From: Heliocidaris erythrogramma
Taxonomy: Eukaryota; Echinodermata; Echinoidea; Camarodonta; Echinometridae
Length of the DNA stretch: 64,000 nt
Direction of reading: 5' to 3'
NCBI GenBank assembly: GCA_025617745.1
Contig: CM046873.1
Coordinates: 29,897,410-29,961,409 of the forward strand
Of the stretch, positions 1-64,000 are shown piece by piece. Position 1 is the first letter of the stretch. Each line of letters begins with the position of its first letter. A program made the position numbers and the translations under genes. The notes under the pieces were generated by a model. The model saw only the letters and a list, made by a program, of their open reading frames with translations, had not been told where the DNA came from and made no database searches.

Positions 1-408
1 CATAATCATTGGAATTGCGACTATGTTTTCAAATGAGTGAAGAGTCGTAACCAAATTTTCGATGACTCTTTGTTCTGTTCCTTTATCTCCAGTCGGCGCA
101 TACACATTACATAATATGAACTCATTTCCATCAATGACTATTTTTAATATCAAATACTTTCCATTCTCGGAAATTGTTCTAGATACAATATCATATTCGA
201 CATTTCTTTTTATCATTATCATGACCCCTCCGCTGTGTACAGAACCATGCGAAAACAGCAATTCGCCATTCCACACAGATGCCCAAGTACTGACAATGTC
301 TGGAGAACTATAAGTTTCTTGTAGAAAAATAATATCTGTTTGTTTTTCCACAAGCCACGAACAAACTTTTGTTCTTTAGAAACTTGACCTCTTACCTCTT
401 ACATTCAA
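1..408 (-). pseudogene. LINE endonuclease fragment (Tx1/L1-type APE domain)
   Basis: Read on the minus strand from about 408 down, one frame gives an apurinic-like endonuclease start: LNVRG, then after one in-frame stop DIIFLQETYSS, later GGVMIMIKRNVEYD, and ILCNVYAPTGDKGTEQ near 90-110. These match the N-terminal endonuclease motifs of non-LTR retrotransposons (LNVRG, QETH/Y and NVYAP blocks). The fragment runs off the left edge, so the reverse transcriptase, if kept, lies outside. The TAA inside the first block and the lack of an initiating Met mark it as a dead copy. It lies just 3' of the last exon of the minus-strand death-domain gene. Confidence 0.8.
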
Positions 409-660
409 GGAAAGTCATGAATAAAAGCCACTTTGCGGGAGAAAATTCCCGAAGTTACAGATGTACTGAAAACAACAGACACTAATCAAAGCCTGTACTT
501 TATAGATCGAAACGTTCACATAGCATGGACCTTCTAAGCGAATCACAACATTTAAGGTAATGCAACAACCATACAGAGTCCTCAGAATATCTATTCAGCT
601 GGTTGAACAGAAAGTTCAGCATTTAATACTTCAGTTTGCTAGAAACACATGTAACACGTT

Positions 661-1200
661 TTTTGTTTTTAAGATATTTTTTATTGTTTTCTCTCAAATC
701 AAATACATAAAATGCAATTTTCAATAAAACAATTTGTACAAATATTTTAACAAAATACAATTATATATCAATCATTGAAAGAAATCTGAAAATAATGAAG
801 AAAATATTACTTGTATCTCATACATAAATATTGAAATAACATAATGTCTTAAAGGTTAAGAGTGAAAAACGAAAAGATAAAATCAGGTGCTGTTCTGCCC
901 CTCCCCACCCACTACCTCCCCGGTGTAAAGCACCCTTCATTAATGTTTTTATTGTTCTCTCTCAAATCTTATACATACATGGCAAATCTCCTTAAACAAT
1001 TTGTACATATTATTTGAATATCTTAACATAATTATATAATTATACATCATTGAAGAAATTTTAACGTAATATAGAAGAAAAAATATGACTAATACAAATT
1101 GAAATAACGTAATGTGTTAAAGGATAAGAGAGAAAAACAAATAAAACAAAAACAAAAACGGGTGCTGTGAGTCTACCCTCCCATCCCCCCCCCCCGGGTG
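661..1200. repeat. Diverged tandem duplication, unit about 270 bp
   Basis: Two consecutive blocks (about 661-930 and 940-1200) share the same order of landmarks: TTTTTATTGTT plus CTCTCAAATC, ACAATTTGTACA, TGAAATAACrTAATGTsTTAAAGG, and GGTGCTGT followed by a C-rich run and a GGGTG/GGTGTA stretch. Divergence is high and there is no coding content. Confidence 0.7.
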
Positions 1201-3109
1201 AGAGCACGCTTCCTAATTTTGCCTCCTACACATGGAAGGGATAAAATTTCCTATTTCTTTATACCGTCTCTGTAAGGAAAAAGAGAGAAAAAAGAATATA
1301 TTTGGCTCTTGCTCAACCTTTACCTCTACCTCGCTCTCCATACTACTTATTCAATTTATATTTTCCCATTTCCTTAAATGGAGAGAAATTTGGCCTCTCT
1401 CCACTACCTGAACAGTATCCTGAAGTCAAAATGGGTGTTTCTCAAGAACCACCACCATTTCTTGAAAGTAATCCGTATTCATTTATTTCGGATCTTTTCT
1501 TAACTTTCTCAATATAACGAAAAAAATATAACATACACAGAAATGTAGCACACTAAGTGTTTAAAGTGGCTGGAATTTGTAGAGCATATATTAATATAAA
1601 ACAATAAGGTTAAGTTAACCTGTAGATTTCCCATTTATTCGTGCCCTTTTCTCTCCAATAAAGGACATCAATGCCTTCAGCTGTGATTTTCTGCTACTAT
1701 AATAACTTTATACAATTATGATAATTCGAGTGCCTTTAGAAAGTGCCTTTTGCCATATCTCATAAGGCTTATTTTCCTAATCATGATTAGAAAAAGGGTG
1801 TTCTGAGAAGCTTCTTGATATTATCAATTGAAGTGCAATGCCCTGTGAGTAAACTGACCTGTGAATTCATAACAAGGATGACATAAAGCTGTCATATGAC
1901 GGAAGGTTACCCTTTGAGTACTGTTCCTTTTATTAACGTTTTCTTGGTGTCAGTGTACGTTCAACATATTTTATATACATTTAAACGTAGTACAAAGATT
2001 TGCGAACGATTAGACAATTTCTCTCTCTCTCTCTCTCACACACACACCTGCACACGCACACACACACCCACTCGTACACGCAAATATCCGTCACATGGTT
2101 CATCAAACAGTCGCTAATCTATACAAAACATTTCAGTCTTAGATTAAAAATATATAATTATTTCCATATGATGGGAAATAAAGTTTTTGACAGTCTCATT
2201 ACATATACCACATAATTTCTGGTAATGATGGAAAAATGAATTCCCACAGAATCAAATGAAGCTTACAGTGTATGTTCAAGATCAAAATAAATGACAATGG
2301 ATCATAGATGATTTCGGTAGAAAAGATATGAACTCAATAATAAGCAGCTAGAAGGACACCACGCTAGCCATCCTTAATGCATGGAAACACTTGGCGGCAC
2401 CTGAGCAAAAGGTGAGTTGTGTTTTTCAGTGAATGTGATTTCCAGCAGTTTTTCGTTCATTTGTAAACAAACAGGGTAAACAAAGTTTTAATTTTATTTT
2501 CCAACAAATAAGTAACAGACAGTAACAGTAACAATTTCTTCCAACAATAGTAGCACTTAGACTTAGACTCTACATGTATATAGAACAAACTAATAATATG
2601 AGTACATTTACGTGTGTAATAACACAAAAAAGCATCAATGTTGGGAGAAAGACAAACGAGGAGACCTTATAATGAAGAATAGCCTGCGAGATAAAACAAT
2701 ATTTTCTGGTCTCAACCACATATTTCATGCATGATTTAAAATTCAGGATTATTTCAATCTAGTTTCTCTCCAAATTAAATTTCATTACAGAACCGATGAT
2801 AAGCTTTAACAACAAGAATTTCTTTTGGATAATTCCTCATAAAATGTACAATTTACAAAACATTGTGCTACTTGTATATTAGCTTATAATGAATGCATAC
2901 AGAACAGAAATATAAATATCCTTCATATAAAAATCTTTATATATTCCCAGTATCTAGAGAAGCACATTTCTTAAAATCCATTATAAAATCCAAGGCATAC
3001 TCAACATTTTAGTTTGGTTATACATTAACCTGTACATGCAACATTATCTACATTTTGTAAATGATGGTGAATATCAAATCGCATTTATTCAAATGCATTC
3101 AGAATATAC
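1201..3109. other. No gene seen; AT-rich, one microsatellite
   Basis: No ORF with recognisable domain content on either strand. The only distinct structure is a mixed (CT)n/(CA)n microsatellite near 2021-2075. The track-length ORFs here are low-complexity readings of that repeat. Confidence 0.6.
2021..2075. repeat. (CT)n-(CA)n compound microsatellite
   Basis: A run of CT dinucleotides passes directly into CA dinucleotides with a few interruptions. Confidence 0.9.
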
Positions 3110-4060
3110 ATTGTATCTCTTTAGGAGCCAGAATGATCCGTCATAAGTAAAACTTTGCACTCGTTATAGTTTTAAGTTCAGTTTGCAATACAAATTATCA
3201 AGAAACTGAATGGATAATTGGACAAAAAAACTCACATTCATTTGTTCTATAATATACATATAACCATCATGACATATTTCACATGAAAAAATATAATATC
3301 TTCAAAAACTATTTACAGTAAATACTTTGACTCTCTTGATTAAATACTACAGTGTCATAATACATGAATACATAAATACATAAATGATTTGCAAAACATC
3401 AATGTTCTCAGTTTTATCAGTCGTATTCAGTATCTCTTGAAATATGGTTGTGTCATCTGAACAATTATTCGTTATTTGTAATATATGTACAAAAATTATC
3501 AGGATAATTTTGAAAAGAGGTATACATCGAATAATTTTTGACTCCATAACTTGCTGTACTGAAAAAGTGATATTCGAAACATACACTGTATTTCTTCGGG
3601 AAGTAGAATTTTCCTTAACAAGTAGAACCTTGACTTGTTTTACTCTATCAAGTTCAGTTTGCTCAATAAATATTGATGTATTATCAAGAAAGTGATAATT
3701 GACAAAGGTTCATATTTATTAGTACTATAATGTACAGATAACTATCATGGCATATTTCACATGGAATAGTATAATATCTTCAAACACTATTACAATTAAT
3801 ACTTAGACTTTATTGTACTAAATAGTACAGTGTCACGATACACAAATACATGAATAGCGAAACATGAATACTCTCAGTTTTATCAAACATATTCAGTTTC
3901 TCTTAAAATATGGTTTTGTCAGAATCTGAAAAATTATTCGTAATTTGTAATACATGTACAAACATTTCTCAAGATAATATTGAAAAGAGTGATACATCAC
4001 ATACTTTTTGGCTCCATAGATTGCTGTATGGAAAAAAAATTAATATTGATGAGTTTAATA
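3110..4060. repeat. Tandem duplication, unit about 480 bp
   Basis: The block at about 3110-3590 is repeated at about 3590-4060. Shared landmarks in order are AAGTTCAGTTTGC, TTATCAAGAAA, CATATTTCACATG, TATAATATCTTCAAA, CTCAGTTTTATCA, GTATTCAGT.TCT, AATTATTCGT.ATTTGTAATA and TTTTTG.CTCCATA. The copies have many substitutions, so the event is old. No coding sequence is recognised. Confidence 0.8.
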
Positions 4061-6211
4061 CAAGATTGTCGATAGTCATATAATGGCTAATATAGCTGAT
4101 GAACGAAATATACATGTATTACCTAACCCTGTACAAATCATTAGCATACCCGTAGTTGTGTTAGCAAAGTCTATTATTACAATTCGAATATTTACTAATA
4201 TCACATTTAAACAATATTCAAAGATAAATTCCATGAGAGATAAGGCAAAATGTAAGTACCTTCGTCTTAGTCTGAAATGGAGTATTGTAGCCATAGAATA
4301 AGAAACGAATATACTTTTATCAAGGTCATCTCCATTCTGGTAATTCCAGTCATGATAACATTAACATTATATGTAGCAACATAAATACTTAGAAATAATA
4401 ATGATATAACCTAATTATATGAATGTACACTATATTACAACAAAGCATTATAAAATGAATGCCACATATATTGAAATCAAGTAGAAATATTCATTTTAGC
4501 CATCAAAATGGCTTACACTAGATGTTTGATTGCATTATTCGATTAATCAAAAGAGCAATATTTATCTAAAATGTCAAATAATGAAAAATTATTATGACTG
4601 AATTTTAGAGTACTAATGCAACTATACAACTAGAAAGAGAAAACGGCGCGTATTTATATACAAATTGTATCTATTAATAGTCTTGTTTTACCAGGGTGGT
4701 TTAATTCATGAGTGATTTTTTTTACACTGGTTTACAAGTACGCCTGGCAAATTAATAAATATTAAATTGGCAATGTAATACAAAATATGAATATTACAAA
4801 CAAATCATGATAAAACAAACTGTCAAAAATGAATGAATTATTACAAATGAAAAAAATGACATTAAAAAGAATAAAAGGGATAAAAAGGGGGAAAGGCTCT
4901 CGTTGAAATAGGAGCATTTATCAAAGGTAAGGTGAGGGATGAGGTGTAATTATCAAAATGGGCACTTAAAAGAATATGGAACTGGGACTTACTCGAAAGA
5001 AAAAGGGGGTACTTTTATGAAGTCAAAGGGAAAAAGAAGGGACACTGTGCCCACATGCAACGCCCGGAGCGGTGCTTCTGACCGGGCATACCAGTTATGA
5101 TTGTCATTTCATAATTCTTCTATGTATAGTTGGGTGATGATGACACGGGTTGTCACCATCCTCGATAAATATTGGGGGTGATGTATTCTCTCTTTCTCCA
5201 CCACATTCAATTCCTGTGACTATATTTTCATTTCAGTTTTTCAGAATTGCATTATAAAGGAAAGTTACCGACTGAACCCTCTAAAGCCAGAATAATTACG
5301 TGTACTGTTAATCTAAATAATCTTTTCTGCATTGTGGCTTCGAAAAAAAAAATCACCTCAAAATATATTTGGGAATGGTAACACATGCAGGCCAACACCC
5401 CCCTCCCACCTACTTCATTAAAAAAAAATTGTACCTCCACATCACTCCCAGATCAACACCCATGTTGTATAATTTGAAGTAGGTGGTTTTCACTCTCTAG
5501 TGGTGTAAAATTATATCCGTAAAAATCAGGAGCCACGACAGCATTGTAGATAAATATTAATAAATTCATATAAATTTACAATATTGTACACAGATATATA
5601 TCATTTATATTATATCTACAACATGATATAGAAATGTATATTTTCCATCACTTTTTTTTCGTGGGGTGAAACCTGGGGGATGTTTGTACACACTATCCCC
5701 CACCCGAAAAGTTGGGGATGCATACCTCCCACCCACCCCCGCTATCTCCTCCCCTGATGAAAGCAATAACTGGTATCTGTTTCTCCATGACAAATTATTT
5801 ACCCATATCTTGAGTGCTGATGTATATTTTTGTCATGCCAAGGCATAGTTTCCAAATCATCGAGAAACATTCTTGTTGAAAATATTATGCAATGCATGAA
5901 TGGCACGCATTCGATTTAAGGATGCTACCCCATAACGAGTCAGAACTTAATAAAGAACATCATTAAAAAGAAAAAAAAACACACACGAGTAACCTCAGGT
6001 AAAACTTCTTAATTATGTTAAAAAGTAGAGAAATGGCTAGTTCTAGGTCGTTCAGAAGTTCAGAATATCTAGAAAAAATACAAACTTTGGTTATTAAACG
6101 CAGGATTTTAATTTCTAGTCCGTGGATAAATTAAACAGCATCTATAAAAGATATATAGGATCCACATCACATGAAAAGTACTTTTTCATTTTGACTTGTT
6201 TAAAAATAATT
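4061..6211. other. No gene seen; AT-rich 3' flank of the terminal exon
   Basis: Both strands were examined. The short ORFs (for example 4076-4301 on both strands) lack domain content. The segment may hold the 3'-UTR of the minus-strand gene that stops at 6212, but no clear poly(A) signal can be fixed. Confidence 0.5.
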
Positions 6212-6443
6212 TCAGCAAATGTCTGAGCTCCACCCGGATGAGAATATCCTTGAGATCAGTTCACTGAGACCAGTCCTAGTCATCCAAACGGCTAGACATT
6301 TTCTCGCAGCAACCTGATGATTCACTGCGGAATCTTTAAGATTCTCTTTGTATTGTAGCTGACACCGAGGTGTATTCTCCGTAGGCAAGTGTTTCTCCAG
6401 CTTCTCTAGTTTAATCTCAGTTTCAAGATCGCTCATATAGCAG
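6212..6443 (-). CDS. Death-domain terminal exon DD6 (second C-terminal option)
   Basis: Minus-strand exon opened by the acceptor CCCTGTAG at 6444-6451 in phase 2 and closed by TGA. It reads MSDLETEIKLEKLEKHLP... then AARKCLAVWMTRTG and ends SSDIC. The helix-rich pattern with a conserved Cys-Leu-x-x-Trp in helix 5 is that of a death domain, a protein-protein adaptor fold used in apoptosis and innate signalling. The entry phase equals that of the alternative terminal exon at 17831-18113 and fits the CA|GT donors of the Ser/Pro linker exons at 9158, 9780 and 12342. The domain is shorter than usual at its N-terminal side, so it may be degenerate. The assignment to the large minus-strand gene is inference from phase and strand. 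Confidence 0.65.
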
Positions 6444-6466
6444 CTACAGGGATATAACAGTGATAA

Positions 6467-6818
6467 ATGTCAATAAGATATTGAAGCCATTTTATTATGT
6501 ATTGTCAAAACCATTGCTAAAAGCTCGAGCATACCTGCCCATTCACGGTTTTGAATTCCCAAATGTTCGCGATCTATAAAAAATTATAGCGATCTTTACA
6601 ATGTGATCTTTACATAAGATATTACCACTAGAAAAAAATTCTTAATGTCAATAAGATATGGAAGCCATTTTATTATGTATTGTCAAAACCATTGCTAAAA
6701 ACTCGAGCATACCTGCCCATTCATGCATTTGAATTCCCAAATGTTCGCGATCCATATAGCGATCTTTACAATGTGATCTTTACATAAGCTATTACCACTA
6801 GAAAAAATTCTTAAATTA
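6467..6818. repeat. Recent tandem duplication, unit about 178 bp
   Basis: The segment beginning AATGTCAATAAGATAT at 6467 recurs at 6646 with only a few substitutions and small indels, through GCCATTTTATTATGTATTG, CTCGAGCATACCTGCCC, AATGTTCGCGATC and TTACCACTAGAAAAAA. It lies immediately upstream (on minus) of the DD6 exon. Confidence 0.9.
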
Positions 6819-7342
6819 CAACTATTATATTGCACATGTAATACAAGATGATAAAATGAATGCACAAACTGGGGTACTGTGTGACCACGTGGCAATGCAT
6901 TGCTAAATTGAGTGAACGCATTATGAATTACATGCAAGACGTATGAATTTGAATGAGAATAGTGAATTTGACTGACTTAATGTGGACTTGAATGCTTTAA
7001 GATGAATTTGAATGCACGGATCATGAATTTGAACTGCCGTATTGCACGGCTAGGCTAAAATCGATTATTAATATAATGCTTGTAACATGAATAAGATTGA
7101 GAACGTTACGAAATTGGCGGGGAAAACATATATATATATTTATTTATTATTTCCTTACAATATTGTTAATAATTATTCGAATGTATACATGTATCTCAAA
7201 GCATTCGCTTGGATCCAGCTGAGGCACGCGGCTTGTCTTTGTTCAAAACTCACCTGCCCCCGACAAAGGAATTAATTAATAAGGTTGAAGATTTGTCAAT
7301 CTGTCGGTCAATTGAATCTGGTGTCGTCGAAACCACTGACCC

Positions 7343-7413
7343 GTCTCCGTGGTCTAGTGGTTCAGGCATTGGCGTTCTAAGCAAACGACCCGGGTTCGAT
7401 TCCCGGCGGAGAC
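7343..7413 (+). tRNA. tRNA-like Pol III gene, anticodon TCT (Arg) by fold
   Basis: A 71-nt cloverleaf can be drawn. The acceptor GTCTCCG/CGGAGAC pairs perfectly. The D stem is GTCT/AGGC with one G-U. The anticodon stem TTGGC/GCAAA has one G-A mismatch around loop GTTCTAA, and the T stem CCGGG/CCCGG has loop TTCGATT. Box B is GGTTCGATTCC and a T6 terminator starts two bases after the fold. The anticodon in the fold is TCT, but box A resembles eukaryotic tRNA-Glu (TGGTCTAGTGGTT). The stem mismatch and the mixed identity leave open a tRNA pseudogene or the head of a SINE. Confidence 0.6.
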
Positions 7414-7511
7414 ATTTTTTCAGCCTTTGCAAAAAATTCAAAAAGGGAAGACAGCTCTGGGGAACCTTGATTTAAGTTACGCAACCATTATTCTCTCATT
7501 TCCTTTCACAT

Positions 7512-7532
7512 TATATATATATATATATATAG
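7512..7532. repeat. (TA)n microsatellite left of the foldback element
   Basis: Pure TA dinucleotide run; a second TA run (8921-8947) abuts the right arm of the palindrome. Confidence 0.9.
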
Positions 7533-7654
7533 TGGAAGAAATTTCCCAAGAGCAAAACACTGGCGGTCACTCATAGTTGTGGAATGGAATACAGCGAAAG
7601 AAATGGACTATGAAATGGCCGTAGCTTCTATACTTCTCTTTTATTCAATCAAGC

Positions 7655-7678
7655 TTTCGATCTAAAGATCTTCATCAG
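7655..7678 (-). ncRNA. Hammerhead-ribozyme-like core, left palindrome arm
   Basis: Minus strand shows CTGATGA, a stem-loop GATC-TTTA-GATC, then GAAAGCTT. This is the CUGANGA / stem II / GAAA core of a hammerhead ribozyme, and the AGCU that follows would form a minimal self-complementary stem III. Stem I pairing is only about three base pairs, so activity is uncertain. Confidence 0.4.
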
Positions 7679-7810
7679 GATGACTGTGTAAACAAAATAC
7701 ATAAGTACAATATGATGGCTGAAATAAAAAATATATAAAATAAAGTAAAGTTTAACTCTTGATTACTTATAATTTGGTTATCATTAATGTTAAAATTAAA
7801 TCGTGATGTA

Positions 7811-7993
7811 CTACTTCTCGTTCTCTACTGCTAAACACATTATTCTAGTAAAACTGCTACTACCGGGCACGTATCTGATCTTTGTTCCAAATATATCTTT
7901 ATAATAACTATCAGCACCATAACTGCTTATTACATATTTAAAATCAGCATAAAAGTGTGACAACAATTCATTTATATATGTGTATGTGTTCAA
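7811..7993 (-). CDS. 60-codon ORF in left palindrome arm, unrecognised
   Basis: Reads MNTYTYINELLSHFYADFK... and ends AVENEK. It is the mirror of the plus-strand ORF at 8519-8701, from which it differs by one residue (SSYGAD against SNYGAD). I do not recognise a family. Its integrity in both arms reflects how recent the duplication is rather than proof of coding. Confidence 0.25.
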   Translation of the reverse strand: MNTYTYINELLSHFYADFKYVISSYGADSYYKDIFGTKIRYVPGSSSFTRIMCLAVENEK

Positions 7994-8518
7994 ACTGAGA
8001 GTATAGAGTAATTAATAAGTATAGACAATGAGAACAAAAATTTACCATGTATAGAGGTTCAGAGTACTAAGAACTTCATCCCGTCTTTGATGAAATCAAC
8101 GGGTTTTCCATGAATCTATAGAGAAGTATTAACAAATTGTGTTTAATAAATTATATGATATATATGTATGTTATTATAGATAACATTTCAGTTAGGTAAG
8201 TGCATGTTCTGAATTAAGTCAATGTATGTAGAGTAACTAGGACACGGGTTTTCCATGAATCTATAGATGTCCTAGTTACTCTACATACATTGACTTAATT
8301 CAGAACATGCACTTACCTAACTGAAATGTTATCTATAATAACATACATATATATCATATAATTTATTAAACACAATTTGTTAATACTTCTCTATAGATTC
8401 ATGGAAAACCCGTTGATTTCATCAAAGACGGGATGAAGTTCTTAGTACTCTGAACCTCTATACATGGTAAATTTTTGTTCTCATTGTCTATACTTATTAA
8501 TTACTCTATACTCTCAGT

Positions 8519-8701
8519 TTGAACACATACACATATATAAATGAATTGTTGTCACACTTTTATGCTGATTTTAAATATGTAATAAGCAATTATGGTGCTG
8601 ATAGTTATTATAAAGATATATTTGGAACAAAGATCAGATACGTGCCCGGTAGTAGCAGTTTTACTAGAATAATGTGTTTAGCAGTAGAGAACGAGAAGTA
8701 G
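8519..8701 (+). CDS. 60-codon ORF in right palindrome arm, unrecognised
   Basis: Mirror copy of the ORF at 7811-7993; see that entry. No domain recognised. Confidence 0.25.
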   Translation: MNTYTYINELLSHFYADFKYVISNYGADSYYKDIFGTKIRYVPGSSSFTRIMCLAVENEK

Positions 8702-8832
8702 TTCATCACGATTTAATTTAACATTAATGATAACAAAATTATAAGTAATCAAGAGTTAAACTTTACTTTATTTTATATATTTTTTATTTCAGCCATCATA
8801 TTGTACTTATGTATTTTGTTTACACAGTCGTC

Positions 8833-8856
8833 CTGATGAAGATCTTTAGATCGAAA
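8833..8856 (+). ncRNA. Hammerhead-ribozyme-like core, right palindrome arm
   Basis: Plus-strand mirror of the 7655-7678 motif, identical in the core and stem II. Confidence 0.4.
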
Positions 8857-8916
8857 GCTTGATTGAATAAAAGAGAAGTATAGAAGCTACGGCCATTTCA
8901 TAGTCCATTTCTTTCG

Positions 8917-8945
<29 letters not shown>

Positions 8946-8951
<6 letters not shown>

Positions 8952-9402
8952 CAGTTTATTGCTTGAATTAAAAATAATTATGATCATAATGAGATTTAAG
9001 AGTATATTATATTATACTTAGAATGAAATGTTTTTTCTGTTGATCCGTTTCCTCAATCTGGTTGACGGGATATCTCAAAATTTCAGGTATACAGTGATAT
9101 AATAATTAAACAATCAAAGTATCACTAGAAAGAAGGAGAGAGAGAGAGAGAACATACTGTGGTGATGGCGACAATGATGGCGATGATAGCGACGATGAGG
9201 GCAATGATCCATCTACTTCTGATGTAACTGACAGCACTGTTCCGTCTGCTTCGTCTGCGTTAATCATGATTGTAAAACTAGTTAAGATTTAAAGTCGACG
9301 TAATAATGATATTTCTACAGTGTGTATCAAAGGTTATTCAAATTCAGGGGGTTAATATTCCAAGTAATTTACTTTGAAAATTTACATGTAGCTTAATATG
9401 AA
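8946..9402. repeat. Segmental duplication of 12120-12582 carrying a linker exon
   Basis: This block and 12120-12582 are near-identical for about 455 bp, from TTTATTGCTTGAATTAAAAA through the exon and on to AAAATTTACATGTAGCTTAA. Each contains one 97-nt Ser/Pro linker exon plus flanking intron, so exon and intron were copied together. Confidence 0.9.
9158..9254 (-). CDS. Ser/Pro linker exon, copy L4 (97 nt)
   Basis: Minus-strand exon between acceptor AACGCAG and donor CA|GTATGTT, followed in the intron by a (CT)n tract. In phase 1 it reads EADGTVLSVTSEVDGS then PSSSLSSPSLSPSP, a low-complexity acidic-to-Ser/Pro linker. Four copies of exactly 97 nt exist in the window (9158, 9780, 12342, 39656), all open in the same phase (1 in, 2 out). 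The exit phase matches the death-domain exons at 6443 and 18113. Retention of frame and splice sites in all copies argues for use, but L3 and L4 cannot be spliced to each other without shifting frame, so they may be alternatives. Confidence 0.55.
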
Positions 9403-9779
9403 AGAGGAACTACACAGCTCTTTATTGATACCTTACTCGCATCACTAATGTCACGCATGACCGAGTACATTGTTACTGAAGATAACAAAGATTTTGAAGA
9501 TTCAAAAACTTACAAAAAATGAGATTCGTGCCCGTCACCTTCAGTTACAATTTTATACAAAAACATATTAATATGAGTTTCGTCGAACAGGTAATAATAT
9601 ATGTATCAAATATATATATATATACCTAACTTTGGTAGCCTCTCATCTAAAAGGTATAAAACCTATGACCTTGAAACTTATTTCATGGAAAAGAGTAAAT
9701 TACATATCCCATCTAATGATACCTCAATCATACCTTCATCAGAAAGAGAGAGAGAGAGAGAGGGAGAGAGAGAACGTAC

Positions 9780-9876
9780 TGTGGTAATGGCAACGATGAT
9801 GGCGATGATAGCGACGATGAGGGCGATGGTGCAGCTACCTGTGATGCAACTGACATCACTGTTCCATCTGCTTCGT
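9780..9876 (-). CDS. Ser/Pro linker exon, copy L3 (97 nt)
   Basis: Acceptor AACGTAG, donor CA|GTACGTT. Phase 1 reading is EADGTVMSVASQVAAPSPSS then LSSPSSLPLP. It is closer to copy L1 at 39656-39752 than to L2 or L4. The similarity to the 39.66-40.03 kb block extends about 300 bp beyond the exon into the upstream intron (GTCGACGTA, AAACGACATCTA, GGTGATTTTGCAA-type landmarks, to about 10190), which shows an older duplication of exon plus intron. Confidence 0.55.
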
Positions 9877-10194
9877 CTACGTTCAACATGATTATAACAA
9901 CCAATTAAGATGTAAAGTCGACGTATGATAATGATATTTCTAGTTTCTGGTTTATTCCTTTTTGTCCACTTCATCAAACACTGGAACGGAACTTAAGGTA
10001 CATAAAACATAGGCGAGCTTCTTTTAATGGAAATAAAACAAATATGCATTGTTGAAATAATCGTAAGTGTAAACGACATCTAAATGCGCTGTAAACAAGG
10101 TAGATTAAAGGAATCTACTAAGAAAATGAATATTGTATAATGTAGGTCTATTGATGATTTTGCAAATAGGTAATTTAATACACAAACATAACGG

Positions 10195-10370
10195 AGCCGC
10201 GATGGCTCAGTGATAGAGCAGTGGAAGCGCTAGTGCCCTTTGGTAAGGCATTAATCCTCATTACGAGGTCCCTCGGAGAGGACTTAAAGCCGTCGGTCCC
10301 CTGGTTGCATACTTACAAGCATACACATGCTTTCTTAGTAGTGAGATAAACCATCAAACCATATTGATTG
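10195..10370 (+). mobile_element. tRNA-headed SINE-like repeat
   Basis: Starts with a tRNA-like box A (CGCGATGGCTCAGTGATAGAGC) and continues with a body containing CTCATTACGAGGTCCCTCGG, GGACTTAAAGCCGTCGGTCC and ACTTACAAGCATAC. The body style is that of SINE-like dispersed repeats common in echinoderm genomes; that family assignment is from memory. No (ATT)n tail is seen, so the copy is probably truncated. Confidence 0.5.
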
Positions 10371-10399
10371 TGTGTATTAATATACAGTGCGTATAAAAG

Positions 10400-11439
10400 T
10401 ATACCCAACTTCGGTAGTCCCTCATAGAAAGGGTATAACACCTATGGCCTTGAAGCTTACAATGTATTTCATGGTAAATAATAACTTATATCCTATATAG
10501 CTTAAACCTAACTGAGCTGCCACGCATGACCGAGTCGAAGGGTTTTTAAAAAGTCTGGTCAACTCCCCTTTGACCAAGTTTTGCGAAAGTCAGAAGGGGC
10601 TTTCGAAGCCGATAAGCATGTTATTTCGGTGGGGAAAATAATATTGTGAATATATTAAAAACTGATTTTGTTCATTTGAGCAGCAAATAGTCAATGTTAA
10701 CTCAAACTCAAGAAAATGCTCATTACAAGCGAAATTTATGATATGACCCTTTTAAAGATGACACAATTTTGGCTTTTTTCTGCATCCCCTGCTTAAAGTA
10801 AGCCCTTTTCCATTTACCAAGTTATACGAAATAATGTCTTTAATATGATCTTTATTATGAAAGTCCACAATCATTTATTTTTGCAGTAAACGCATGTAAA
10901 CACATTTATCCTTAATTGCATTTTGTTATTCTTTGGGGTTAGTAAACCATTGATTTTTAAAATTACATTAGAATGTGTTATTAGAAATAAATGCCTTAGC
11001 AAGTGCAACTGACAAATGAGCAGAGTGTTTTGGTGGCAAGATGATATCACAAGACAAGGAGTTCGCAGGCTGATTAAATAACACTGGATTTGTCTATAAT
11101 ACACATGTGTACGTGTGTGTGCCATTGGTGCTAATAATTTAAAATGCACAATTTGAGTATATTTTGTCTCTGTGTCACTCCACTATACTCTCTGTCACGT
11201 CTAGAGAAAGGAGAGTTAATTTGTAATAAAATAATGACAATCAGATTTGATGATAATTAGTGAAATCAAGCATCTTATCTTCTTTTAAAAAAAGGGGCAG
11301 GACAACGTCATCATCATACTAAGAATCCCTTGTGTGTATAGATCTAGATATCATCATCATTTTCATTAGTGTGTATTTTATTCTCACGTATGATGAAGTG
11401 GGAAAAACCAACTAAACAAAAAGAGGTCTCTATTCAAAG
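10400..11439. other. Intron sequence, no gene seen
   Basis: AT-rich. The stretch 10385-10540 is a diverged repeat of 9590-9720 (both carry ACTT.GGTAG.C.CTCAT and TATTTCATGG.AAA). The 92-codon minus ORF at 10871-11149 has no recognisable domain. Confidence 0.5.
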
Positions 11440-11750
11440 TGTCATTAAATAACCAAGTGCAAATTGTAATCATTATCATACATGTAAAGAAGAACCAAAG
11501 AACCCAGGAATTATAAATTAAACAGCAAAACACAGATATAGCGTGATATAAGGTGAATTAAAAGAAAGAAATGAGGACATATTTCTTACCCCTAGAGCAC
11601 TCGAGGTCTTGCGTCGATAGAAATCTACAAGGAATAGTGAAACAAGTTTAAAATCAATAATCACGGAAAATGTTCTTATAAGGTGGGGCGATTTGGGTCT
11701 GCCCCGTTAGACATTTCTAAACTACGGACATCCATCACTCAGAAATTGCA
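11440..11750. repeat. Duplicate of 15585-15888, contains a 35-nt exon
   Basis: About 300 bp shared with 15585-15888 at high identity, from AATAACCAAGTGCAAATTG to ACATCCATCACTCAGAAA. Both are in the same orientation and both include the 35-nt candidate exon with its splice sites. Confidence 0.9.
11590..11624 (-). CDS. Candidate 35-nt exon, copy E2
   Basis: Minus strand: polypyrimidine tract and acceptor TTCCTTGTAG, 35 nt, then donor GG|GTAAGAAA. In phase 2 it reads FLSTQDLECSR and leaves in phase 1, exactly the phase needed to join a 97-nt linker exon (2 out) to the next linker exon (1 in). The other phase-1 reading is also open, so the frame is inferred from neighbours. A second copy is at 15733-15767. 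Confidence 0.45.
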
Positions 11751-11767
11751 GGGGGAAACATATATAT

Positions 11768-12064
11768 ATAAAGCCATTATGGTAATAGCCGGGAGGGCGC
11801 ATTGTTATACATAATTTGTATTAACGCTCACTGCACATGCAGTTTGAGCACTGTCTTAGATTGCGTGGAGAGTCTCTATGTGAGACGTTCACTATTTGCG
11901 TTATATGCAATGCTCACTGCTCGCAGTTTGAGCACTCTGGTGACTCCACTATGCAATTCTTCCCCACAATGTGTAACCGCACAACAAGGGTCCCAAGTCC
12001 TTGTGTTGCCATAAAGCCATTATGGTAATAGCCGGGAGGGCGCATTGTTATACATAATTTGTAT
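11768..12064. repeat. Pair of 54-bp direct repeats about 243 bp apart
   Basis: AAAGCCATTATGGTAATAGC through CATTGTTATACATAATTTGTA occurs at 11770-11820 and again at 12012-12064. The sequence between is not recognised, though it repeats GCTCACTGC...CAGTTTGAGCACT internally. This could be a short solo-LTR-like or tandem duplication relic. Confidence 0.75.
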
Positions 12065-12341
12065 ATGTATATATATATATGTATATATATATATTTATAT
12101 ATATATAGTTATATATGTATATCGAGTTTTATTGCTTGAATTAAAAATAATTATGATCATAATGATATTTAAGAGTATATTATATTATTATGCTTAGAAT
12201 GAAATGTTTTTTTTCTGTTGATCCGTTTCGTCAATCTGGTTGACGGGATATCTCAAAATTTCAGGTATACAGTGATATAATAATATCAACCATTAAAACA
12301 ATCAAAGTATCACTAGAAAGAAGGAGAGAGAGAGAACATAC

Positions 12342-12438
12342 TGTGGTGATGGCGACAATGATGGCGATGATAGCGACGATGAGGGCAATGATCCATCTAC
12401 TTCTGATGTAACTGACAGCACTGTTCCGTCTGCTTCGT
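12342..12438 (-). CDS. Ser/Pro linker exon, copy L2 (97 nt)
   Basis: Acceptor AACTCAG, donor CA|GTATGTTC. Almost identical to L4 (9158-9254), sharing the surrounding 455-bp duplication. It reads EADGTVLSVTSEVDGS then the Ser/Pro run, phase 1 to 2. Upstream of it on the minus strand lie the 35-nt exon at 15733 and linker L1 at 39656; downstream lie E2 at 11590 and L3. The alternation 97-35-97-35-97 is phase-compatible. Confidence 0.55.
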
Positions 12439-12583
12439 CTGAGTTAATCATGATCATTGTAAAACCAGTTAAGATTTAAAGTCGACGTAATAATGATATT
12501 TCTACAGTGTGTATCAAAGGTTATTAAAATTCAGGGGGTTAATATACAAACTAATTTACTTTGAAAATTTACATGTAGCTTAA

Positions 12584-13028
12584 AGACCTCAGCCTGACCC
12601 AAAACAACCATATATTGACGTAAAGCTTAGTAAACAAAGAATATAATTACCCTGGGTATTCATAAATTTTCGTCTCCGTTTATCCATAAAAAATAAAAAA
12701 GATAATTTTTTTTGGTCCGCCCCCTCCCTATGGCGTAACAACAGAGGAAACTGCAGGGGGTCGCTAGACGTGTGACGACATGTCATGTATACAGCTCCGA
12801 GTGCGTCTACACGATATGTCGTCATCAAATTTTCACCCCCCGCAAAGTAGCGTTCCTCAGAGACGGGGCCCTCGTCAGAAAAACCACCGGGGCTCAACAT
12901 TCGGGACGCTGTTACTCATTCCACAGGAAACGGAATCTCATGAAGTTGGTTTCAATTTGTTCAGAAAATATATAGCTCCCCGTGGATGAATAAAGGGTAT
13001 ATTTCAAAATTCGGTCAGGCTGAGGTCT
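12584..13028. mobile_element. TTAA-flanked MITE, 445 bp
   Basis: Terminal inverted repeats AGACCTCAGCCTGACC (left) and GGTCAGGCTGAGGTCT (right), with TTAA on each side (12580-12583 and 13029-13032) as the target duplication. There is no transposase. TTAA targets are used by Kolobok and piggyBac superfamilies. It sits at the edge of the duplicated block that carries linker exon L2; the paralogous site near 9400 lacks it, so it inserted after the duplication. Confidence 0.85.
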
Positions 13029-13283
13029 TTAATAAAGTGGGAAAAACCAACTAAACATAAAGAGGTCTTTATTCAAAGTGTCTATAGGATCATGCACATT
13101 TCTTGTCGTAATCTACATGTAATTGGTTTGTTTACGTCTCCGAGCAATCAGTGACCAATCCGTTGGCTTATGCTAATTTTCTGACATGATTTTGGACGCA
13201 CGAAAAAGCACCGAGAAAAAGCTTCGGACACTCGTGGTTTAGTTTTCTTCACGCGACGTCACCTTTATCGCTCGCTCGAGACA

Positions 13284-15190
13284 TTTCATTCATTTCATTC
13301 ATTTCATTTATTTTCCATTTTCAACAGAATATAACGTAATTACATCATAAATAATATCATGAACCATTTTCAACAATATAAAGACAAACGTAAATACATC
13401 GTAAATAATATCATAAACAAAATGCATGTAATAACAATTATTTTCATTCAGCGTAATTTAAAAAAAAAAATAATATATAAATGCTGAAAATGGAGGGGAA
13501 TGCTAAAAAGCAAGGCTTGTATTTTGCAAACCCCTCAAAAAAAGTATACATTAAAAAAAAATACATACACACCCTAACACCCCCGCATACACCAAAAATA
13601 ATAACTGCAACACCTCCCTCCCCCCAAAAAATTAACTTATCGCCACAGAAAAGAGAAAAAAGAAAACGACGAACGAAAGAAGACGGACAACACCAAAGAG
13701 AACAAGGAGAGAGAGAAACAAAAACAAAAACAAAAACAGAAACAAAAACAAAAACATACACACACACCCAATGGAAATAACAAAACAAAAGAAAAACAAA
13801 CAAAAAGAACGCTGGCTTATTATAGAAAAGAAGGAAAGATAGATATAGAGAGCATGCGCAGTATTGGGGACGAAACACGATTTGAAATATGAAGCAAAAA
13901 TTGAATAAAATTATAACAGAATGCAGGATGCAGAATTAACAGAGAATTTACCATAAGTCATGGGGATGATGATGATTCCATCTAAAAGTTTTAAGTTTCA
14001 ATCAGTCAGTTTCCTACCAAGAATCAATTTGATTCCCGGTAAGAAACCAAAAGAAAAGTCTTTAGTTGTTTCTTGAATGAGTGTGAACTGGGAGCATCTT
14101 TAATATTCGAATTAAGATTATTCCAAAATTTTGGTCCGGTGAAAGTAAATATAGATTTTGTGAAGATAGTTCTAGTAAGGGGTAAATGAAATTCATTTGA
14201 TTGTCGTGTGGAGTATTTATGAATAGCCATATTCTTACAAAATATATCACTGAATAGTGCAGGTAACAAATTATTATTTAATTTATACATGAACTGACCG
14301 AGATTATGACGATACAAATGTATTTTTAAGATTTTATTTTCAAAAAATAGTGGGTCCGTGTGTGATTTCCAGGATAGATTTGATATGATACGGACTGCCT
14401 TTTTCTGTAATAATAGGATTCTATCAAGATAAGTAGAATGTGTGTTGCCCCAAGCAACTAAACCATAATATAAATAGGGCAATATTAATGTAGAGTATAA
14501 AGTTAGAAGAGTAAATTTTGGAAAATAATTCTTTAATTTATTTAAGACTCCTATATTTCGGGAAATCGTTTGACATACACTGTCTACATGGGATTTCCAA
14601 GAGAGTTTATTATCTATGATTAAACCTAAAAATTTCATGGAAGAGACTTCCTCTATAAGCATATTATCTAAAATGATATTATCGGGTAAATTATTTAAAG
14701 AGTTACTGAATGTCATTAGTTTAGTTTTCTGAAGATTGAGGGACAGTTTATTGGCTCTTATCCAATGAAGTAATTTTCTGAGCTCAGAGGTTAAAACATT
14801 TGCCATTGTATGAGGGTTAGTGTGCGACAAAAAAACATTAGAATCGTCGGCAAACAATATGAAAGAAAGGATATCTGAAGAATTACTAATGTCATTAATA
14901 TATAAATAAATAAATAACAAGGGGTCAAGCAAGCTACCCTGAGGAACACCACAACTTACAGATAATTTGGAAGAACACTGACCATTTATGGATACAAATT
15001 GCTTTCGATTTGTAAGGTAGCTCCTGAACCACTCCAAGGCCTTCCCGCGGATACCATAATGGTTTAATTTGTGTAAAAGAATTTCGTGGTCAATGGTATC
15101 GAAGGCCTTGGAGAAGTCCAGGAACACACCCACAGTGTGTTGAAATTTGTCAATTGCTTTGGCAGCTTTATCAATAAAGGTAAGAATAGC
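13284..15190 (-). mobile_element. 5'-truncated non-LTR retrotransposon (CR1/Jockey group)
   Basis: Minus-strand LINE whose coding part is 14024-15178, followed by a 3' region ending in an ATTTC/ATTC-type simple repeat at 13284-13312, the usual microsatellite tail. Similarity begins abruptly near 15180, as expected of 5' truncation. A C- and A-rich stretch at 13560-13760 lies in its 3' part. Confidence 0.75.
14024..15133 (-). CDS. Reverse transcriptase fragment of a CR1/Jockey-group LINE
   Basis: An uninterrupted 369-codon frame; the frame is open upstream to about 15178 (IDKAAKAIDKFQHT). RT landmarks in order are LDFSKAFDTIDHEILLHKL (RT motif 3), GVPQGSLLDPLLF (motif 4), FADDSNVF (catalytic block, with Asp-Asp), KTKLMTF, and FLGLIIDNKLSWKSHV. 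The C-terminal part has the YSTLILPYLYYGLVAWG and KKAVRIISN blocks of this group. The catalytic block is FADD rather than the common YADD, and LLDP replaces LLGP. The endonuclease is missing. Same family type as the plus-strand fragment at 52.6-53.5 kb. Confidence 0.9.
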   Translation of the reverse strand: MGVFLDFSKAFDTIDHEILLHKLNHYGIRGKALEWFRSYLTNRKQFVSINGQCSSKLSVSCGVPQGSLLDPLLFIYLYINDISNSSDILSFILFADDSNVFLSHTNPHTMANVLTSELRKLLHWIRANKLSLNLQKTKLMTFSNSLNNLPDNIILDNMLIEEVSSMKFLGLIIDNKLSWKSHVDSVCQTISRNIGVLNKLKNYFPKFTLLTLYSTLILPYLYYGLVAWGNTHSTYLDRILLLQKKAVRIISNLSWKSHTDPLFFENKILKIHLYRHNLGQFMYKLNNNLLPALFSDIFCKNMAIHKYSTRQSNEFHLPLTRTIFTKSIFTFTGPKFWNNLNSNIKDAPSSHSFKKQLKTFLLVSYRESN

Positions 15191-15584
15191 ATGAGAATAG
15201 CATCAGAGTAGTATCATTGGATTTCTTCGTTGATTACGATTAACATCCTAGATCTTTGGAATTATCAATTATGTGTGCTTTTACATCGCAAGGAGTGATG
15301 GAATATCTTTTGGGGAAATGTGCAATATTATGAGCGTTTTCTAACACACCTTTCCACGTGTTCGTTTCTTCACGCCGAGCTCGGCACCGACACAGCTAAG
15401 TATAGATATCGCGAACTCAGCTCTACGTAATTTCCAGTGACGCGATTCTATGCTACACTACAGTCAGCCTAGATTCTACGGTACACTTTATTATCACCGT
15501 CAATTGACTGCACTTGGGATTCTTATACGGTACCAGTTGTGGTGAGTAGGATATTTGTCTTATGCATTTTATTTTTCCTACATG

Positions 15585-15888
15585 TCATTGAATAACCAAG
15601 TGCAAATTGTAATCATTATCATACATGTAAAGAAGAACCAAAGAACCCAGAAATTATAACTTAAACAGCAAAACACAGATATAGCGTGATATAAGGTGAA
15701 TTAAAAGAAAGAAATGATGACATATTTCTTACCCCTAGAGCACTCGAGGTCTTGCGTCGATAGAAATCTACAAGGAATAGTGAAACAAGTTTAAAATCAA
15801 TAACCACGGAAAATGTTCTTATAAGGTGGGGCGATTTGGGTCTGCCCCGTTAGACATTTCTAACATACGGACATCCATCACTCAGAAA
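15585..15888. repeat. Duplicate of 11440-11750
   Basis: Direct copy of the block at 11440-11750, including the 35-nt exon. Preceded at 15360-15560 by sequence of unknown origin containing a GTGAGTAGG donor-like site at 15541. Confidence 0.9.
15733..15767 (-). CDS. Candidate 35-nt exon, copy E1
   Basis: Same sequence and splice sites as E2 at 11590-11624 (acceptor CTTGTAG, donor GG|GTAAGA). It is phase 2 in and 1 out, which would place it between linker L1 (39656) and L2 (12342). Confidence 0.45.
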
Positions 15889-16269
15889 AAAAGATTGTTT
15901 CTTTTTTTTAATATCTAGCCTATGAGAAATTGGGGCATTTATAAAAACGCTATAGATGTATTACATAAAGCACAACAAATGGCTTATGCACATAGGTAAG
16001 TATCGAAATTATTCTAATCAAGTGATAATAACACAAGTCAAAAGTTTAAGTTTGCAAAATGTATTGCTATTGTCAACAGTGAATTAATCATTCACTGGAT
16101 AATGGACTGTGCCTTCAATAATGTTGAGGTGGTCATTCAAGAAATGGTATGCTGTTTTTACCTTTTTATTAGGAAGATAAACTAATTTTCCAAACAAAAG
16201 AAGAAATCACCTTGCATTCATGGATGATCACCTCTACATCATTCAAAACACAAAAGGAGACTTCACAAT

Positions 16270-16445
16270 TTTGCAACATTTCGCTTTTGTCTTATCCCCA
16301 TATTAAGGTGTACTGCACATTCCATGACTAGGGTACCATTGCAAAGGGGAATAAATAGGCTTTTCAATGATACCAAATTCAAATATCATCATAGCTTCAA
16401 GAGAGATATCAAATTTGAATTGCAGAACTTTGTTTAAGGGGTTTA
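16270..16445. mobile_element. Relic of the Tc1-like long terminal repeat
   Basis: Sequence similar to both ends of the Tc1-like element at 22.5-24.0 kb: TTTTGCAACATTTCGCTTTTG, GTGTACTGCACATTCC, TTCAATGATACCAAATTC and TTGAATTGCAGAACTTTG. Only one end is present. Confidence 0.65.
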
Positions 16446-16830
16446 GTTCGGGAAAATTAGTTTGATACCCATTTTAATACAAAATGGCAATTTTTTTTAC
16501 TAATCTCCAAAATAACCCCCAAAGTAGATGCATTTTGTGACAGAAACACCAAATTTGGCATGTTTGTTTCAATATATATCTCATTTATAAATTTAAATAT
16601 GGAGACATCTCAGATTCCGCCCATGAAGACCGTGGCGGTAATCTTTTAAAATAGCTGCATCAGGGCATTTTTCATATAAACAGTTCAAAATTACATGTGA
16701 AAAGTGAATTTGTGGTAAATTGATAATAGAATACAAATTTCAATGTTCCAAAGTTAAGGTGCTCTTTTAAAGAAAAGGGGACCATTTTCATGAATTTTGT
16801 GATAGAAACAGCAAATTTGGCATGTACATG

Positions 16831-16866
<36 letters not shown>

Positions 16867-17820
16867 CTGCATTCATATGGCGCCTTTCAAGTTAGTAACT
16901 GCTCAAAGCGCTTTACAGTGTATTATTACCCTGCTTATTGGATCCTATTACGATTGTGCACTTAGAGTGCACATTCTCCACTCCACAAGGGAGCATTCCA
17001 GTCTGGCTGCCATTTTACAGGCGCACATACTATTCCAGCCAAATTTATCAAAATGGCCGCCATGACAGCACAATTGCATACAAGCACAGCCTCAAAGCAA
17101 TGGTAAAAATATAGGGGGAATTTGATACGTAGAACTCAGATTTGTTGTTCCGATGCTGAAATATTTCAGGAAATGTGGTTGAATAGGTGTCCATCTTAAT
17201 TTTTTTTTAGCAATTTTCATTAATTTCTAAAATATTCCCCACCCACGAGATTCATTTAGTGATGAAAGCACGAAATTCGGCAAAGATAGTGATATTGTGT
17301 ATCGTAAATAAATCTAGATATAGGGACAGTTCAGATTTCCTCTCCCCCTGACGTGCGGTGCGGCCATCTTTGAAAGTGGCAGCTGAAGGCTTTTTTTCAT
17401 TTGAACGCAATCCAAAATCACATGTAAAATATGCACAAAAAATCTTTTATTTTGTTATTAAAACATCAAAATTGACACAACTCTAGATACATGTAAGATA
17501 AGCACATTTGCATATTGAGACATTTCAGATTCTGCCTTTCAAAGACTTATTGGCCATCGGGTACTTATACGAACACACTCATAAACTCGATAAAACTGTT
17601 GATTTTGCAGTAGTTTGATATTTAGATTTGAGGGCTACACTATTTACTGAAAAATATATTTACATTGAAAAGACAGAATCGGATATACATATAAATTATA
17701 AGTCTGAAATGGATCGAGATGTCTCCACATCATAATTTGCTTATAACTCATATATCTACCTATGTGCCAAATTTGATGCTTTTATCACAAAATACACAAT
17801 TGATCGGCGATGCTGCCCAC
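16446..17820. repeat. Degenerate direct and inverted repeats, units about 300 bp
   Basis: Recurrent modules are GTGAyAGAAACAsCAAATTTGGCATGT (16537, 16799), GTGATGAAAGCACGAAATTCGGCA (17260) and an inverted version GTGCCAAATTTGATGCTTTTATCAC (17763). A second module, GAGACATyTCAGATTCyGCC, occurs at 16601 and 17507, with an inverted form GAGATGTCTCCACAT at 17709. No coding content. Confidence 0.6.
16831..17060 (-). repeat. SINE-like 3' tail with (ATT)n, minus strand
   Basis: On minus, a body with GTAAAGCGCTTTGAGCAGTT, AACTTGAAAGGCGCCATATG and AATGCAGA ends in (TTA)n at 16831-16866. This GCGCTTTGAGCA...ATT-tail pattern is typical of retroposed repeats that borrow a LINE 3' end. Confidence 0.6.
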
Positions 17821-17830
17821 TAACTATGTT

Positions 17831-18113
17831 TTATTTAAGTGTGTTGGTGTATATTGATAGTACATACTTCCATATACCGCCAAGTTTACTCGTCTCAAGG
17901 ATATTCTTGAGCTCGGCCAGATTACCACCTGTTCTTGACTTCCACTGTGCTAAGCAATCCCTTGATGCTTGCTTGTAGTCCTTAAGGCACGTTGCTAGGA
18001 TTGCTTTTGCCTCGTTGTATTCTTTGCCAAGATGACCGCACAACGTGTAGTATTCGTCAGTAGGAATGTGTTTGGACAGCTCATCCAGTTGTCTATCTGT
18101 CACTTGTTTTCCT
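17831..18113 (-). CDS. Death-domain terminal exon DD5 (first C-terminal option)
   Basis: Minus exon with acceptor ATCAACAG and stop TAA at 17831-17833. The phase-2 reading begins GKQVTDRQLDELSKHIPTDE, then YYTLCGHLGKEYNEAKAIL, then ASRDCLAQWKSRTGG, and ends YTNTLK. It is a full-length death domain of about 80 residues with the conserved Trp in helix 5. Its start (A|GGAAAxxAA after the acceptor) matches the start of the DD1 exon at 63793, so the two exons are homologous and share phase. Joined to linker L1 (39656, CA|GT) it would give ...PSLQGKQVTDRQ. It offers an end for the ZU5-UPA protein alternative to DD6. Confidence 0.8.
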
Positions 18114-19245
18114 CTGTTGATACATTTGTTAATTATACACGTTCAGTGGTTTATTGATAGTCTCTTTATCATTCTAGGCGCTCGGTATCCATATCCAGGA
18201 AAACTGCTATGGATAATCTGAAACGTACCCTCATTCGTTGGCGGAAATATGCAGGAAATTCTTTTCATGGGGGGCGAGAGGGGGGGGGGGGGGGGTTATA
18301 ACGATGTTCGTCCCACCTGATGACTAGAATCGCGTAACACATCTCCGCCACTGCCCTCATTATGTATATCGTCGTTTTAATGAGATTAATTTCGGGCAGA
18401 GTATATTTATTTAATGTAATTTAAAGCACTTTTAAATAAATTCTTCCAAATCTATTTTGAAAAGCAAAAATGCGAAGAAATGGGAAAATAATGGCGCGTG
18501 GTGTAAATCGAGCCCCCTCCTTTCTTTCGACCTAAGGAAAATAAACTGCAAAAAAATGCCTTGCCTGGAATTGATCCCAGGTCTCAGGCTTAAAGGGAAA
18601 CCCACCCTTTATGGAAAATCGTCATGAAAGAAAGATAAAAACTCAAAGAGGCTGATTGGTGAAAGTTTGAACGAAATCGGACAAGCAATAAGAAAGTTAC
18701 GAATTTTTGTTGTAATCACTATACATATGGGAATTTCAAACTGGCCGCAACGGTAATGTCACGGTGATGTAGTGTCGGACAACTCCCCCGTTTGCCCTAA
18801 CACACAAAACGACTATTTGTCATTTTTTTTTCTTTAAAATGCATTACTCAGAAGGTTCTGAGTATTGCACAACCACTTCTCATTAAGATTGATCTATTCC
18901 TTTATGTCTATGGGAGCAAGAGAATTAAGACTGTTATTTATTTTACCATAATCATTAGTATAATCATTGATCACCCTTCCATTTATTTAACAGCACGTAT
19001 TTACTGAATGCTCCTGTTCTTTGACCGACAAAAAAGACAAGAATCTTGATTACATTTTCTCTCATTATTTAATCAGTTTAATGGAAACAAAACTATGGCT
19101 CCTTTCGAGAGGTTATTTATTATGGTGTCCTCTTAGTTACAAATTCAAATTGGCACATCGAACTTGTCTAACAATCAAATTTTAGCTTTTTCAATTTTCT
19201 TAAAAATTCTTTTTTCATAAGCAACATATTTTTTTATTTAAGAGC
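18114..19245. other. Intron; dispersed repeat at about 18590-18800
   Basis: No gene. The stretch 18590-18800 (GGGAAACCCACCCTTTATGG, AATAAGAAAGTTACGAATTT, ATATGGGAATTTCAAACTGG) has the look of a high-copy intergenic repeat, but only one copy is in the window. A G-run lies at 18280-18295. Confidence 0.4.
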
Positions 19246-19300
19246 TACTGTCTGAGAGAATCAGGCAGATTTGAAAAAAGTCGGAAGATGGGGGTCGGCG
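19246..19300 (+). repeat. Repeat end, inverted partner at 30450-30505
   Basis: AAGAGCTACTGTCTGAGAGA and GGAAGATGGGGGTCGGC occur here and, inverted, at 30450-30505. The 11-kb spacing holds unrelated elements, so they are probably independent copies of one family. Confidence 0.7.
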
Positions 19301-19439
19301 GGTCTGTTTTTTATTTTGAAGTTGTGGGTATATCCTCCGAAAATGTTGTTAACATTTTATGTTCATATTTCCGTTCATAGTTATCCCTACCCCTATAGCC
19401 CCTTTTTGTACCTATCAAGGACGTGAATTTTGAAATTTA

Positions 19440-20170
19440 GTGCAATTTTAATACAGAGTAAATATGCAATAAGGATTATACCATTCAAAAGAAACTTATA
19501 TGATTTTTTTCTTTTATTCTTCTTACAATTTAGACACTATTTAAAATAAAATGGATCATGCCATTATTTACTTCAGGGTTGATGCCAATTTTCCCGTTTT
19601 TAAGAAAATTGAAATATGCCAATTTTGGGTCATTTTTGAAGTGGTGTATCTCAAATGGCCCGACTTTTTAAAAGTTGGTTTTGCCATTGGATGTGGGCCA
19701 AACCTGGGTCAATCCATTCCAGGATTCAAATTCGTGGAGTGTCTTTTACTTTTTTGTCCCAAGCCGCTTGAAATAGGTCATTTCAGCGAAAAGCTGGAAA
19801 ATATTGCTTTTTGAATGAGTGGTACATTTGTTGTAAATTTATGAATATTCTACTAAAAAGCAATGGAACTACTGTATAAAGATTGTGTGAAAGGTTATTT
19901 ATGTTATTTCTTCACATTTGCTCACAAAATGGTCCCATGTAGGCCTAGAGCCTATAGTTATATGTATGAATTTCAATCAAAGTAAAAATGTATTCATGAT
20001 TATGCCATTTAAACGAAACTTGCCGGATTTTTCCTTCCATCCTTCTTCTTAAGATTTGTAAAGACAGTATTAAAAATATATTGTTGGATCAATCCAATAT
20101 TACTATAGGGTGATGCCCATTGCAGGTCATTTTGAAGTAGTATATCTCAAAATTTAATGGTCTTTATCAT
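19440..20170. repeat. Diverged tandem duplication, unit about 540 bp
   Basis: Blocks at 19440-19690 and 19980-20165 share the order ATTATrCCATT, TTCTTCTTA, TGGATCAatCCA, GGGTkGATGCC and TTTTGAAGTrGTrTATCTCAAA. The ORF at 19551-19814 is a reading of this repeat. Confidence 0.6.
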
Positions 20171-20975
20171 TTAATCAGAACCTAATTTATCGTCAGACTT
20201 GTAATTCCAGTACAGAGATCTGACAGATCTCTTTTCCCCTTTTTTCGAGTTTAATCGAAACCCTATTGTTAATGTTACAGAATCTCAGCTGCATATTTGG
20301 TATCATTTTATAGTCTGTAAAATTTTCTCTTAAAAAAACCACACAACAAATTCATTAATTTTCTGATGTTCATAGCAGTACTGCTGAATATTGGGGAAAA
20401 CTCGGAAGTTCGATGCTTCAGTATGCATCGCTATTTTCAACGGCGGAACCTGATTATTGAATCTTGTTTCAATCTTTTTCTTTAGCATGGCTGTTGCTCG
20501 AAAGATTTACATTCAATATAATACATGCACGATAATTAGATTAAGAATTTCCCCTAGGCTTCTATATGGTTTACTTTTGTTTGATTGAGTCCACCCCCTT
20601 TAAATTAGACGTTTGTTCTAAATTCTTTTTTATTCTACACACTATTGACAACATTATTAGAAAATCGTAATTGTTAACGCAGTTTCACGAACTTCAATGA
20701 CAAATTATGTATCCTAGCATGATTAAAGATGAAAAGAACTGAAAATATTATACACTTGAACCCTGTATTGCATTATGAAACACACAGTGTTAATTTTTTC
20801 TTGTACCGACGGGACAAAAATCAATAATTCCATTCACAACACAATCGATTGTTCACACATAACCAATCAAAATGTGGGTAAAACAAAAAATCTTCGCTGT
20901 TTGAATGAACAGATTTCTTCAAATGTTTCTCGAGATATATTAAAAAGTTTCAGGGGGAACTTACTTTTATTGGGA

Positions 20976-20994
20976 GGGGGGGGGGGGGGGGGGG
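20976..20994 (+). repeat. Poly(G) tract
   Basis: Uninterrupted run of about 19 G at the left edge of a composite GGCGTA-type repeat. Confidence 0.9.
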
Positions 20995-21010
20995 TTGACC
21001 GGCGAGGGAG

Positions 21011-21950
21011 CGAAGCCAGTGGCGTATCTAGGGATTATGGCGCCGGGGCAAACAATGAAGTTACCTGAAGGGTACCTGAAGTTGAGATTTCTTTCAAAAG
21101 TTTAACCTTTGCAAATGCTGTTTTATACGCTATCTATATTGGGGGCGCAAGCCAGGCGGAGCCAGGATTTTTCATGGGGGGGGGGGGGGGCAGACTTGAA
21201 GGATCCATGGGCGCCAATCCTCACAGGAATTCTATTCAAGTGGGGGGGGGGGGGACACCCCATTGTTGCATCCAGGTGTGTCCCCCCCCCACTTGAATAG
21301 AATTCCTGTAAGGATTGGCGCCCATGGAAGGATCCAACCGCGTAGCCAGGATTTCAGTTTGTGGTGCGGTTGTGAAAACGCAAAGCGTGCTCCCGGTGAA
21401 GTGGGTGCAGGGAGGGGGGGGGGGGGAGTTTTTCCCCTCCCGCGCGAAACGTGAAAGCTCTGACGTTTTATAGCAAATTTGAAAGACAATGGCTCGTAGA
21501 ACCTTTTTTTTTAAAGGGGAAAAGTTAGTTTGACCTTTTAGGGTTTTGTTCTCTCACTTCCCCCGCTTTTTCGCCCTCGCTATTTTTTAGGGGGATGAAT
21601 AGGGGGGCCATGGGCCCCTTGTGCCCCTGGCTACGCCTATGAGCAGGACTTATACGAAACTTACACAAAGCAATTACATCTTTATTTTTACCAATTTTGA
21701 AACCTTTAAGCTATTTAAGAACTATATACTGAGGGCGCGAAATTACGAGATCCTGAAAGAACATAATTGTGCGAGGGAGCAATTTCAAACCTTCAAAAGC
21801 TAAATTTTTGCCTAGCGGATATGGGGAAACATAATCCGTAAGGATTATGATTTTTCTTCATTTCCCCCTTATCTCTCCTCTGCTTTTTTTGGCGCCCCTC
21901 CAAGTTCCTGGGGGCACCCCCTGCCCCCTAGACACGCCACTGAGCGAAGC
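21011..21950. mobile_element. GGCGTATC-type terminal-inverted-repeat element, nested copies
   Basis: Outer ends are AGTGGCGTATCTAGGG (about 21018) and the inverted CCCTAGACACGCCACT (about 21926-21941), both followed outward by GAGCGAAGC. Inside is a second unit bounded by GGCGGAGCCAGG (about 21155) and CCCTGGCTACGCC (about 21626). Within that lies a 54-bp arm inverted repeat at 21203-21335 and several G-runs. No transposase. Related elements are at 47.4, 48.0-49.1 and 49.64-50.30 kb. Confidence 0.65.
21203..21335. repeat. Inverted repeat, arms about 54 bp
   Basis: GGATCCATGGGCGCCAATCC...ATTCAAGTGGGGGG on the left is mirrored by CCCCCCACTTGAAT...GGATTGGCGCCCATGG.AGGATCC on the right, around a spacer of roughly 25 bp. 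Confidence 0.9.
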
Positions 21951-22484
21951 GACCAAACGGGGGGAGGGGGGTATGGGAGGGGGACTTATTCAAAAATCTG
22001 CCTATGAAACGTACGTTTTAGAGCATCCCAAAATGATTTTTAATGAAAAGAAGGAATGCTCGGACCTACGGCAATGGGGAGAACCCCAAATTTGAGAATA
22101 ACAATGCGAGCGAACAAATTTTCTTCGCTATTTTTGCATTGAAATTATGACATTTGTTATTTCCTTACTTCTATTTCAAGATCAGATATAATGGGTTTGG
22201 ATAATGTATCATAATTCTCATGTTTTTTATCCAAAAATATTGGGGGATGATAATACAGGCCATCCCCCCCTAAATTTTTAATTATTATTATTTTTTTTTT
22301 TTTTGGGGGGGGGGGATATATATACCCCCATCCCCCCCCCCCCCCCGGGTTCGACACCCATGTTGGTGGGGTAAACGAATACGAAACGTTTACCGTTTCC
22401 CAACACGTAATGCAAAAGGCGTCTTTCCAAGTATACGTTTCTTGCCATTTCATCTTAATACTACATGTATATTAACCCCTCAAA

Positions 22485-23990
22485 AAAGTTCTGCAATTCA
22501 ACTTTGAGCCTTGATATCTTTTTGGCGGCTTTTTAATCATTTTTGATTTTTAGATCATTGGAAAGTTCATTTATCCCCTTCACATCCATGCCCCATTTGT
22601 AATGGTTATGTCATCCTTGAATGCACAGCACCCCTGAATAGATGGCAAAGTCAAAAGTGAAAAGTTGCAAATTGAATGGCTATCTTGGCTATTGTCTATT
22701 GCTTTTGTTGCAATGTCGGGTGTGTGTGCATGATGTTGAATGGGTCATGAATGATTCAACAAGTTTATTTCCTGTTTGGTAGATGAAATGTGCCTTGCAC
22801 AAGCTTTATGCTTGGCAGTGCTTACTTTTAAAGAGTAGCTTATCATCGTTGATGGAAACCTGACAGCAGAGAGATACCGAGACAACATCCCATACATGCG
22901 CAATCTTGGACCAAACGCCATCTTCCAAGATGACAACGCCCGCCCACACAGAGCAAGGATCATCACCGAATACCTGCAGGAGGAGGCAGTGACGAGGATG
23001 GATTGGCCTGCGAACAGCCCTGACTTGAACCCAATCGAGCACCTGTGGGACCAGTGTTGAAGTGACAGATCACACTACACTGGCTGAGTTGCTACAGATC
23101 CTTATCGAAGAGTGGAACCTCATCCCACAGCAACGCATCACCAGGCTGGTGACAAGCATGAGGAGGAGATGCCAGGCTGTCGTAGCTGTATTCGGATCTT
23201 CTACTCGCTACTGAACTTCTGATCCTTTGCTATGCCACATTTGATGTGCATGTTACTCAATAAAAAGTGCCAAACATTTTGTCATTTGCAAATTTGTGTA
23301 TTTGTGTTTGTTTTTGTTTCGTTAGTGAGGGGAGAGAGAGTTAAAGAACATGAGTTCACATCAAGAAAAGGGAATGTGTTTGTTGAAGTGAAAAGCAATC
23401 CAAGAGAAGAGGAGAGTTTGTGTTGCTTATGTTTCTGTGATAGGGTTACATGGCTGAAAAAGAGATAATTTGCTGAGGGGAGACTTTTTTCCCCACCGCA
23501 GTTGTGTACTGCTAAGGTGGAAACGTGCAATATTCTGCATGAAACCAAAACACAATATTAATGTTATCACAATCAGTTGCTGATTAAAACACATTCCATC
23601 TTAAAACAAAAGAATAATTCCACTTCAAAATCACTGAAAACAATATTTGTCCACCAAACAAGGGATTACAGCAGAAACATGCACACCTATAATACAAAAT
23701 TAAGCAAACCAAAAGGAACAAAAACAAAAAAACAAAACCTTTCATTCCAGTTAAGAACTCAGTGTGAACAATAACAATGCATTCTGCAACTTTTCACTTT
23801 TGACTTTGCCCTATATTTATGTGCACTGCACATTCCGTGATTACATAATCAATACATATGTGGTATCATTGTGAAGGTGAATAAACGAGCTTTACAATGA
23901 TATCAAACTTGATGATGATCATAAGTTACTAGAGAGATATAAATGCTTAAACTTGAATTTGAAGTGTTTATATACGTTCTGGTCCGATAA
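22485..23990 (+). mobile_element. Tc1/mariner-type transposon with long inverted repeats, decayed
   Basis: Inner parts of the terminal inverted repeats match perfectly for 26 bp (22644-22669 against 23785-23810, GGCAAAGTCAAAAGTGAAAA). Weaker inverted similarity extends outwards for more than 100 bp on both sides (ATCATTGkAAAG, CCTTCACA, GAATGyrCAG) to an end near CTGCAATTCAA. A broken DD34E transposase lies between. A single end of the same family is at 16.3 kb. Confidence 0.8.
22851..23214 (+). pseudogene. Tc1-type DD34E transposase, C-terminal fragment
   Basis: Reads GNLTAERYRDNIPYMRNLG, then IFQDDNARPHRAR, then WPANSPDLNPIEHLWDQ and a stop. After a short gap it continues in another frame TLAELLQILIEEWNLIPQQR to a final stop at 23212. 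Counting from the catalytic Asp of DDNARPH to the Glu of NPIEHLW gives 34 residues, the Tc1 spacing. The N-terminal DNA-binding region and the first catalytic Asp are missing, and the internal stop with deletion makes it inactive. Confidence 0.9.
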
Positions 23991-24409
23991 ATGATTTCTA
24001 ACCCGTTAGTTGAAATTTGACATTTTTTATCGCAATGTTCGTAGTTATGGAAAATGATATTAGGGCTTTGTTTCATTTACGGAATTGGGTACCCCATTCT
24101 ATATACGTAATAACAAAGTCTTCGGATTAACGAACTTTCGGAATTATCAAAGTTAAGTTTAAAGAACTTTGGATCAACGGACCTTTGGAATTATAATAAC
24201 TGGATAAACGACATGCAACCGTCGTCCACTTGAAATGCATTAATATTTCACCATTGCATAAATTATGCTTTCTGTACAATTTGGCACAGGTTTGGTGGAA
24301 TAGGGATACAACTATTTTATTACTATTTTTTTCATTTCTCATATTGGTTAATATGACAACGTGAAACTCTTGTTTATATAAGATACGCAGCATAATTCCG
24401 TATCAAAAG

Positions 24410-25880
24410 TGAAATTACGAAGACACTCTATGACCAACTATTGGGTAAATCAATGTGAAGTTATGTATTAAATTTGGGTTGATATAATTAATAGGTTAAA
24501 CTTTTTTTGTTCAAAATGTGAACAATGGTATGTTTTAAAGCGCATCACATATGTAGAGATGATTACTCAATTCTTAAAGGAATAAAACATTAAAATTAGT
24601 CATTATTAAGGCATCCTGGGACCAGGAAATCCCTAGATTAATTAACAGGAGTTAGGTCATTGATACTGGGATTTTAGTGAATTATTAGGGCTTAAAACTT
24701 GATTATCTTTTATCAATCCAAAAATTTTAAATTGGCATAGTTTAAGCACATTTTACATAGGAAAATTTTTACAAGGTACAAATTACTCCATCCTCTTGAA
24801 CTCAGGTGAGGTATTGGAAGTAGCATTATGCAGACACTCTGTGATCAACTATCAATTAAAATAAAATAAAAAAGTCAGTCATTGATTTTGGCTTGAGATG
24901 AATTTTAGATTAAATTAACGTTTTATTATTTTCTTTCTTTCAATTTTTCAAAAAGGGGGAAAATTGATGATTTCTTATGTTTATATTTATGTATTAAACA
25001 CACATTACTCCACACTCTCGAAAGTGGATATTGAAATTTGCACCATGGAGGCACTATGCGACCGATAATTGATTGAAAGTAGCTTATGTCATTGACATTA
25101 GCCCGATATGAATTTAGGTTTCAATTAACGTTTTTTTTTCTTATTTCAATATTCCCCCAAAACATGAAAGATGGCATATCTTAGGTGTATTTTTACATAA
25201 CAAGTACACATTACTCCAAACTTTGAAATCAGTTATCAAAAAAAGGAGCACTATGAAGGCACTCTGTGACCAAGTATTTATTAAAAATAGGTTAGGTCAT
25301 TGGTATTAGCCTAAGACGAATGAACGTTAAAGTTATTGTCTTTCTTTTGCAAATTTTCAAAAATGCGAAAATTGGCATATACTTTAAAGGTACTTTACAA
25401 AATAATAACCAACAATATATAGAATTCAGATATCGAACATAGCGCTGTGATGGCCCAACATGCCCAAGTATGATTGGAAATACTTTGGGTCACGTATTAT
25501 TTTTTGTTTGTCAACGTTAGCATTGAAAAACACTTTTTTAGAAATTTGTCAGAAGTTAAAAAATGGTAGTTTTTAACAGACAAGTGGATAAAAAGTGTAA
25601 GGCGCTCCACATTTTTGAAATCATAAATCTAAAGTGGACACGTGGAGACACTTCCTGACCAAATATTAGCTCATAAAAAGTTTGGCCATTTTTGTTAGAC
25701 TCTATTTAATTTACCGTCAAATTGCATTTTTTCAAATTTCTCAAATCGAAAAAATTTGAACTTTCCAAGTAAAGATATTAGTATAATCATTTATTATTAA
25801 ATTTTATATCAGAAGCACAAAGAAGGTAAAGATAGTTTGTGGCTAAAATTTCAAAAAATCGGGTTATTTTACCTTGGTGA
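24410..25880. repeat. Degenerate tandem array, period about 200 bp, 7-8 units
   Basis: The motif GGCACTCTGTGACCAAsTATT (variants) recurs at about 24420, 24611, 24835, 25050, 25256, 25447, 25641 and 25815, each followed by TTAGGTCATTGnTATTrGCC, then TTAACGTT, a T-rich block, AAAATTGGCAT, and ACACATTACTCCA. Spacing is roughly 175-225 bp. The array ends just before the 5' end of the Tx1/L1-type LINE. No ORF. Confidence 0.85.
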
Positions 25881-26007
25881 AACATTTACGTAAAGTTAGG
25901 CGGTTTTTTAAATTAAAAGTGTAAAAATAATCTACAGAGGGCGCATTTTGGTGTGGGGTGGTAAAATAATAATTCGGTTTGATACTGGAAAAATAAAGTA
26001 GGTACTT

Positions 26008-26800
26008 TACGCCGATGATATAACATTGTTTCTTAAAGATATGAAGTCAATTGATAGAGTGAAGAAAGTCTTCGAAAACTTTGAGAAATTAAGTGGATTA
26101 AAAATAAATATGGATAAGACAAATTATATCTGGTTGGGGGAAGCGATTGATATGCCCGGTTTACCTTTTTTGGGACATAGAGTACAAGACATAAAAATCC
26201 TAGGAGTTTATTTTTCACGTAATTCGAAAATAAAAGATGATTTAAACTACAAAGAGATATTAAGTAAAATAAAAAGATTAATAGGTTGGTGGAGCCAACG
26301 AGATCTTACGACGTACGGCAAATCAAATTATTGAAAATGTATGTATATTCAAAATTAAATTTCTTCTCTTATATCTGTTCCACATAGTATCCTTGAAGAA
26401 ATTGAAAAAAATTTCCTTTAATTTCATTTGGGGTGGGAAAGATAGAATAAAAAGGAAAATATTATATCAAGATTATTCTGCAGGGGGGCTTCGGGTAACT
26501 GACTACAAAACTTTTATTAAGACTCAAAGAATAATGTGGATCAAACGGCTGTTGTACGGTGAAAAATATTTAGGGTGGAAACTAACATTTGATTGCTTTT
26601 TTAGATCGATTGGAAGTCGAAGTATATTTCTTTGTAATTATGATAATATTATGAAGAAAATGAATTTAAATGGTATACCCATGTTTTATTTAGATATGTT
26701 AAAAGCATGGCAAGATATAGATGAATGTAGACACTTCGAAAAGAACAAGGTCAATCCGATAATTTTTAACAATAGAAGTATTTGTTTTCGAAATAAAATG
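26008..26800 (+). pseudogene. LINE reverse transcriptase, catalytic block to thumb
   Basis: Starts VGTLYADDITLFLKD, the Y-x-D-D catalytic block of a reverse transcriptase, then GLKINMDKTNYIWLG, VQDIKILGVYFSRNSK, and after a frame break ILEEIEKNFF...FIWGGKDRIKRK, QDYSAGGLRVTDYKTF, ending NNRSICFRNKM at the MITE. The order is that of L1/Tx1 LINE proteins. Frameshifts near 26334 and 26390 break the frame. Confidence 0.85.
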
Positions 26801-27428
26801 TGACCCGCCGCCTCAAAACCTACAATAAGTCGCACGGACCACAACGTAGCAAACAGCCCAAAATAGTAAATTTGCTTGGATCAGTCGATTTTCTGTTTTT
26901 CATAGAAATGGGTAGTTTCATTATCATTCTATCATGTCTCAAGTTTGTGAGTCGTAATTCGACTTAGAAATATGTTTTGGGGGCATTTTAAAATGACTCC
27001 TTTTTTCACCTGTCAAGCCTACGAATGTTTGGAGAGCTTTTGTAATACTTTCATTAAATGTCAAATGATTACTTTACCTCTAAAGGTATTAAATTGATTT
27101 TTGGAGTGAGTAATGAATAGGTCCTCTTGGAGTAGCTTGCCAAAATTCAGCCTAATCTGATAATCCCTTCATACCGTTTGCTATATGGCCATTTGAATAC
27201 CCAGTTTTACTTGGGCGCACACAGAGAGCGAAGTGCTAACACTCTTTTGTTCCGAACTTAAATGGCCAATTTCTCTGAATAGGAGTTATTGATTGCTGGT
27301 TACATACTGATTCTAAATGTGATATTTACAGGTGTTATCATTGAGTAAACTAGGCCACTTTTATAAAATGTATAAAACAAAAAAGATAATTTTGGCGACT
27401 TATTGTAGGTTTTGAGGCGTCGGGTCAC
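26800..27428. mobile_element. 629-bp MITE inserted in the LINE
   Basis: The terminal inverted repeat of 34 bp matches at 33 positions: GTGACCCGCCGCCTCAAAAC... at 26800-26833 against its mirror at 27395-27428. Flanking AAAT on both sides looks like a 4-bp target duplication. The LINE reading frame resumes exactly across the insertion. No ORF of note inside, so it is non-autonomous. Confidence 0.9.
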
Positions 27429-28226
27429 AAATGATCTTTGATGCTGATCTTTTTTATAAAGGAATATATTAAACATCAGATATAACCGTTGGAGGTAATT
27501 TTAAACTTATCTCTTATTTTTATAACTTAGGTTTTACCACCGACAGCCTGATCAGGATTCAAAAAATATTTTCAGTCATTGAACAGGAATGGATACAGAG
27601 TGATTTTATACATGTGGATACTGAACATTTTCAAATAGATCTGAAGATCTTTGGTCATATACAAAATTTAGCGATTTAAAGTCTGTACGGTTATATAATC
27701 ACTTTATTGAACAATTTCAAAGAGAGTATACATTAAAGATTACGGATGGAAATGTTCAACATGATTTTGGAACTGGGATGTTAAAAGAAATATTTACAAG
27801 ACTGAAAAATGCATTTGTTATTAATAAACAAAGGGAGTTTCAATACAAATTATTGCATGGGGCTATATATACGAAACAGAGACTCTTTCAATTTGGTTTC
27901 GAGTTGGATAATCTATGTTCCTTTTGTAAAAATCAAGTTGAAACATACATGTACCAACATTTGTTTTTAGAATGTCCTAAATTTAACCAATTATGGCAGG
28001 ACATTAGTAAAAAGCTACATCTAAGAGAAATTAATATAAATGATTGGAAATCCATTTTTATGGGACTATCGGGTAAAACGGTACGAATATATTTAATAAA
28101 TTGTGTAATTTTTCTTGTAAAATACATAATTTTTTCTTCAAGAAAACAAGGCGAGTTACTTGGGTAAAAGATCACAGAGACGAAGAATATAAGATAGCCA
28201 ACAAAAAGGGGAAATTGGGGGTGCAC
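27429..28226 (+). pseudogene. LINE C-terminal region with Cys/His motif
   Basis: After the MITE the frame reads IFDADLFYKGIY and a stop. A long open part (27778-28167) follows with FQYKLLHGAIYTKQRLFQFG, CSFCKNQVETYMYQHLFLEC (the C-x2-C...H-x4-C motif near the end of L1/Tx1 ORF2) and FNQLWQDI. It then passes through a frame shift to DEEYKIANKKGKLGVH at the THAP-element junction. Confidence 0.85.
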
Positions 28227-29477
28227 TTAAAAGAAGACACCACTGACAAATTTTAGCACTTTCACAATGTTTAATGTTATAAAACTAGTCAGATTGACCA
28301 AAAAACTCATCGCTCAGGTCGATAAAATCATAGATCTCGATTAAAAAAAAAAAAATATTACAATATCTACTAGTACGAGCCGCAAAAATCTGTTACGTCA
28401 CTGCAGCACTACTGCAAATACCACGGTAATGCCGATATGGAGCAATACACAGATCGCTTTCTCAGCGCCTATAAAAATGCTATTTGTGAGACAATTATGT
28501 ATGACAAAACGAAAATGTTATTAATTGTTCAGTTTTTTTGTATTTTTGAATATTATCTGCTGAAAAAAGAAAGTGCTTTAGCAAAATTTTTCACAATTTA
28601 TCGAATTAATAAAATTAAAATTGGCACTACTGTTTGTCATCGTTCGTACGTGCTTCCCATTAACGCATGTACTTTAAGGCACGTGCGGAAAGCTAATGCA
28701 GCAAGCTGCATTGTTTACGTTCTTACGTTCGCGATATAGATAGCAAGTACGACATTAACATAAATTCCTGGTTAATCTTCAAGTAAAATCTGATCACATT
28801 CTTCAATAAGCTTGTAATCTAAGCTAAGGAGATGAATGAGGGATTTTCTGGGCGAAGAAAGATTGCTTGCTTGTAAAGATTTTGTGGGAGAATATGGTTG
28901 GTACAGCATCGGGCTTTAGCAGCTTCCTGGGTTTGTATCCCAGGCACACGGCTTATAGTTGGTCTCGAACGCCAAAACGTCAAAATGGTCTTCACAGACC
29001 ACTCGAAAACGGGAATAAATGTACGTTTTGACGTTGAATTTGGTTGTTCCAATGTTCCTTATCCATACAGCACACCTTTCTCTATCCTTCTTCGGATCAG
29101 GGATGGCAAAAAAGGATTTTCCCGGACAATTTCACGACGATTCGAACAGTAAATTGCGTGGCACAACGGCATTTTTGCAACTCCACGAATATGACTGTAT
29201 GCATGCTATATATATGCGCTATCGTCTGCTTTTACGGACGCGTAACGCACACGCATTGTGGTGGAAACCAGGTGGAAACTCAAAGTGCTGCAATAACGTC
29301 ACAGCTTTGGCCGACACGAGCCAATTTGCGTATCGTCAGTGGCAAAAACATACTCTTTATATCAAAATATACGCACTTGTAGGCTGTTCAAAAATTACAA
29401 TTTCGATACTGATTAGTTCCTAGGGACATGCAGAACAACATATTTTTTTCAAAATTTGCAGTGGTGTCTTCTTTTAA
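28227..29477 (-). mobile_element. Kolobok-like TTAA transposon with THAP exon, copy 1
   Basis: The element 28231-29473 is bounded by inverted repeats AAGAAGACACCACTG(A)CAAATTTT and flanked by TTAA on both sides. A second copy lies at 44509-45690. The minus strand carries a THAP domain start (MPLCHAIYCSNRR...) from about 29171, but one base is missing after NRRE relative to copy 2, so the frame breaks. Relative to copy 2 it has about 115 extra bp near 28870-28985. THAP zinc fingers plus TTAA targets point to the Kolobok superfamily; piggyBac uses TTAA but not THAP. Too short for a transposase, so non-autonomous. Confidence 0.85.
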
Positions 29478-30345
29478 GGAAATGGGAACAGATTGATGCG
29501 TTTCTTTGATTTTGTTTTCGTTTGTTTTTGTGTTGTTTTTTTTTTGTTATGTTATGTTTTGTTTTGTTTGTTTGCTTTTGTTATGTACTCGGACAGGCAA
29601 ACCGGAACTGGATGCATGCATGGGTGTTCGTATGTTGGGGGAGGGAGAAGGGGGGGGGGGGGGGGTGTGTGCGAGAAGTGGGAGTGAGAATGAGTGTGTG
29701 TGTGATTGGTAGGAGAATGGTGAGGGGGAAGGGTTGTATGGATGAGATGAGTGTGTAAGGGTGAGTTCGGGTGGGCCATGTATATCTTCCTCTAAGATTT
29801 TTAAAATCTTTTTAAAATAAAGAATCGTTTCAAGAAATCATGTATAATTGATTTTTTTTTCTAAATGCATGTTCAATGATCGATATATTGTATTTGTTTT
29901 CTTTCTAAAAAAAAAGAGCCTTTGTTCTGTTATTCCGATTTTAAGAAGACCTTATATTGTTTAAAAGTATAATTGGTCTATGTAAACTCTGTTCTTTAGT
30001 TCCTTTTTGTCTGAATATTATATACACTGTATTATGATTTAATGTGATATTAATGTATCTTTCAAGACGAAGGAATAATATATTACTTGAAAGAAAAAGC
30101 TCTTTATTATTACTATAAAGTATTATATGAAAGAAAATAGTTATATATCTATGTCCAACGATTGATGCATTGTATTTTCTTTTCATCGAAAAATAATTAT
30201 GGATAATTTCAGAGAATTTTATAATTTTTACTGGTATTAATGTATTTCATTAAGTTTCCTTGTATATGCAAATTATTTTATATGTGACTTATCATGATTG
30301 TTTCTTGAAATGTAATATTGTTCTTGAGAGGAAGCAATAAAATAT
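29478..30345 (+). other. Last LINE codons and 3'-UTR
   Basis: GGAAATGGGAACAGATTGAT ... TGA completes the LINE ORF (RKWEQIDAFL), then T/G-rich and AT-rich 3' sequence with a G-run at 29652-29666 and a run ending near AATAAAATATTATTCAAAAC at 30338. The short ORFs at 29493-29779 are readings of the G/T-rich part. Confidence 0.6.
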
Positions 30346-30449
30346 TATTCAAAACAAAAAATAATAGATAGGAACGGTGGAGCGGTTTCATGGCTATTTG
30401 TGAAAATGCTTCAAAGGACTTGATCGAACTTTAAAATATGAGTCCAATT

Positions 30450-30505
30450 TGCCGACCCCCATCTTCCGACCCCTGCCTGATTCTCTCAGACAGTAGCTCT
30501 TAAAT
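30450..30505 (-). repeat. Inverted partner of 19246-19300
   Basis: GCCGACCCCCATCTTCCGAC and TCTCTCAGACAGTAGCTCTT; see 19246. Confidence 0.7.
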
Positions 30506-30841
30506 GGGATATTTTCGGAGTTTACTCTTTAGCCGATAGTATCACAAACGCAAGGTGTCTTTGAAGTTATAGTTTATCAGCACGTTGACAGAGGACAGAC
30601 ATTTGACTTGGTTTAATAATTATTTTCTATAGATAATATTAAGAAACGCATTAGGAATGTGCATTTCTAATCTTTGTGCAGAAATACTATTGCAGATGAT
30701 TTTCGAGATGAAATTGTGTAGCAGAATCCCTAATCAACCTGTTGAAAACCAAAGACGGTGATAATTCGTCCCGGAGTCTATGGAAGATGCATGTTAATCA
30801 AATTGTACCCAACTGGTTAAAGATCGAAAACAAGCTGCTGA

Positions 30842-30890
30842 GGGGGGGGGGGGGGGGGGGGGGGGTGGGGGGGTGGGGGGGGGGGGGGGG
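30842..30890 (+). repeat. 49-nt poly(G) tract with two T interruptions
   Basis: The longest G-run of the window. Flanking sequence contains AACTGGTTAAAG on both sides (about 30813 and 30896). It could form a G-quadruplex; the length could also be an assembly or sequencing artefact. Confidence 0.85.
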
Positions 30891-31570
30891 CGTACCAACT
30901 GGTTAAAGCAAACTAAAGTCTTTCAACAAATTGTATTTCAACTAACCTCTACAGTGAGTAGAAACATGGTTATTCGCTAATGTAAATGTATGGCAAATGA
31001 CTTTTTTTTTAATGCTATATTTAACATATAGAATGGCAGAATACTAATATATGAAAGCATCAATAGAAAATTACTTTAATTCTCTTCTTGTTTGATAGCA
31101 CTCTCTTCAACCATTTTCTCCATTTTCCTTGATATTTCTTTCTCTATTTTTATCCTCTTTCAAACCTTCTCAATTCTTAACTATATCTTCGCTTACCGTT
31201 AGGAAAAGTTTGTCTCTCCCCTCCCCCTTCATAATGCCTCAATGCGATGATGGTGGTGGTACACCGTTATTTTCGATAACACATTTGGAAAATCTTGGAA
31301 TTGATTACGGATTAATACGGCAGCAAAAGGGATGAAAACACAAACATTTGACAGATAAGAATTTCTGAATAGAAAGGTAAAATGGCATAATGAAAGTTTG
31401 TCTATATAAGTGAGAGGAAAAAAAGACAATGATGTAAAAAAAGAGAAGTGATATAAGGGTGCTATGAAGCGTAATAAATGAAATTATGAGGGGGTGGGGC
31501 GTACCAACTTTGCCGAAAGTACATGAAACATTCTGAAAATGTACCCCCCAAAAAAGAAACTAGTGGAAGT

Positions 31571-31748
31571 CAGAGAGACATACACTCGTAGTTAAAGATT
31601 TGAGGATTGAAAAAGGATAAAAATTGAAAAAATATAATGCCGAGAAAAAAAAAGTGTAGTAATTGACACGTAGTTAAAGATTTGAGGATTCAAAAGGATA
31701 AAAATTGAAAAAATACAATGCCGAGAAAAAAGTGTAGTAATTGATAAA
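31571..31748. repeat. Tandem duplication, unit about 82 bp
   Basis: ACGTAGTTAAAGATTTGAGG through AAAAAGTGTAGTAATTGA is present twice, at about 31589-31668 and 31669-31744, nearly identical. Confidence 0.9.
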
Positions 31749-32415
31749 AGAGCAACCCAATGAAAAAGACGAGAAAGGTGTAATTAGCAGTGTTGATCGC
31801 GTGTCGCGTATCAATATTCTACTGAAAATTTCATATGTTAGTGTTGTTAATTAACAGCAATTCGGTTATAATTTATGAAATATGATATATGATCATTAAA
31901 TCATAGTTCAATAATTTGTCATCCATTTACTCTTTGATCTAATGCTACAGTCACACACGGCCGGGTCACAAAACGGATTTGATCCGGGTGAAAATGAGCC
32001 GGATTAGTCCCGGAATGGAGGGTAATTTACATACTGGCAAGGTAGAAACGGCGAGACGCGGATTTAAAAGATGGTCACGGGGATATGAAAAGGGCCAGTA
32101 CTGGTCGATAGGGGTCGCTGCGGTCGAAACGGGTCAACGCGGGTGGGACCGGAATTCAGAGTGATTTCTTTTAGGTTTGCCGCTGCGGGTCGACAAGGGT
32201 CGTTGCGAGCTAATCAGGAATTAGATGCGGGTCCACACGGGTCTAATCGGGTCAAAACGGTTTATTATGCGGTCAACATGCCGGGAATAAATACCGCAGC
32301 TGGAAGACGGTTTTCATTAAAAAAAATAACATTATACCGCCTGCTACAGAAGAATGCACAACGATTTCATCAAGAACTGAAGCTCTGCTATTCACTGGAA
32401 GCTCCGTTATTCATA

Positions 32416-33171
32416 ATGCCGCCCAAGTGCCACACCAAAGTCCAAGGCCAGAAGAGGGAAGAAGTCACCCAGCCCACCACCCAGGCCCCCCCCACCCCAC
32501 CCGGGGCCAGAGAGGAGTCTGGGGACGAAGTAGAAGTTTAGCAGGAGTTCTGTATACCATTACCCCCAGACACGCCCAGACGGTCACCCAGGAAGGCTCA
32601 GCCCAGAGAGCAGGTGGGTGTAATATACACTACATCTTTGGTGGGTGGGTTGGGGAAAATTTGGTCATGGGTAAGGGGCAATTATTGTAACAATATGGGT
32701 AAAGTATTTTGGGTTTTGAGGTGTTGATATATATATATATTTTTTTTTTGGGGGGGGGGGGGGTGGTGGGGGGACAATTTATTAAGAATAAACATACCAT
32801 TTTAATGGGTTGTTAGCAAAATTGTTCTTTCAATTTGAGTCTCCTAATGCTTGAAAATTTTTCCATGTTTAAATACAAATATTTAAAAATGTGTTTTCTT
32901 CTGTTTCTTCTTTTGCAGGAGTCTGGAGACCAGGCCGGACACCAGGCACGATCACAGGCAGGTACTTCATCCCAGCCCACTCAAGGGAAGAAGAATATCC
33001 CCTATACTCCGCGAGTAAACCTGACTCACGAGCAAGAGGACGATGTGATGGCATGGTACCGTGACAACTCCTCCTTCTGGGACCTCCGCCATCCAGACTA
33101 CATGAAAACCCGCAACCGTGACCAGAAGTTCCATGACAAAGCCGAGGAGCTTGGTGTGGAAGGGTTGACTG
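32416..33171 (+). pseudogene. Harbinger accessory protein, MADF-like DNA-binding domain
   Basis: Two exons are suggested. Exon 1, about 32416-32613, starts MPPKCHTKVQGQKREE, is Pro-rich, and has an in-frame TAG at 32539 after which the frame still reads QEFCIPLPPDTPRRSPRKAQ to donor CAG|GTGGGT. The intron acceptor is TTTTGCAG at 32918. Exon 2, 32919-33171, reads ESGDQAGHQARSQ, then LTHEQEDDVMAWYRDNSSFW, DLRHPDYMKTRNRDQKFHDK, ending at ACTG|GTGAGT. The W...L-x-x-P/HPDYK..R pattern is MADF-like. In Harbinger elements such a protein assists transposase nuclear import and target binding. The stop in exon 1 suggests decay; further exons may be missing because the LINE is inserted downstream. Confidence 0.7.
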
Positions 33172-33644
33172 GTGAGTTTTGAATTTTTATTTGCATTTCC
33201 TTGCAGGGGTTACAGTGGTTTGTTTTAAGCAGTGGAGGGGAATATTTTGGTCATGGGGTGGGGCCAACGTGTATGAGGGGGTGAGAGACTTTTGTAATTA
33301 GGGGATGCAGAAAATTTATCATTTAATAAATTATCAAATACACTGTTGGTCATAAAGGTGGAATAAAATATTTTTGAATAAAAATCGACAGTTTTGTTGG
33401 TATTTGAAAGGCTACGCGTAGACAAAATGGTAATTGAGTGATTACATAATGTTTCCCATTACACAGGTGACATTATAACATGAGAAATTTGGATTACGTA
33501 ATAAATTCTTTTGTTGTAGACTATAAAAGCCTATGCATATGATATTCTGTCCCTTTCCCTGATATAGCACTGTGTATAAGAAGGTTGCATTTTTTCGAGT
33601 TCCTTGTACCGTTTGAAATAAAAATCGGTAGAGACGTTCCCTGG

Positions 33645-33752
33645 ACTATGCCTGGTCCAACGGCAACAGCAACACGCGAGAGAGTGGTAGCACTGCGACA
33701 GGAGGGCTACAAGCAGACTGATATCGCAGAAGTCCTAGGGATATCACAGAGT
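33645..33752 (+). pseudogene. HTH fragment like the N-terminus of Tc1-type transposases
   Basis: Reads MPGPTATATRERVVALRQEG then YKQTDIAEVLGISQS: a helix-turn-helix of the homeodomain-like kind (RxRVVxLRxEGYxxxxIAxxLGIS). The frame then runs into a different repeat at 33752. No downstream catalytic domain. Alternative: the first domain of another DDE element. Confidence 0.55.
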
Positions 33753-33780
33753 GATAGCACTCTGAGTGCAGTCCCTATGC

Positions 33781-34827
33781 ATTATAGGAGCTGCTATTGT
33801 AATGATGCCTGCTATCACCTACAGCAGAGAAGACCTTTTGTCTATTCGGCCCAAGTGTGCTAAACTCACGATACCACTAGGCACATATAACATACTACGG
33901 GACTATGGTATATGTTCTGTGAAACCAACTCACAGAGGACATCGTGCACATCATTCTTCTTGTCATGGATCAGACTCTAGAAACTTAATATCATTAATAC
34001 CAACTAGACTCTCGACAAAGATGTGTACATTGAATGCTAGATCGGTGAGGAATAAGGCGACTGATATTGTTGAGTTTGTAAACGATAACGATTTTGACAT
34101 TCTCACGCTCACAGAGACGTGGTTGAAAGAATATGACAATGTTATTTTGGGAAACTGTACACCTGAGGGATATACTTTCAGTCATAAAGCTCGACAAGGA
34201 AAAGAAGGAGGTGGTGTCGGATTGTTAGTAAAATCTACACTGTCGGTCAAGTCAGAAGCTGTACCACATTTTAAGTCTTTTGAAGTTATTCGAGCTTGTG
34301 TGTCATGCCAATTACGCTCCTTTGTTATCATTGTTATCTATCGCCCAGAAGTAGTGGAAGAGCATGGACAACGAATACCTTATAGTGTGTTCCTGGAGGA
34401 ATTTGCGTCCCTACTTAACTCACTTGTTCTTGAGCCATCTGAGGTTATCTTGACAGGAGATTTCAATATATGGGTTGATGATTTGAACGACGTACGGGCA
34501 AGGCAGTTTATGAACATACTTTCTTCCTACGGAATGAAGCAGCTTGTAAGAGAGGGGACCCATCTGCATGGCCATACACTGGACTTGGTCATTACTCGGG
34601 ATTCATCTCCTCTTGTTTCTGATGTATCTGTCATCTTAGGAGTGTCTGACCATTATGCCGTCCAGTGTAAGCTTGATTTAAGAAAACCCTCCCCATCTCG
34701 AAGGTCTGTCACAATTCGCCCTCTACGATCGGTAAACAGAGATCAATTCCAGTCTGGAGTCCATGAATCTCTGTCACAAATTGATATTGAGAATAGCAGC
34801 ATCTCTTCATCTATCGAAAAAATATGA
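33781..34827 (+). CDS. CR1-type LINE ORF2, endonuclease part
   Basis: APE-type endonuclease motifs in order: MCTLNARSVRNK (34021 on), LTETWLKEYD, GKEGGGVGLLVKS, VIIVIYRPE, EVILTGDFNIWVDD, HTLDLVITRD, and LGVSDHYAVQCKL. These supply the metal-binding and catalytic residues that nick target DNA. The frame opens upstream in ITYSREDLLSIRPKC, a block usual at the start of CR1 ORF2. It ends at a stop at 34825, just after an A6 run, where one inserted or lost base shifts into the RT frame. Confidence 0.92.
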   Translation: MIGAAIVMMPAITYSREDLLSIRPKCAKLTIPLGTYNILRDYGICSVKPTHRGHRAHHSSCHGSDSRNLISLIPTRLSTKMCTLNARSVRNKATDIVEFVNDNDFDILTLTETWLKEYDNVILGNCTPEGYTFSHKARQGKEGGGVGLLVKSTLSVKSEAVPHFKSFEVIRACVSCQLRSFVIIVIYRPEVVEEHGQRIPYSVFLEEFASLLNSLVLEPSEVILTGDFNIWVDDLNDVRARQFMNILSSYGMKQLVREGTHLHGHTLDLVITRDSSPLVSDVSVILGVSDHYAVQCKLDLRKPSPSRRSVTIRPLRSVNRDQFQSGVHESLSQIDIENSSISSSIEKI

Positions 34828-36889
34828 TTTTTCTCTTAACAATCTTCTTGATAAGCTGGCACCTAAAAAGACTAGAAGAGTTATTATCAAACCATCAAGT
34901 CCATGGATGACTGAGGAAATTCATGCTGCTAAGTGTCACAGGAGACGCCTTGAGCGCAAGTGGAGGAGTACTAGAAGTGAGGAGGATCGCGCTTTATACC
35001 AGAAACAACGTCAGATTGTTTCCCAGGAAATTCAAAAGGCAAAAACTAAATACTATTCAGAATTTGTTGAACAATGTGAAGGTAATCAAAGACGTCTTTT
35101 CACTGTGGTTGACACTCTGCTTCATCGTAAGGAGGAGACTATTCTTCCAGTTGCCTCTTCAGACCAGATACTCGCTGATGAATTCTGCCAGTTTTTCTTC
35201 AACAAGGTCACTAAGATACGTGATGACATTGAAGCCGAGCTCCGGGTAGAACAACATGTACAGCACTACGAGTTGTTACCTGTTCCAGTTATGACTGACT
35301 TTGCACCAGCTTCTGTAAGTGAGATCAAGAGAGTTGTCATGGGTTCTCCAACATCATCATGTGAGCTAGATCCAGTTCCTACTTCCTTGATAAAAGAATG
35401 CATTGATGTATTTGCACAATACATTACAGAATTTGTTAATAAGTCTCTTCGAAGTGCGAGTTTTCCTGCGTCTATGCAACAGGCTCTCGTGAAGCCTCTC
35501 CTCAAGAAAGGAAATCTGGACAGGCAAGTTTTTTCGAATTATCGACCTGTGGCAAATCTAAGTTTCTTATCAAAGGTTATTGACCGTATTGTTTCAATAC
35601 GTATTCAGTCCTTCCTTAATGACAATGACCTTCAAGATAACTTCAAATCTGCCTACCGAGGAAAGCACAGCGTTGAGACTGCACTTTTACGAGTGCAAAA
35701 TGATATCCTTGCCGGAATGGATTGTGGAAAAGTGACTGGGTTGATTCTGCTTGATCTAAGTAGTGCATTCGACACAGTAGACCACGCCATACTGCTGAAG
35801 AGACTCCAGTCAATCGGAATTGGTGGACAGGCTCACCAGTGGTTAACATCTTATCTCTCAAACAGATCCCAGAGGGTTTGCGTTCATGGAGCTGTTTCTG
35901 GGAAAGTTCATCTTCCCTTCTCTGTGCCCCAGGGATCGGTGCTTGGGCCGCAACTCTTCAATATCTATACTCTTCCCCTCCATGATATCATCAAGAGGCA
36001 TAATCTCAATCACCATATGTATGCCGATGACACGCAAATATATTTTTCGTGTTCTCCTACACAATGTGAAGTTGACGCCTGTATTGCTCGTGTTGAAGTC
36101 TGTATACGTGAAATTAGGAACTGGATGAAGGATAATTATTTGAAGCTCAATGATGAGAAATCTCAGTTTATTATGCTGGGTTTGAGGCAGCAGCTCAACA
36201 AATTGACAATTCCTAATTTGAATATTGGTTCTTCATCAATTACTCCAGTGGATAAAGTTCGGAATCTAGGAGTTATTTTTGACTCAAATATGACCATGGA
36301 TTCACAGGTATCATCGTGTGTTAAACTCGCTATCCACAGTCTCCGTAATCTCCGTGCTATTCGCAAGTATCTAACTACAAAAGCAGCTGAGCAGCTTGTG
36401 CATGCATTTGTAACATCCCGGATTGATTGCTGTAACTCGTTGTTATATGGCATCTCTCAGTCTCAAGTAAGGAGGCTCCAACTTGTTCAGAATGCTGCTG
36501 CCCGTCTAGTTACATGTACGCACAAGTATTCTCACATCACACCAGTCCTTAAGTTCCTTCATTGGCTTCCTGTTGAACATCGTCTCACGTATAAAACCCT
36601 TCTGATTGCGTATCGTGCCCTGACGTTCTCCTCTCCACAGTACATTTCATCTCTTCTTGACTTTCACAAGCCTGGTCGTCCTGGTCTCCGCTCTTCCAAT
36701 ACATCTACTCTTGATCTTTTCATTCCTAAAACCAGACGGTCATGGGGAGATCGAGCATTTATATCAGCAGCTCCCCGTTTGTGGAACAGTCTTCTAACTA
36801 AACTAAAGGACTGTAAATCAGTAGAACATTTCAAGTCCTGTCTGAAAACTCATCTAATGGCACAATATTATTGTAGTAATTTGCATTGA
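34763..36889 (+). CDS. CR1-type LINE ORF2, reverse transcriptase part
   Basis: A 708-codon frame overlapping the endonuclease frame by about 60 bp. RT motifs: LVKPLLKKGNLDRQ, NYRPVANLSFLSKVIDRIV, LLDLSSAFDTVDHAILLKRL, FSVPQGSVLGPQLFNIYTLP, HMYADDTQIYFS (catalytic), and VRNLGVIFDSNMTM. The C-terminal half has the HWLPVEHRLTYKTLLIAYRA block of the CR1/L2 group. Intact across more than 2 kb, so a recent copy with a single frameshift. Confidence 0.95.
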   Translation: MNLCHKLILRIAASLHLSKKYDFSLNNLLDKLAPKKTRRVIIKPSSPWMTEEIHAAKCHRRRLERKWRSTRSEEDRALYQKQRQIVSQEIQKAKTKYYSEFVEQCEGNQRRLFTVVDTLLHRKEETILPVASSDQILADEFCQFFFNKVTKIRDDIEAELRVEQHVQHYELLPVPVMTDFAPASVSEIKRVVMGSPTSSCELDPVPTSLIKECIDVFAQYITEFVNKSLRSASFPASMQQALVKPLLKKGNLDRQVFSNYRPVANLSFLSKVIDRIVSIRIQSFLNDNDLQDNFKSAYRGKHSVETALLRVQNDILAGMDCGKVTGLILLDLSSAFDTVDHAILLKRLQSIGIGGQAHQWLTSYLSNRSQRVCVHGAVSGKVHLPFSVPQGSVLGPQLFNIYTLPLHDIIKRHNLNHHMYADDTQIYFSCSPTQCEVDACIARVEVCIREIRNWMKDNYLKLNDEKSQFIMLGLRQQLNKLTIPNLNIGSSSITPVDKVRNLGVIFDSNMTMDSQVSSCVKLAIHSLRNLRAIRKYLTTKAAEQLVHAFVTSRIDCCNSLLYGISQSQVRRLQLVQNAAARLVTCTHKYSHITPVLKFLHWLPVEHRLTYKTLLIAYRALTFSSPQYISSLLDFHKPGRPGLRSSNTSTLDLFIPKTRRSWGDRAFISAAPRLWNSLLTKLKDCKSVEHFKSCLKTHLMAQYYCSNLH

Positions 36890-37564
36890 CATGAATTTCA
36901 ATGTCTTTATACCCTAACCTGTAATGTTATCATTGTAATTGTATTTTAGGTTAAGTTTATATGCAATTGAATTGTAAGCGCCTTGAGCACCCTTTGGGTG
37001 GATATGTTTTTGCGCATTATAAGTGTCTATATTATTATTATTATTATTATTATTCCATCAAAAAGTGCTTTATACAGCACTTCAGTTTTTACAGTGTACA
37101 GATGACGTCAAAATAAGACGTCCTTTTGACGTCTTGCGTTGGTGCAAGTTGTCGTCTTATTGGCGTAATTACAGGACGTAAAAAAGACGAAAACCACGAC
37201 GTAAATATCACGAAATTTTTACCACTTTCTGCTATCAGGGTTTGTGCGTGCTGAGTATACATCCTGACAACGGTTGCAATCACCCCAAGACCAGATCACG
37301 ACTGTAAATATCAGTGTATAATGAGTATTGAGAGTCCAGTTAAAAATTTTGTATGAAAAGGCCAAAATATATCTTATATATATCTTAAAATATGCATAAT
37401 TTGCATTCATTTTTTAAACTTTACTTTTAAATGAAAACCATTTCATGCATTCAAACATTCACTCACACATTCATGGAACATTAAAACATTTTTGAAGCAT
37501 CGAGTCTTTTGAGTCTTTTTTGAGGGTTTGGTTGGCCATTAAAAGGACCGTTTAATTGTAACTG

Positions 37565-37738
37565 CCCTGATAGCAGAAAGTGGTAAAAATGACGTGATAT
37601 TTACGTCGTGGTTTTCGTCTTTTTTACGTCCTGTAATTACGTCAATAAGACGACAACTTGCACCAACGCAAGACGTAAAAAAGACGAAAACCACGACGTA
37701 AATATCACGTCATTTGTTAACACTTTCTGCTATCAGGG
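37565..37738. mobile_element. CCCTGATAGC element, copy B, 174-bp palindromic MITE
   Basis: CCCTGATAGCAGAAAGTG at the left end is mirrored by CACTTTCTGCTATCAGGG at the right. The arms continue as ACGTGATATTTACGTCGTGG...GACGTAAATATCACGT, about 70 bp each. Rich in ACGT/GACGTC. A clean target duplication is not visible. Confidence 0.9.
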
Positions 37739-38043
37739 TGGGTACTTCCAATAGTCCTTAAAATTACTGTTCCCCAGGTGGGTGTACTTCCCATGGTCCT
37801 TAAAAGAACTGTTCCCCCAGTGGGCTGATGAACTCAGATCATCCTCTCCTGCCAGTCAACTGCACCTGGACCCTGAAAGTAGTGTTTCAATAGGTTGTGC
37901 TGCTTCTTGGCCTCTCTAGTGTCCATGTTGCCTCCCTGGACACGCTGGCAATCATCCATCTGAGCACCTTCTCTCCAAGCCACAGGAACAAGGTTGTGAG
38001 TCGGATCTTCTGCATCAAGGATGTGGTTCTGTGGACCAGGGTA

Positions 38044-39044
38044 TCAGGTCCTCAGGATGTTGTGCAGACAAATGCAGGCATTCACCACCTTCTCCACTGT
38101 GGCTGGAGTCAGCTCTAGGAATCCAAGCAGGCAACGGAATCTGTGTGCCAGGATGCCGAAGGCATTATCCACAACTCGCCTTGCACGGGAGAGACGATAG
38201 TTGAATATCCTCTCATCATGGTCAAGTGCTCTCTTGGAGAATGGATTCATCAGCCAGGTCCTCAGCGCAAATGCATCATCAGCTACCAAGAAGAATGGCA
38301 TGGGTGGTTGTCGGCAGGTATAGGAGTATGGTCTGGCAGACCGGCGAAGTTCCTCTCAATGGCAACCTTGAGATCAGCCTCTCTCCAGATCTGCCCATCA
38401 GAGTAGGAGCCAGGATCACCAACTTGCACCCACCTAAACCTGTTGTTTGCATCGACCATGGCCATGAGGACAATAGTGTTGTAGCCTTTGTAGTTCTAGT
38501 AGATAGATCCTCCCTTAGGTGGTTTTCTGATGGCTACATGCTTGCCATCCACAGCACCGACACATTGGGGGAAGTTCCATCTATGCCGAAACTCATCAGC
38601 TACCTTTACCCATTCTTGTGGTTGCAACGGCGTGTCCAGGATCTCCTCCATGTACTCTTCCACAATGGCATCACACACTTGCATCACAATGCCCGAGATG
38701 GTGTTGTGGGCCACCAGGAAGTCATAGGCGATGGAGTGGTAGGAGTCACCAGTTGCTAGGAAGCGTAGGGTGAGTGCCAGCCTCAAACCAGGCCCGATGG
38801 GTTCGCATTTCTTCTGGAGTCGTGGCTGCAACCTCAGAAGGAGTTCATCATAGAGATGGGGGGCCACACGGACGTAGCTCTTGAATGTCTGGGGATCTTC
38901 TCGTCTCAGCTGTGGCATAAGACTCTCGTTCTGGCTCAGGATGGGTCTACTGAGGATCCAAGGCCGTGTCCACCACCTTCTCTGCCTTCTGTCCTCTTGT
39001 CTCTGCAAGACGTGCATCAGGACATTGCCAACAACGCTTGTCAC
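38044..39044 (-). pseudogene. PIF/Harbinger transposase (DDE_Tnp_4), one stop and one frameshift
   Basis: Minus frame from 39044: KSYVRVAPHLYDELLLRLQP, LTLRFLATGDSYHSIAYDF, RWNFPQCVGAVDGKHVAIRK (first catalytic Asp) and GGSIY, then a TAG where the family has Tyr. It continues in the same frame NYKGYNTIVLMAMVDANNRF, GDPGSYSDGQIW, and after a frameshift near 38305 FFLVADDAFALRTWLM (second Asp), FNYRLSRARRVVDNAFGILA, ending CICLHNILRT. The residue aligned to the catalytic Glu (RRVVENAFG in the family) is Asp here. It faces the MADF gene. Confidence 0.9.
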
Positions 39045-39655
39045 CTGTCTGTTGAGCTCCAGCAGCTCCTGCGTCAGTTCTACCTCTTTCTACCCTCCTA
39101 TTTATATGATTTGTTGGACACTCTTCAAATGACCCTGTCTACCCTTCTCTATCCTTATCGACCCCTATTAATTCCTTATCGACCCGGTTTGACCCGTATT
39201 GACCCGTATCGAACCGTATAAATAACAGCATTAGTAGGCCTATATCCGTATCGTAAATACCTAAAAAGCATTTTGAGATCCATTCTAATATTTGGAAACA
39301 AATGTACATTAACCTTTAAAAAATATACAAGTATGTTTTCAAAAATCCTTACGAAATTGTATTCAGTTCTGTAATTCCCTCTCTATTGCTATTGCTATAA
39401 TTGGAAATAAGATGGAAACATGCAATCAGTAACCTTGGCTATAATTATGCTTAAAATTGAAATTTATTTAACTTTATTCCTTTCCTAAATATTTCCATTT
39501 CCCTTTGAGATGCAAGGAATGAAGTATGTTTTGTCTATTGATCAGTCACGGCATTCAGGTTGCCGTGATATCTCAATCATTTTCAAAGGTATAATCTGTT
39601 ATTATTATATGAAATGCACTAATCACTGTATCTTTATCAAAATAATAAAACATAC

Positions 39656-39752
39656 TGTAGTGATGGCGACAGTGGTGACGGTGGTGGAGACGTTGAGGAC
39701 CATGGTCTAGCTACTTGCGATGCACCCGAAAGCACTGTTTCATCTGCTTCGG
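39656..39752 (-). CDS. Ser/Pro linker exon, copy L1 (97 nt)
   Basis: Acceptor CAATGTAG, donor CA|GTATGTTT. Phase 1 reading is EADETVLSGASQVARPWSST then SPPPSPLSPSL. It follows the UPA exon at 40276-40459 (donor phase 1, A|GTAAGT), giving a T codon at the junction, and its phase-2 donor fits the death-domain exons at 18113 and 6443 and the 35-nt exons. It is the likely ancestral copy from which L2-L4 were duplicated, and supplies a flexible linker between UPA-2 and the terminal death domain. Confidence 0.65.
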
Positions 39753-40275
39753 CTACATTGAGCATAATTTTAAAAACAGTTAAATTTTAATTTAAAGTCG
39801 ACGTAACAATGGCATTTCTAGTTTCAAGTTGATTTGTTCTCCACCTTTAAACGTATTAGATAAACTTTAGGTACATGGAGATGGGCGACTTCTTTTTACG
39901 GAAATAGAACAAGAGTATAAACGACATCTATAATCGCTGTAAAGATGAATCTACCGAGAAAGAGCTTCTTGTATAGTATAGGTCCATTGGTGATTTTGCA
40001 ACGAGATTGATAATTTACATGAACATAATAATGTTGAGCTTCGTTGATAGTGCGCCTTGCTTATGATTTAGAAAAATAAAATTTATATGAATGTAGCAGT
40101 TATCAAAATATTACCTTTAACTTTGACTTTCCAAAAATCAAATAGGCCTACTACCTTCAATTGTCATTTTACCAGATCGATTCATTTAAAAGTCTCATTA
40201 TGAGGAAGATTTGATTTATCATTTATTATTGAACTATATTTCGCCTGAAGGCCAGTTTCAAAATGGAATACTTAC

Positions 40276-40459
40276 TATATGTTAGAATGGAACGAAGCTC
40301 AGTTTTCTCAGGATTTGAGCGGTCAGTTTGGTCAGGGTTATAGGTGCCTTGATATAAGACGAATTTGAGAAGTCTTTGCTTAGCATCTGCCTCTGATGGT
40401 TTGACCCAAAACGATTGTGGGTCGTGAGATACTCGATGGAACCTTTGTTCACTCATCCA
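40276..40459 (-). CDS. UPA domain 2, third exon (184 nt)
   Basis: Acceptor TCCTGCTCCACAG, donor ATA|GTAAGTATT. Reads WMSEQRFHRVSHDPQSFWVK, PSEADAKQRLLKFVLYQG, ending ELRSILTY. Phase 0 in, 1 out, the same phases as the third exon of UPA 1 (56529-56682). RLLKFVLY aligns with LNFELQF there. The UPA domain packs against ZU5 in PIDD, UNC5 and ankyrin and helps keep the death domain in check. Confidence 0.75.
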
Positions 40460-40769
40460 CTGTGGAGCAGGAAAAAAATATACATGTCAAATATCGAGTA
40501 AAAACTAGTAACAAACGGATACATCATGTACATTTACAGGCAAACATTCTTTGAATGAAAGCAGAAGCAAAGTTTGAGAACGGATTGTTGATAAAAAATA
40601 AAGGAATATAAGAAGCACAATCAGCCATGCTTTTTGCCACTCAACGACGTCATTCACAAGTATCTTTAATTGGAAATTCGTAATTACCGTACCTTTAGCG
40701 AGAAACAGACCTCGTTTGTATTTCCATTTTATATTTGGGTCTTGATTTCTTATACAACATCGAACATGC

Positions 40770-41285
40770 ATTCAAAAAGTTCACACAAGAAGAGTAAATG
40801 TGAAATTTGTGATTGAATTTGAAGTGTAGAAGTACTAATATGGGAACTCCCTTAAGAACATTATTTTCTTTGCATCTTTTTTCACCGTTTGTCTTTATTT
40901 CAGATGAAAATAGAAATTTTATGTATTATTATTATTATTATTAAGATAGAGAGATATATAGATAGAAAGTGAGAAAATGGGAATAATGGGGACAAGCGAT
41001 ACATGTATTTATATAGACCCGTTTTTCGAAAAGTTCACACGAAAAAAGTAACAATATTTTATGATATGATTCTGATATTTGAAATTTGTGATGAATTTGA
41101 AGTGTAGAAATACTAATATGGAAATTCCGTAAGAACATCACTTTGCACATTTCACCGTTTGCCTGCATTTCAGATGAAAATTGAAAGCGATATACAGAAT
41201 GTATGTAAGATAGAGAGCTATATGTAGATAGATAGAAACTGATAAAATGGGAATGAGAGGAATGAAAGATATCTATATAGACCAG
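40770..41285. repeat. Tandem duplication, unit about 265 bp
   Basis: Landmarks AAAAGTTCACACrA, GAATTTGAAGTGTAGAA, ACTAATATGG.AA, CATTTCAGATGAAAAT and GATAGAAA.TGA.AAAATGGGAAT occur in the same order at 40770-41020 and 41028-41285. An (ATT)n run is in the first unit at 40922-40944. Intronic, between two UPA exons. Confidence 0.85.
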
Positions 41286-41534
41286 GCCCCTGGGGGTGCT
41301 CTGAGCCAATTAAAAAAAAAGAAGAAGGTCCTCGGCGTTTTGGGGTTTCTTTTTATTTCCAAAAATCTCTGAGAAGCAGGAAAAAAAGGTCCCCAGCGTT
41401 TTGGGGTCTCTTTTTAACTACTTTTTAGCTACAGCACCCTCAGCACCCCCTACAGCACCCCAGTATCCTCAGCCTTCTAGGGGCCTGAAATAGACCCGTT
41501 GTTTGCTATCATGCAGAACTCGTTTTAAACTTAC

Positions 41535-41669
41535 CATTTCTTTAACTTCCACTTCATGTTCATTTTGACTTTCAAAAAGTGTAATAACGACATCTCCTGA
41601 CCTCCATGCTACAAACAGTGGTTTAGGTGGGTGAAGCCTTTTGTAATCTTTCATTTCTGCTTCCACTAC
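41535..41669 (-). CDS. UPA domain 2, second exon (135 nt)
   Basis: Acceptor TTCTTCCAAAAG, donor ATG|GTAAGTTT. A 45-codon exon, phase 0 to 0: VVEAEMKDYKRLHPPKP, LFVAWRSGDVVITLFES, NEHEVEVKEM. It has exactly the length and phases of the second UPA-1 exon (56888-57022). The KxxxFxVxxxxxxxxxL spacing fits UPA beta strands. Confidence 0.85.
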
Positions 41670-43050
41670 CTTTTGGAAGAAACATTAAAGGTGCGAAAGA
41701 ATTAACCCCTAATTACAAATTTACTTATATTGGAAGGTGTAATATATTCCTACTTATTGGCCTAAATCATTTTCTAATATGATATCAGAAAAGGGTATAA
41801 ATAAAGATATTCCAACACCCGGTATCGTCTCCTACTCATTTACATGGGGGCTGCCATTTTCTTGCTGATTTGGAGTTGTACATGAACCATTGAGAAATGT
41901 TCCAGTCAGGAAGATATTTTGAATCCAAGACCTAAATTGATTTTCTTCATTACCTAAAATCCCATATGTGACGAAAAATATAAAGTGGGTGTTTACATGT
42001 ATTATAAAAATTAAATCTTTATGATATTTTTAAATTGTCTGGTTTTGCTTAACAAAAATCTATTTTCTTGGGTTTGCCAAACAGAGCAGAACATAATATA
42101 TGCAGCATGCATTCTGACTTTTCAAGTCCATTATCCGAAAGCAGGTGAATGCATAGTTTGCCGCTATAGATGCTCAGGGAAGAAGCATCCATAAAATTTG
42201 AATTAATTTGCTCCGTCCCATACGTCACAGTATCGAGAAAATAGATTTCTATTAAGCGAATATCGATTTTCAACAGAAATATATAAGGAAATCTTCAGTT
42301 TAAAAATAAATTGACATATCTATTCTATATTTTTAATCTTAAATGGGTTTTAATTTTGAAAAAGGCAATTGGGCATTAGGATTAAGAAATTCCTCTTGTA
42401 CACATAAAAAAAATGGCAGCCCCCATGTGCTGCTAGCTGACGATAAATATTGCCAGATGATAAATTCTGCTCAGAAAATCTTGATTCGTATCGATATCGT
42501 ATATTTTGACACGAAGCCATATAGTCTAACAAGTAGCAATAAATAACACCTTTGAACACTATGCAAAAGTATATACATATTGATGCAGGACTATAAACAG
42601 ATATAACAAATAGTGGGTTTCCTATTTTCGCTTTGTAGGCGGAACTTCATGTTTTTGAGATTCAAATGAACGATTGAACGTATACCAACAGTCTCGTGAA
42701 TTATTTTGGGATTTCGAAAAATATCTTACAGGTCAAAATTTTGATATGCAACTCCGTTAGTTACAAATTTTCGACTATATAATCAATATCTATTTTTTGG
42801 GATTTAATGATTATCCTATTCAGTTAAGCAGTTTTTTCCCTCCTCTGCTGGATTTTTTCCTTTATAACTGTTCACCCTCTAAATTGCAAATACTATATTC
42901 TTGTACTTTTAAGCTCAATTAGAGCAACAAGCCTAACGGAATATAATAATCCATTTCAGTTTAACTTTGTATGCCCCAAAGCGGAAGGGTTTGAATATTC
43001 GTATGGCAGGCGTGTAAGAAGGGAAGAATATCAAAGCTTTTTTCCCCCAC
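41670..43050. other. Intron, no element recognised
   Basis: AT-rich; short ORFs at 42049-42273 and 42343-42559 lack splice context and domain content. Confidence 0.5.
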
Positions 43051-43292
43051 CCTCTTGACGCCAGAGAGGTCGTCATATATGTAGAGTAGAACCGAGTGTG
43101 CGAGTCCCTTCTTCACGGGTGGTAGTACATATGGCGTGCAGTTGACTTTCTTTCCAACGAAGTATCGTTTGAACTGGGCCACAATCCACCACTGACAGAA
43201 GTGATCCACATAGAGATCCAGGTCCTTCGTTCTGACGTCACAGCGTGGATAACCTTGGGTTGATGCAGGAATTCTCATAAAACTTTTCATGT
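43051..43292 (-). CDS. UPA domain 2, first exon, with HFC site (242 nt)
   Basis: Acceptor TTTAAATAG, donor AGG|GTGGGG; phase 1 in, 0 out, as in the matching UPA-1 exon. Reads MKSFMRIPASTQGYPRCDV, then LYVDHFCQWWIVAQFKRYF, CTPYVLPPVKKG, and HSVLLYIYDDLSGVKR. The HF-C-QWW stretch (codons at 43195-43203) aligns with HFSWYW of PIDD, where the Phe-Ser bond is cleaved by the protein itself; Cys instead of Ser would still allow an N-to-S acyl shift. LLYIYDD is the usual UPA strand before the VVEAE helix encoded by the next exon. Confidence 0.85.
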
Positions 43293-43573
43293 CTATTTAA
43301 AGAGGGGAAATGACACCTGATTATAAATAAAAAGGACAGTTTCAATTTATATAAGGTGGGCCCATTTTGTTTCTAAAAATATACACATTTTTCATCGTTT
43401 AATTTAGTGGAATCTAGAATTGTTGATATGGATATTTCAAAACATTCCTAAAAGCTCCAGGTGAAAATAGAGGCCATTATGAGGGTAGTGACGTATCTTA
43501 ATTTGGGAAAATGTACACCCAACTGCCAAAATATCATCGGCGCTAATAATCTTCCTCTGGTATCACAATAGAT

Positions 43574-44067
43574 GTATAGGGTCATGCACTTTTCTTGTAC
43601 ATACTTAGTTTGTTTGACTGCGATGCTAAATTGGTTTCATTATTACAACCAGTGATCCATCTGCACCGTGATTTCGTGAGGGACGACACTGTCAGAGCTG
43701 CCCTACAAGCGCCATGCAAAGGTCCTTTTTTAGTCAGTGAACGGAAGGACAAGTATTTTGTATTGGACGTTGAAGGAAAACGTGATACTGTGAGCGTAGA
43801 TCGTCTGAAAGTTGCATACACCGATACTTATGTAGTTATGTATACCCACCCGTAGTTCCACCCGGCAGATCTACAACACATACACCAGAGTCTCCAGCTA
43901 GTACTCAGGAGACACGACCTGAATTGCGGAGAACTCGCTCAGGTAGGCAAGTACATTGGCCAACACGTTATGTGCAGATGTTCATGCCCGGTTGAAGGAA
44001 ATACAGTGGTGTCTACTATACAACGATCTGGAGGGGATTATATAGGGTCTTGCACTTTTCTTGAACA
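43574..44067 (+). mobile_element. Ty3/Gypsy LTR-retrotransposon 3' fragment
   Basis: Contains a pol tail (43640-43995) flanked by a short direct repeat TATAGGGTCwTGCACTTTTC (43576 and 44045), also seen at 13086. The repeat could be LTR- or primer-related, but no full LTR pair is visible. Confidence 0.55.
43640..43995 (+). pseudogene. Ty3/Gypsy integrase C-terminal tail
   Basis: Reads FVRDDTVRAALQAPCKGPFL, VSERKDKYFVLDVEGKRDTV, SVDRLKVAY. This is the GPY/F-type tail of Gypsy integrases (FVRxDxxRxxLQxPYxGPFxV...DTVSVDRLKPA). After a one-base shift near 43845 it continues VVPPGRSTTHTPESPASTQE to LRRTRSGRQVHWPTRYV and a stop, the basic tail usual at the end of such pol proteins. The catalytic core, RT and protease are absent. 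Confidence 0.88.
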
Positions 44068-44069
44068 TC

Positions 44070-44245
44070 TAATATAATTAATTTGCTAAGGCCACGCAGG
44101 GGGTCCCGCGCCCGCCCCGATTGACTTTGCACGCGCTGCATGGACTCTATAAAATGTTTTCCCGCTGCCCGCCGCGAGCCGCCTTCCGTCCCGACCGGTC
44201 GGCCTGGCCGCCCGCATGTGCACCGTCGCCTTCGCGTTGCACGAC
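44070..44245. other. GC-rich block interrupted by the CCCTGATAGC element (left part)
   Basis: Strikingly GC-rich and CpG-rich compared with the surroundings, continued at 46372-46500 after the inserted element. Joined across the ACGAC duplication, a plus frame reads CTTSRWQQVSDLLNDQIP then LARVLCLAVDRIRRRLRVRP. No family is recognised; it may be part of an LTR element next to the Gypsy tail. Confidence 0.35.
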
Positions 44246-44508
44246 CCCTGATAGCAGAAAGTGGTAAAAATGACGTGATATTTACGTCGTGGTTTTCGTC
44301 TTTTTTACGTCCTGTAATTACGTCAATAAGACGACAACTTGCACCAACGCAAGACGTCAAGAGGACGTCTCATTTTGACGTCATCTGTACACTGTAAAAA
44401 CTGAAGTGCTGTATATAGAACTTTTTGAGGGCATGCATAGGGACTGCACTCAGAGTGCTATTGAATGCACACAGTGTGCTATTTCAGCACTTTCACGGGA
44501 GCTGGACC

Positions 44509-45690
44509 TTAAAAGAAGACACCACTGACAAATTTTAGCACTTTTACAATTTTTAATGTTATAAAACTAGTCAGATTGACCAAAAAACTCATCGCTCAGG
44601 TCGATAAAATCATAGATCTCGATTTTTTAAAAATAAATATTACAATATCTACTAGTACGAGCCGCAAAAATCCGTTACGTCACTGCAGCACTACTGCAAA
44701 AACCACGGCAAATCACGGTAATGCCGATATGAAGCATTACACAGATCGCTTTCACAGCGCCTATAAAAATGTTATTTGTGAGATTATTATGCATGACAAA
44801 AAGAAAATTAATTTTAATAAAGTTATTAATTTTTCATTTTTTTGTATTTTTGAATATTATCTGTTGAAAAAATAAAGTGCTTTAGCAAATTTTTTTTACA
44901 ATTGATCGAATTAATAAAATTAAAATTGGCACTACTGTTTGTCATCATTCGTACGTGCTTCCCATTATTAACGCGTGTACTTTAAGGCACGCGCGGAAAG
45001 CTAAATGCAGCAAGCTGCATTGTTTACGTTCTTACGTTCGCGATATAGATAGCAAGTACGACATTAACATAAATTCCTGGTTAATCTTCAAGTAAAATCT
45101 GATCACATTCTTCAATAAGCTTGTAATCTAAGCTAAGGAGAGGAATGAGGGATTTTCTGGGCGAAGAAATATTCCAGTGGCATATGACTTTGCTCCTCGT
45201 CTTCGCCGTCAAAATGGTCTTCACAGACCACTCGAAAACGGGAATAAATGTACGTTTTGACGTTGAATTTGGTTGTTCCAATGTTCCTTATCCATACAGC
45301 ACACCTTTCTCTATCCTTTTTCGGATCAGGGATGGCAAAAAAGGATTTTCCCGGACAATTTTCACGACGATTCGAACAGTAAATTGCCTGGCACAACGGC
45401 ATTTTGCAACTCCACGAATACTATTGAGCTGTATGCATGTGAATATTGTCTGCTTTTACGAACGCGTAACGCACACGCATTGTGGTGGAAACTCAAAGTG
45501 CTGCAATGACGTGACAGCTTTGGCCGACACGAGCCAATTTGCGTATCGACAGTGGCAAAAACATACTTTTTATATCAAAATATACGCACTTGTAGGCTGT
45601 TCAAAAATTACAATTTCGATACTGATTAGTTCCTAGGGACATGCAGAACAACATATTTTTTCAAAATTTGTCAGTGGTGTCTTCTTTTAA
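44509..45690 (-). mobile_element. Kolobok-like TTAA transposon with THAP exon, copy 2
   Basis: The element 44513-45686 has the same inverted repeats as copy 1 (AAGAAGACACCACTGACAAA) and TTAA at both sides. It carries an intact THAP ORF on minus. Relative to copy 1 it lacks about 115 bp near the 3' side of the THAP exon, and it has other small indels. Confidence 0.88.
45133..45402 (-). CDS. THAP zinc-finger ORF of the Kolobok-like element
   Basis: An 89-residue frame starting MPLCQAIYCSNRR. C2CH ligands are visible as C4, C9, C60 and H63 (VVCEDHF), with the usual SFFAIPDPKKDRER loop and invariant Trp at W37. THAP domains bind DNA in P-element and Kolobok transposases and in host regulators. 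After the finger the protein runs only to QKIPHSSP and stops, so no catalytic domain is joined; it may be the first exon of a longer transposase lost by deletion. Copy 1 has a frameshift in the same exon. Confidence 0.85.
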   Translation of the reverse strand: MPLCQAIYCSNRRENCPGKSFFAIPDPKKDRERCAVWIRNIGTTKFNVKTYIYSRFRVVCEDHFDGEDEEQSHMPLEYFFAQKIPHSSP

Positions 45691-45707
45691 ACTGCTAAAC
45701 ATTCATT

Positions 45708-45782
45708 AAAAAAATGATTTGGGCGAGCGTCGAACCAGGATCCGCTGATCTAGAATTGCTGGCATTACCGCTAGACTAACTC
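45708..45782 (-). ncRNA. tRNA-like sequence, left arm of copy C
   Basis: Minus: GTTAGTCTAGCGGTAATGCC (box A-like), then GCGGATCCTGGTTCGACGCTC (box B-like), followed by a T7 run. A mirror copy is at 45894-45969. It resembles Gly/Glu-type tRNAs, but the acceptor stem does not pair. Confidence 0.5.
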
Positions 45783-45893
45783 ACATTGTACGATTTAGAG
45801 CAGATCATATTGTTACATAGTGAATTTACGACACCACATAGTTCATGTTATCTACTTGACTCCCATGACTAAACTGGATTGCAAGAAGCATTC

Positions 45894-45969
45894 GTTAGTC
45901 CATCGGTAACGTCAGCGCCTCTCAATCAGCGGAACCTGGTTCGAGGCTCGCCACGGAAACATTTTTTTT
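45894..45969 (+). ncRNA. tRNA-like sequence, right arm of copy C
   Basis: Plus: GTTAGTCCATCGGTAACGTC, then GGAACCTGGTTCGAGGCTCG, followed by T8 at 45962. Homologous and inverted relative to 45708-45782. Probably a tRNA-derived part of the element rather than a host tRNA. Confidence 0.5.
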
Positions 45970-46371
45970 GCTGGTAAATTAGCACACTGCAAGTGCTATA
46001 AACAGCATTTCAGGTGCAGTCACTATACATGCCCCTAAAAGTAGCACTTTAGTTTTTACAGTGTACAAGACGTAGAGATGACGTCAAAATAAGACGTCCT
46101 CTTGACGTCTTGCGTTGGTGCAAGTTGTCGTCTTATTGACGTCATTACAGGATGTAAAAAAGATGAAAACCGCGACGTAAATATCACGTCATTTTTAACA
46201 CTTTCTGCTATCAGGGAAGAGGAATGAAGACGTAGAGATGACGTCAAAATAAGACGTCCTCTTGACGTCTTGCGTTGGTGCAAGTTGTCGTCTTATTGAC
46301 GTAATTACAGGACGTAAAAAAAACGAAACCCACGACGTAAATATCACGTCATTTCTGCTATCAGGGACGAC

Positions 46372-46500
46372 GTCGCGTTGGCAGCAGGTGAGCGATCTGC
46401 TGAACGACCAAATCCCATTGGCCCGCGTGCTTTGCCTCGCCGTCGACCGAATCAGACGACGATTGCGCGTGCGTCCGGCGAACGGTACGTAGTGCAGACG
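46372..46500. other. GC-rich block, right part
   Basis: Continuation of 44070-44245; see there. The base composition drops to the AT-rich background just after 46500. Confidence 0.35.
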
Positions 46501-46794
46501 CTGTAGCTCTCACCGGGGGAACCCACGTAAGAAAATAATTATGCCATGGGTATGTTCAATAGAGGTCCGTGATACGTACGTACGATTTGTATCATAGTCC
46601 GCTTTGTGATTAGTATACCATGTAGGAGCAGCACCCACCAGACTGCGGTGCAATCTCAATCGATTGTATATCCATATCCAACCATATACTAGAGGCCGCT
46701 TACGATACAACAATACACATTACACAATACACAATGCACATCACTCAACATGAGATGACTGCGAATTTCCGAGCGAACTCATACATTCTAAAGA

Positions 46795-47290
46795 TGATTT
46801 TGGACGTGAGTTATATTATTTTGAACTAAATAATGTTAGAAACTGTATTTATAGACTTTGTTTGTCCTTTTGTTCTCTGTATAGTTAACTGATGAAACTC
46901 TTCTCTTTTTAGCCGGACTCTGTGTCGGCGTCGTTGCACTCTGCTCTTAGCTAGCCGTACCAGCACTGCAGCCTTGGCTGCATGAACTCCGGGGGAAGAA
47001 ATCTGCAGTATAAAGAGCTGTTTATTGGGTTAATTTTGGACGTGAGTGATGTTGTTGAGAAAAAAATGTTTGAGTATAGTATTTGTGGGCTCTGTTTTCC
47101 CATATTCGATCTGTTTGAGTATAGTATTTGTGGGCTTTGTTTTTCCCTGTTCGATCTGAATTTAGTTAAAACAGATTACATTGTTCTTTACAACGCTGGT
47201 AATCTGTCATGGCAGCGCCCACAGTCTGAGGCTGAGCTGTATTACGGCTTGGCTGCTTGAACTCCCAGCGAAATGTCTAGCAGTAAATAC
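46795..47290 (+). repeat. Repeated exon-like units with splice signals
   Basis: TTTTGGACGTGAGT occurs at 46798 and 47034. CTTCTCTTTTTAG|CCGG (46913) forms a good acceptor. GCTTGGCTGC.TGAACTC occurs at about 46972 and 47249. A 45-bp unit TTGAGTATAGTATTTGTGGG is duplicated at 47069-47158. The possible exon 46914-47040 on plus is not coding. It could be a plus-strand noncoding transcript or part of an unknown element. Confidence 0.35.
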
Positions 47291-47402
47291 CTTACTGAGC
47301 GCTGCTTATTTCAAGATTGAAAATTGTAATACCGTACTTACCATTTTCTTTTACTACAGTTAACATTTGACGATGAATTGATCCTACCTTATGTCAGAGC
47401 AG

Positions 47403-47775
47403 TGGCATACCCAGGATATTTTAAAGGGGTTGGTTTTTACTCAAAAATTCTCTGACAAGCAACAACAAAAAAAGGTTATCAGTATTTATTATTTTTTTTG
47501 AAATTTATTATTTTTTTATTTATTTATTTTTTTTTTGTGGGGGGGGGGGGAGGGAGTCTCTGGCAAGCAACCAAAAAAAAAATAAAAAAAATCACTATTT
47601 TTTTTTATTGGGGGGGGGGGGGAGTCTTTTTATTCAAAAATTATCTTGACAAGAAAAAAAAAAAAGAAAAAGTTCTCAGAAATTCTAAGTGGGGTATTTT
47701 AACTTCAAATAACACCAAACGGGGGTGTTTGAACACATAAAACACCCAAAACACCCCCCCCCCTGGTACGCGCAT
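47403..47775. mobile_element. GGCGTA-type short element, G/T-rich
   Basis: Begins GTGGCATACCCAGGATATTT and ends CCCCTGGTACGCGCATG, an imperfect inverted pair, with poly(G) runs and A-runs inside. Same style as the 49.64-50.30 kb element. Confidence 0.45.
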
Positions 47776-48319
47776 GTGTCAGAGTAGATTCTATACTTAT
47801 TTTAAAGCCCCCACTGCAGTCAATGCCTCACTGGGTTTCTTATTTTCAATACACCTGAATTCATTTTCTATTCGATGGTAAATTCATCTTATTTGAGTAT
47901 ATTCTACATTTACAGTTTTCTTTAAAAAAAAAAATCGTTCCATGAATATTATCAGTTTGAGGGGCAAATATGCTAGGAGCGTTATTCCATTGAAGTCATG
48001 GGCGTAGATATAGCGGGCAGGGGGTGGGGATATGTGAATGCATCATTCATTTTTTTTTTCATTGTAGAAAAATAAACTCACAGTGTAGATAGCATGATAA
48101 GGCCTGTAGGCAGTGTAGGGCATGACAGGGCCTGCCTTCACCATCCACCATGTCCAACGGCGGATCCAGGATTTTGTGAGGGAGGGGCCAGCGCTGGATT
48201 AATGATTTTGTGATGGGGGGGGGGGGGGTCCAATATTCGGAAATTCATACTTCTATTTTTCAATATTTTTAATGTGTATTGTAGGATGTGATTGAACGCA
48301 TTTATCTCTATTCCACTCT

Positions 48320-48445
48320 CTCTCTCTCTCTCTGTTATGTTTATATTCTCTACATCCATTTCTCTCTCTTCCTATCTGTATACCACCACTCTCTCTCTCT
48401 CCCTCCCTCTCTCTCCCTCCCTCTCTCTCTCTCTCTCTCTCCCTG
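48320..48445. repeat. (CT)n microsatellite
   Basis: Repeated CTCTCT blocks with TCCCT interruptions between about 48320 and 48445. Confidence 0.9.
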
Positions 48446-48828
48446 CCCCTTTATGTCATAATGATATCTAACATAGAATTTAAATATATTTTGTACATTA
48501 CATAACATTATAAAATATTTCTGAGTATGTGGGTATGTTTGACAGAGTAATTGTGATCATGAGCACGTATGCGTGATAATTTCATCAACAAAAAAAAAAA
48601 ATAAAAAATAAATAAACTCACAAGAATGTACGCATCGATTGTGAAAATGTTGAGAGTGCAATGTAAAAAGTGAACCCGTGGATTTCCACGGGTCCCGCTA
48701 GTACTTAGTTTGTTTTGACTGCGATGCTAAATTGGTTTCATTGTTACAACCAGTCATCCACCTGCAGTTTATCTTAACTATGTGTAATCCACACCATGCC
48801 TTTGTTAACATTCCTATATCGCGTAACA

Positions 48829-49080
48829 GGCGCTGATCCAGAGGGGGGGGGGGGGGGGGGGGGGCAAAGGGGCGTGCGCCCCCCGTTTTGTCTGACAAAG
48901 TATGCAGGACCCCCTAGATACATACATAGAAAAGGGAAACTTGAAATTCGGGCAAAAAACTTCAGCCCCTCCGAAAATTATGCATTTACGCCTATGGGGA
49001 GGTCGAAAACGCAATTTTCCCCAACCTTTTTGTTGGGGGCGATCGCCCGCCCCGCCCCCCCCCCACTTCCGGCGCCTATG
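48829..49080. mobile_element. GGCG-type short element with poly(G)
   Basis: Starts GGCGCTGATCCAGAGGGG with a G-run of about 22 (48842-48864) and ends CCCCCACTTCCGGCGCC. Short, no coding. Confidence 0.45.
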
Positions 49081-49161
49081 AACACATCCTAGATCTTAGC
49101 AGGTGTCTTCTTAAAAACCGCACCCTTTTGGAGAAAACTAGAAGAGAAATATAAAACAAAA

Positions 49162-49440
49162 TCATACAAAATTATAAAGGAAGAAAAAAAAAAGAAAAAT
49201 ACTGAAAACATAAGAAAAGAAAATGATGCTAGAATATGAAAGACAGAATAGAGAAGATGATAAAAGGAAGAAACAAAGAATAAGAGATAGAGGAAAGATC
49301 AAAAGAGAAGATGAAAGAAGAATAATGAAGAAATACACGGGGTAGGGTAGAACAAAAGATGAAAGAGATGAAAGAAGGAAAAAATAAGGAAAACATGAGA
49401 GGAAAAAGGCAATGATGGAAGGATAAAACCGTGGGAGGGC
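49162..49440. repeat. Purine-rich (GAAA)n-like tract
   Basis: Strong strand asymmetry (A and G on plus). The 133-codon minus ORF here is a Ser/Phe/Leu-rich reading of this tract, not a gene. Confidence 0.7.
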
Positions 49441-49637
49441 ATACTTCATTCCCACGTCCATGACCATAAACAGAGGCACACTGTAAAAACGGAAGATGCC
49501 AATAAATTGTACGTTACTAAAATCACGTATTATGAAAATATTGCTACGAGGGCGATATCCCACCCAAAAATAAATAAAAAAAAAAAATTATCGCGGCAAT
49601 TTCTAAGCCCTTATCCCGACAACTACACCCTACAACC

Positions 49638-50303
49638 TCAGGCGTAGCCAGGAATTTTTCAATAGGGGGGGGGGGGGGGGGGGACGTGAAGGATCCAACC
49701 GCATAGCCAGGATTTCATTTTTAGGGGGCGGTTGTGAGCACGCAAAGAGTGCGACATTGGTGATGAGCACGCAAAGCGTGCTCCTCAGGGGGAGGATTCG
49801 AGGATTTACAGCAAATATTAGCGCAAGATAACGGCTTCTGGCACCTTTTTATTAGGCGGAAAGTTATTTCAACGTCAGGACTGCTTTTCAGTTATTTCAA
49901 CGTAATACTGCACTGTAACAGGGGAGGGGGGAGGGGGGGGGGGGAGTTTTCCCCTTCCCGTGCGAAGCGCGAAAGCTCTGACTTTTAAGCAAATTTAAGA
50001 GAAAGATAACGGCTCGTAGCAAACAATTTTTTAGGCGGAAAGTTACAGTTCGACGCCCGGACTGCTTTTCAATTATTTGGAAGCAACATTTCACTGTATG
50101 TAACAAGGGTGGGTGCAGGGAGAGGAGAGTTATTTTTCCCCGCGAAACTTTGACGTCTTAGCAAATTTTGAGAGAAAGTTAACGGTTTGTAGCGCATTAT
50201 TAGGCCTTTTTTCTCTCACTCCCCTGCTCTTTCGCTCTTGTTTTTTTTTGTGGCTGAATAGGGGGGTCATGGCCCATGGTGCCCCCCCCCCCTGACTACG
50301 CCA
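49638..50303. mobile_element. GGCGTAGCCAGG-type element, about 665 bp
   Basis: Ends GGCGTAGCCAGGAATTTTTC (left) and CCCTGACTACGCC (right) are inverted. Inside are two or three diverged repeats of a block (GCGAAAGCTCTGACTTTTAA, AGAGAAAGATAACGGCTyGT, GGCGGAAAGTTA, GACTGCTTTTCA) and G-runs. The same block occurs at 21.36-21.65 kb. No transposase. Confidence 0.65.
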
Positions 50304-50694
50304 GTGCCTACGACTAATCTACAGGACAACTAGCCCTACAACGGTCCCGGTTGAGAATTGGAACTTGAGATAAAGGCTAAGGATTAGGGTCTCCACAGGA
50401 GTTTAGAAACGGGAGGATCTGGATCTGTGTGTGTGTGTGGGTGTATCTGTAGATGTATGGATTAGACATCGTTTTTTAATTATTAAGGCATTGGCAAAGC
50501 GCCTTTCAAAAAAGGGATATATTTGACAAAAGCCAGAAATGCATTCTAAGGTTTTCTTAAATACAACAGTACCGTTGGGTTGTCCTTCATCCATAATTCC
50601 ATGAATGGCGGTCCTTATGAATAATTACCCTTATGAATAGTGAGCATTATGTCTTATTATGAATAGCGGTCCTTATGACTAGCGAACGGACCCC

Positions 50695-50739
50695 GATGCG
50701 AAGACGCGGGCGACTAGTAGTCGCCCGCGTCTTCGCATC
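50695..50739. repeat. Perfect 45-bp GC-rich palindrome
   Basis: GATGCGAAGACGCGGGCGAC followed by its mirror, with essentially no loop. Unlike neighbouring AT-rich sequence; a CTG|GTGAGTAGG donor-like site lies 100 bp downstream (50829). Confidence 0.9.
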
Positions 50740-51374
50740 AGCTTGTACTCTCCCTTTCAACTAGTGATCTTCATTTCAGCTTGCTTGTGTTCTCCGCTTC
50801 TTCTTCAACTTCTCCCTTCTAATTATTCTGGTGAGTAGGAAAGATACTTATAGCATATTATTTTTGTCATTCATTTTTTTCCTACAGATGGTTTTGCCAT
50901 TCTTTACGCACTTGAGGTTCATACGAAGTTGGAAAAAATATATAAATTGAATGTTTGAGCATATTATGACAGCTATGTGGCTAAAGCCAGGTCAATAATA
51001 ACTCCCGCGATTCGGGAAATGTTTCACGAAACAGACGGAGCCGTTCTTTATATCTTATATTATATCTCTTACATAAATTAATGAACAGTTAATGGAGAAG
51101 TTGATCGATAAAGATTATAAGAATAGTAATGCACAAAGAACGAAGGCCAAAAGTTCTCAAGACGAGTTTCATTAGCCTTCATTAGTACTACATAATATTT
51201 ATTCCATGTTGTAACTTTGCTTGAATACCCTATTGCTATTCATTTTGCATGAACTCATTTTTATTATTTTCATCGCTATAAAAAACAAAGTGGAAATGAT
51301 TATAATGGAGGCCTGTGTTTCATAGTCATGAGGGAAACACAAAATATTACATTTGTATTTGCATTGAGGTTCAC
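50740..51374. other. Intron, no element recognised
   Basis: AT-rich. A segment around 50826-50882 (GGTGAGTAGGAAAG, TTTTTCCTAC) resembles 15541-15582, so the two places share a short repeat. Confidence 0.45.
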
Positions 51375-51605
51375 CTTTGCTACGGGTGTAGAAGAAAATT
51401 TCCGCCTGTCCTGGATTGGTGAAATGTGCATTATGGTCCAACGTAACCTTCACAGGTTTGCTGAGTTTGGCTCCAGAAGGAGAGAATCTGATGCCGCATG
51501 ATATTACTGCCTCATCTTCTTGGAGAATAAGATCAGCAGGAGTGACTGTGATGAACTCATAGCGCACTACACTTTCTCCTTCATCATGAGGAACCGTTCC
51601 TTGTG
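51375..51605 (-). CDS. ZU5 domain 2 exon (231 nt)
   Basis: Acceptor AATTTAAAG, donor CAAAG|GTGAACC, phase 1 to 1. Reads QGTVPHDEGESVVRYEFITV, LQEDEAVISCGIRFSPSGA, KLSKPVKVTLDHNAHF, ending IFFYTRSK. The S-x-x-x-CG...G-x-x-L-x-K/PV-x-x-x-L-x-H stretch is the second half of a ZU5 fold. At 77 codons it is shorter than ZU5-1 (111), missing the first strands, which may lie in an exon not found in the 51.6-56.5 kb intron. It is followed by the UPA exons at 43.2-40.3 kb and joins the UPA-1 third exon in phase. Confidence 0.8.
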
Positions 51606-52640
51606 CTTTAAATTCGGTATGAAAAGAACAATTATGATATACATGATATAAGACTAAAACTGCGAGGAGGTTCACTTACTTGAAATAAGTGCATGTTTTA
51701 TCAGAACACTAAGGCCCGACTTACACACAACTTTCACTGCGATGGCGTAGGAGTTTTAATTTCCATCTATAACGATCAGAAACATGCGAGCTTTATACTT
51801 GTGAACAAGTATGAGGTGGTCTTCCTTACAATCTGAAGAATTGTTTCAAGAATATGATGATGATGATGAGGTTTGGTATCATAACGTGCGTGGATATGTT
51901 ATTCGTATTCACTGATTTTTATTAAAAATTGAATTTCTCTTAACTGTACGAAATTTCAACTTGACTGAACCTGCCGTTTAAAGATATAAAAATGAAGTTG
52001 GAACTTTATTGCAGATGCAAAGTCACTTAGGATGACAAATGAAACATAAAATGCAGCACTTAACTGAACGATAAAAATGTTTCGGATTTTGCGGTAATAG
52101 GTAAAGGACCTGTCTGGCCAAGCACCTTAGCTGGCAATACATCGTTTTTTGAACAAAATATTAAGTTAGTTGGAACATTCAATTGTGCATTCTTTTATTT
52201 GCGGGTTGTTTTCAGAATTTGTATTTGTGCATGACATTCTGTTAAACAAATCTGAGGACTGCCAGTGCTTCCAAGCATGTAAATGTTGTCTTTAATCCAG
52301 GTGTTCATAGGCCAGGAGCATGTCCCGAAATAGTCACCCCATTTTACAAATCAGATTTGACCCCTTAAAGTTACTTAGAATATCCATGTCATTCACAAAA
52401 AGCTTGCCAGTCTGAACGTAGGCGCCTGTTGTGCCCCCGCCCACCACCAAGGAAGTTGTATGACTATGCATTACAAAAACGCAAAAACTGACCTCAATCT
52501 CCGACGGGGTCGGTGGTCAGACGGCCCCTAAAAATTGACGTCAATTTTTATGGCCCTTAAGGTCCATAGACCAAATTTTGTCCGAAGGAGCAAACATGGC
52601 TGTACATTACCACAAAAAAAAAAAGCTGACAAAAATTTCC
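51606..52640. other. Intron, no element recognised
   Basis: No ORF with domain content; possible missing first half of ZU5-2 was looked for and not found. Confidence 0.4.
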
Positions 52641-53500
52641 ATCGGGAAGTTGTTTTTGGTTTCAAAATTATTCATACGAACGTCAACAAATTGTCTGTAT
52701 ATTGCACTTCGAGATTAAGATATGTTTATTGTGGTGTCTCTCAGGGTTCTATCCTAGGCGCTTTACTTTTTATTTTGTATATAAATGACTTTCATAGATC
52801 GTGAAATTTATTGAGATTTATTATGTATACAGATCACACTAACCTATTTTTTTCGCATAAAGGCCTAGAAACTTTATGTAATGTGATTAATTCTGAACTG
52901 GATTCAGTTGCAAAAAGGATTAAGGCTAACAAATTATCATTAAATCTATAAAAAGCAAATTGTCATGTTATTTAGTAATAGTTTTAACGAACTACCTCAT
53001 CCGATTTCAATAGATACATAAAGTTATTAAAACACAATTTCTAGGTAAAATAATAATAATATCGAAAATGTAATTGATATCCAGAAAATTGTATATGATC
53101 AGCAAATTGAAAGGTTTTTCCGCCAACAGTGTACTATACTCCACACTAGTTTTGCCATATCTAAATTTTGGAAAATGCGGCTTTCCTGTTATTAGTAACC
53201 ACCACACTGGTAGTTTGTATCCCTCTAATAATGTCATGAATGTAGTAAAAATCAATTATATTTATCGACTCAATCCTGCCGTTCTTATGTTTCAATATCA
53301 CAATCTTGAATTGCCTACCGTCTTTAATAATATATTTACAATCAATTATTATCCCACTGGACAAATCAATCTGTATCACTTGCTAAGAACTTCTTTCATA
53401 TTTGCTGCCCCAAAATGTTCGAATTCCCTTCCTTTACATAAACGAAACATTAAGAGTTCATTTAAACGTAAAGTGAAAAGAAATCGCTAATTGCATTTTA
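52640..53500 (+). pseudogene. Decayed CR1/Jockey-group LINE RT fragment
   Basis: Plus strand: FKIIHTNVNKLSVYCTS, YCGVSQGSILGALLFILYI (RT motif 4), stop, then YTDHTNLFFSHKG (a degraded F/YADD block), KRIKANKLSLNL, a stop, and from 53074 SANSVLYSTLVLPYLNFG and the C-terminal TSFIFAAPKCSNSLPLHKR. Several stops and frameshifts. Same family type as the minus-strand copy at 14.0-15.2 kb. Confidence 0.85.
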
Positions 53501-54057
53501 TGGATATTGATCCCTTATTGGTGTTAATATTTTAAGATTCCCTTAATGTAGAGACTTGCATATTCTACTCAATTAGAATTCATTGACAATACGACTTTGT
53601 TTGCTCGTGTAGTAAAATATATGAATGAAATTAAACCATCCTGAATGGATGTTTGTTTACGCAGCTTAAAGGTCAAAGGTCATATATGTCAATATGCATG
53701 AAATTAAAGATTTGATAGTTTTGTCAAAGTTAGAGCTCAATTAACATGTAGTTGTAGGTTTCTTATTTTGGTTCTCATAATATTTCAAGAACAGTTTGAC
53801 TTATATGAACTTTACGGAGTTTAGGCGGAGGCATATAGGAGACGCAGTCGCGTTCATCTTGTTTTGCAATAACTTCTCTAATTAGATGCCTAAATTGACG
53901 GACCTAAAAAAAATATTTTAATAGAATTGACATCAGTCGCCTGAGAAAATTCTCCAATTTCATTTTCCGAAGGGATTTTTTTATTGGACTAAGGGGTACT
54001 GAAGGGCATAAGGTCACCCTAAAAACACTATTGTCTATGGGAGAAACGTCATGATTG

Positions 54058-55495
54058 AACATTTTCAATTCAATTCAATTCAATTCAATTCTTGTTTCAC
54101 CATCTATAAAAATAACACTGCATTGGTAAATACAATACAAAACAAAAAATGAATCATTTAAGAATACTTTATGACAATGAAAATGGTGCACTCGAATAAG
54201 GCCTAAAACAGTGGCCTTGTGTGATGAGTGACCAAAGGAAGTACAAATACTAAATAATTGAAAGCAAAACAAAACAAAACAGACACACACAAAAAAAGAA
54301 CTATAACATAAACGTGACAAATGTCTAATAAAAGGACGAACGATATTCATGATATTGGATTGCAGCTAAGAACTTAAATATTTAGCCATAAGATATGTCT
54401 TCAACAAATTTTTAAAAGTTTTAAATTATTACAGGAACTAATGTCTTTTGGGATTGAATATCATACATAAGGGAAATTATAACGAACAGATTTTTGAGCA
54501 AATGTACTTTTTACCACCAATCGATGAAATTGACTGTTATTACGAGTCTCATAATTATGAATTTGTTTATTAAGTAGAAAACATTTCACAAACATTATTT
54601 GGTAACATATTCTTGAAATAAAAGAAGCCTAGCAGAGCAAAATAATATGTATATAAATCAAATATATTAAGTGTTTTCAATCAATAGAATAGCGGTGCTG
54701 AATGTGAGAAATAATTACTACCTGTACATATACGAAGTGCCTAATTTAGTTTGACTACAATTCCCCATACTGTAATACAATAAGTGAAATATGGGAGAAT
54801 AAGCGCATTATATAGCATAAATAGGGCAGATTGTGGAAGAGTACTCTTTAGCATATAAAGAATGCCTACACATTTAGATACCTTATTTACTATACTCATA
54901 TTGTGACTATCCCAACGTAAATTGCTTTGTATATTAACTCCCAGAAAAGTTACAGTGTTAACTTTACTTAGTTCAATAGAATCAAAGGAGAGTGAGAGAC
55001 TGGATATGTCATGATAATATAAGTCGTTACAAAATACAGTATAAGTTGTTTTTCTAAAATTGATCAGTAATCTATTTCGTTGAAACCATTTATATACACT
55101 ACATAACTCATTGTTAACATTTGCATTGATATTTATGAAATCTGACTGAGAATAAATCAACGTAGTATCATCAGCATACATTATATAATCAAAGGAACTA
55201 GAACTTTTAACAAGATCATTGATATAAATCAAAAATAATAATGGCCCTAATACAGAGCCCTGTGGTACTCCGTGTGTTATCAAAGATTGATTTGATGAAA
55301 AATTATCATAACAAACATATTGGTATCTATTACATGAATAATTTTTAAACCATTCCATGGGAGTGCCTCTTATACCATAGTATTCTAGTTTGGCTAACAA
55401 AATACCGTGGTCTACTATATCAAAGGCCTTTGTTAAATCCATAAAATTACCGATTGCGAACTTATTATGTTCAATTTTCAAATGAATTTTGACGA
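54058..55495 (-). mobile_element. 5'-truncated LINE with (GAATT)n tail
   Basis: Minus-strand element with RT coding part 54741-55481 and a 3' end in (CAATT)n on plus at 54066-54090. The long 3' region 54090-54740 is AT-rich with remnants of the RT C-terminus. Confidence 0.75.
54741..55481 (-). CDS. Reverse transcriptase fragment of a Jockey/CR1-group LINE
   Basis: A 246-codon open frame: FMDLTKAFDIVDHGILLAKL, GVPQGSVLGPLLFLIYINDL, IMYADDTTLIYSQSD (catalytic Asp pair intact), FLGVNIQSNLRWDSH, LYNALILPYFTYCITVWG, then a stop in place of the C-terminal part. Family type differs from the 14-kb copy in its tail and divergence. Endonuclease missing. Confidence 0.9.
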   Translation of the reverse strand: MKIEHNKFAIGNFMDLTKAFDIVDHGILLAKLEYYGIRGTPMEWFKNYSCNRYQYVCYDNFSSNQSLITHGVPQGSVLGPLLFLIYINDLVKSSSSFDYIMYADDTTLIYSQSDFININANVNNELCSVYKWFQRNRLLINFRKTTYTVFCNDLYYHDISSLSLSFDSIELSKVNTVTFLGVNIQSNLRWDSHNMSIVNKVSKCVGILYMLKSTLPQSALFMLYNALILPYFTYCITVWGIVVKLN

Positions 55496-56528
55496 ACCCA
55501 ATCAGGTGTCTTTTTACTTGAGAAAAGGAGTGTAAATGAGGCGGAATACTTATTCCGAAGGGAACTTTTCCAGATGCCCAATCATTTTTTAGTTATCGCC
55601 TGAAATGTATCAAGTTTTGTTCGTTGAACGCATAGTTTTGACTCTCCGCGCAGCTTTGGCTCGGGGCGCGCGTTTTATTTACCAAACACTACGCTATGGG
55701 TGTTGGTCTCAGCGACTACAGTGAGTAGTCAGTTTCCCTCTTGGCTCCCACCCCTGGGGAATTCTCGCTACCTCAAATATGCAATTTTCGACGTACAGGG
55801 CAATATTATGCATGGAAATGGTCCGCATCTTCGTCAACTTCACTTCCGGTCCGTATTGAAATACTACGGCTTATGAATAAAATGAGTGCTAAAATGCTGT
55901 ATTTTTGGATCGCATGACATATACCACTCAAATTTTGAAAACAACCAATTGTCTCAATAAATCATGATGGTATCTTTTCAAACATGTCGGTTAATTTCTA
56001 CTCAAACTCGAGGATTTTTGTAATACCTCTTTACATTTTGTCAACTTGTCAACCCAATCGGGATATTGTCAGCACTGCGCATGCGTGGTTTGCATGACAA
56101 ACGCCATCTGTTGGCGAAATTGCGTATTTGGGGTAGCGAGAATTAGACGACTACAGTCACCTTCACCGAAACCATAGATTAACTAGATTTTCGAAAGGCC
56201 GTATATTTTTGTATAACATGTGCTTATTTTAGTCCACGATGGAGGTTCAAACCATGGTTTAGACCATGGGTTAAATTTAAACCTTCTGGCCGGTATCCTG
56301 ATAGCAGGTTCAATTTAACCTCACACTAAAATTAACCCGAGGTTATTAATGAATGTATAAATGACGAATTTTTTGGACTATGTTTGGTCTTACTACTTTG
56401 CAATTTTGGAGAATATTATTTCTTGCAATGATTAGCGCTAAAACGGCTTTTCATTTGGATGTTAAAGGGATGCGTCTATGAGGAAGAATTGGATGATGCC
56501 AATCTGCTACTTATGAGTGGGAGCATAC
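55496..56528. other. Intron, no element recognised
   Basis: No coding exon could be supported. A small imperfect palindromic patch rich in GGTTTAAA/TTTAAACC lies at 56230-56340. Confidence 0.45.
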
Positions 56529-56682
56529 CTTTAATTGTTGTGGTGAACTGTTGTTCCAGGAGAGTCGAAGTGCCTTGCTCAATCTGAATACCAATATTCT
56601 TCTTTCCTTTCTCCGCCGGTGAAAACTGAAGCTCAAAGTTCAACATGCTGCATTCCTTCTTCAGCAGATGGTTGACAGGAAC
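56529..56682 (-). CDS. UPA domain 1, third exon (154 nt)
   Basis: Acceptor AAAATAAG, donor AAAG|GTATGC, phase 0 to 1. Reads VPVNHLLKKECSMLNFELQF, SPAEKGKKNIGIQIEQGTST, LLEQQFTTTIK. LNFELQF and IGIQIEQG fit the last beta strands of UPA. The exit phase matches the ZU5-2 exon at 51605 (junction codon GCA), which supports a tandem ZU5-UPA arrangement. Confidence 0.8.
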
Positions 56683-56887
56683 CTTATTTTAGATCACAGA
56701 AAAAAGAATAGCAATGCTCGTCAACTGTTTGTGCCTATTTCAAGCATAACCATGTCTTTATCCAACTTAGTTTCATCCAAAATATTCCGCTTGTATATTC
56801 AACAGACACACGCGTATCAAATTATATCTATTAGTTCGAGATAAGTATAGATGGACAAAAAAAAATCATTTTATTATTTTTACTGAC

Positions 56888-57022
56888 CACTTCCATGGTC
56901 TTGTTTGAACCGTCGAGACACGAGACGGAGAGATCCTTTGTGGTTGATCCTACTGAGAAATCGGTTGCTTTCATCACCCGGCAGAAAGGTTCTGATGATT
57001 CCTTCTCGTCTCTCTCGATATC
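56888..57022 (-). CDS. UPA domain 1, second exon (135 nt)
   Basis: Acceptor GATCGAAG, donor GTG|GTCAGTA, phase 0 to 0, exactly 45 codons as in UPA 2. Reads DIERDEKESSEPFCRVMKAT, DFSVGSTTKDLSVSCLDGSN, KTMEV. Another frame is also open across most of the exon, but only this one continues into the next exon. The equal length and phase to 41535-41669 is the main support. Confidence 0.8.
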
Positions 57023-57857
57023 CTTCGATCAAGAATAAAATCAAAATAATTACTGAATTTTATTGTCATAGGTATTTCCTCAGTAAGATGTGAATATATT
57101 TCAAAATAAAAGCCTTTTTATATTGTTATCCTATGTAATTTTAATGAAAACTGTGACCGTGTTTGTTTGCAAATAAAGAAAAAACGATAAAAAAGGGTAA
57201 AATAAGATACCACATAATTCGATCAACTAGGCTTAAAGTTTAGAATATAAATAATACAGAAGGTGGTCGATACGTCTTTCCCTTGTCAGACTTGTGTGCA
57301 TCTAACATGATTATACGTTACACGAATATACGGTATAAAACAGGGAAATGATATGTTGACCATCCATTAAATGTGTACATGAATTGACTTTGTATTCTAG
57401 TATGTTCCAACCAATATTCTAAAGACATATTTTTTTAGTTGCCGGAAGATGAAATTTTACTAATTCAAGCAAATATTTCACTGAATGTTCAAAACTACAA
57501 ATAATTGTGTCAGACGAATTTAGAAGAAGTATGATAGCTGAGTAGTTATCAAATCAAGACAAGTCGAACTATACCCGACCGCCTGTCGAGCACTAGAACC
57601 ATGAGAAAACATGATACCTCATGTGCATATCTGTTATATATTTTCGGTGAACGTGATTTACCTTTTGGAAAATAAGGCATTTTCTGCGTGATAAACAATT
57701 CGAAACTTTTTTTTTCCAGTTTCTCTCTAAATTTTTTTTTTTTATTTCAAGGATTCATCTACCATCGCCAGTATTTATGGCAAGCTTCGGGAGTTATTAA
57801 GCTTTTAAAGACACTGCTACCTGTCACAATAATAATCTAACAATGTGTTTTACATAC

Positions 57858-58042
57858 TGTCACATATCTCCTGTAGGGATGAGCGATGTATACATGCAGT
57901 GTTGGTTTCTGAGAATGAGGGATGGATAGAGGTTGGAAGGCTACACATCTGAATCGAACTCCTTGAACATTGGTGGATGACAAGGCACAGAGTTGAAGGT
58001 GGCGTGTGGCAAATTCAATTCTGTCGTTTGAGATGCGGAAAC
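57858..58042 (-). CDS. UPA domain 1, first exon (185 nt), HLQ at the PIDD site
   Basis: Acceptor AAACCAACAG, donor ACA|GTATGTAA, phase 1 to 0. Reads FRISNDRIEFATRHLQLCAL, VRFRCVAFQPLSIP, TLHVYIAHPYRRYVT. RIEFATRH is a strong UPA signature. The position of the PIDD His-Phe-Ser cleavage site is HLQ here (57993-58001), so self-cleavage is unlikely at this copy. This exon bridges the phase-1 donor of ZU5-1 and the phase-0 exon at 57022. Confidence 0.75.
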
Positions 58043-58690
58043 CTGTTGGTTTACGTGGAAGCAAGGTTCGGCGACCGAATGTTCCTTTTGAAATGATGAA
58101 TAATTTTTAAAAACTTTGATTAAGGGTCAAGCCCACAATGTGTAATCAAAATGTGATGCATGTATTGATTTCAAAGACTTATTTTGAAGAGATATATTTC
58201 TATGAGTTGAAATTATACTTGTACATTATCATGGCGTCATTACTTATCAGATGTGTGTTCAATCTTCTATAATAAAAATGGATGTATACGCGCAGCTCTT
58301 CCAAGATGCTGGGGGAAAGTTATAATGGGCCGTAACTATAAAGCAAGCAAGAGCTCAAATCTCAAGCAAATACTTGATGATGAAACCTATCTTTCTATTC
58401 AAGCAAGTAATTGCCAGTCATGGGAAAGCATTTTCTACAAAGAAAAATGTCCTTTCTATTGTTTGCTAGCGAATGCAAGGCTTTTGCTAGTTTTAGAGAT
58501 ACGGACAAATATGTCTTTCCTCTCTGTGTTTAAAGGTGCATGTTAATACAAAGACACAAGAACAGTGGAAATTTAGGTACTAGATTTCATACAATTGATT
58601 ATAATAATATTAAATGGAAATTTCTTTCGTGGGAGACAAGGATATATATATATGCACTCGCGTTGACAGCATTTTACTCGTCGTGCCGAC
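58043..58690. other. Intron, no gene seen
   Basis: The 97-codon plus ORF at 58253-58546 has no recognisable domain and lies opposite to the host gene. Confidence 0.45.
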
Positions 58691-58698
58691 TCGTGAAA

Positions 58699-59038
58699 TA
58701 TTATTATTATTATTATCATTATTAAGCATTTGACGTCACGTGTGGCTGGGAGGGGAAAAGCGAACTGAATCCTTGTAACCCTTAGGTCTCTCCTCCCGAT
58801 ATAACTGATTTGAATGTGCAGGTGTACCACTACACATGGGTTTCCCCTACTCTTATTCGAATAGTGCAGTGGGCTTTTAAACGTGCAAAGGTGGTGAAAC
58901 ATAGCCTGCGTCTACGAAACAAGTGAGGGGCACCTTAGAACACAACGCATGCTTCAGTCATCCGCCCGGGGTGGATTCGAACCCACGATATTTGGTTCGA
59001 CAGGCAGACGCTTTATCGACTGAGCCAACTCGCCTCCT
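58699..59038 (-). mobile_element. tRNA-derived SINE with (TTA)n tail
   Basis: Minus strand: a tRNA-like head (GTTGGCTCAGTCGATAAAGC box A, GTGGGTTCGAATCCAC box B; 58961-59036), a body of about 250 bp with GCCCACTGCACTATTCG and ACACGTGACGTCAAATGC, and a tail (TAATAATAA) at 58700-58724. The head-body-tail order is that of an autonomous-Pol III, LINE-mobilised SINE. It lies in the intron between ZU5-1 and UPA-1. Confidence 0.85.
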
Positions 59039-59356
59039 AATCATCAGCTCATGCGATACACCCTTGTATCCCTCACAAGCCCATTCAATATTGTATAAAT
59101 ATTTTTTTCATGGTAATATGGGTATACTTATATATAGAGAAAATATAGCTATATTTTCATGACGAAGAAATGAGACCGTTTCGAAAATGTGGATATTGAA
59201 CTTAAATTTAAACATTGGCTAAAGATACGTAACCATTTTTTCTTGACTTTTGACTTCGATTACGCAAATAAGAAGTTAAAACTTTTATCAATAATTATAG
59301 AGACACGTATATGCAGACGAATGTCATGTACGAATAATAGTAAGATATTTTCGTAC

Positions 59357-59689
59357 CTGGTCCTGTCTTGGTGTACATGATAGTACTTGAGACATCATGT
59401 TGCTGTGGATGTATGCAGTGAGGAAGCACTACCGTGGCAGGTTTGAGAAGTTCGTGAGGTAGAGAGCACTCTACGACCGGAGTAATCAGCACCTCTCCCT
59501 CTTGAAGGGGAATCCTATCACTGCAATGGCTAGGTACCTTAAGGGTAACTACAGATCTCATTCCTTTAGGTATAGCTCCTGAGGGAATAGAAATCCTGAT
59601 ACCCAGCTCCTCTAGCTTCAGCTTTCCACCCATGTGATCAATGGTGCTATGGGAAAGTAGATTCCCGAAGCCTTGATGGTCCTCCATGG
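59357..59689 (-). CDS. ZU5 domain 1 exon (333 nt)
   Basis: Acceptor TATCTTTACAG, donor CCAG|GTACGA, phase 1 to 1, 111 codons. Reads MEDHQGFGNLLSHST, GGKLKLEELGIRISIPSGAI, PKGMRSVVTLKV, EGEVLITPVVECSLPHELLK, PATVVLPHCIHP, ending IMYTKTGP. GG-x-L......G-x-x-I-x-IP-x-GAIP...P-x-V-x-C-x-P...L..PV.L..PHC is the ZU5 consensus of UNC5, ZO-1, PIDD and ankyrins. It follows four death domains, the reverse of the usual order (ZU5-UPA-DD) in known adaptors. Confidence 0.95.
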
Positions 59690-59981
59690 CTGTAAAGATA
59701 CAAAATAGGAATCCAAATCTTGAGACTTCGAGCATACTGTTAGCATGTAACTTCTAAAATAAAACTACTATGATTATTACATGATTGTTTACGTTAAAGC
59801 TGTTCATTTTTTAAAACATTTCTTCGTGAAAACCAAAGGGAAATACAAGTTCAGGTTACCTTTTTTTTTTAACATAATGCATGACTTAATAGAATATAGA
59901 ATGAAACGCATAATTACAAAACATATTACATTAAAACATAGAATATAAATACACTGAATTTCTTTTTCCAATAAATTTAAC

Positions 59982-60233
59982 CTGTTGCTATTTTGCCAGC
60001 TGCATCGTTGAGACGGAAAGCGCGAGTAACCTCCAGAAGTCTTTCTCTCATGCCTTCTTTTTGCACCCATCCTTCAAGCATCTGGAGAACGCTACCCCGT
60101 ATCAAGTGAGAGTAAGAGCATTGAGTAGTAGTGCATATGGCATGCATGACGTCAGTAGTCCCTATGTTGAGACGATGAGACAGCTGGAGCAAGTCTGCTT
60201 TTGTACAAATTTGTTTGCAGATTTCCTCCCGGC
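59982..60233 (-). CDS. Death-domain exon DD4 (252 nt)
   Basis: Acceptor CTTGCATAG, donor ACAG|GTTAAA, phase 1 to 1. Reads GREEICKQICTKADLLQLSH, RLNIGTTDVMHAIC, RGSVLQMLEGWVQKEGMRER, LLEVTRAFRLNDAAGKIATG. The LsxRLnIgxxdv...QmLegWvqkeg pattern with the helix-5 Trp is a full death domain. It joins ZU5-1 in phase (GCC at the junction) and DD3 upstream. Confidence 0.9.
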
Positions 60234-60621
60234 CTATGCAAGTAAAACAACGACAATGAACCCTAGTCAGTCATATCAACTAACTGTCGGGATACGAGAA
60301 TTTTTACAATGCAACGCAACAATAAATTTGAATCTCAAGAAGGCAATTATCCAAGGAACTGATAATCAACACAGAAACGGAAAACTGTACATTCCTCAAA
60401 TATGCATGTACATATTGATTAATTCAAATTGAAGAAAATAGACATGCCAAATTTGACGTCTACTAAAAACATATGAATTCAATTACGTTAAGGTCATTAA
60501 CTTTAAGAGTAATGATCTGAATATAAAAAGCTAGCAGCCAAATGTTTTACACTATAAAAATACACAAAAGGATATTTGTATTTTTAAAATGTTATTGTGG
60601 TCTTGTGAACAACTTACGAAC

Positions 60622-60933
60622 CTGCATTACTGTCCTGAATGTTGTATTCCAGTAGAATCACTGTCATCAGATCGTCCCTGTCTTCGCTTTCTACACTATT
60701 CCACCAGCTGTTAAAGAGCTGTCGTGCAATCTTCTTCAGAACTCTTGGATTGGGTAGCTCGAGAAATTCAGCAATGACGTCATCGTGCAGACGCAGAGCC
60801 TTCCCCAGTTCCCACATCAACGACAAGCTTTGGAATGGAAGAGCGACGCTGCAAAGCTCCTCCGGACCAGGTTTACCTCCACATCGGTCGATGGACTCTG
60901 CCGGTGCAACTTGACTACCAATGAGGTCCGGGT
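60622..60933 (-). CDS. Death-domain-like exon DD3 (312 nt)
   Basis: Acceptor ATTACTTTAG, donor GCAG|GTTCGT, phase 1 to 1. Begins with a linker PDLIGSQVAPAESIDRCGG, then SLMWELGKALRLHDDVIAEF, KIARQLFNSWWNSVESED, LMTVILLEYNIQDSNAG. LGKALRLHDD and the helix-5 Trp-Trp indicate a diverged death domain. Junctions with the 61.4-kb linker (GAC) and DD4 (GGC) keep the frame. Confidence 0.85.
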
Positions 60934-61357
60934 CTAAAGTAATTATGCAGAATCTGGAGTTTTACTTAAATGTATTATCATTTTCAACTCGGTTTATGTC
61001 TGAAAGTGTGCGTAGGGATGACACTGTCAAGAGCGTCGCTAGATAATTTTGAATAGAAGATGAATGTGCTGGACCAAAATAACCGACAAACTTGCAAAAG
61101 TTGTCTAACGAGCAAAGCGAAATTTTTACATAAACACAATGAATGGGGATATTGGTTAAGAAAAGTCAGATTAACTGACTGACGTGTTTTTACTTTAAAA
61201 GAAGACGAACGATCTATTTCGTTTAAGGTGTAATTTTTGAGGACTCGTTTGTAATTTTCCGCTCATCCTCTGACCTTATATATGTAGTGGAATAAAGCTA
61301 AGATAATTCACATTAAAAAAAAAGAAGAAGATAATTCACATCAGTTGTGACACTTGC

Positions 61358-61474
61358 CTAGATCTGAAGTTCTAATGATCTCCAAATGCTCAGGATCTCC
61401 AGGCTCTGTACACTCGTTCATTTCTACATACGTTGGTGCAGACATCGCCTCTAAGTCATTCAAGCTTTCGTCAT
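61358..61474 (-). CDS. Acidic linker exon (117 nt) with a GC donor
   Basis: Acceptor TTTTGTTTTAG; 39 codons reading DDESLNDLEAMSAPTYVEMN, EPGDPEHLEIIRTSDL. The end is CTAG|GCAAGT, a GC-AG intron donor with otherwise ideal consensus. It is the only site that keeps the frame to DD3. Phase 1 to 1. A Tyr in PTYVEMN could be a phospho-acceptor, but that is speculation. Confidence 0.75.
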
Positions 61475-61740
61475 CTAAAACAAAACAAAAATAGTGTAGG
61501 AATAGCCTATAGGAGCAGTTAGTTCTAGTTATCCAAAAAGTCTTCACATGGATTATAACCATGATTCTTTTGTCAGAGAGCGAGAAAACATTATCAGTTA
61601 TTGTTGTTTCGGCCTTGTTCTACCTCTAAAAGGAATTTAATCCGTTCGACAAAAAAAAGCTATAAGTATTCATTTTTTAGTTATCGATCTCAATACCTTA
61701 TATCATATAGCTACATTGAATAAAGAATACACATTTATAC

Positions 61741-62000
61741 CCTCAGATTTCTCTGTCTTTTGTGCTGAGTGGACAGACTTCCATACACGCTTTAATGTCT
61801 GAATTCCTTTGGATATGGATGATTGAGCCGTTTTCCACATCGTCAGCATTTGGACATTCGCGTCTTTCCTTTCTGACAGCGTCCGATATTCCATATGTCG
61901 TAGCTCTGTGTGATCGAATCCAAGCTTCCCGCCAATCTCAAAGAATTTCTCAGGCTTGATCTGACGGCCGATTGCCATCAAGGTCTTATCAGGTATCTCA
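61741..62000 (-). CDS. Death-domain exon DD2 (260 nt)
   Basis: Acceptor TGATATGCAG, donor GAGG|GTATAA, phase 2 in, 1 out. Reads EIPDKTLMAIGRQIKPEKFF, EIGGKLGFDHTELRHMEYRT, NVQMLTMWKTAQSS, LKRVWKSVHSAQKT. The F-xx-IG-xx-LGF......Lx-MWK pattern is a clear death domain. The entry phase (2) does not match the DD1 donor (1), so a small exon must lie between; see 62954-62969. Confidence 0.92.
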
Positions 62001-62953
62001 CTGCATATCAATGAAATCATGCTTTGCGTTAAAGAGTAATATCTTTCCTAACTTCAGAGTGTACTTGTGTGTCCAGATATGCCACTGGACTAGATTTTTT
62101 TATCTACATTGCCACGTCATATCGAGGGAAAGCTATGGATCTACCAGAATATAATTATAAGCCCACTGTTCTGTATGCGTTTGTACGATAGTGGGATAGT
62201 GTCAATATATTTAGTAATTATTTCCCTATACTCAGAGCATTTGTAAATATTTATTTTCTCACAAAGGGGTCTATAAAATACAAGCTGTGTTTTTTAATAG
62301 ACTCCTCCAATTTTGTTTCTTTACTATGCCTAATATTACCGAAATTATGATAGTATATTGTTTATTATATGTAATTACTGTACTTAAAATTTTTCCATTT
62401 ATGTAAACATTTCTTATCGTAATCTTGTTTGATATTATGTTATATCAATATGTAAAACATTGAAAGGCATCATGTGGAAAATAAAAGAAACCTTGAAACC
62501 CTGATACAGAGAAGGTCTACTCGGGGAGTTTGGGGTCGTAAAAACACTTCATACTCTTCATACAGTTTGTTCCGTCCATGTTATGAAACCCGTTGTGCAG
62601 GTTTCAAAATATTGAAGGAATCATTTTGGTCACTTATCAAATGGAAATTTTCTCTGAATAGAATAATTCATGTAATTATTTATTTATATCATTATTGTTA
62701 TCAGCATTGTTATCAGCATTGTGATCAGCTTGCGACTATTATAGGCCTACTCCAAGAATCTCAACAGCCGCCCCATAATGTATCTTTCTATTTCCTCAAT
62801 TCATGTCGCCTTTTTTCTATTTCTCTTATATCTTCTTATATTCTCGTCCCCATCTGTACCTACTCTGCCCTTGCCACTTTTTAAATTTTCCCATTTGTAT
62901 GATGATAAATATGCAATTTTGATTAATATTCTAGAAAATGGAATTAATCTTAC

Positions 62954-62969
62954 CTCAACGTAGACACGT
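62954..62969 (-). CDS. Candidate 16-nt microexon between DD1 and DD2
   Basis: Minus: pyrimidine-rich stretch ending CCGTTGATAAG, 16 nt, then strong donor TTGAG|GTAAGATT. Length 16 (1 mod 3) converts the phase-1 donor of DD1 into the phase-2 acceptor of DD2 and encodes DVSTLS across the junctions with no stop. Found because the phase gap demanded such an exon; not proven. Confidence 0.45.
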
Positions 62970-63509
62970 CTTATCAACGGCAGGCAAATGGACAATGATG
63001 CAATGAAACGAGAAAAGTGTATTTAGAATAAGATTATAACAATTGATGAATTGGATCTCGCCCTATATAGGCCTACTCACTTAATGAATTTTCTTATAAT
63101 GTGTAAGTGGTGATCGAAATGCATTTTAAGTTAATCTATATTCATTCAAGAGCTCGTCTGGTAAAGAATTTCCTGGTCTCGTTGTATACATTACGCATAA
63201 TATTTTAAATCAGCGTTAAATTACCCCATACTTAATTCTGTCCTTTTAGTTCACGTTCAAGTCATTATCATTATCATAAATCTCTCTCTTTCGGTTGGTT
63301 GGGAATGCAGCCCACAATTTCTCTTGAAATTAACAATGTTAGAAGAACCTTGTCTTCGGGACCAAGGTGGTATAAACATCTTTATGACAAAATTTCATGA
63401 ACACTGAAGGAAATAAGTTTACGCTCGCTCGCAAAATTTAAAAGCGGTAAAGTTGAAAAATATCAACTCCTCTCCCTAGGAAATCATGCGCGTGATCCTA
63501 CGGTCTAAC

Positions 63510-63793
63510 CTGACAGCTCCACTTGTTCGACTGTAGTGTCTGTAGATTCAGTAAGTGACAGAAGCTGGTCCTTTGCGTTCCGGTCTGTTCCCTGTCCTTG
63601 CCTCCATCTCACAAGCATGTCTTTGATGGCCTGCTGTCTGTCTCTGAACCTCTGGTACTCGATTGCATCCAGCTGTTGCATGGTGATACCAAGAGCCACT
63701 CCCAAGTCATAGTACCCTTCTAGGGAGAGTTCTTCAGCAATCGTGTTTGTATCAGCATCAGACTGGTCACCATGAGAAACTTCTTTGTTTCCT
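63510..63793 (-). CDS. Death-domain exon DD1 (284 nt)
   Basis: Acceptor TAATTTAACAG, donor TCAG|GTTAGA, phase 2 in, 1 out. Reads GNKEVSHGDQSDADTNTIAE, GYYDLGVALGITMQQLDAIE, RQQAIKDMLVRWRQGQG, LLSLTESTDTTVEQVELS. DLGVALGI...AI-x-ML-x-RW is a textbook death domain. Because the acceptor is phase 2 it is internal, so the gene continues upstream beyond the window. Its first bases resemble those of DD5 at 18113, suggesting both derive from one ancestral exon. Confidence 0.92.
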
Positions 63794-63943
63794 CTGTTAA
63801 ATTAGAAATGTTATATTTATGTAATTATTTAGCTGTCTGAATATCAAATGCATCTAGAATTTTTTCTTTAGATATATAAAAATGGAAAACAAGCTGCTCA
63901 AAACTGCTTATCCAATAATAGCGAGCCAATGGAGTAAAAAGGG

Positions 63944-63982
63944 GCCTGAGCTTTCGATCCTAGAAGAATCTTCGTCAGAGGC
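63944..63982 (-). ncRNA. Hammerhead ribozyme candidate, minimal stem III
   Basis: Minus strand: GCCT, CTGACGA, stem II GATTC-TTCTA-GGATC (5 bp with one G-U), GAA, AGCT, C, AGGC. All conserved core nucleotides of the hammerhead (CUGANGA, GAAA, UH with H = C) are in place. Stem I starts GCCT/AGGC, and AGCT is a self-complementary minimal stem III like those described for Penelope-like elements and retrozymes, which are thought to act as dimers. The window ends 18 bp away, so the rest of the element is not seen. Confidence 0.6.
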
Positions 63983-64000
63983 AAAAAGATTTAAAAAAAG

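Follow-up and report, generated by a model that had tools for sequence, protein, structure and literature searches.

Only a few kinds of part make up death-domain adaptors, and the complexes that form depend on how those parts are arranged. PIDD1 has two ZU5 domains, one UPA domain after them and a C-terminal death domain, together with leucine-rich repeats, and carries a serine at both cut sites (PMC11637483). The FIIND of CARD8 and NLRP1 is described with an SF/S site and a CARD (PMC3210808). Ankyrin-B has two ZU5 domains, according to a title cited in PMC11585957, and that paper gives MACC1 a ZU5, two death domains near the C terminus and an SH3 domain. A preliminary description of the locus studied here had credited known ZU5 adaptors with a single death domain, at the C terminus. 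This is too narrow, given the two death domains of MACC1 (PMC11585957) and the paired ZU5 domains of PIDD1 and ankyrin-B.

Within the window (the whole stretch of DNA analysed, 64,000 nucleotides), we took 15 exon-like blocks on the minus strand, from 63793 down to 6212:

E1, 63510..63793, minus strand: death-domain exon; phase 2 in, 1 out; reads through to a stop at 63507-63505
E2, 61741..62000, minus strand: death-domain exon; phase 2 in, 1 out; in-frame ATG at 62020, preceded by a stop
E3, 61358..61474, minus strand: acidic linker; phase 1-1; GC donor
E4, 60622..60933, minus strand: helical exon; phase 1-1; coding by codon usage
E5, 59982..60233, minus strand: weak death-domain-like exon; phase 1-1
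E6, 59357..59689, minus strand: ZU5 domain 1, complete; phase 1-1
E7, 57858..58084, minus strand: UPA-like block 1, exon 1, assigned by position and phase; phase 1-0
E8, 56888..57022, minus strand: UPA-like block 1, exon 2; 135 nt; phase 0-0
E9, 56529..56682, minus strand: UPA-like block 1, exon 3; phase 0-1; weak acceptor
E10, 51375..51605, minus strand: second ZU5 domain, first strands missing; phase 1-1; weak acceptor
E11, 43051..43292, minus strand: UPA-like block 2, exon 1; phase 1-0; contains DHFCQWW
E12, 41535..41669, minus strand: UPA-like block 2, exon 2; 135 nt; phase 0-0
E13, 40276..40459, minus strand: UPA-like block 2, exon 3; phase 0-1
E14, 17831..18113, minus strand: terminal death-domain exon with stop; two possible acceptors
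E15, 6212..6443, minus strand: relative of E14, shortened and divergent, carrying a stop; phase 2

The 15 blocks contain no stop across 1116 codons, and their GC content (0.38-0.50) is higher than that of the flanks (0.31-0.36). Codon usage was tested with the block in question left out, against a background of 381 open reading frames (579 for E3). Fourteen of the 15 blocks were matched or beaten by at most 15 background frames (E4 by 3 of 381, E3 by 5 of 579), and E7 had the weakest score, with 48 of 381 as good. These blocks are real exons, and the minus-strand exons of the preliminary description are borne out in their range, with coding composition weak in E7. E7 and E12 are not among the 75 best coding segments of a codon scan, so the scan is unable to exclude further exons.

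When the 12 exons from E2 to E13 (62.0-40.3 kb) are joined, they give one open frame in which 11/11 junctions are phase-compatible, a match that is not an independent count because the sites were picked partly with phase in view. With E14 (17.8 kb) as terminal exon, the chain reaches 953 residues with no stop. We consider it about as likely as not that these exons form one minus-strand multi-exon gene for an adaptor whose ZU5-UPA module is duplicated; the gene would begin near 62.0 kb (E2), run to E13 at 40.3 kb and probably extend to E14. E2 is possibly the first coding exon, since its in-frame ATG lies behind a stop.

Splice sites were scored with our own consensus weights and expressed as percentiles. 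Among E1 to E13, 10/13 acceptors reach the 89th percentile or higher (the exceptions, E4, E9 and E10, are at 74, 39 and 51) and 10/13 donors reach the 95th or higher (the exceptions, E2, E5 and E7, are at 80, 82 and 88), and E3 requires its GC donor. Good splice sites, as originally claimed, are therefore the rule, with these sites as exceptions. The weak acceptors of E9, E10 and E14 would suit a decaying gene or relic, in which former adaptor exons persist in a locus broken by transposons, with the front of the second ZU5 lost. The dense transposon fragments, the missing ZU5 front and the shortened E15 point the same way, but 15 blocks that stay stop-free throughout with coding composition argue against decay, and we regard it as quite unlikely.

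The ZU5 domain in E6 is complete (Pfam, 2.4e-18) and matches ZO-1 (4e-8) and UNC5B (3.5e-5) in the PDB; by these sequence matches, one ZU5 in the gene is certain. E10 passes the Pfam cutoff for ZU5 (1.1e-4; 0.0032 when inside a long frame) and resembles E6, with 1/500 shuffles as good. It begins without the first strands of the domain, and the missing front was found neither in three minus-strand frames nor among splice-site candidates, so that the proposed double ZU5 consists of one complete and one partial domain. Both exons have the ZU5 histidine aligned to UNC5B His-624. UNC5B residue numbers, including Leu-677 below, count the 405-residue chain from 541, as inferred from its length and from an end at 945 given in an abstract, and under this count His-624 coincides with the aligned histidine. 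Viral and prokaryote contigs, searched for relatives of E6, gave 5 and 60 pattern matches, respectively, of which 0 were confirmed.

Following each ZU5 are three exons with phases 1-0, 0-0 and 0-1, the middle one 135 nt long in both cases. Identical phases and equal middle exons are what duplication of a ZU5-UPA module would produce, and they support it. The double UPA described earlier has this repeated pattern in its favour, but UPA was recognised by Pfam in neither block, and a PDB sequence search was also without a match. Compared with the UNC5B UPA, block 2 (E11 and E12) was equalled by 20/2000 or 3/2000 shuffles and block 1 by 739/2000 and 822/2000; between the two blocks, 760/2000 and 469/2000 shuffles were as good. 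Block 2 alone is thus closer to UNC5B than most shuffles are, which favours the duplicated module. Sequence gives no proof that the blocks are UPA domains. The unmatched UPA, the dissimilarity of block 1 to UNC5B and to block 2, and the absent front of the second ZU5 weigh against a single gene with a duplicated ZU5-UPA.

HF/S sites of the PIDD1 type are absent from the blocks, which have HLQ (block 1) and HFC (block 2) instead. An alignment by phmmer sets the F of HFC on UNC5B Leu-677 (-3.2 bits, not significant), and HFC falls in an insertion both in the gap-8 alignment and in the alignment of the two modules; its standing as the counterpart of a cleavage site is uncertain. The gene could conceivably encode a multi-death-domain scaffold with two serial ZU5-UPA switches, of which the one with HLQ would be cleavage-dead and the later one would cut itself at cysteine (HF/C) in place of serine; the UPA-death-domain end so released would come from a last exon at 17.8 or 6.2 kb. 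Such a gene, if true, would provide interchangeable death-domain outputs from one locus through its choice of last exon, but we consider it highly improbable.

The join between the two modules bears on whether they belong to one gene. E9 ends in phase 1, E10 begins in it, and no stop interrupts the joined frame. The two exons lie 4.9 kb apart, with a reverse-transcriptase fragment between them. That separation could instead mark a boundary between two tandem paralogous genes, E2-E9 (death domains and the first ZU5-UPA) and E10-E14 (the second ZU5-UPA and a death domain), with a third gene upstream owning E1; shared phases would then reflect common ancestry and not one transcript. The lost ZU5 front would imply a missing exon before E10, the E1 frame clashes with that of E2, and three blocks (E1, E14 and E15) can each be read as a phase-2 exon running into a stop. 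However, the two modules meet in matching phase, and neither a start exon before E10 nor a death-domain exon after E9 was found. We therefore consider tandem paralogues a tentative and somewhat unlikely explanation.

Death domains were compared exon by exon. E1 is over the Pfam Death cutoff (2.2e-5), and its best PDB match is a PIDD chain (0.17, not significant). E2 (0.0037) and E14 (0.0073) are under the cutoff. E2 matches E1 (3e-5) and E14 (5e-4) by tblastn, and E14 is homologous to E1, E2 and E15; by these comparisons, E1, E2 and E14 are mutually homologous. E15 had no match in the Pfam search and matches E14 by tblastn (2.8e-5). The recommended profile search thus recovered ZU5 in E6 and E10 and Death in E1, left UPA unmatched, and placed E2 and E14 below cutoff.

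The two helical exons are less distinct. E5 gives a Pfam Death value of 0.1, with 13/2000 shuffles as good; E4 has no Pfam Death match, with 157/2000 shuffles as good. Single-sequence AlphaFold models of both are helical at low confidence (mean pLDDT 50.8 for E5 and 52.2 for E4), and a fold search with the E5 model returned 38 hits with E values of 10 or lower, of which 0 were at 0.001 and none was labelled as a death domain. Within the joined chain, the N-terminal death domains would therefore comprise a solid E2, a weak E5 and an E4 suggested by position only. The four N-terminal death domains first proposed are upheld for E1 by Pfam and for E2 by homology to E1, weakly for E5, and not for E4.

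At the upstream end, a direct E1-E2 join was ruled out, as it would run phase 1 into phase 2, and 0 bridging exons of 20-400 nt were found at relaxed thresholds. Because of this frame clash, we place E1 outside the joined chain; it probably ends a gene lying upstream or is used alternatively. The role of last exon is somewhat disfavoured, since the first AATAAA appears only about 820 bases beyond the E1 stop.

At the downstream end, E14 has a CAG acceptor at 18113 (phase 2) or a poor GAG acceptor at 18111 (phase 1), and E13 joins it in frame only through the poor one. The E13-E14 interval spans 22 kb and contains transposons. Four phase-fitting linker candidates were rejected there: two lie opposite LINE frames at 33766-36889, one is inside a transposase block (37.8-39.1 kb), and one (23599-23497) is absent from the 75 best coding segments. 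This transposon-bearing gap and the poor in-frame acceptor also weigh against a single gene. A direct E13-E15 join fails on frame, and E15 is a duplicated last exon, either alternative or a relic.

The phases claimed as compatible thus hold from E2 to E13, are doubtful at E13-E14, and break at E1-E2 and at a direct E13-E15 join. Since the frames of E1 and E2 clash and E15 at 6.2 kb cannot be read in frame directly after E13, a single transcript spanning 63.8 to 6.2 kb, as initially proposed, is not supported. Consistent strand and order and the homology of E1 to E2 favour a single E1-E15 transcript with four N-terminal death domains, but both frame clashes, the lack of a bridging exon in the search above and the unsupported E4 leave it very little chance.

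For the E2-E14 gene, which we prefer, the probable role is that of a cell-death or immune adaptor, and the best reading by analogy is a PIDD/UNC5-like autoinhibited adaptor with its ZU5-UPA duplicated. Its layout would be a death domain, an acidic linker, two helical death-domain-like exons, a ZU5-UPA, a partial ZU5-UPA and a death domain, which would place it among the intracellular ZU5-UPA-death-domain adaptors. The ZU5-UPA modules would fold back and silence the C-terminal death domain. Binding of a partner, or cleavage at a ZU5-UPA junction, would free a UPA-death-domain end, which could assemble and recruit death-domain partners. We call this mechanism most likely by inference from PIDD1, UNC5B and CARD8/NLRP1. 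If true, a duplicated ZU5-UPA between death domains would be a natural test of ZU5-UPA as a repeatable switch.

The gene resembles UNC5B and ankyrin-B in its ZU5 and in the order ZU5, UPA-like block, probable terminal death domain, and differs in having a second module and additional death domains. Pfam found neither a transmembrane part nor ankyrin repeats in the joined exons, and the repeats and ZU5-ZU5-UPA order of ankyrin are not matched by the joined protein. DTHD1, in which a pair of ZU5 domains is combined with a death domain at the C terminus, would be the nearest layout; literature passages on human DTHD1 do not mention ZU5. Among the open-licence papers searched, the order of death domains flanking a duplicated ZU5-UPA was not found, and the layout may already be annotated elsewhere. 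The CARD8/NLRP1 FIIND shares the ZU5-UPA-like layout, including the histidine retained in E6 and E10, whereas the gene here has HFC or HLQ and death domains, with no CARD match in the joined protein. MACC1 likewise combines ZU5 with more than one death domain; SH3, a feature of MACC1 and SH3BP4, had no match in the joined protein. PIDD1, which binds RAIDD and activates caspase-2, has leucine-rich repeats at its N terminus; these had no match in the joined protein from exons inside the window. With PIDD1 the gene shares two ZU5 domains, the second partial here, and a ZU5-UPA junction as a possible cut place, and its UPA-like parts and probable terminal death domain would correspond to those of PIDD1. 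It differs in that both ZU5 domains have a UPA-like block behind them, in its HLQ and HFC motifs, and in carrying death-domain exons N-terminal to the modules as well.

Fifteen minus-strand coding blocks (E1 to E15, numbered in the direction of that strand) span 63.8 to 6.2 kb of the window, which holds 64,000 bases at 36.5% GC with zero N. Together they comprise 1116 stop-free codons, and their GC content is 0.38 to 0.50, that of the flanks 0.31 to 0.36. Codon usage was scored with the tested block left out and with 381 ORFs as background (579 for E3): at most 15 background ORFs equaled the score in 14 of the 15 blocks; E7 was matched by 48/381. In a codon-model scan of both strands, the only minus-strand segments above 17 bits were exons of this set and the following three:

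37.8-39.1 kb, minus strand: transposase block
22.8-23.1 kb, minus strand: segment opposite a DDE_3 fragment
32.8-33.2 kb, minus strand: segment opposite a plus-strand ORF

Because the model was trained on the exons themselves and its 75 best segments omit E7 and E12, the scan is unable to exclude additional exons.

The transposase block (37834-39089) is of the DDE_Tnp_4 type (8.4e-17 for 38044-38355) and was the top coding segment of the scan; the DDE_3 transposase fragment lies at 22839-23060 on the plus strand (1.2e-8). Between E13 and E14, a plus-strand LINE-like element with two overlapping frames (33766-36889) matches endonuclease (Exo_endo_phos, 2.2e-14) and reverse transcriptase (RVT_1, 1.2e-30). 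Minus-strand reverse-transcriptase fragments are present at 14024-15202 (RVT_1, 2.2e-23) and, between E9 and E10, at 54741-55592 (RVT_1, 3.7e-21). A THAP domain at 45133-45420 (minus strand, 1.2e-10) has a frame that, by eye, recurs almost identically at 28819-29131 on the same strand. Two 66-residue frames differing by one residue, at 7811-8011 (minus) and 8501-8701 (plus), form an inverted repeat with roughly 0.5 kb between its arms, and a plus-strand tRNA-Arg (TCT) at 7343-7414 was found by both ARAGORN and Rfam (52.5 bits in the latter).

E6 encodes a ZU5 domain, based on matches to Pfam (2.4e-18) and to the PDB entries for ZO-1 (4e-8) and UNC5B (3.5e-5). E10 encodes a second, with a Pfam match above cutoff (1.1e-4) that falls below it (0.0032) when E10 is read inside a long frame. 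Relative to the E6 reading, this second ZU5 lacks about the first 35 residues, and an exon for its missing front was not found in 51.3-56.6 kb.

Three exons follow each ZU5 (E7-E9, block 1; E11-E13, block 2) with the same phases (1-0, 0-0, 0-1) and a middle exon of 135 nt in both sets. These sets occupy the place of UPA; UPA identity is not established by sequence, as neither block gave a Pfam match or a relevant PDB match. The similarity of block 2 to a UPA fragment of UNC5B exceeds that of most shuffles (20/2000 as good at gap 11, 3/2000 at gap 8). Under the same two settings block 1 shows no such similarity (739/2000 and 822/2000), nor do the blocks resemble each other (760/2000 and 469/2000). 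Block 2 contains DHFCQWW, whose HFC falls on the cleavage position in one alignment and off it in two others; by eye, HLQ is at the similar place in block 1.

Pfam Death matched E1 above cutoff (2.2e-5) and E2 (0.0037) and E14 (0.0073) below it. The three are mutually homologous (within-window tblastn, 3e-5 to 2e-3; 0/500 shuffles as good). E15 has no Pfam match and no similarity to E1 or E2, and is similar to E14 (2.8e-5, including a six-residue gap). With a small death-domain profile built from E1, E2, E14, and two PDB fragments, E15 outscored 2000/2000 shuffles, E5 scored weakly (13/2000 as good), and E4 gained no support (157/2000 as good). Single-sequence AlphaFold models of E4 and E5 are helical at low confidence, and a fold search with the E5 model returned nothing noteworthy.

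The preliminary description of at least 14 blocks with compatible phases holds for E2-E13, where 11/11 junctions are phase-compatible (sites were picked partly with phase in view); it fails at E1-E2 and at a direct E13-E15 join, which is out of frame. Joined with E14, E2-E13 give a single open frame of 953 residues. Using simple consensus weights, ranked among AG or GT sites of the same strand, 10 of 13 acceptors of E1-E13 reach the 89th percentile (weak: E4, E9, E10) and 10 of 13 donors the 95th (weak: E2, E5, E7); the E3 donor is GC. Only a GAG acceptor at the 23rd percentile keeps E14 in frame with E13; the CAG that precedes it by two bases, an acceptor at the 57th percentile, is out of frame with E13.

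The exit phase of E1 is 1 and the entry phase required by E2 is 2, and no bridging exon of 20-400 nt with the required phases was found, even at relaxed thresholds. In the frame of E2 an ATG is present at 62020, with a stop ahead of it. Since the E1 frame runs on into a stop codon (63507-63505), as E14 and E15 likewise fit phase-2 exons terminating in a stop, E1 may belong to an upstream gene as its last exon; the first AATAAA past this stop comes only about 820 bases on. Alternatively, E1 could substitute for E2, because the E1-to-E3 join is in frame.

The ZU5-UPA region of PIDD1 cuts itself, and on overexpression its UPA-death-domain end caused cell death and the longer fragment did not (PMC11637483). 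CARD8 and NLRP1 self-cut at SF/S, and reactions of this type can use serine, threonine, or cysteine as nucleophile (PMC3210808); moreover, a title cited in PMC11585957 describes UNC5B as autoinhibited. By analogy with these proteins, the one encoded here might be an adaptor held in a locked state until its C-terminal UPA-death-domain end is released, which would then build a complex. Given the missing front of the second ZU5, self-cleavage is a weak hypothesis.

Like PIDD1, the joined protein has two ZU5 domains; it differs in having neither leucine-rich repeats nor HFS, and in having a UPA-like block behind each ZU5. DTHD1 combines two ZU5 domains with a death domain; if this layout is true, the duplicated module here is less new. 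ZU5 with two death domains is a combination already known from MACC1, as mentioned in PMC11585957. Domain shuffling of this kind is already known in marine invertebrates, where passages in two papers describe expansions of the TRADD-N adaptor domain fused to a UPA-ZU5 module (PMC8195603) and, in amphioxus, death-domain hybrids (PMC2575513).
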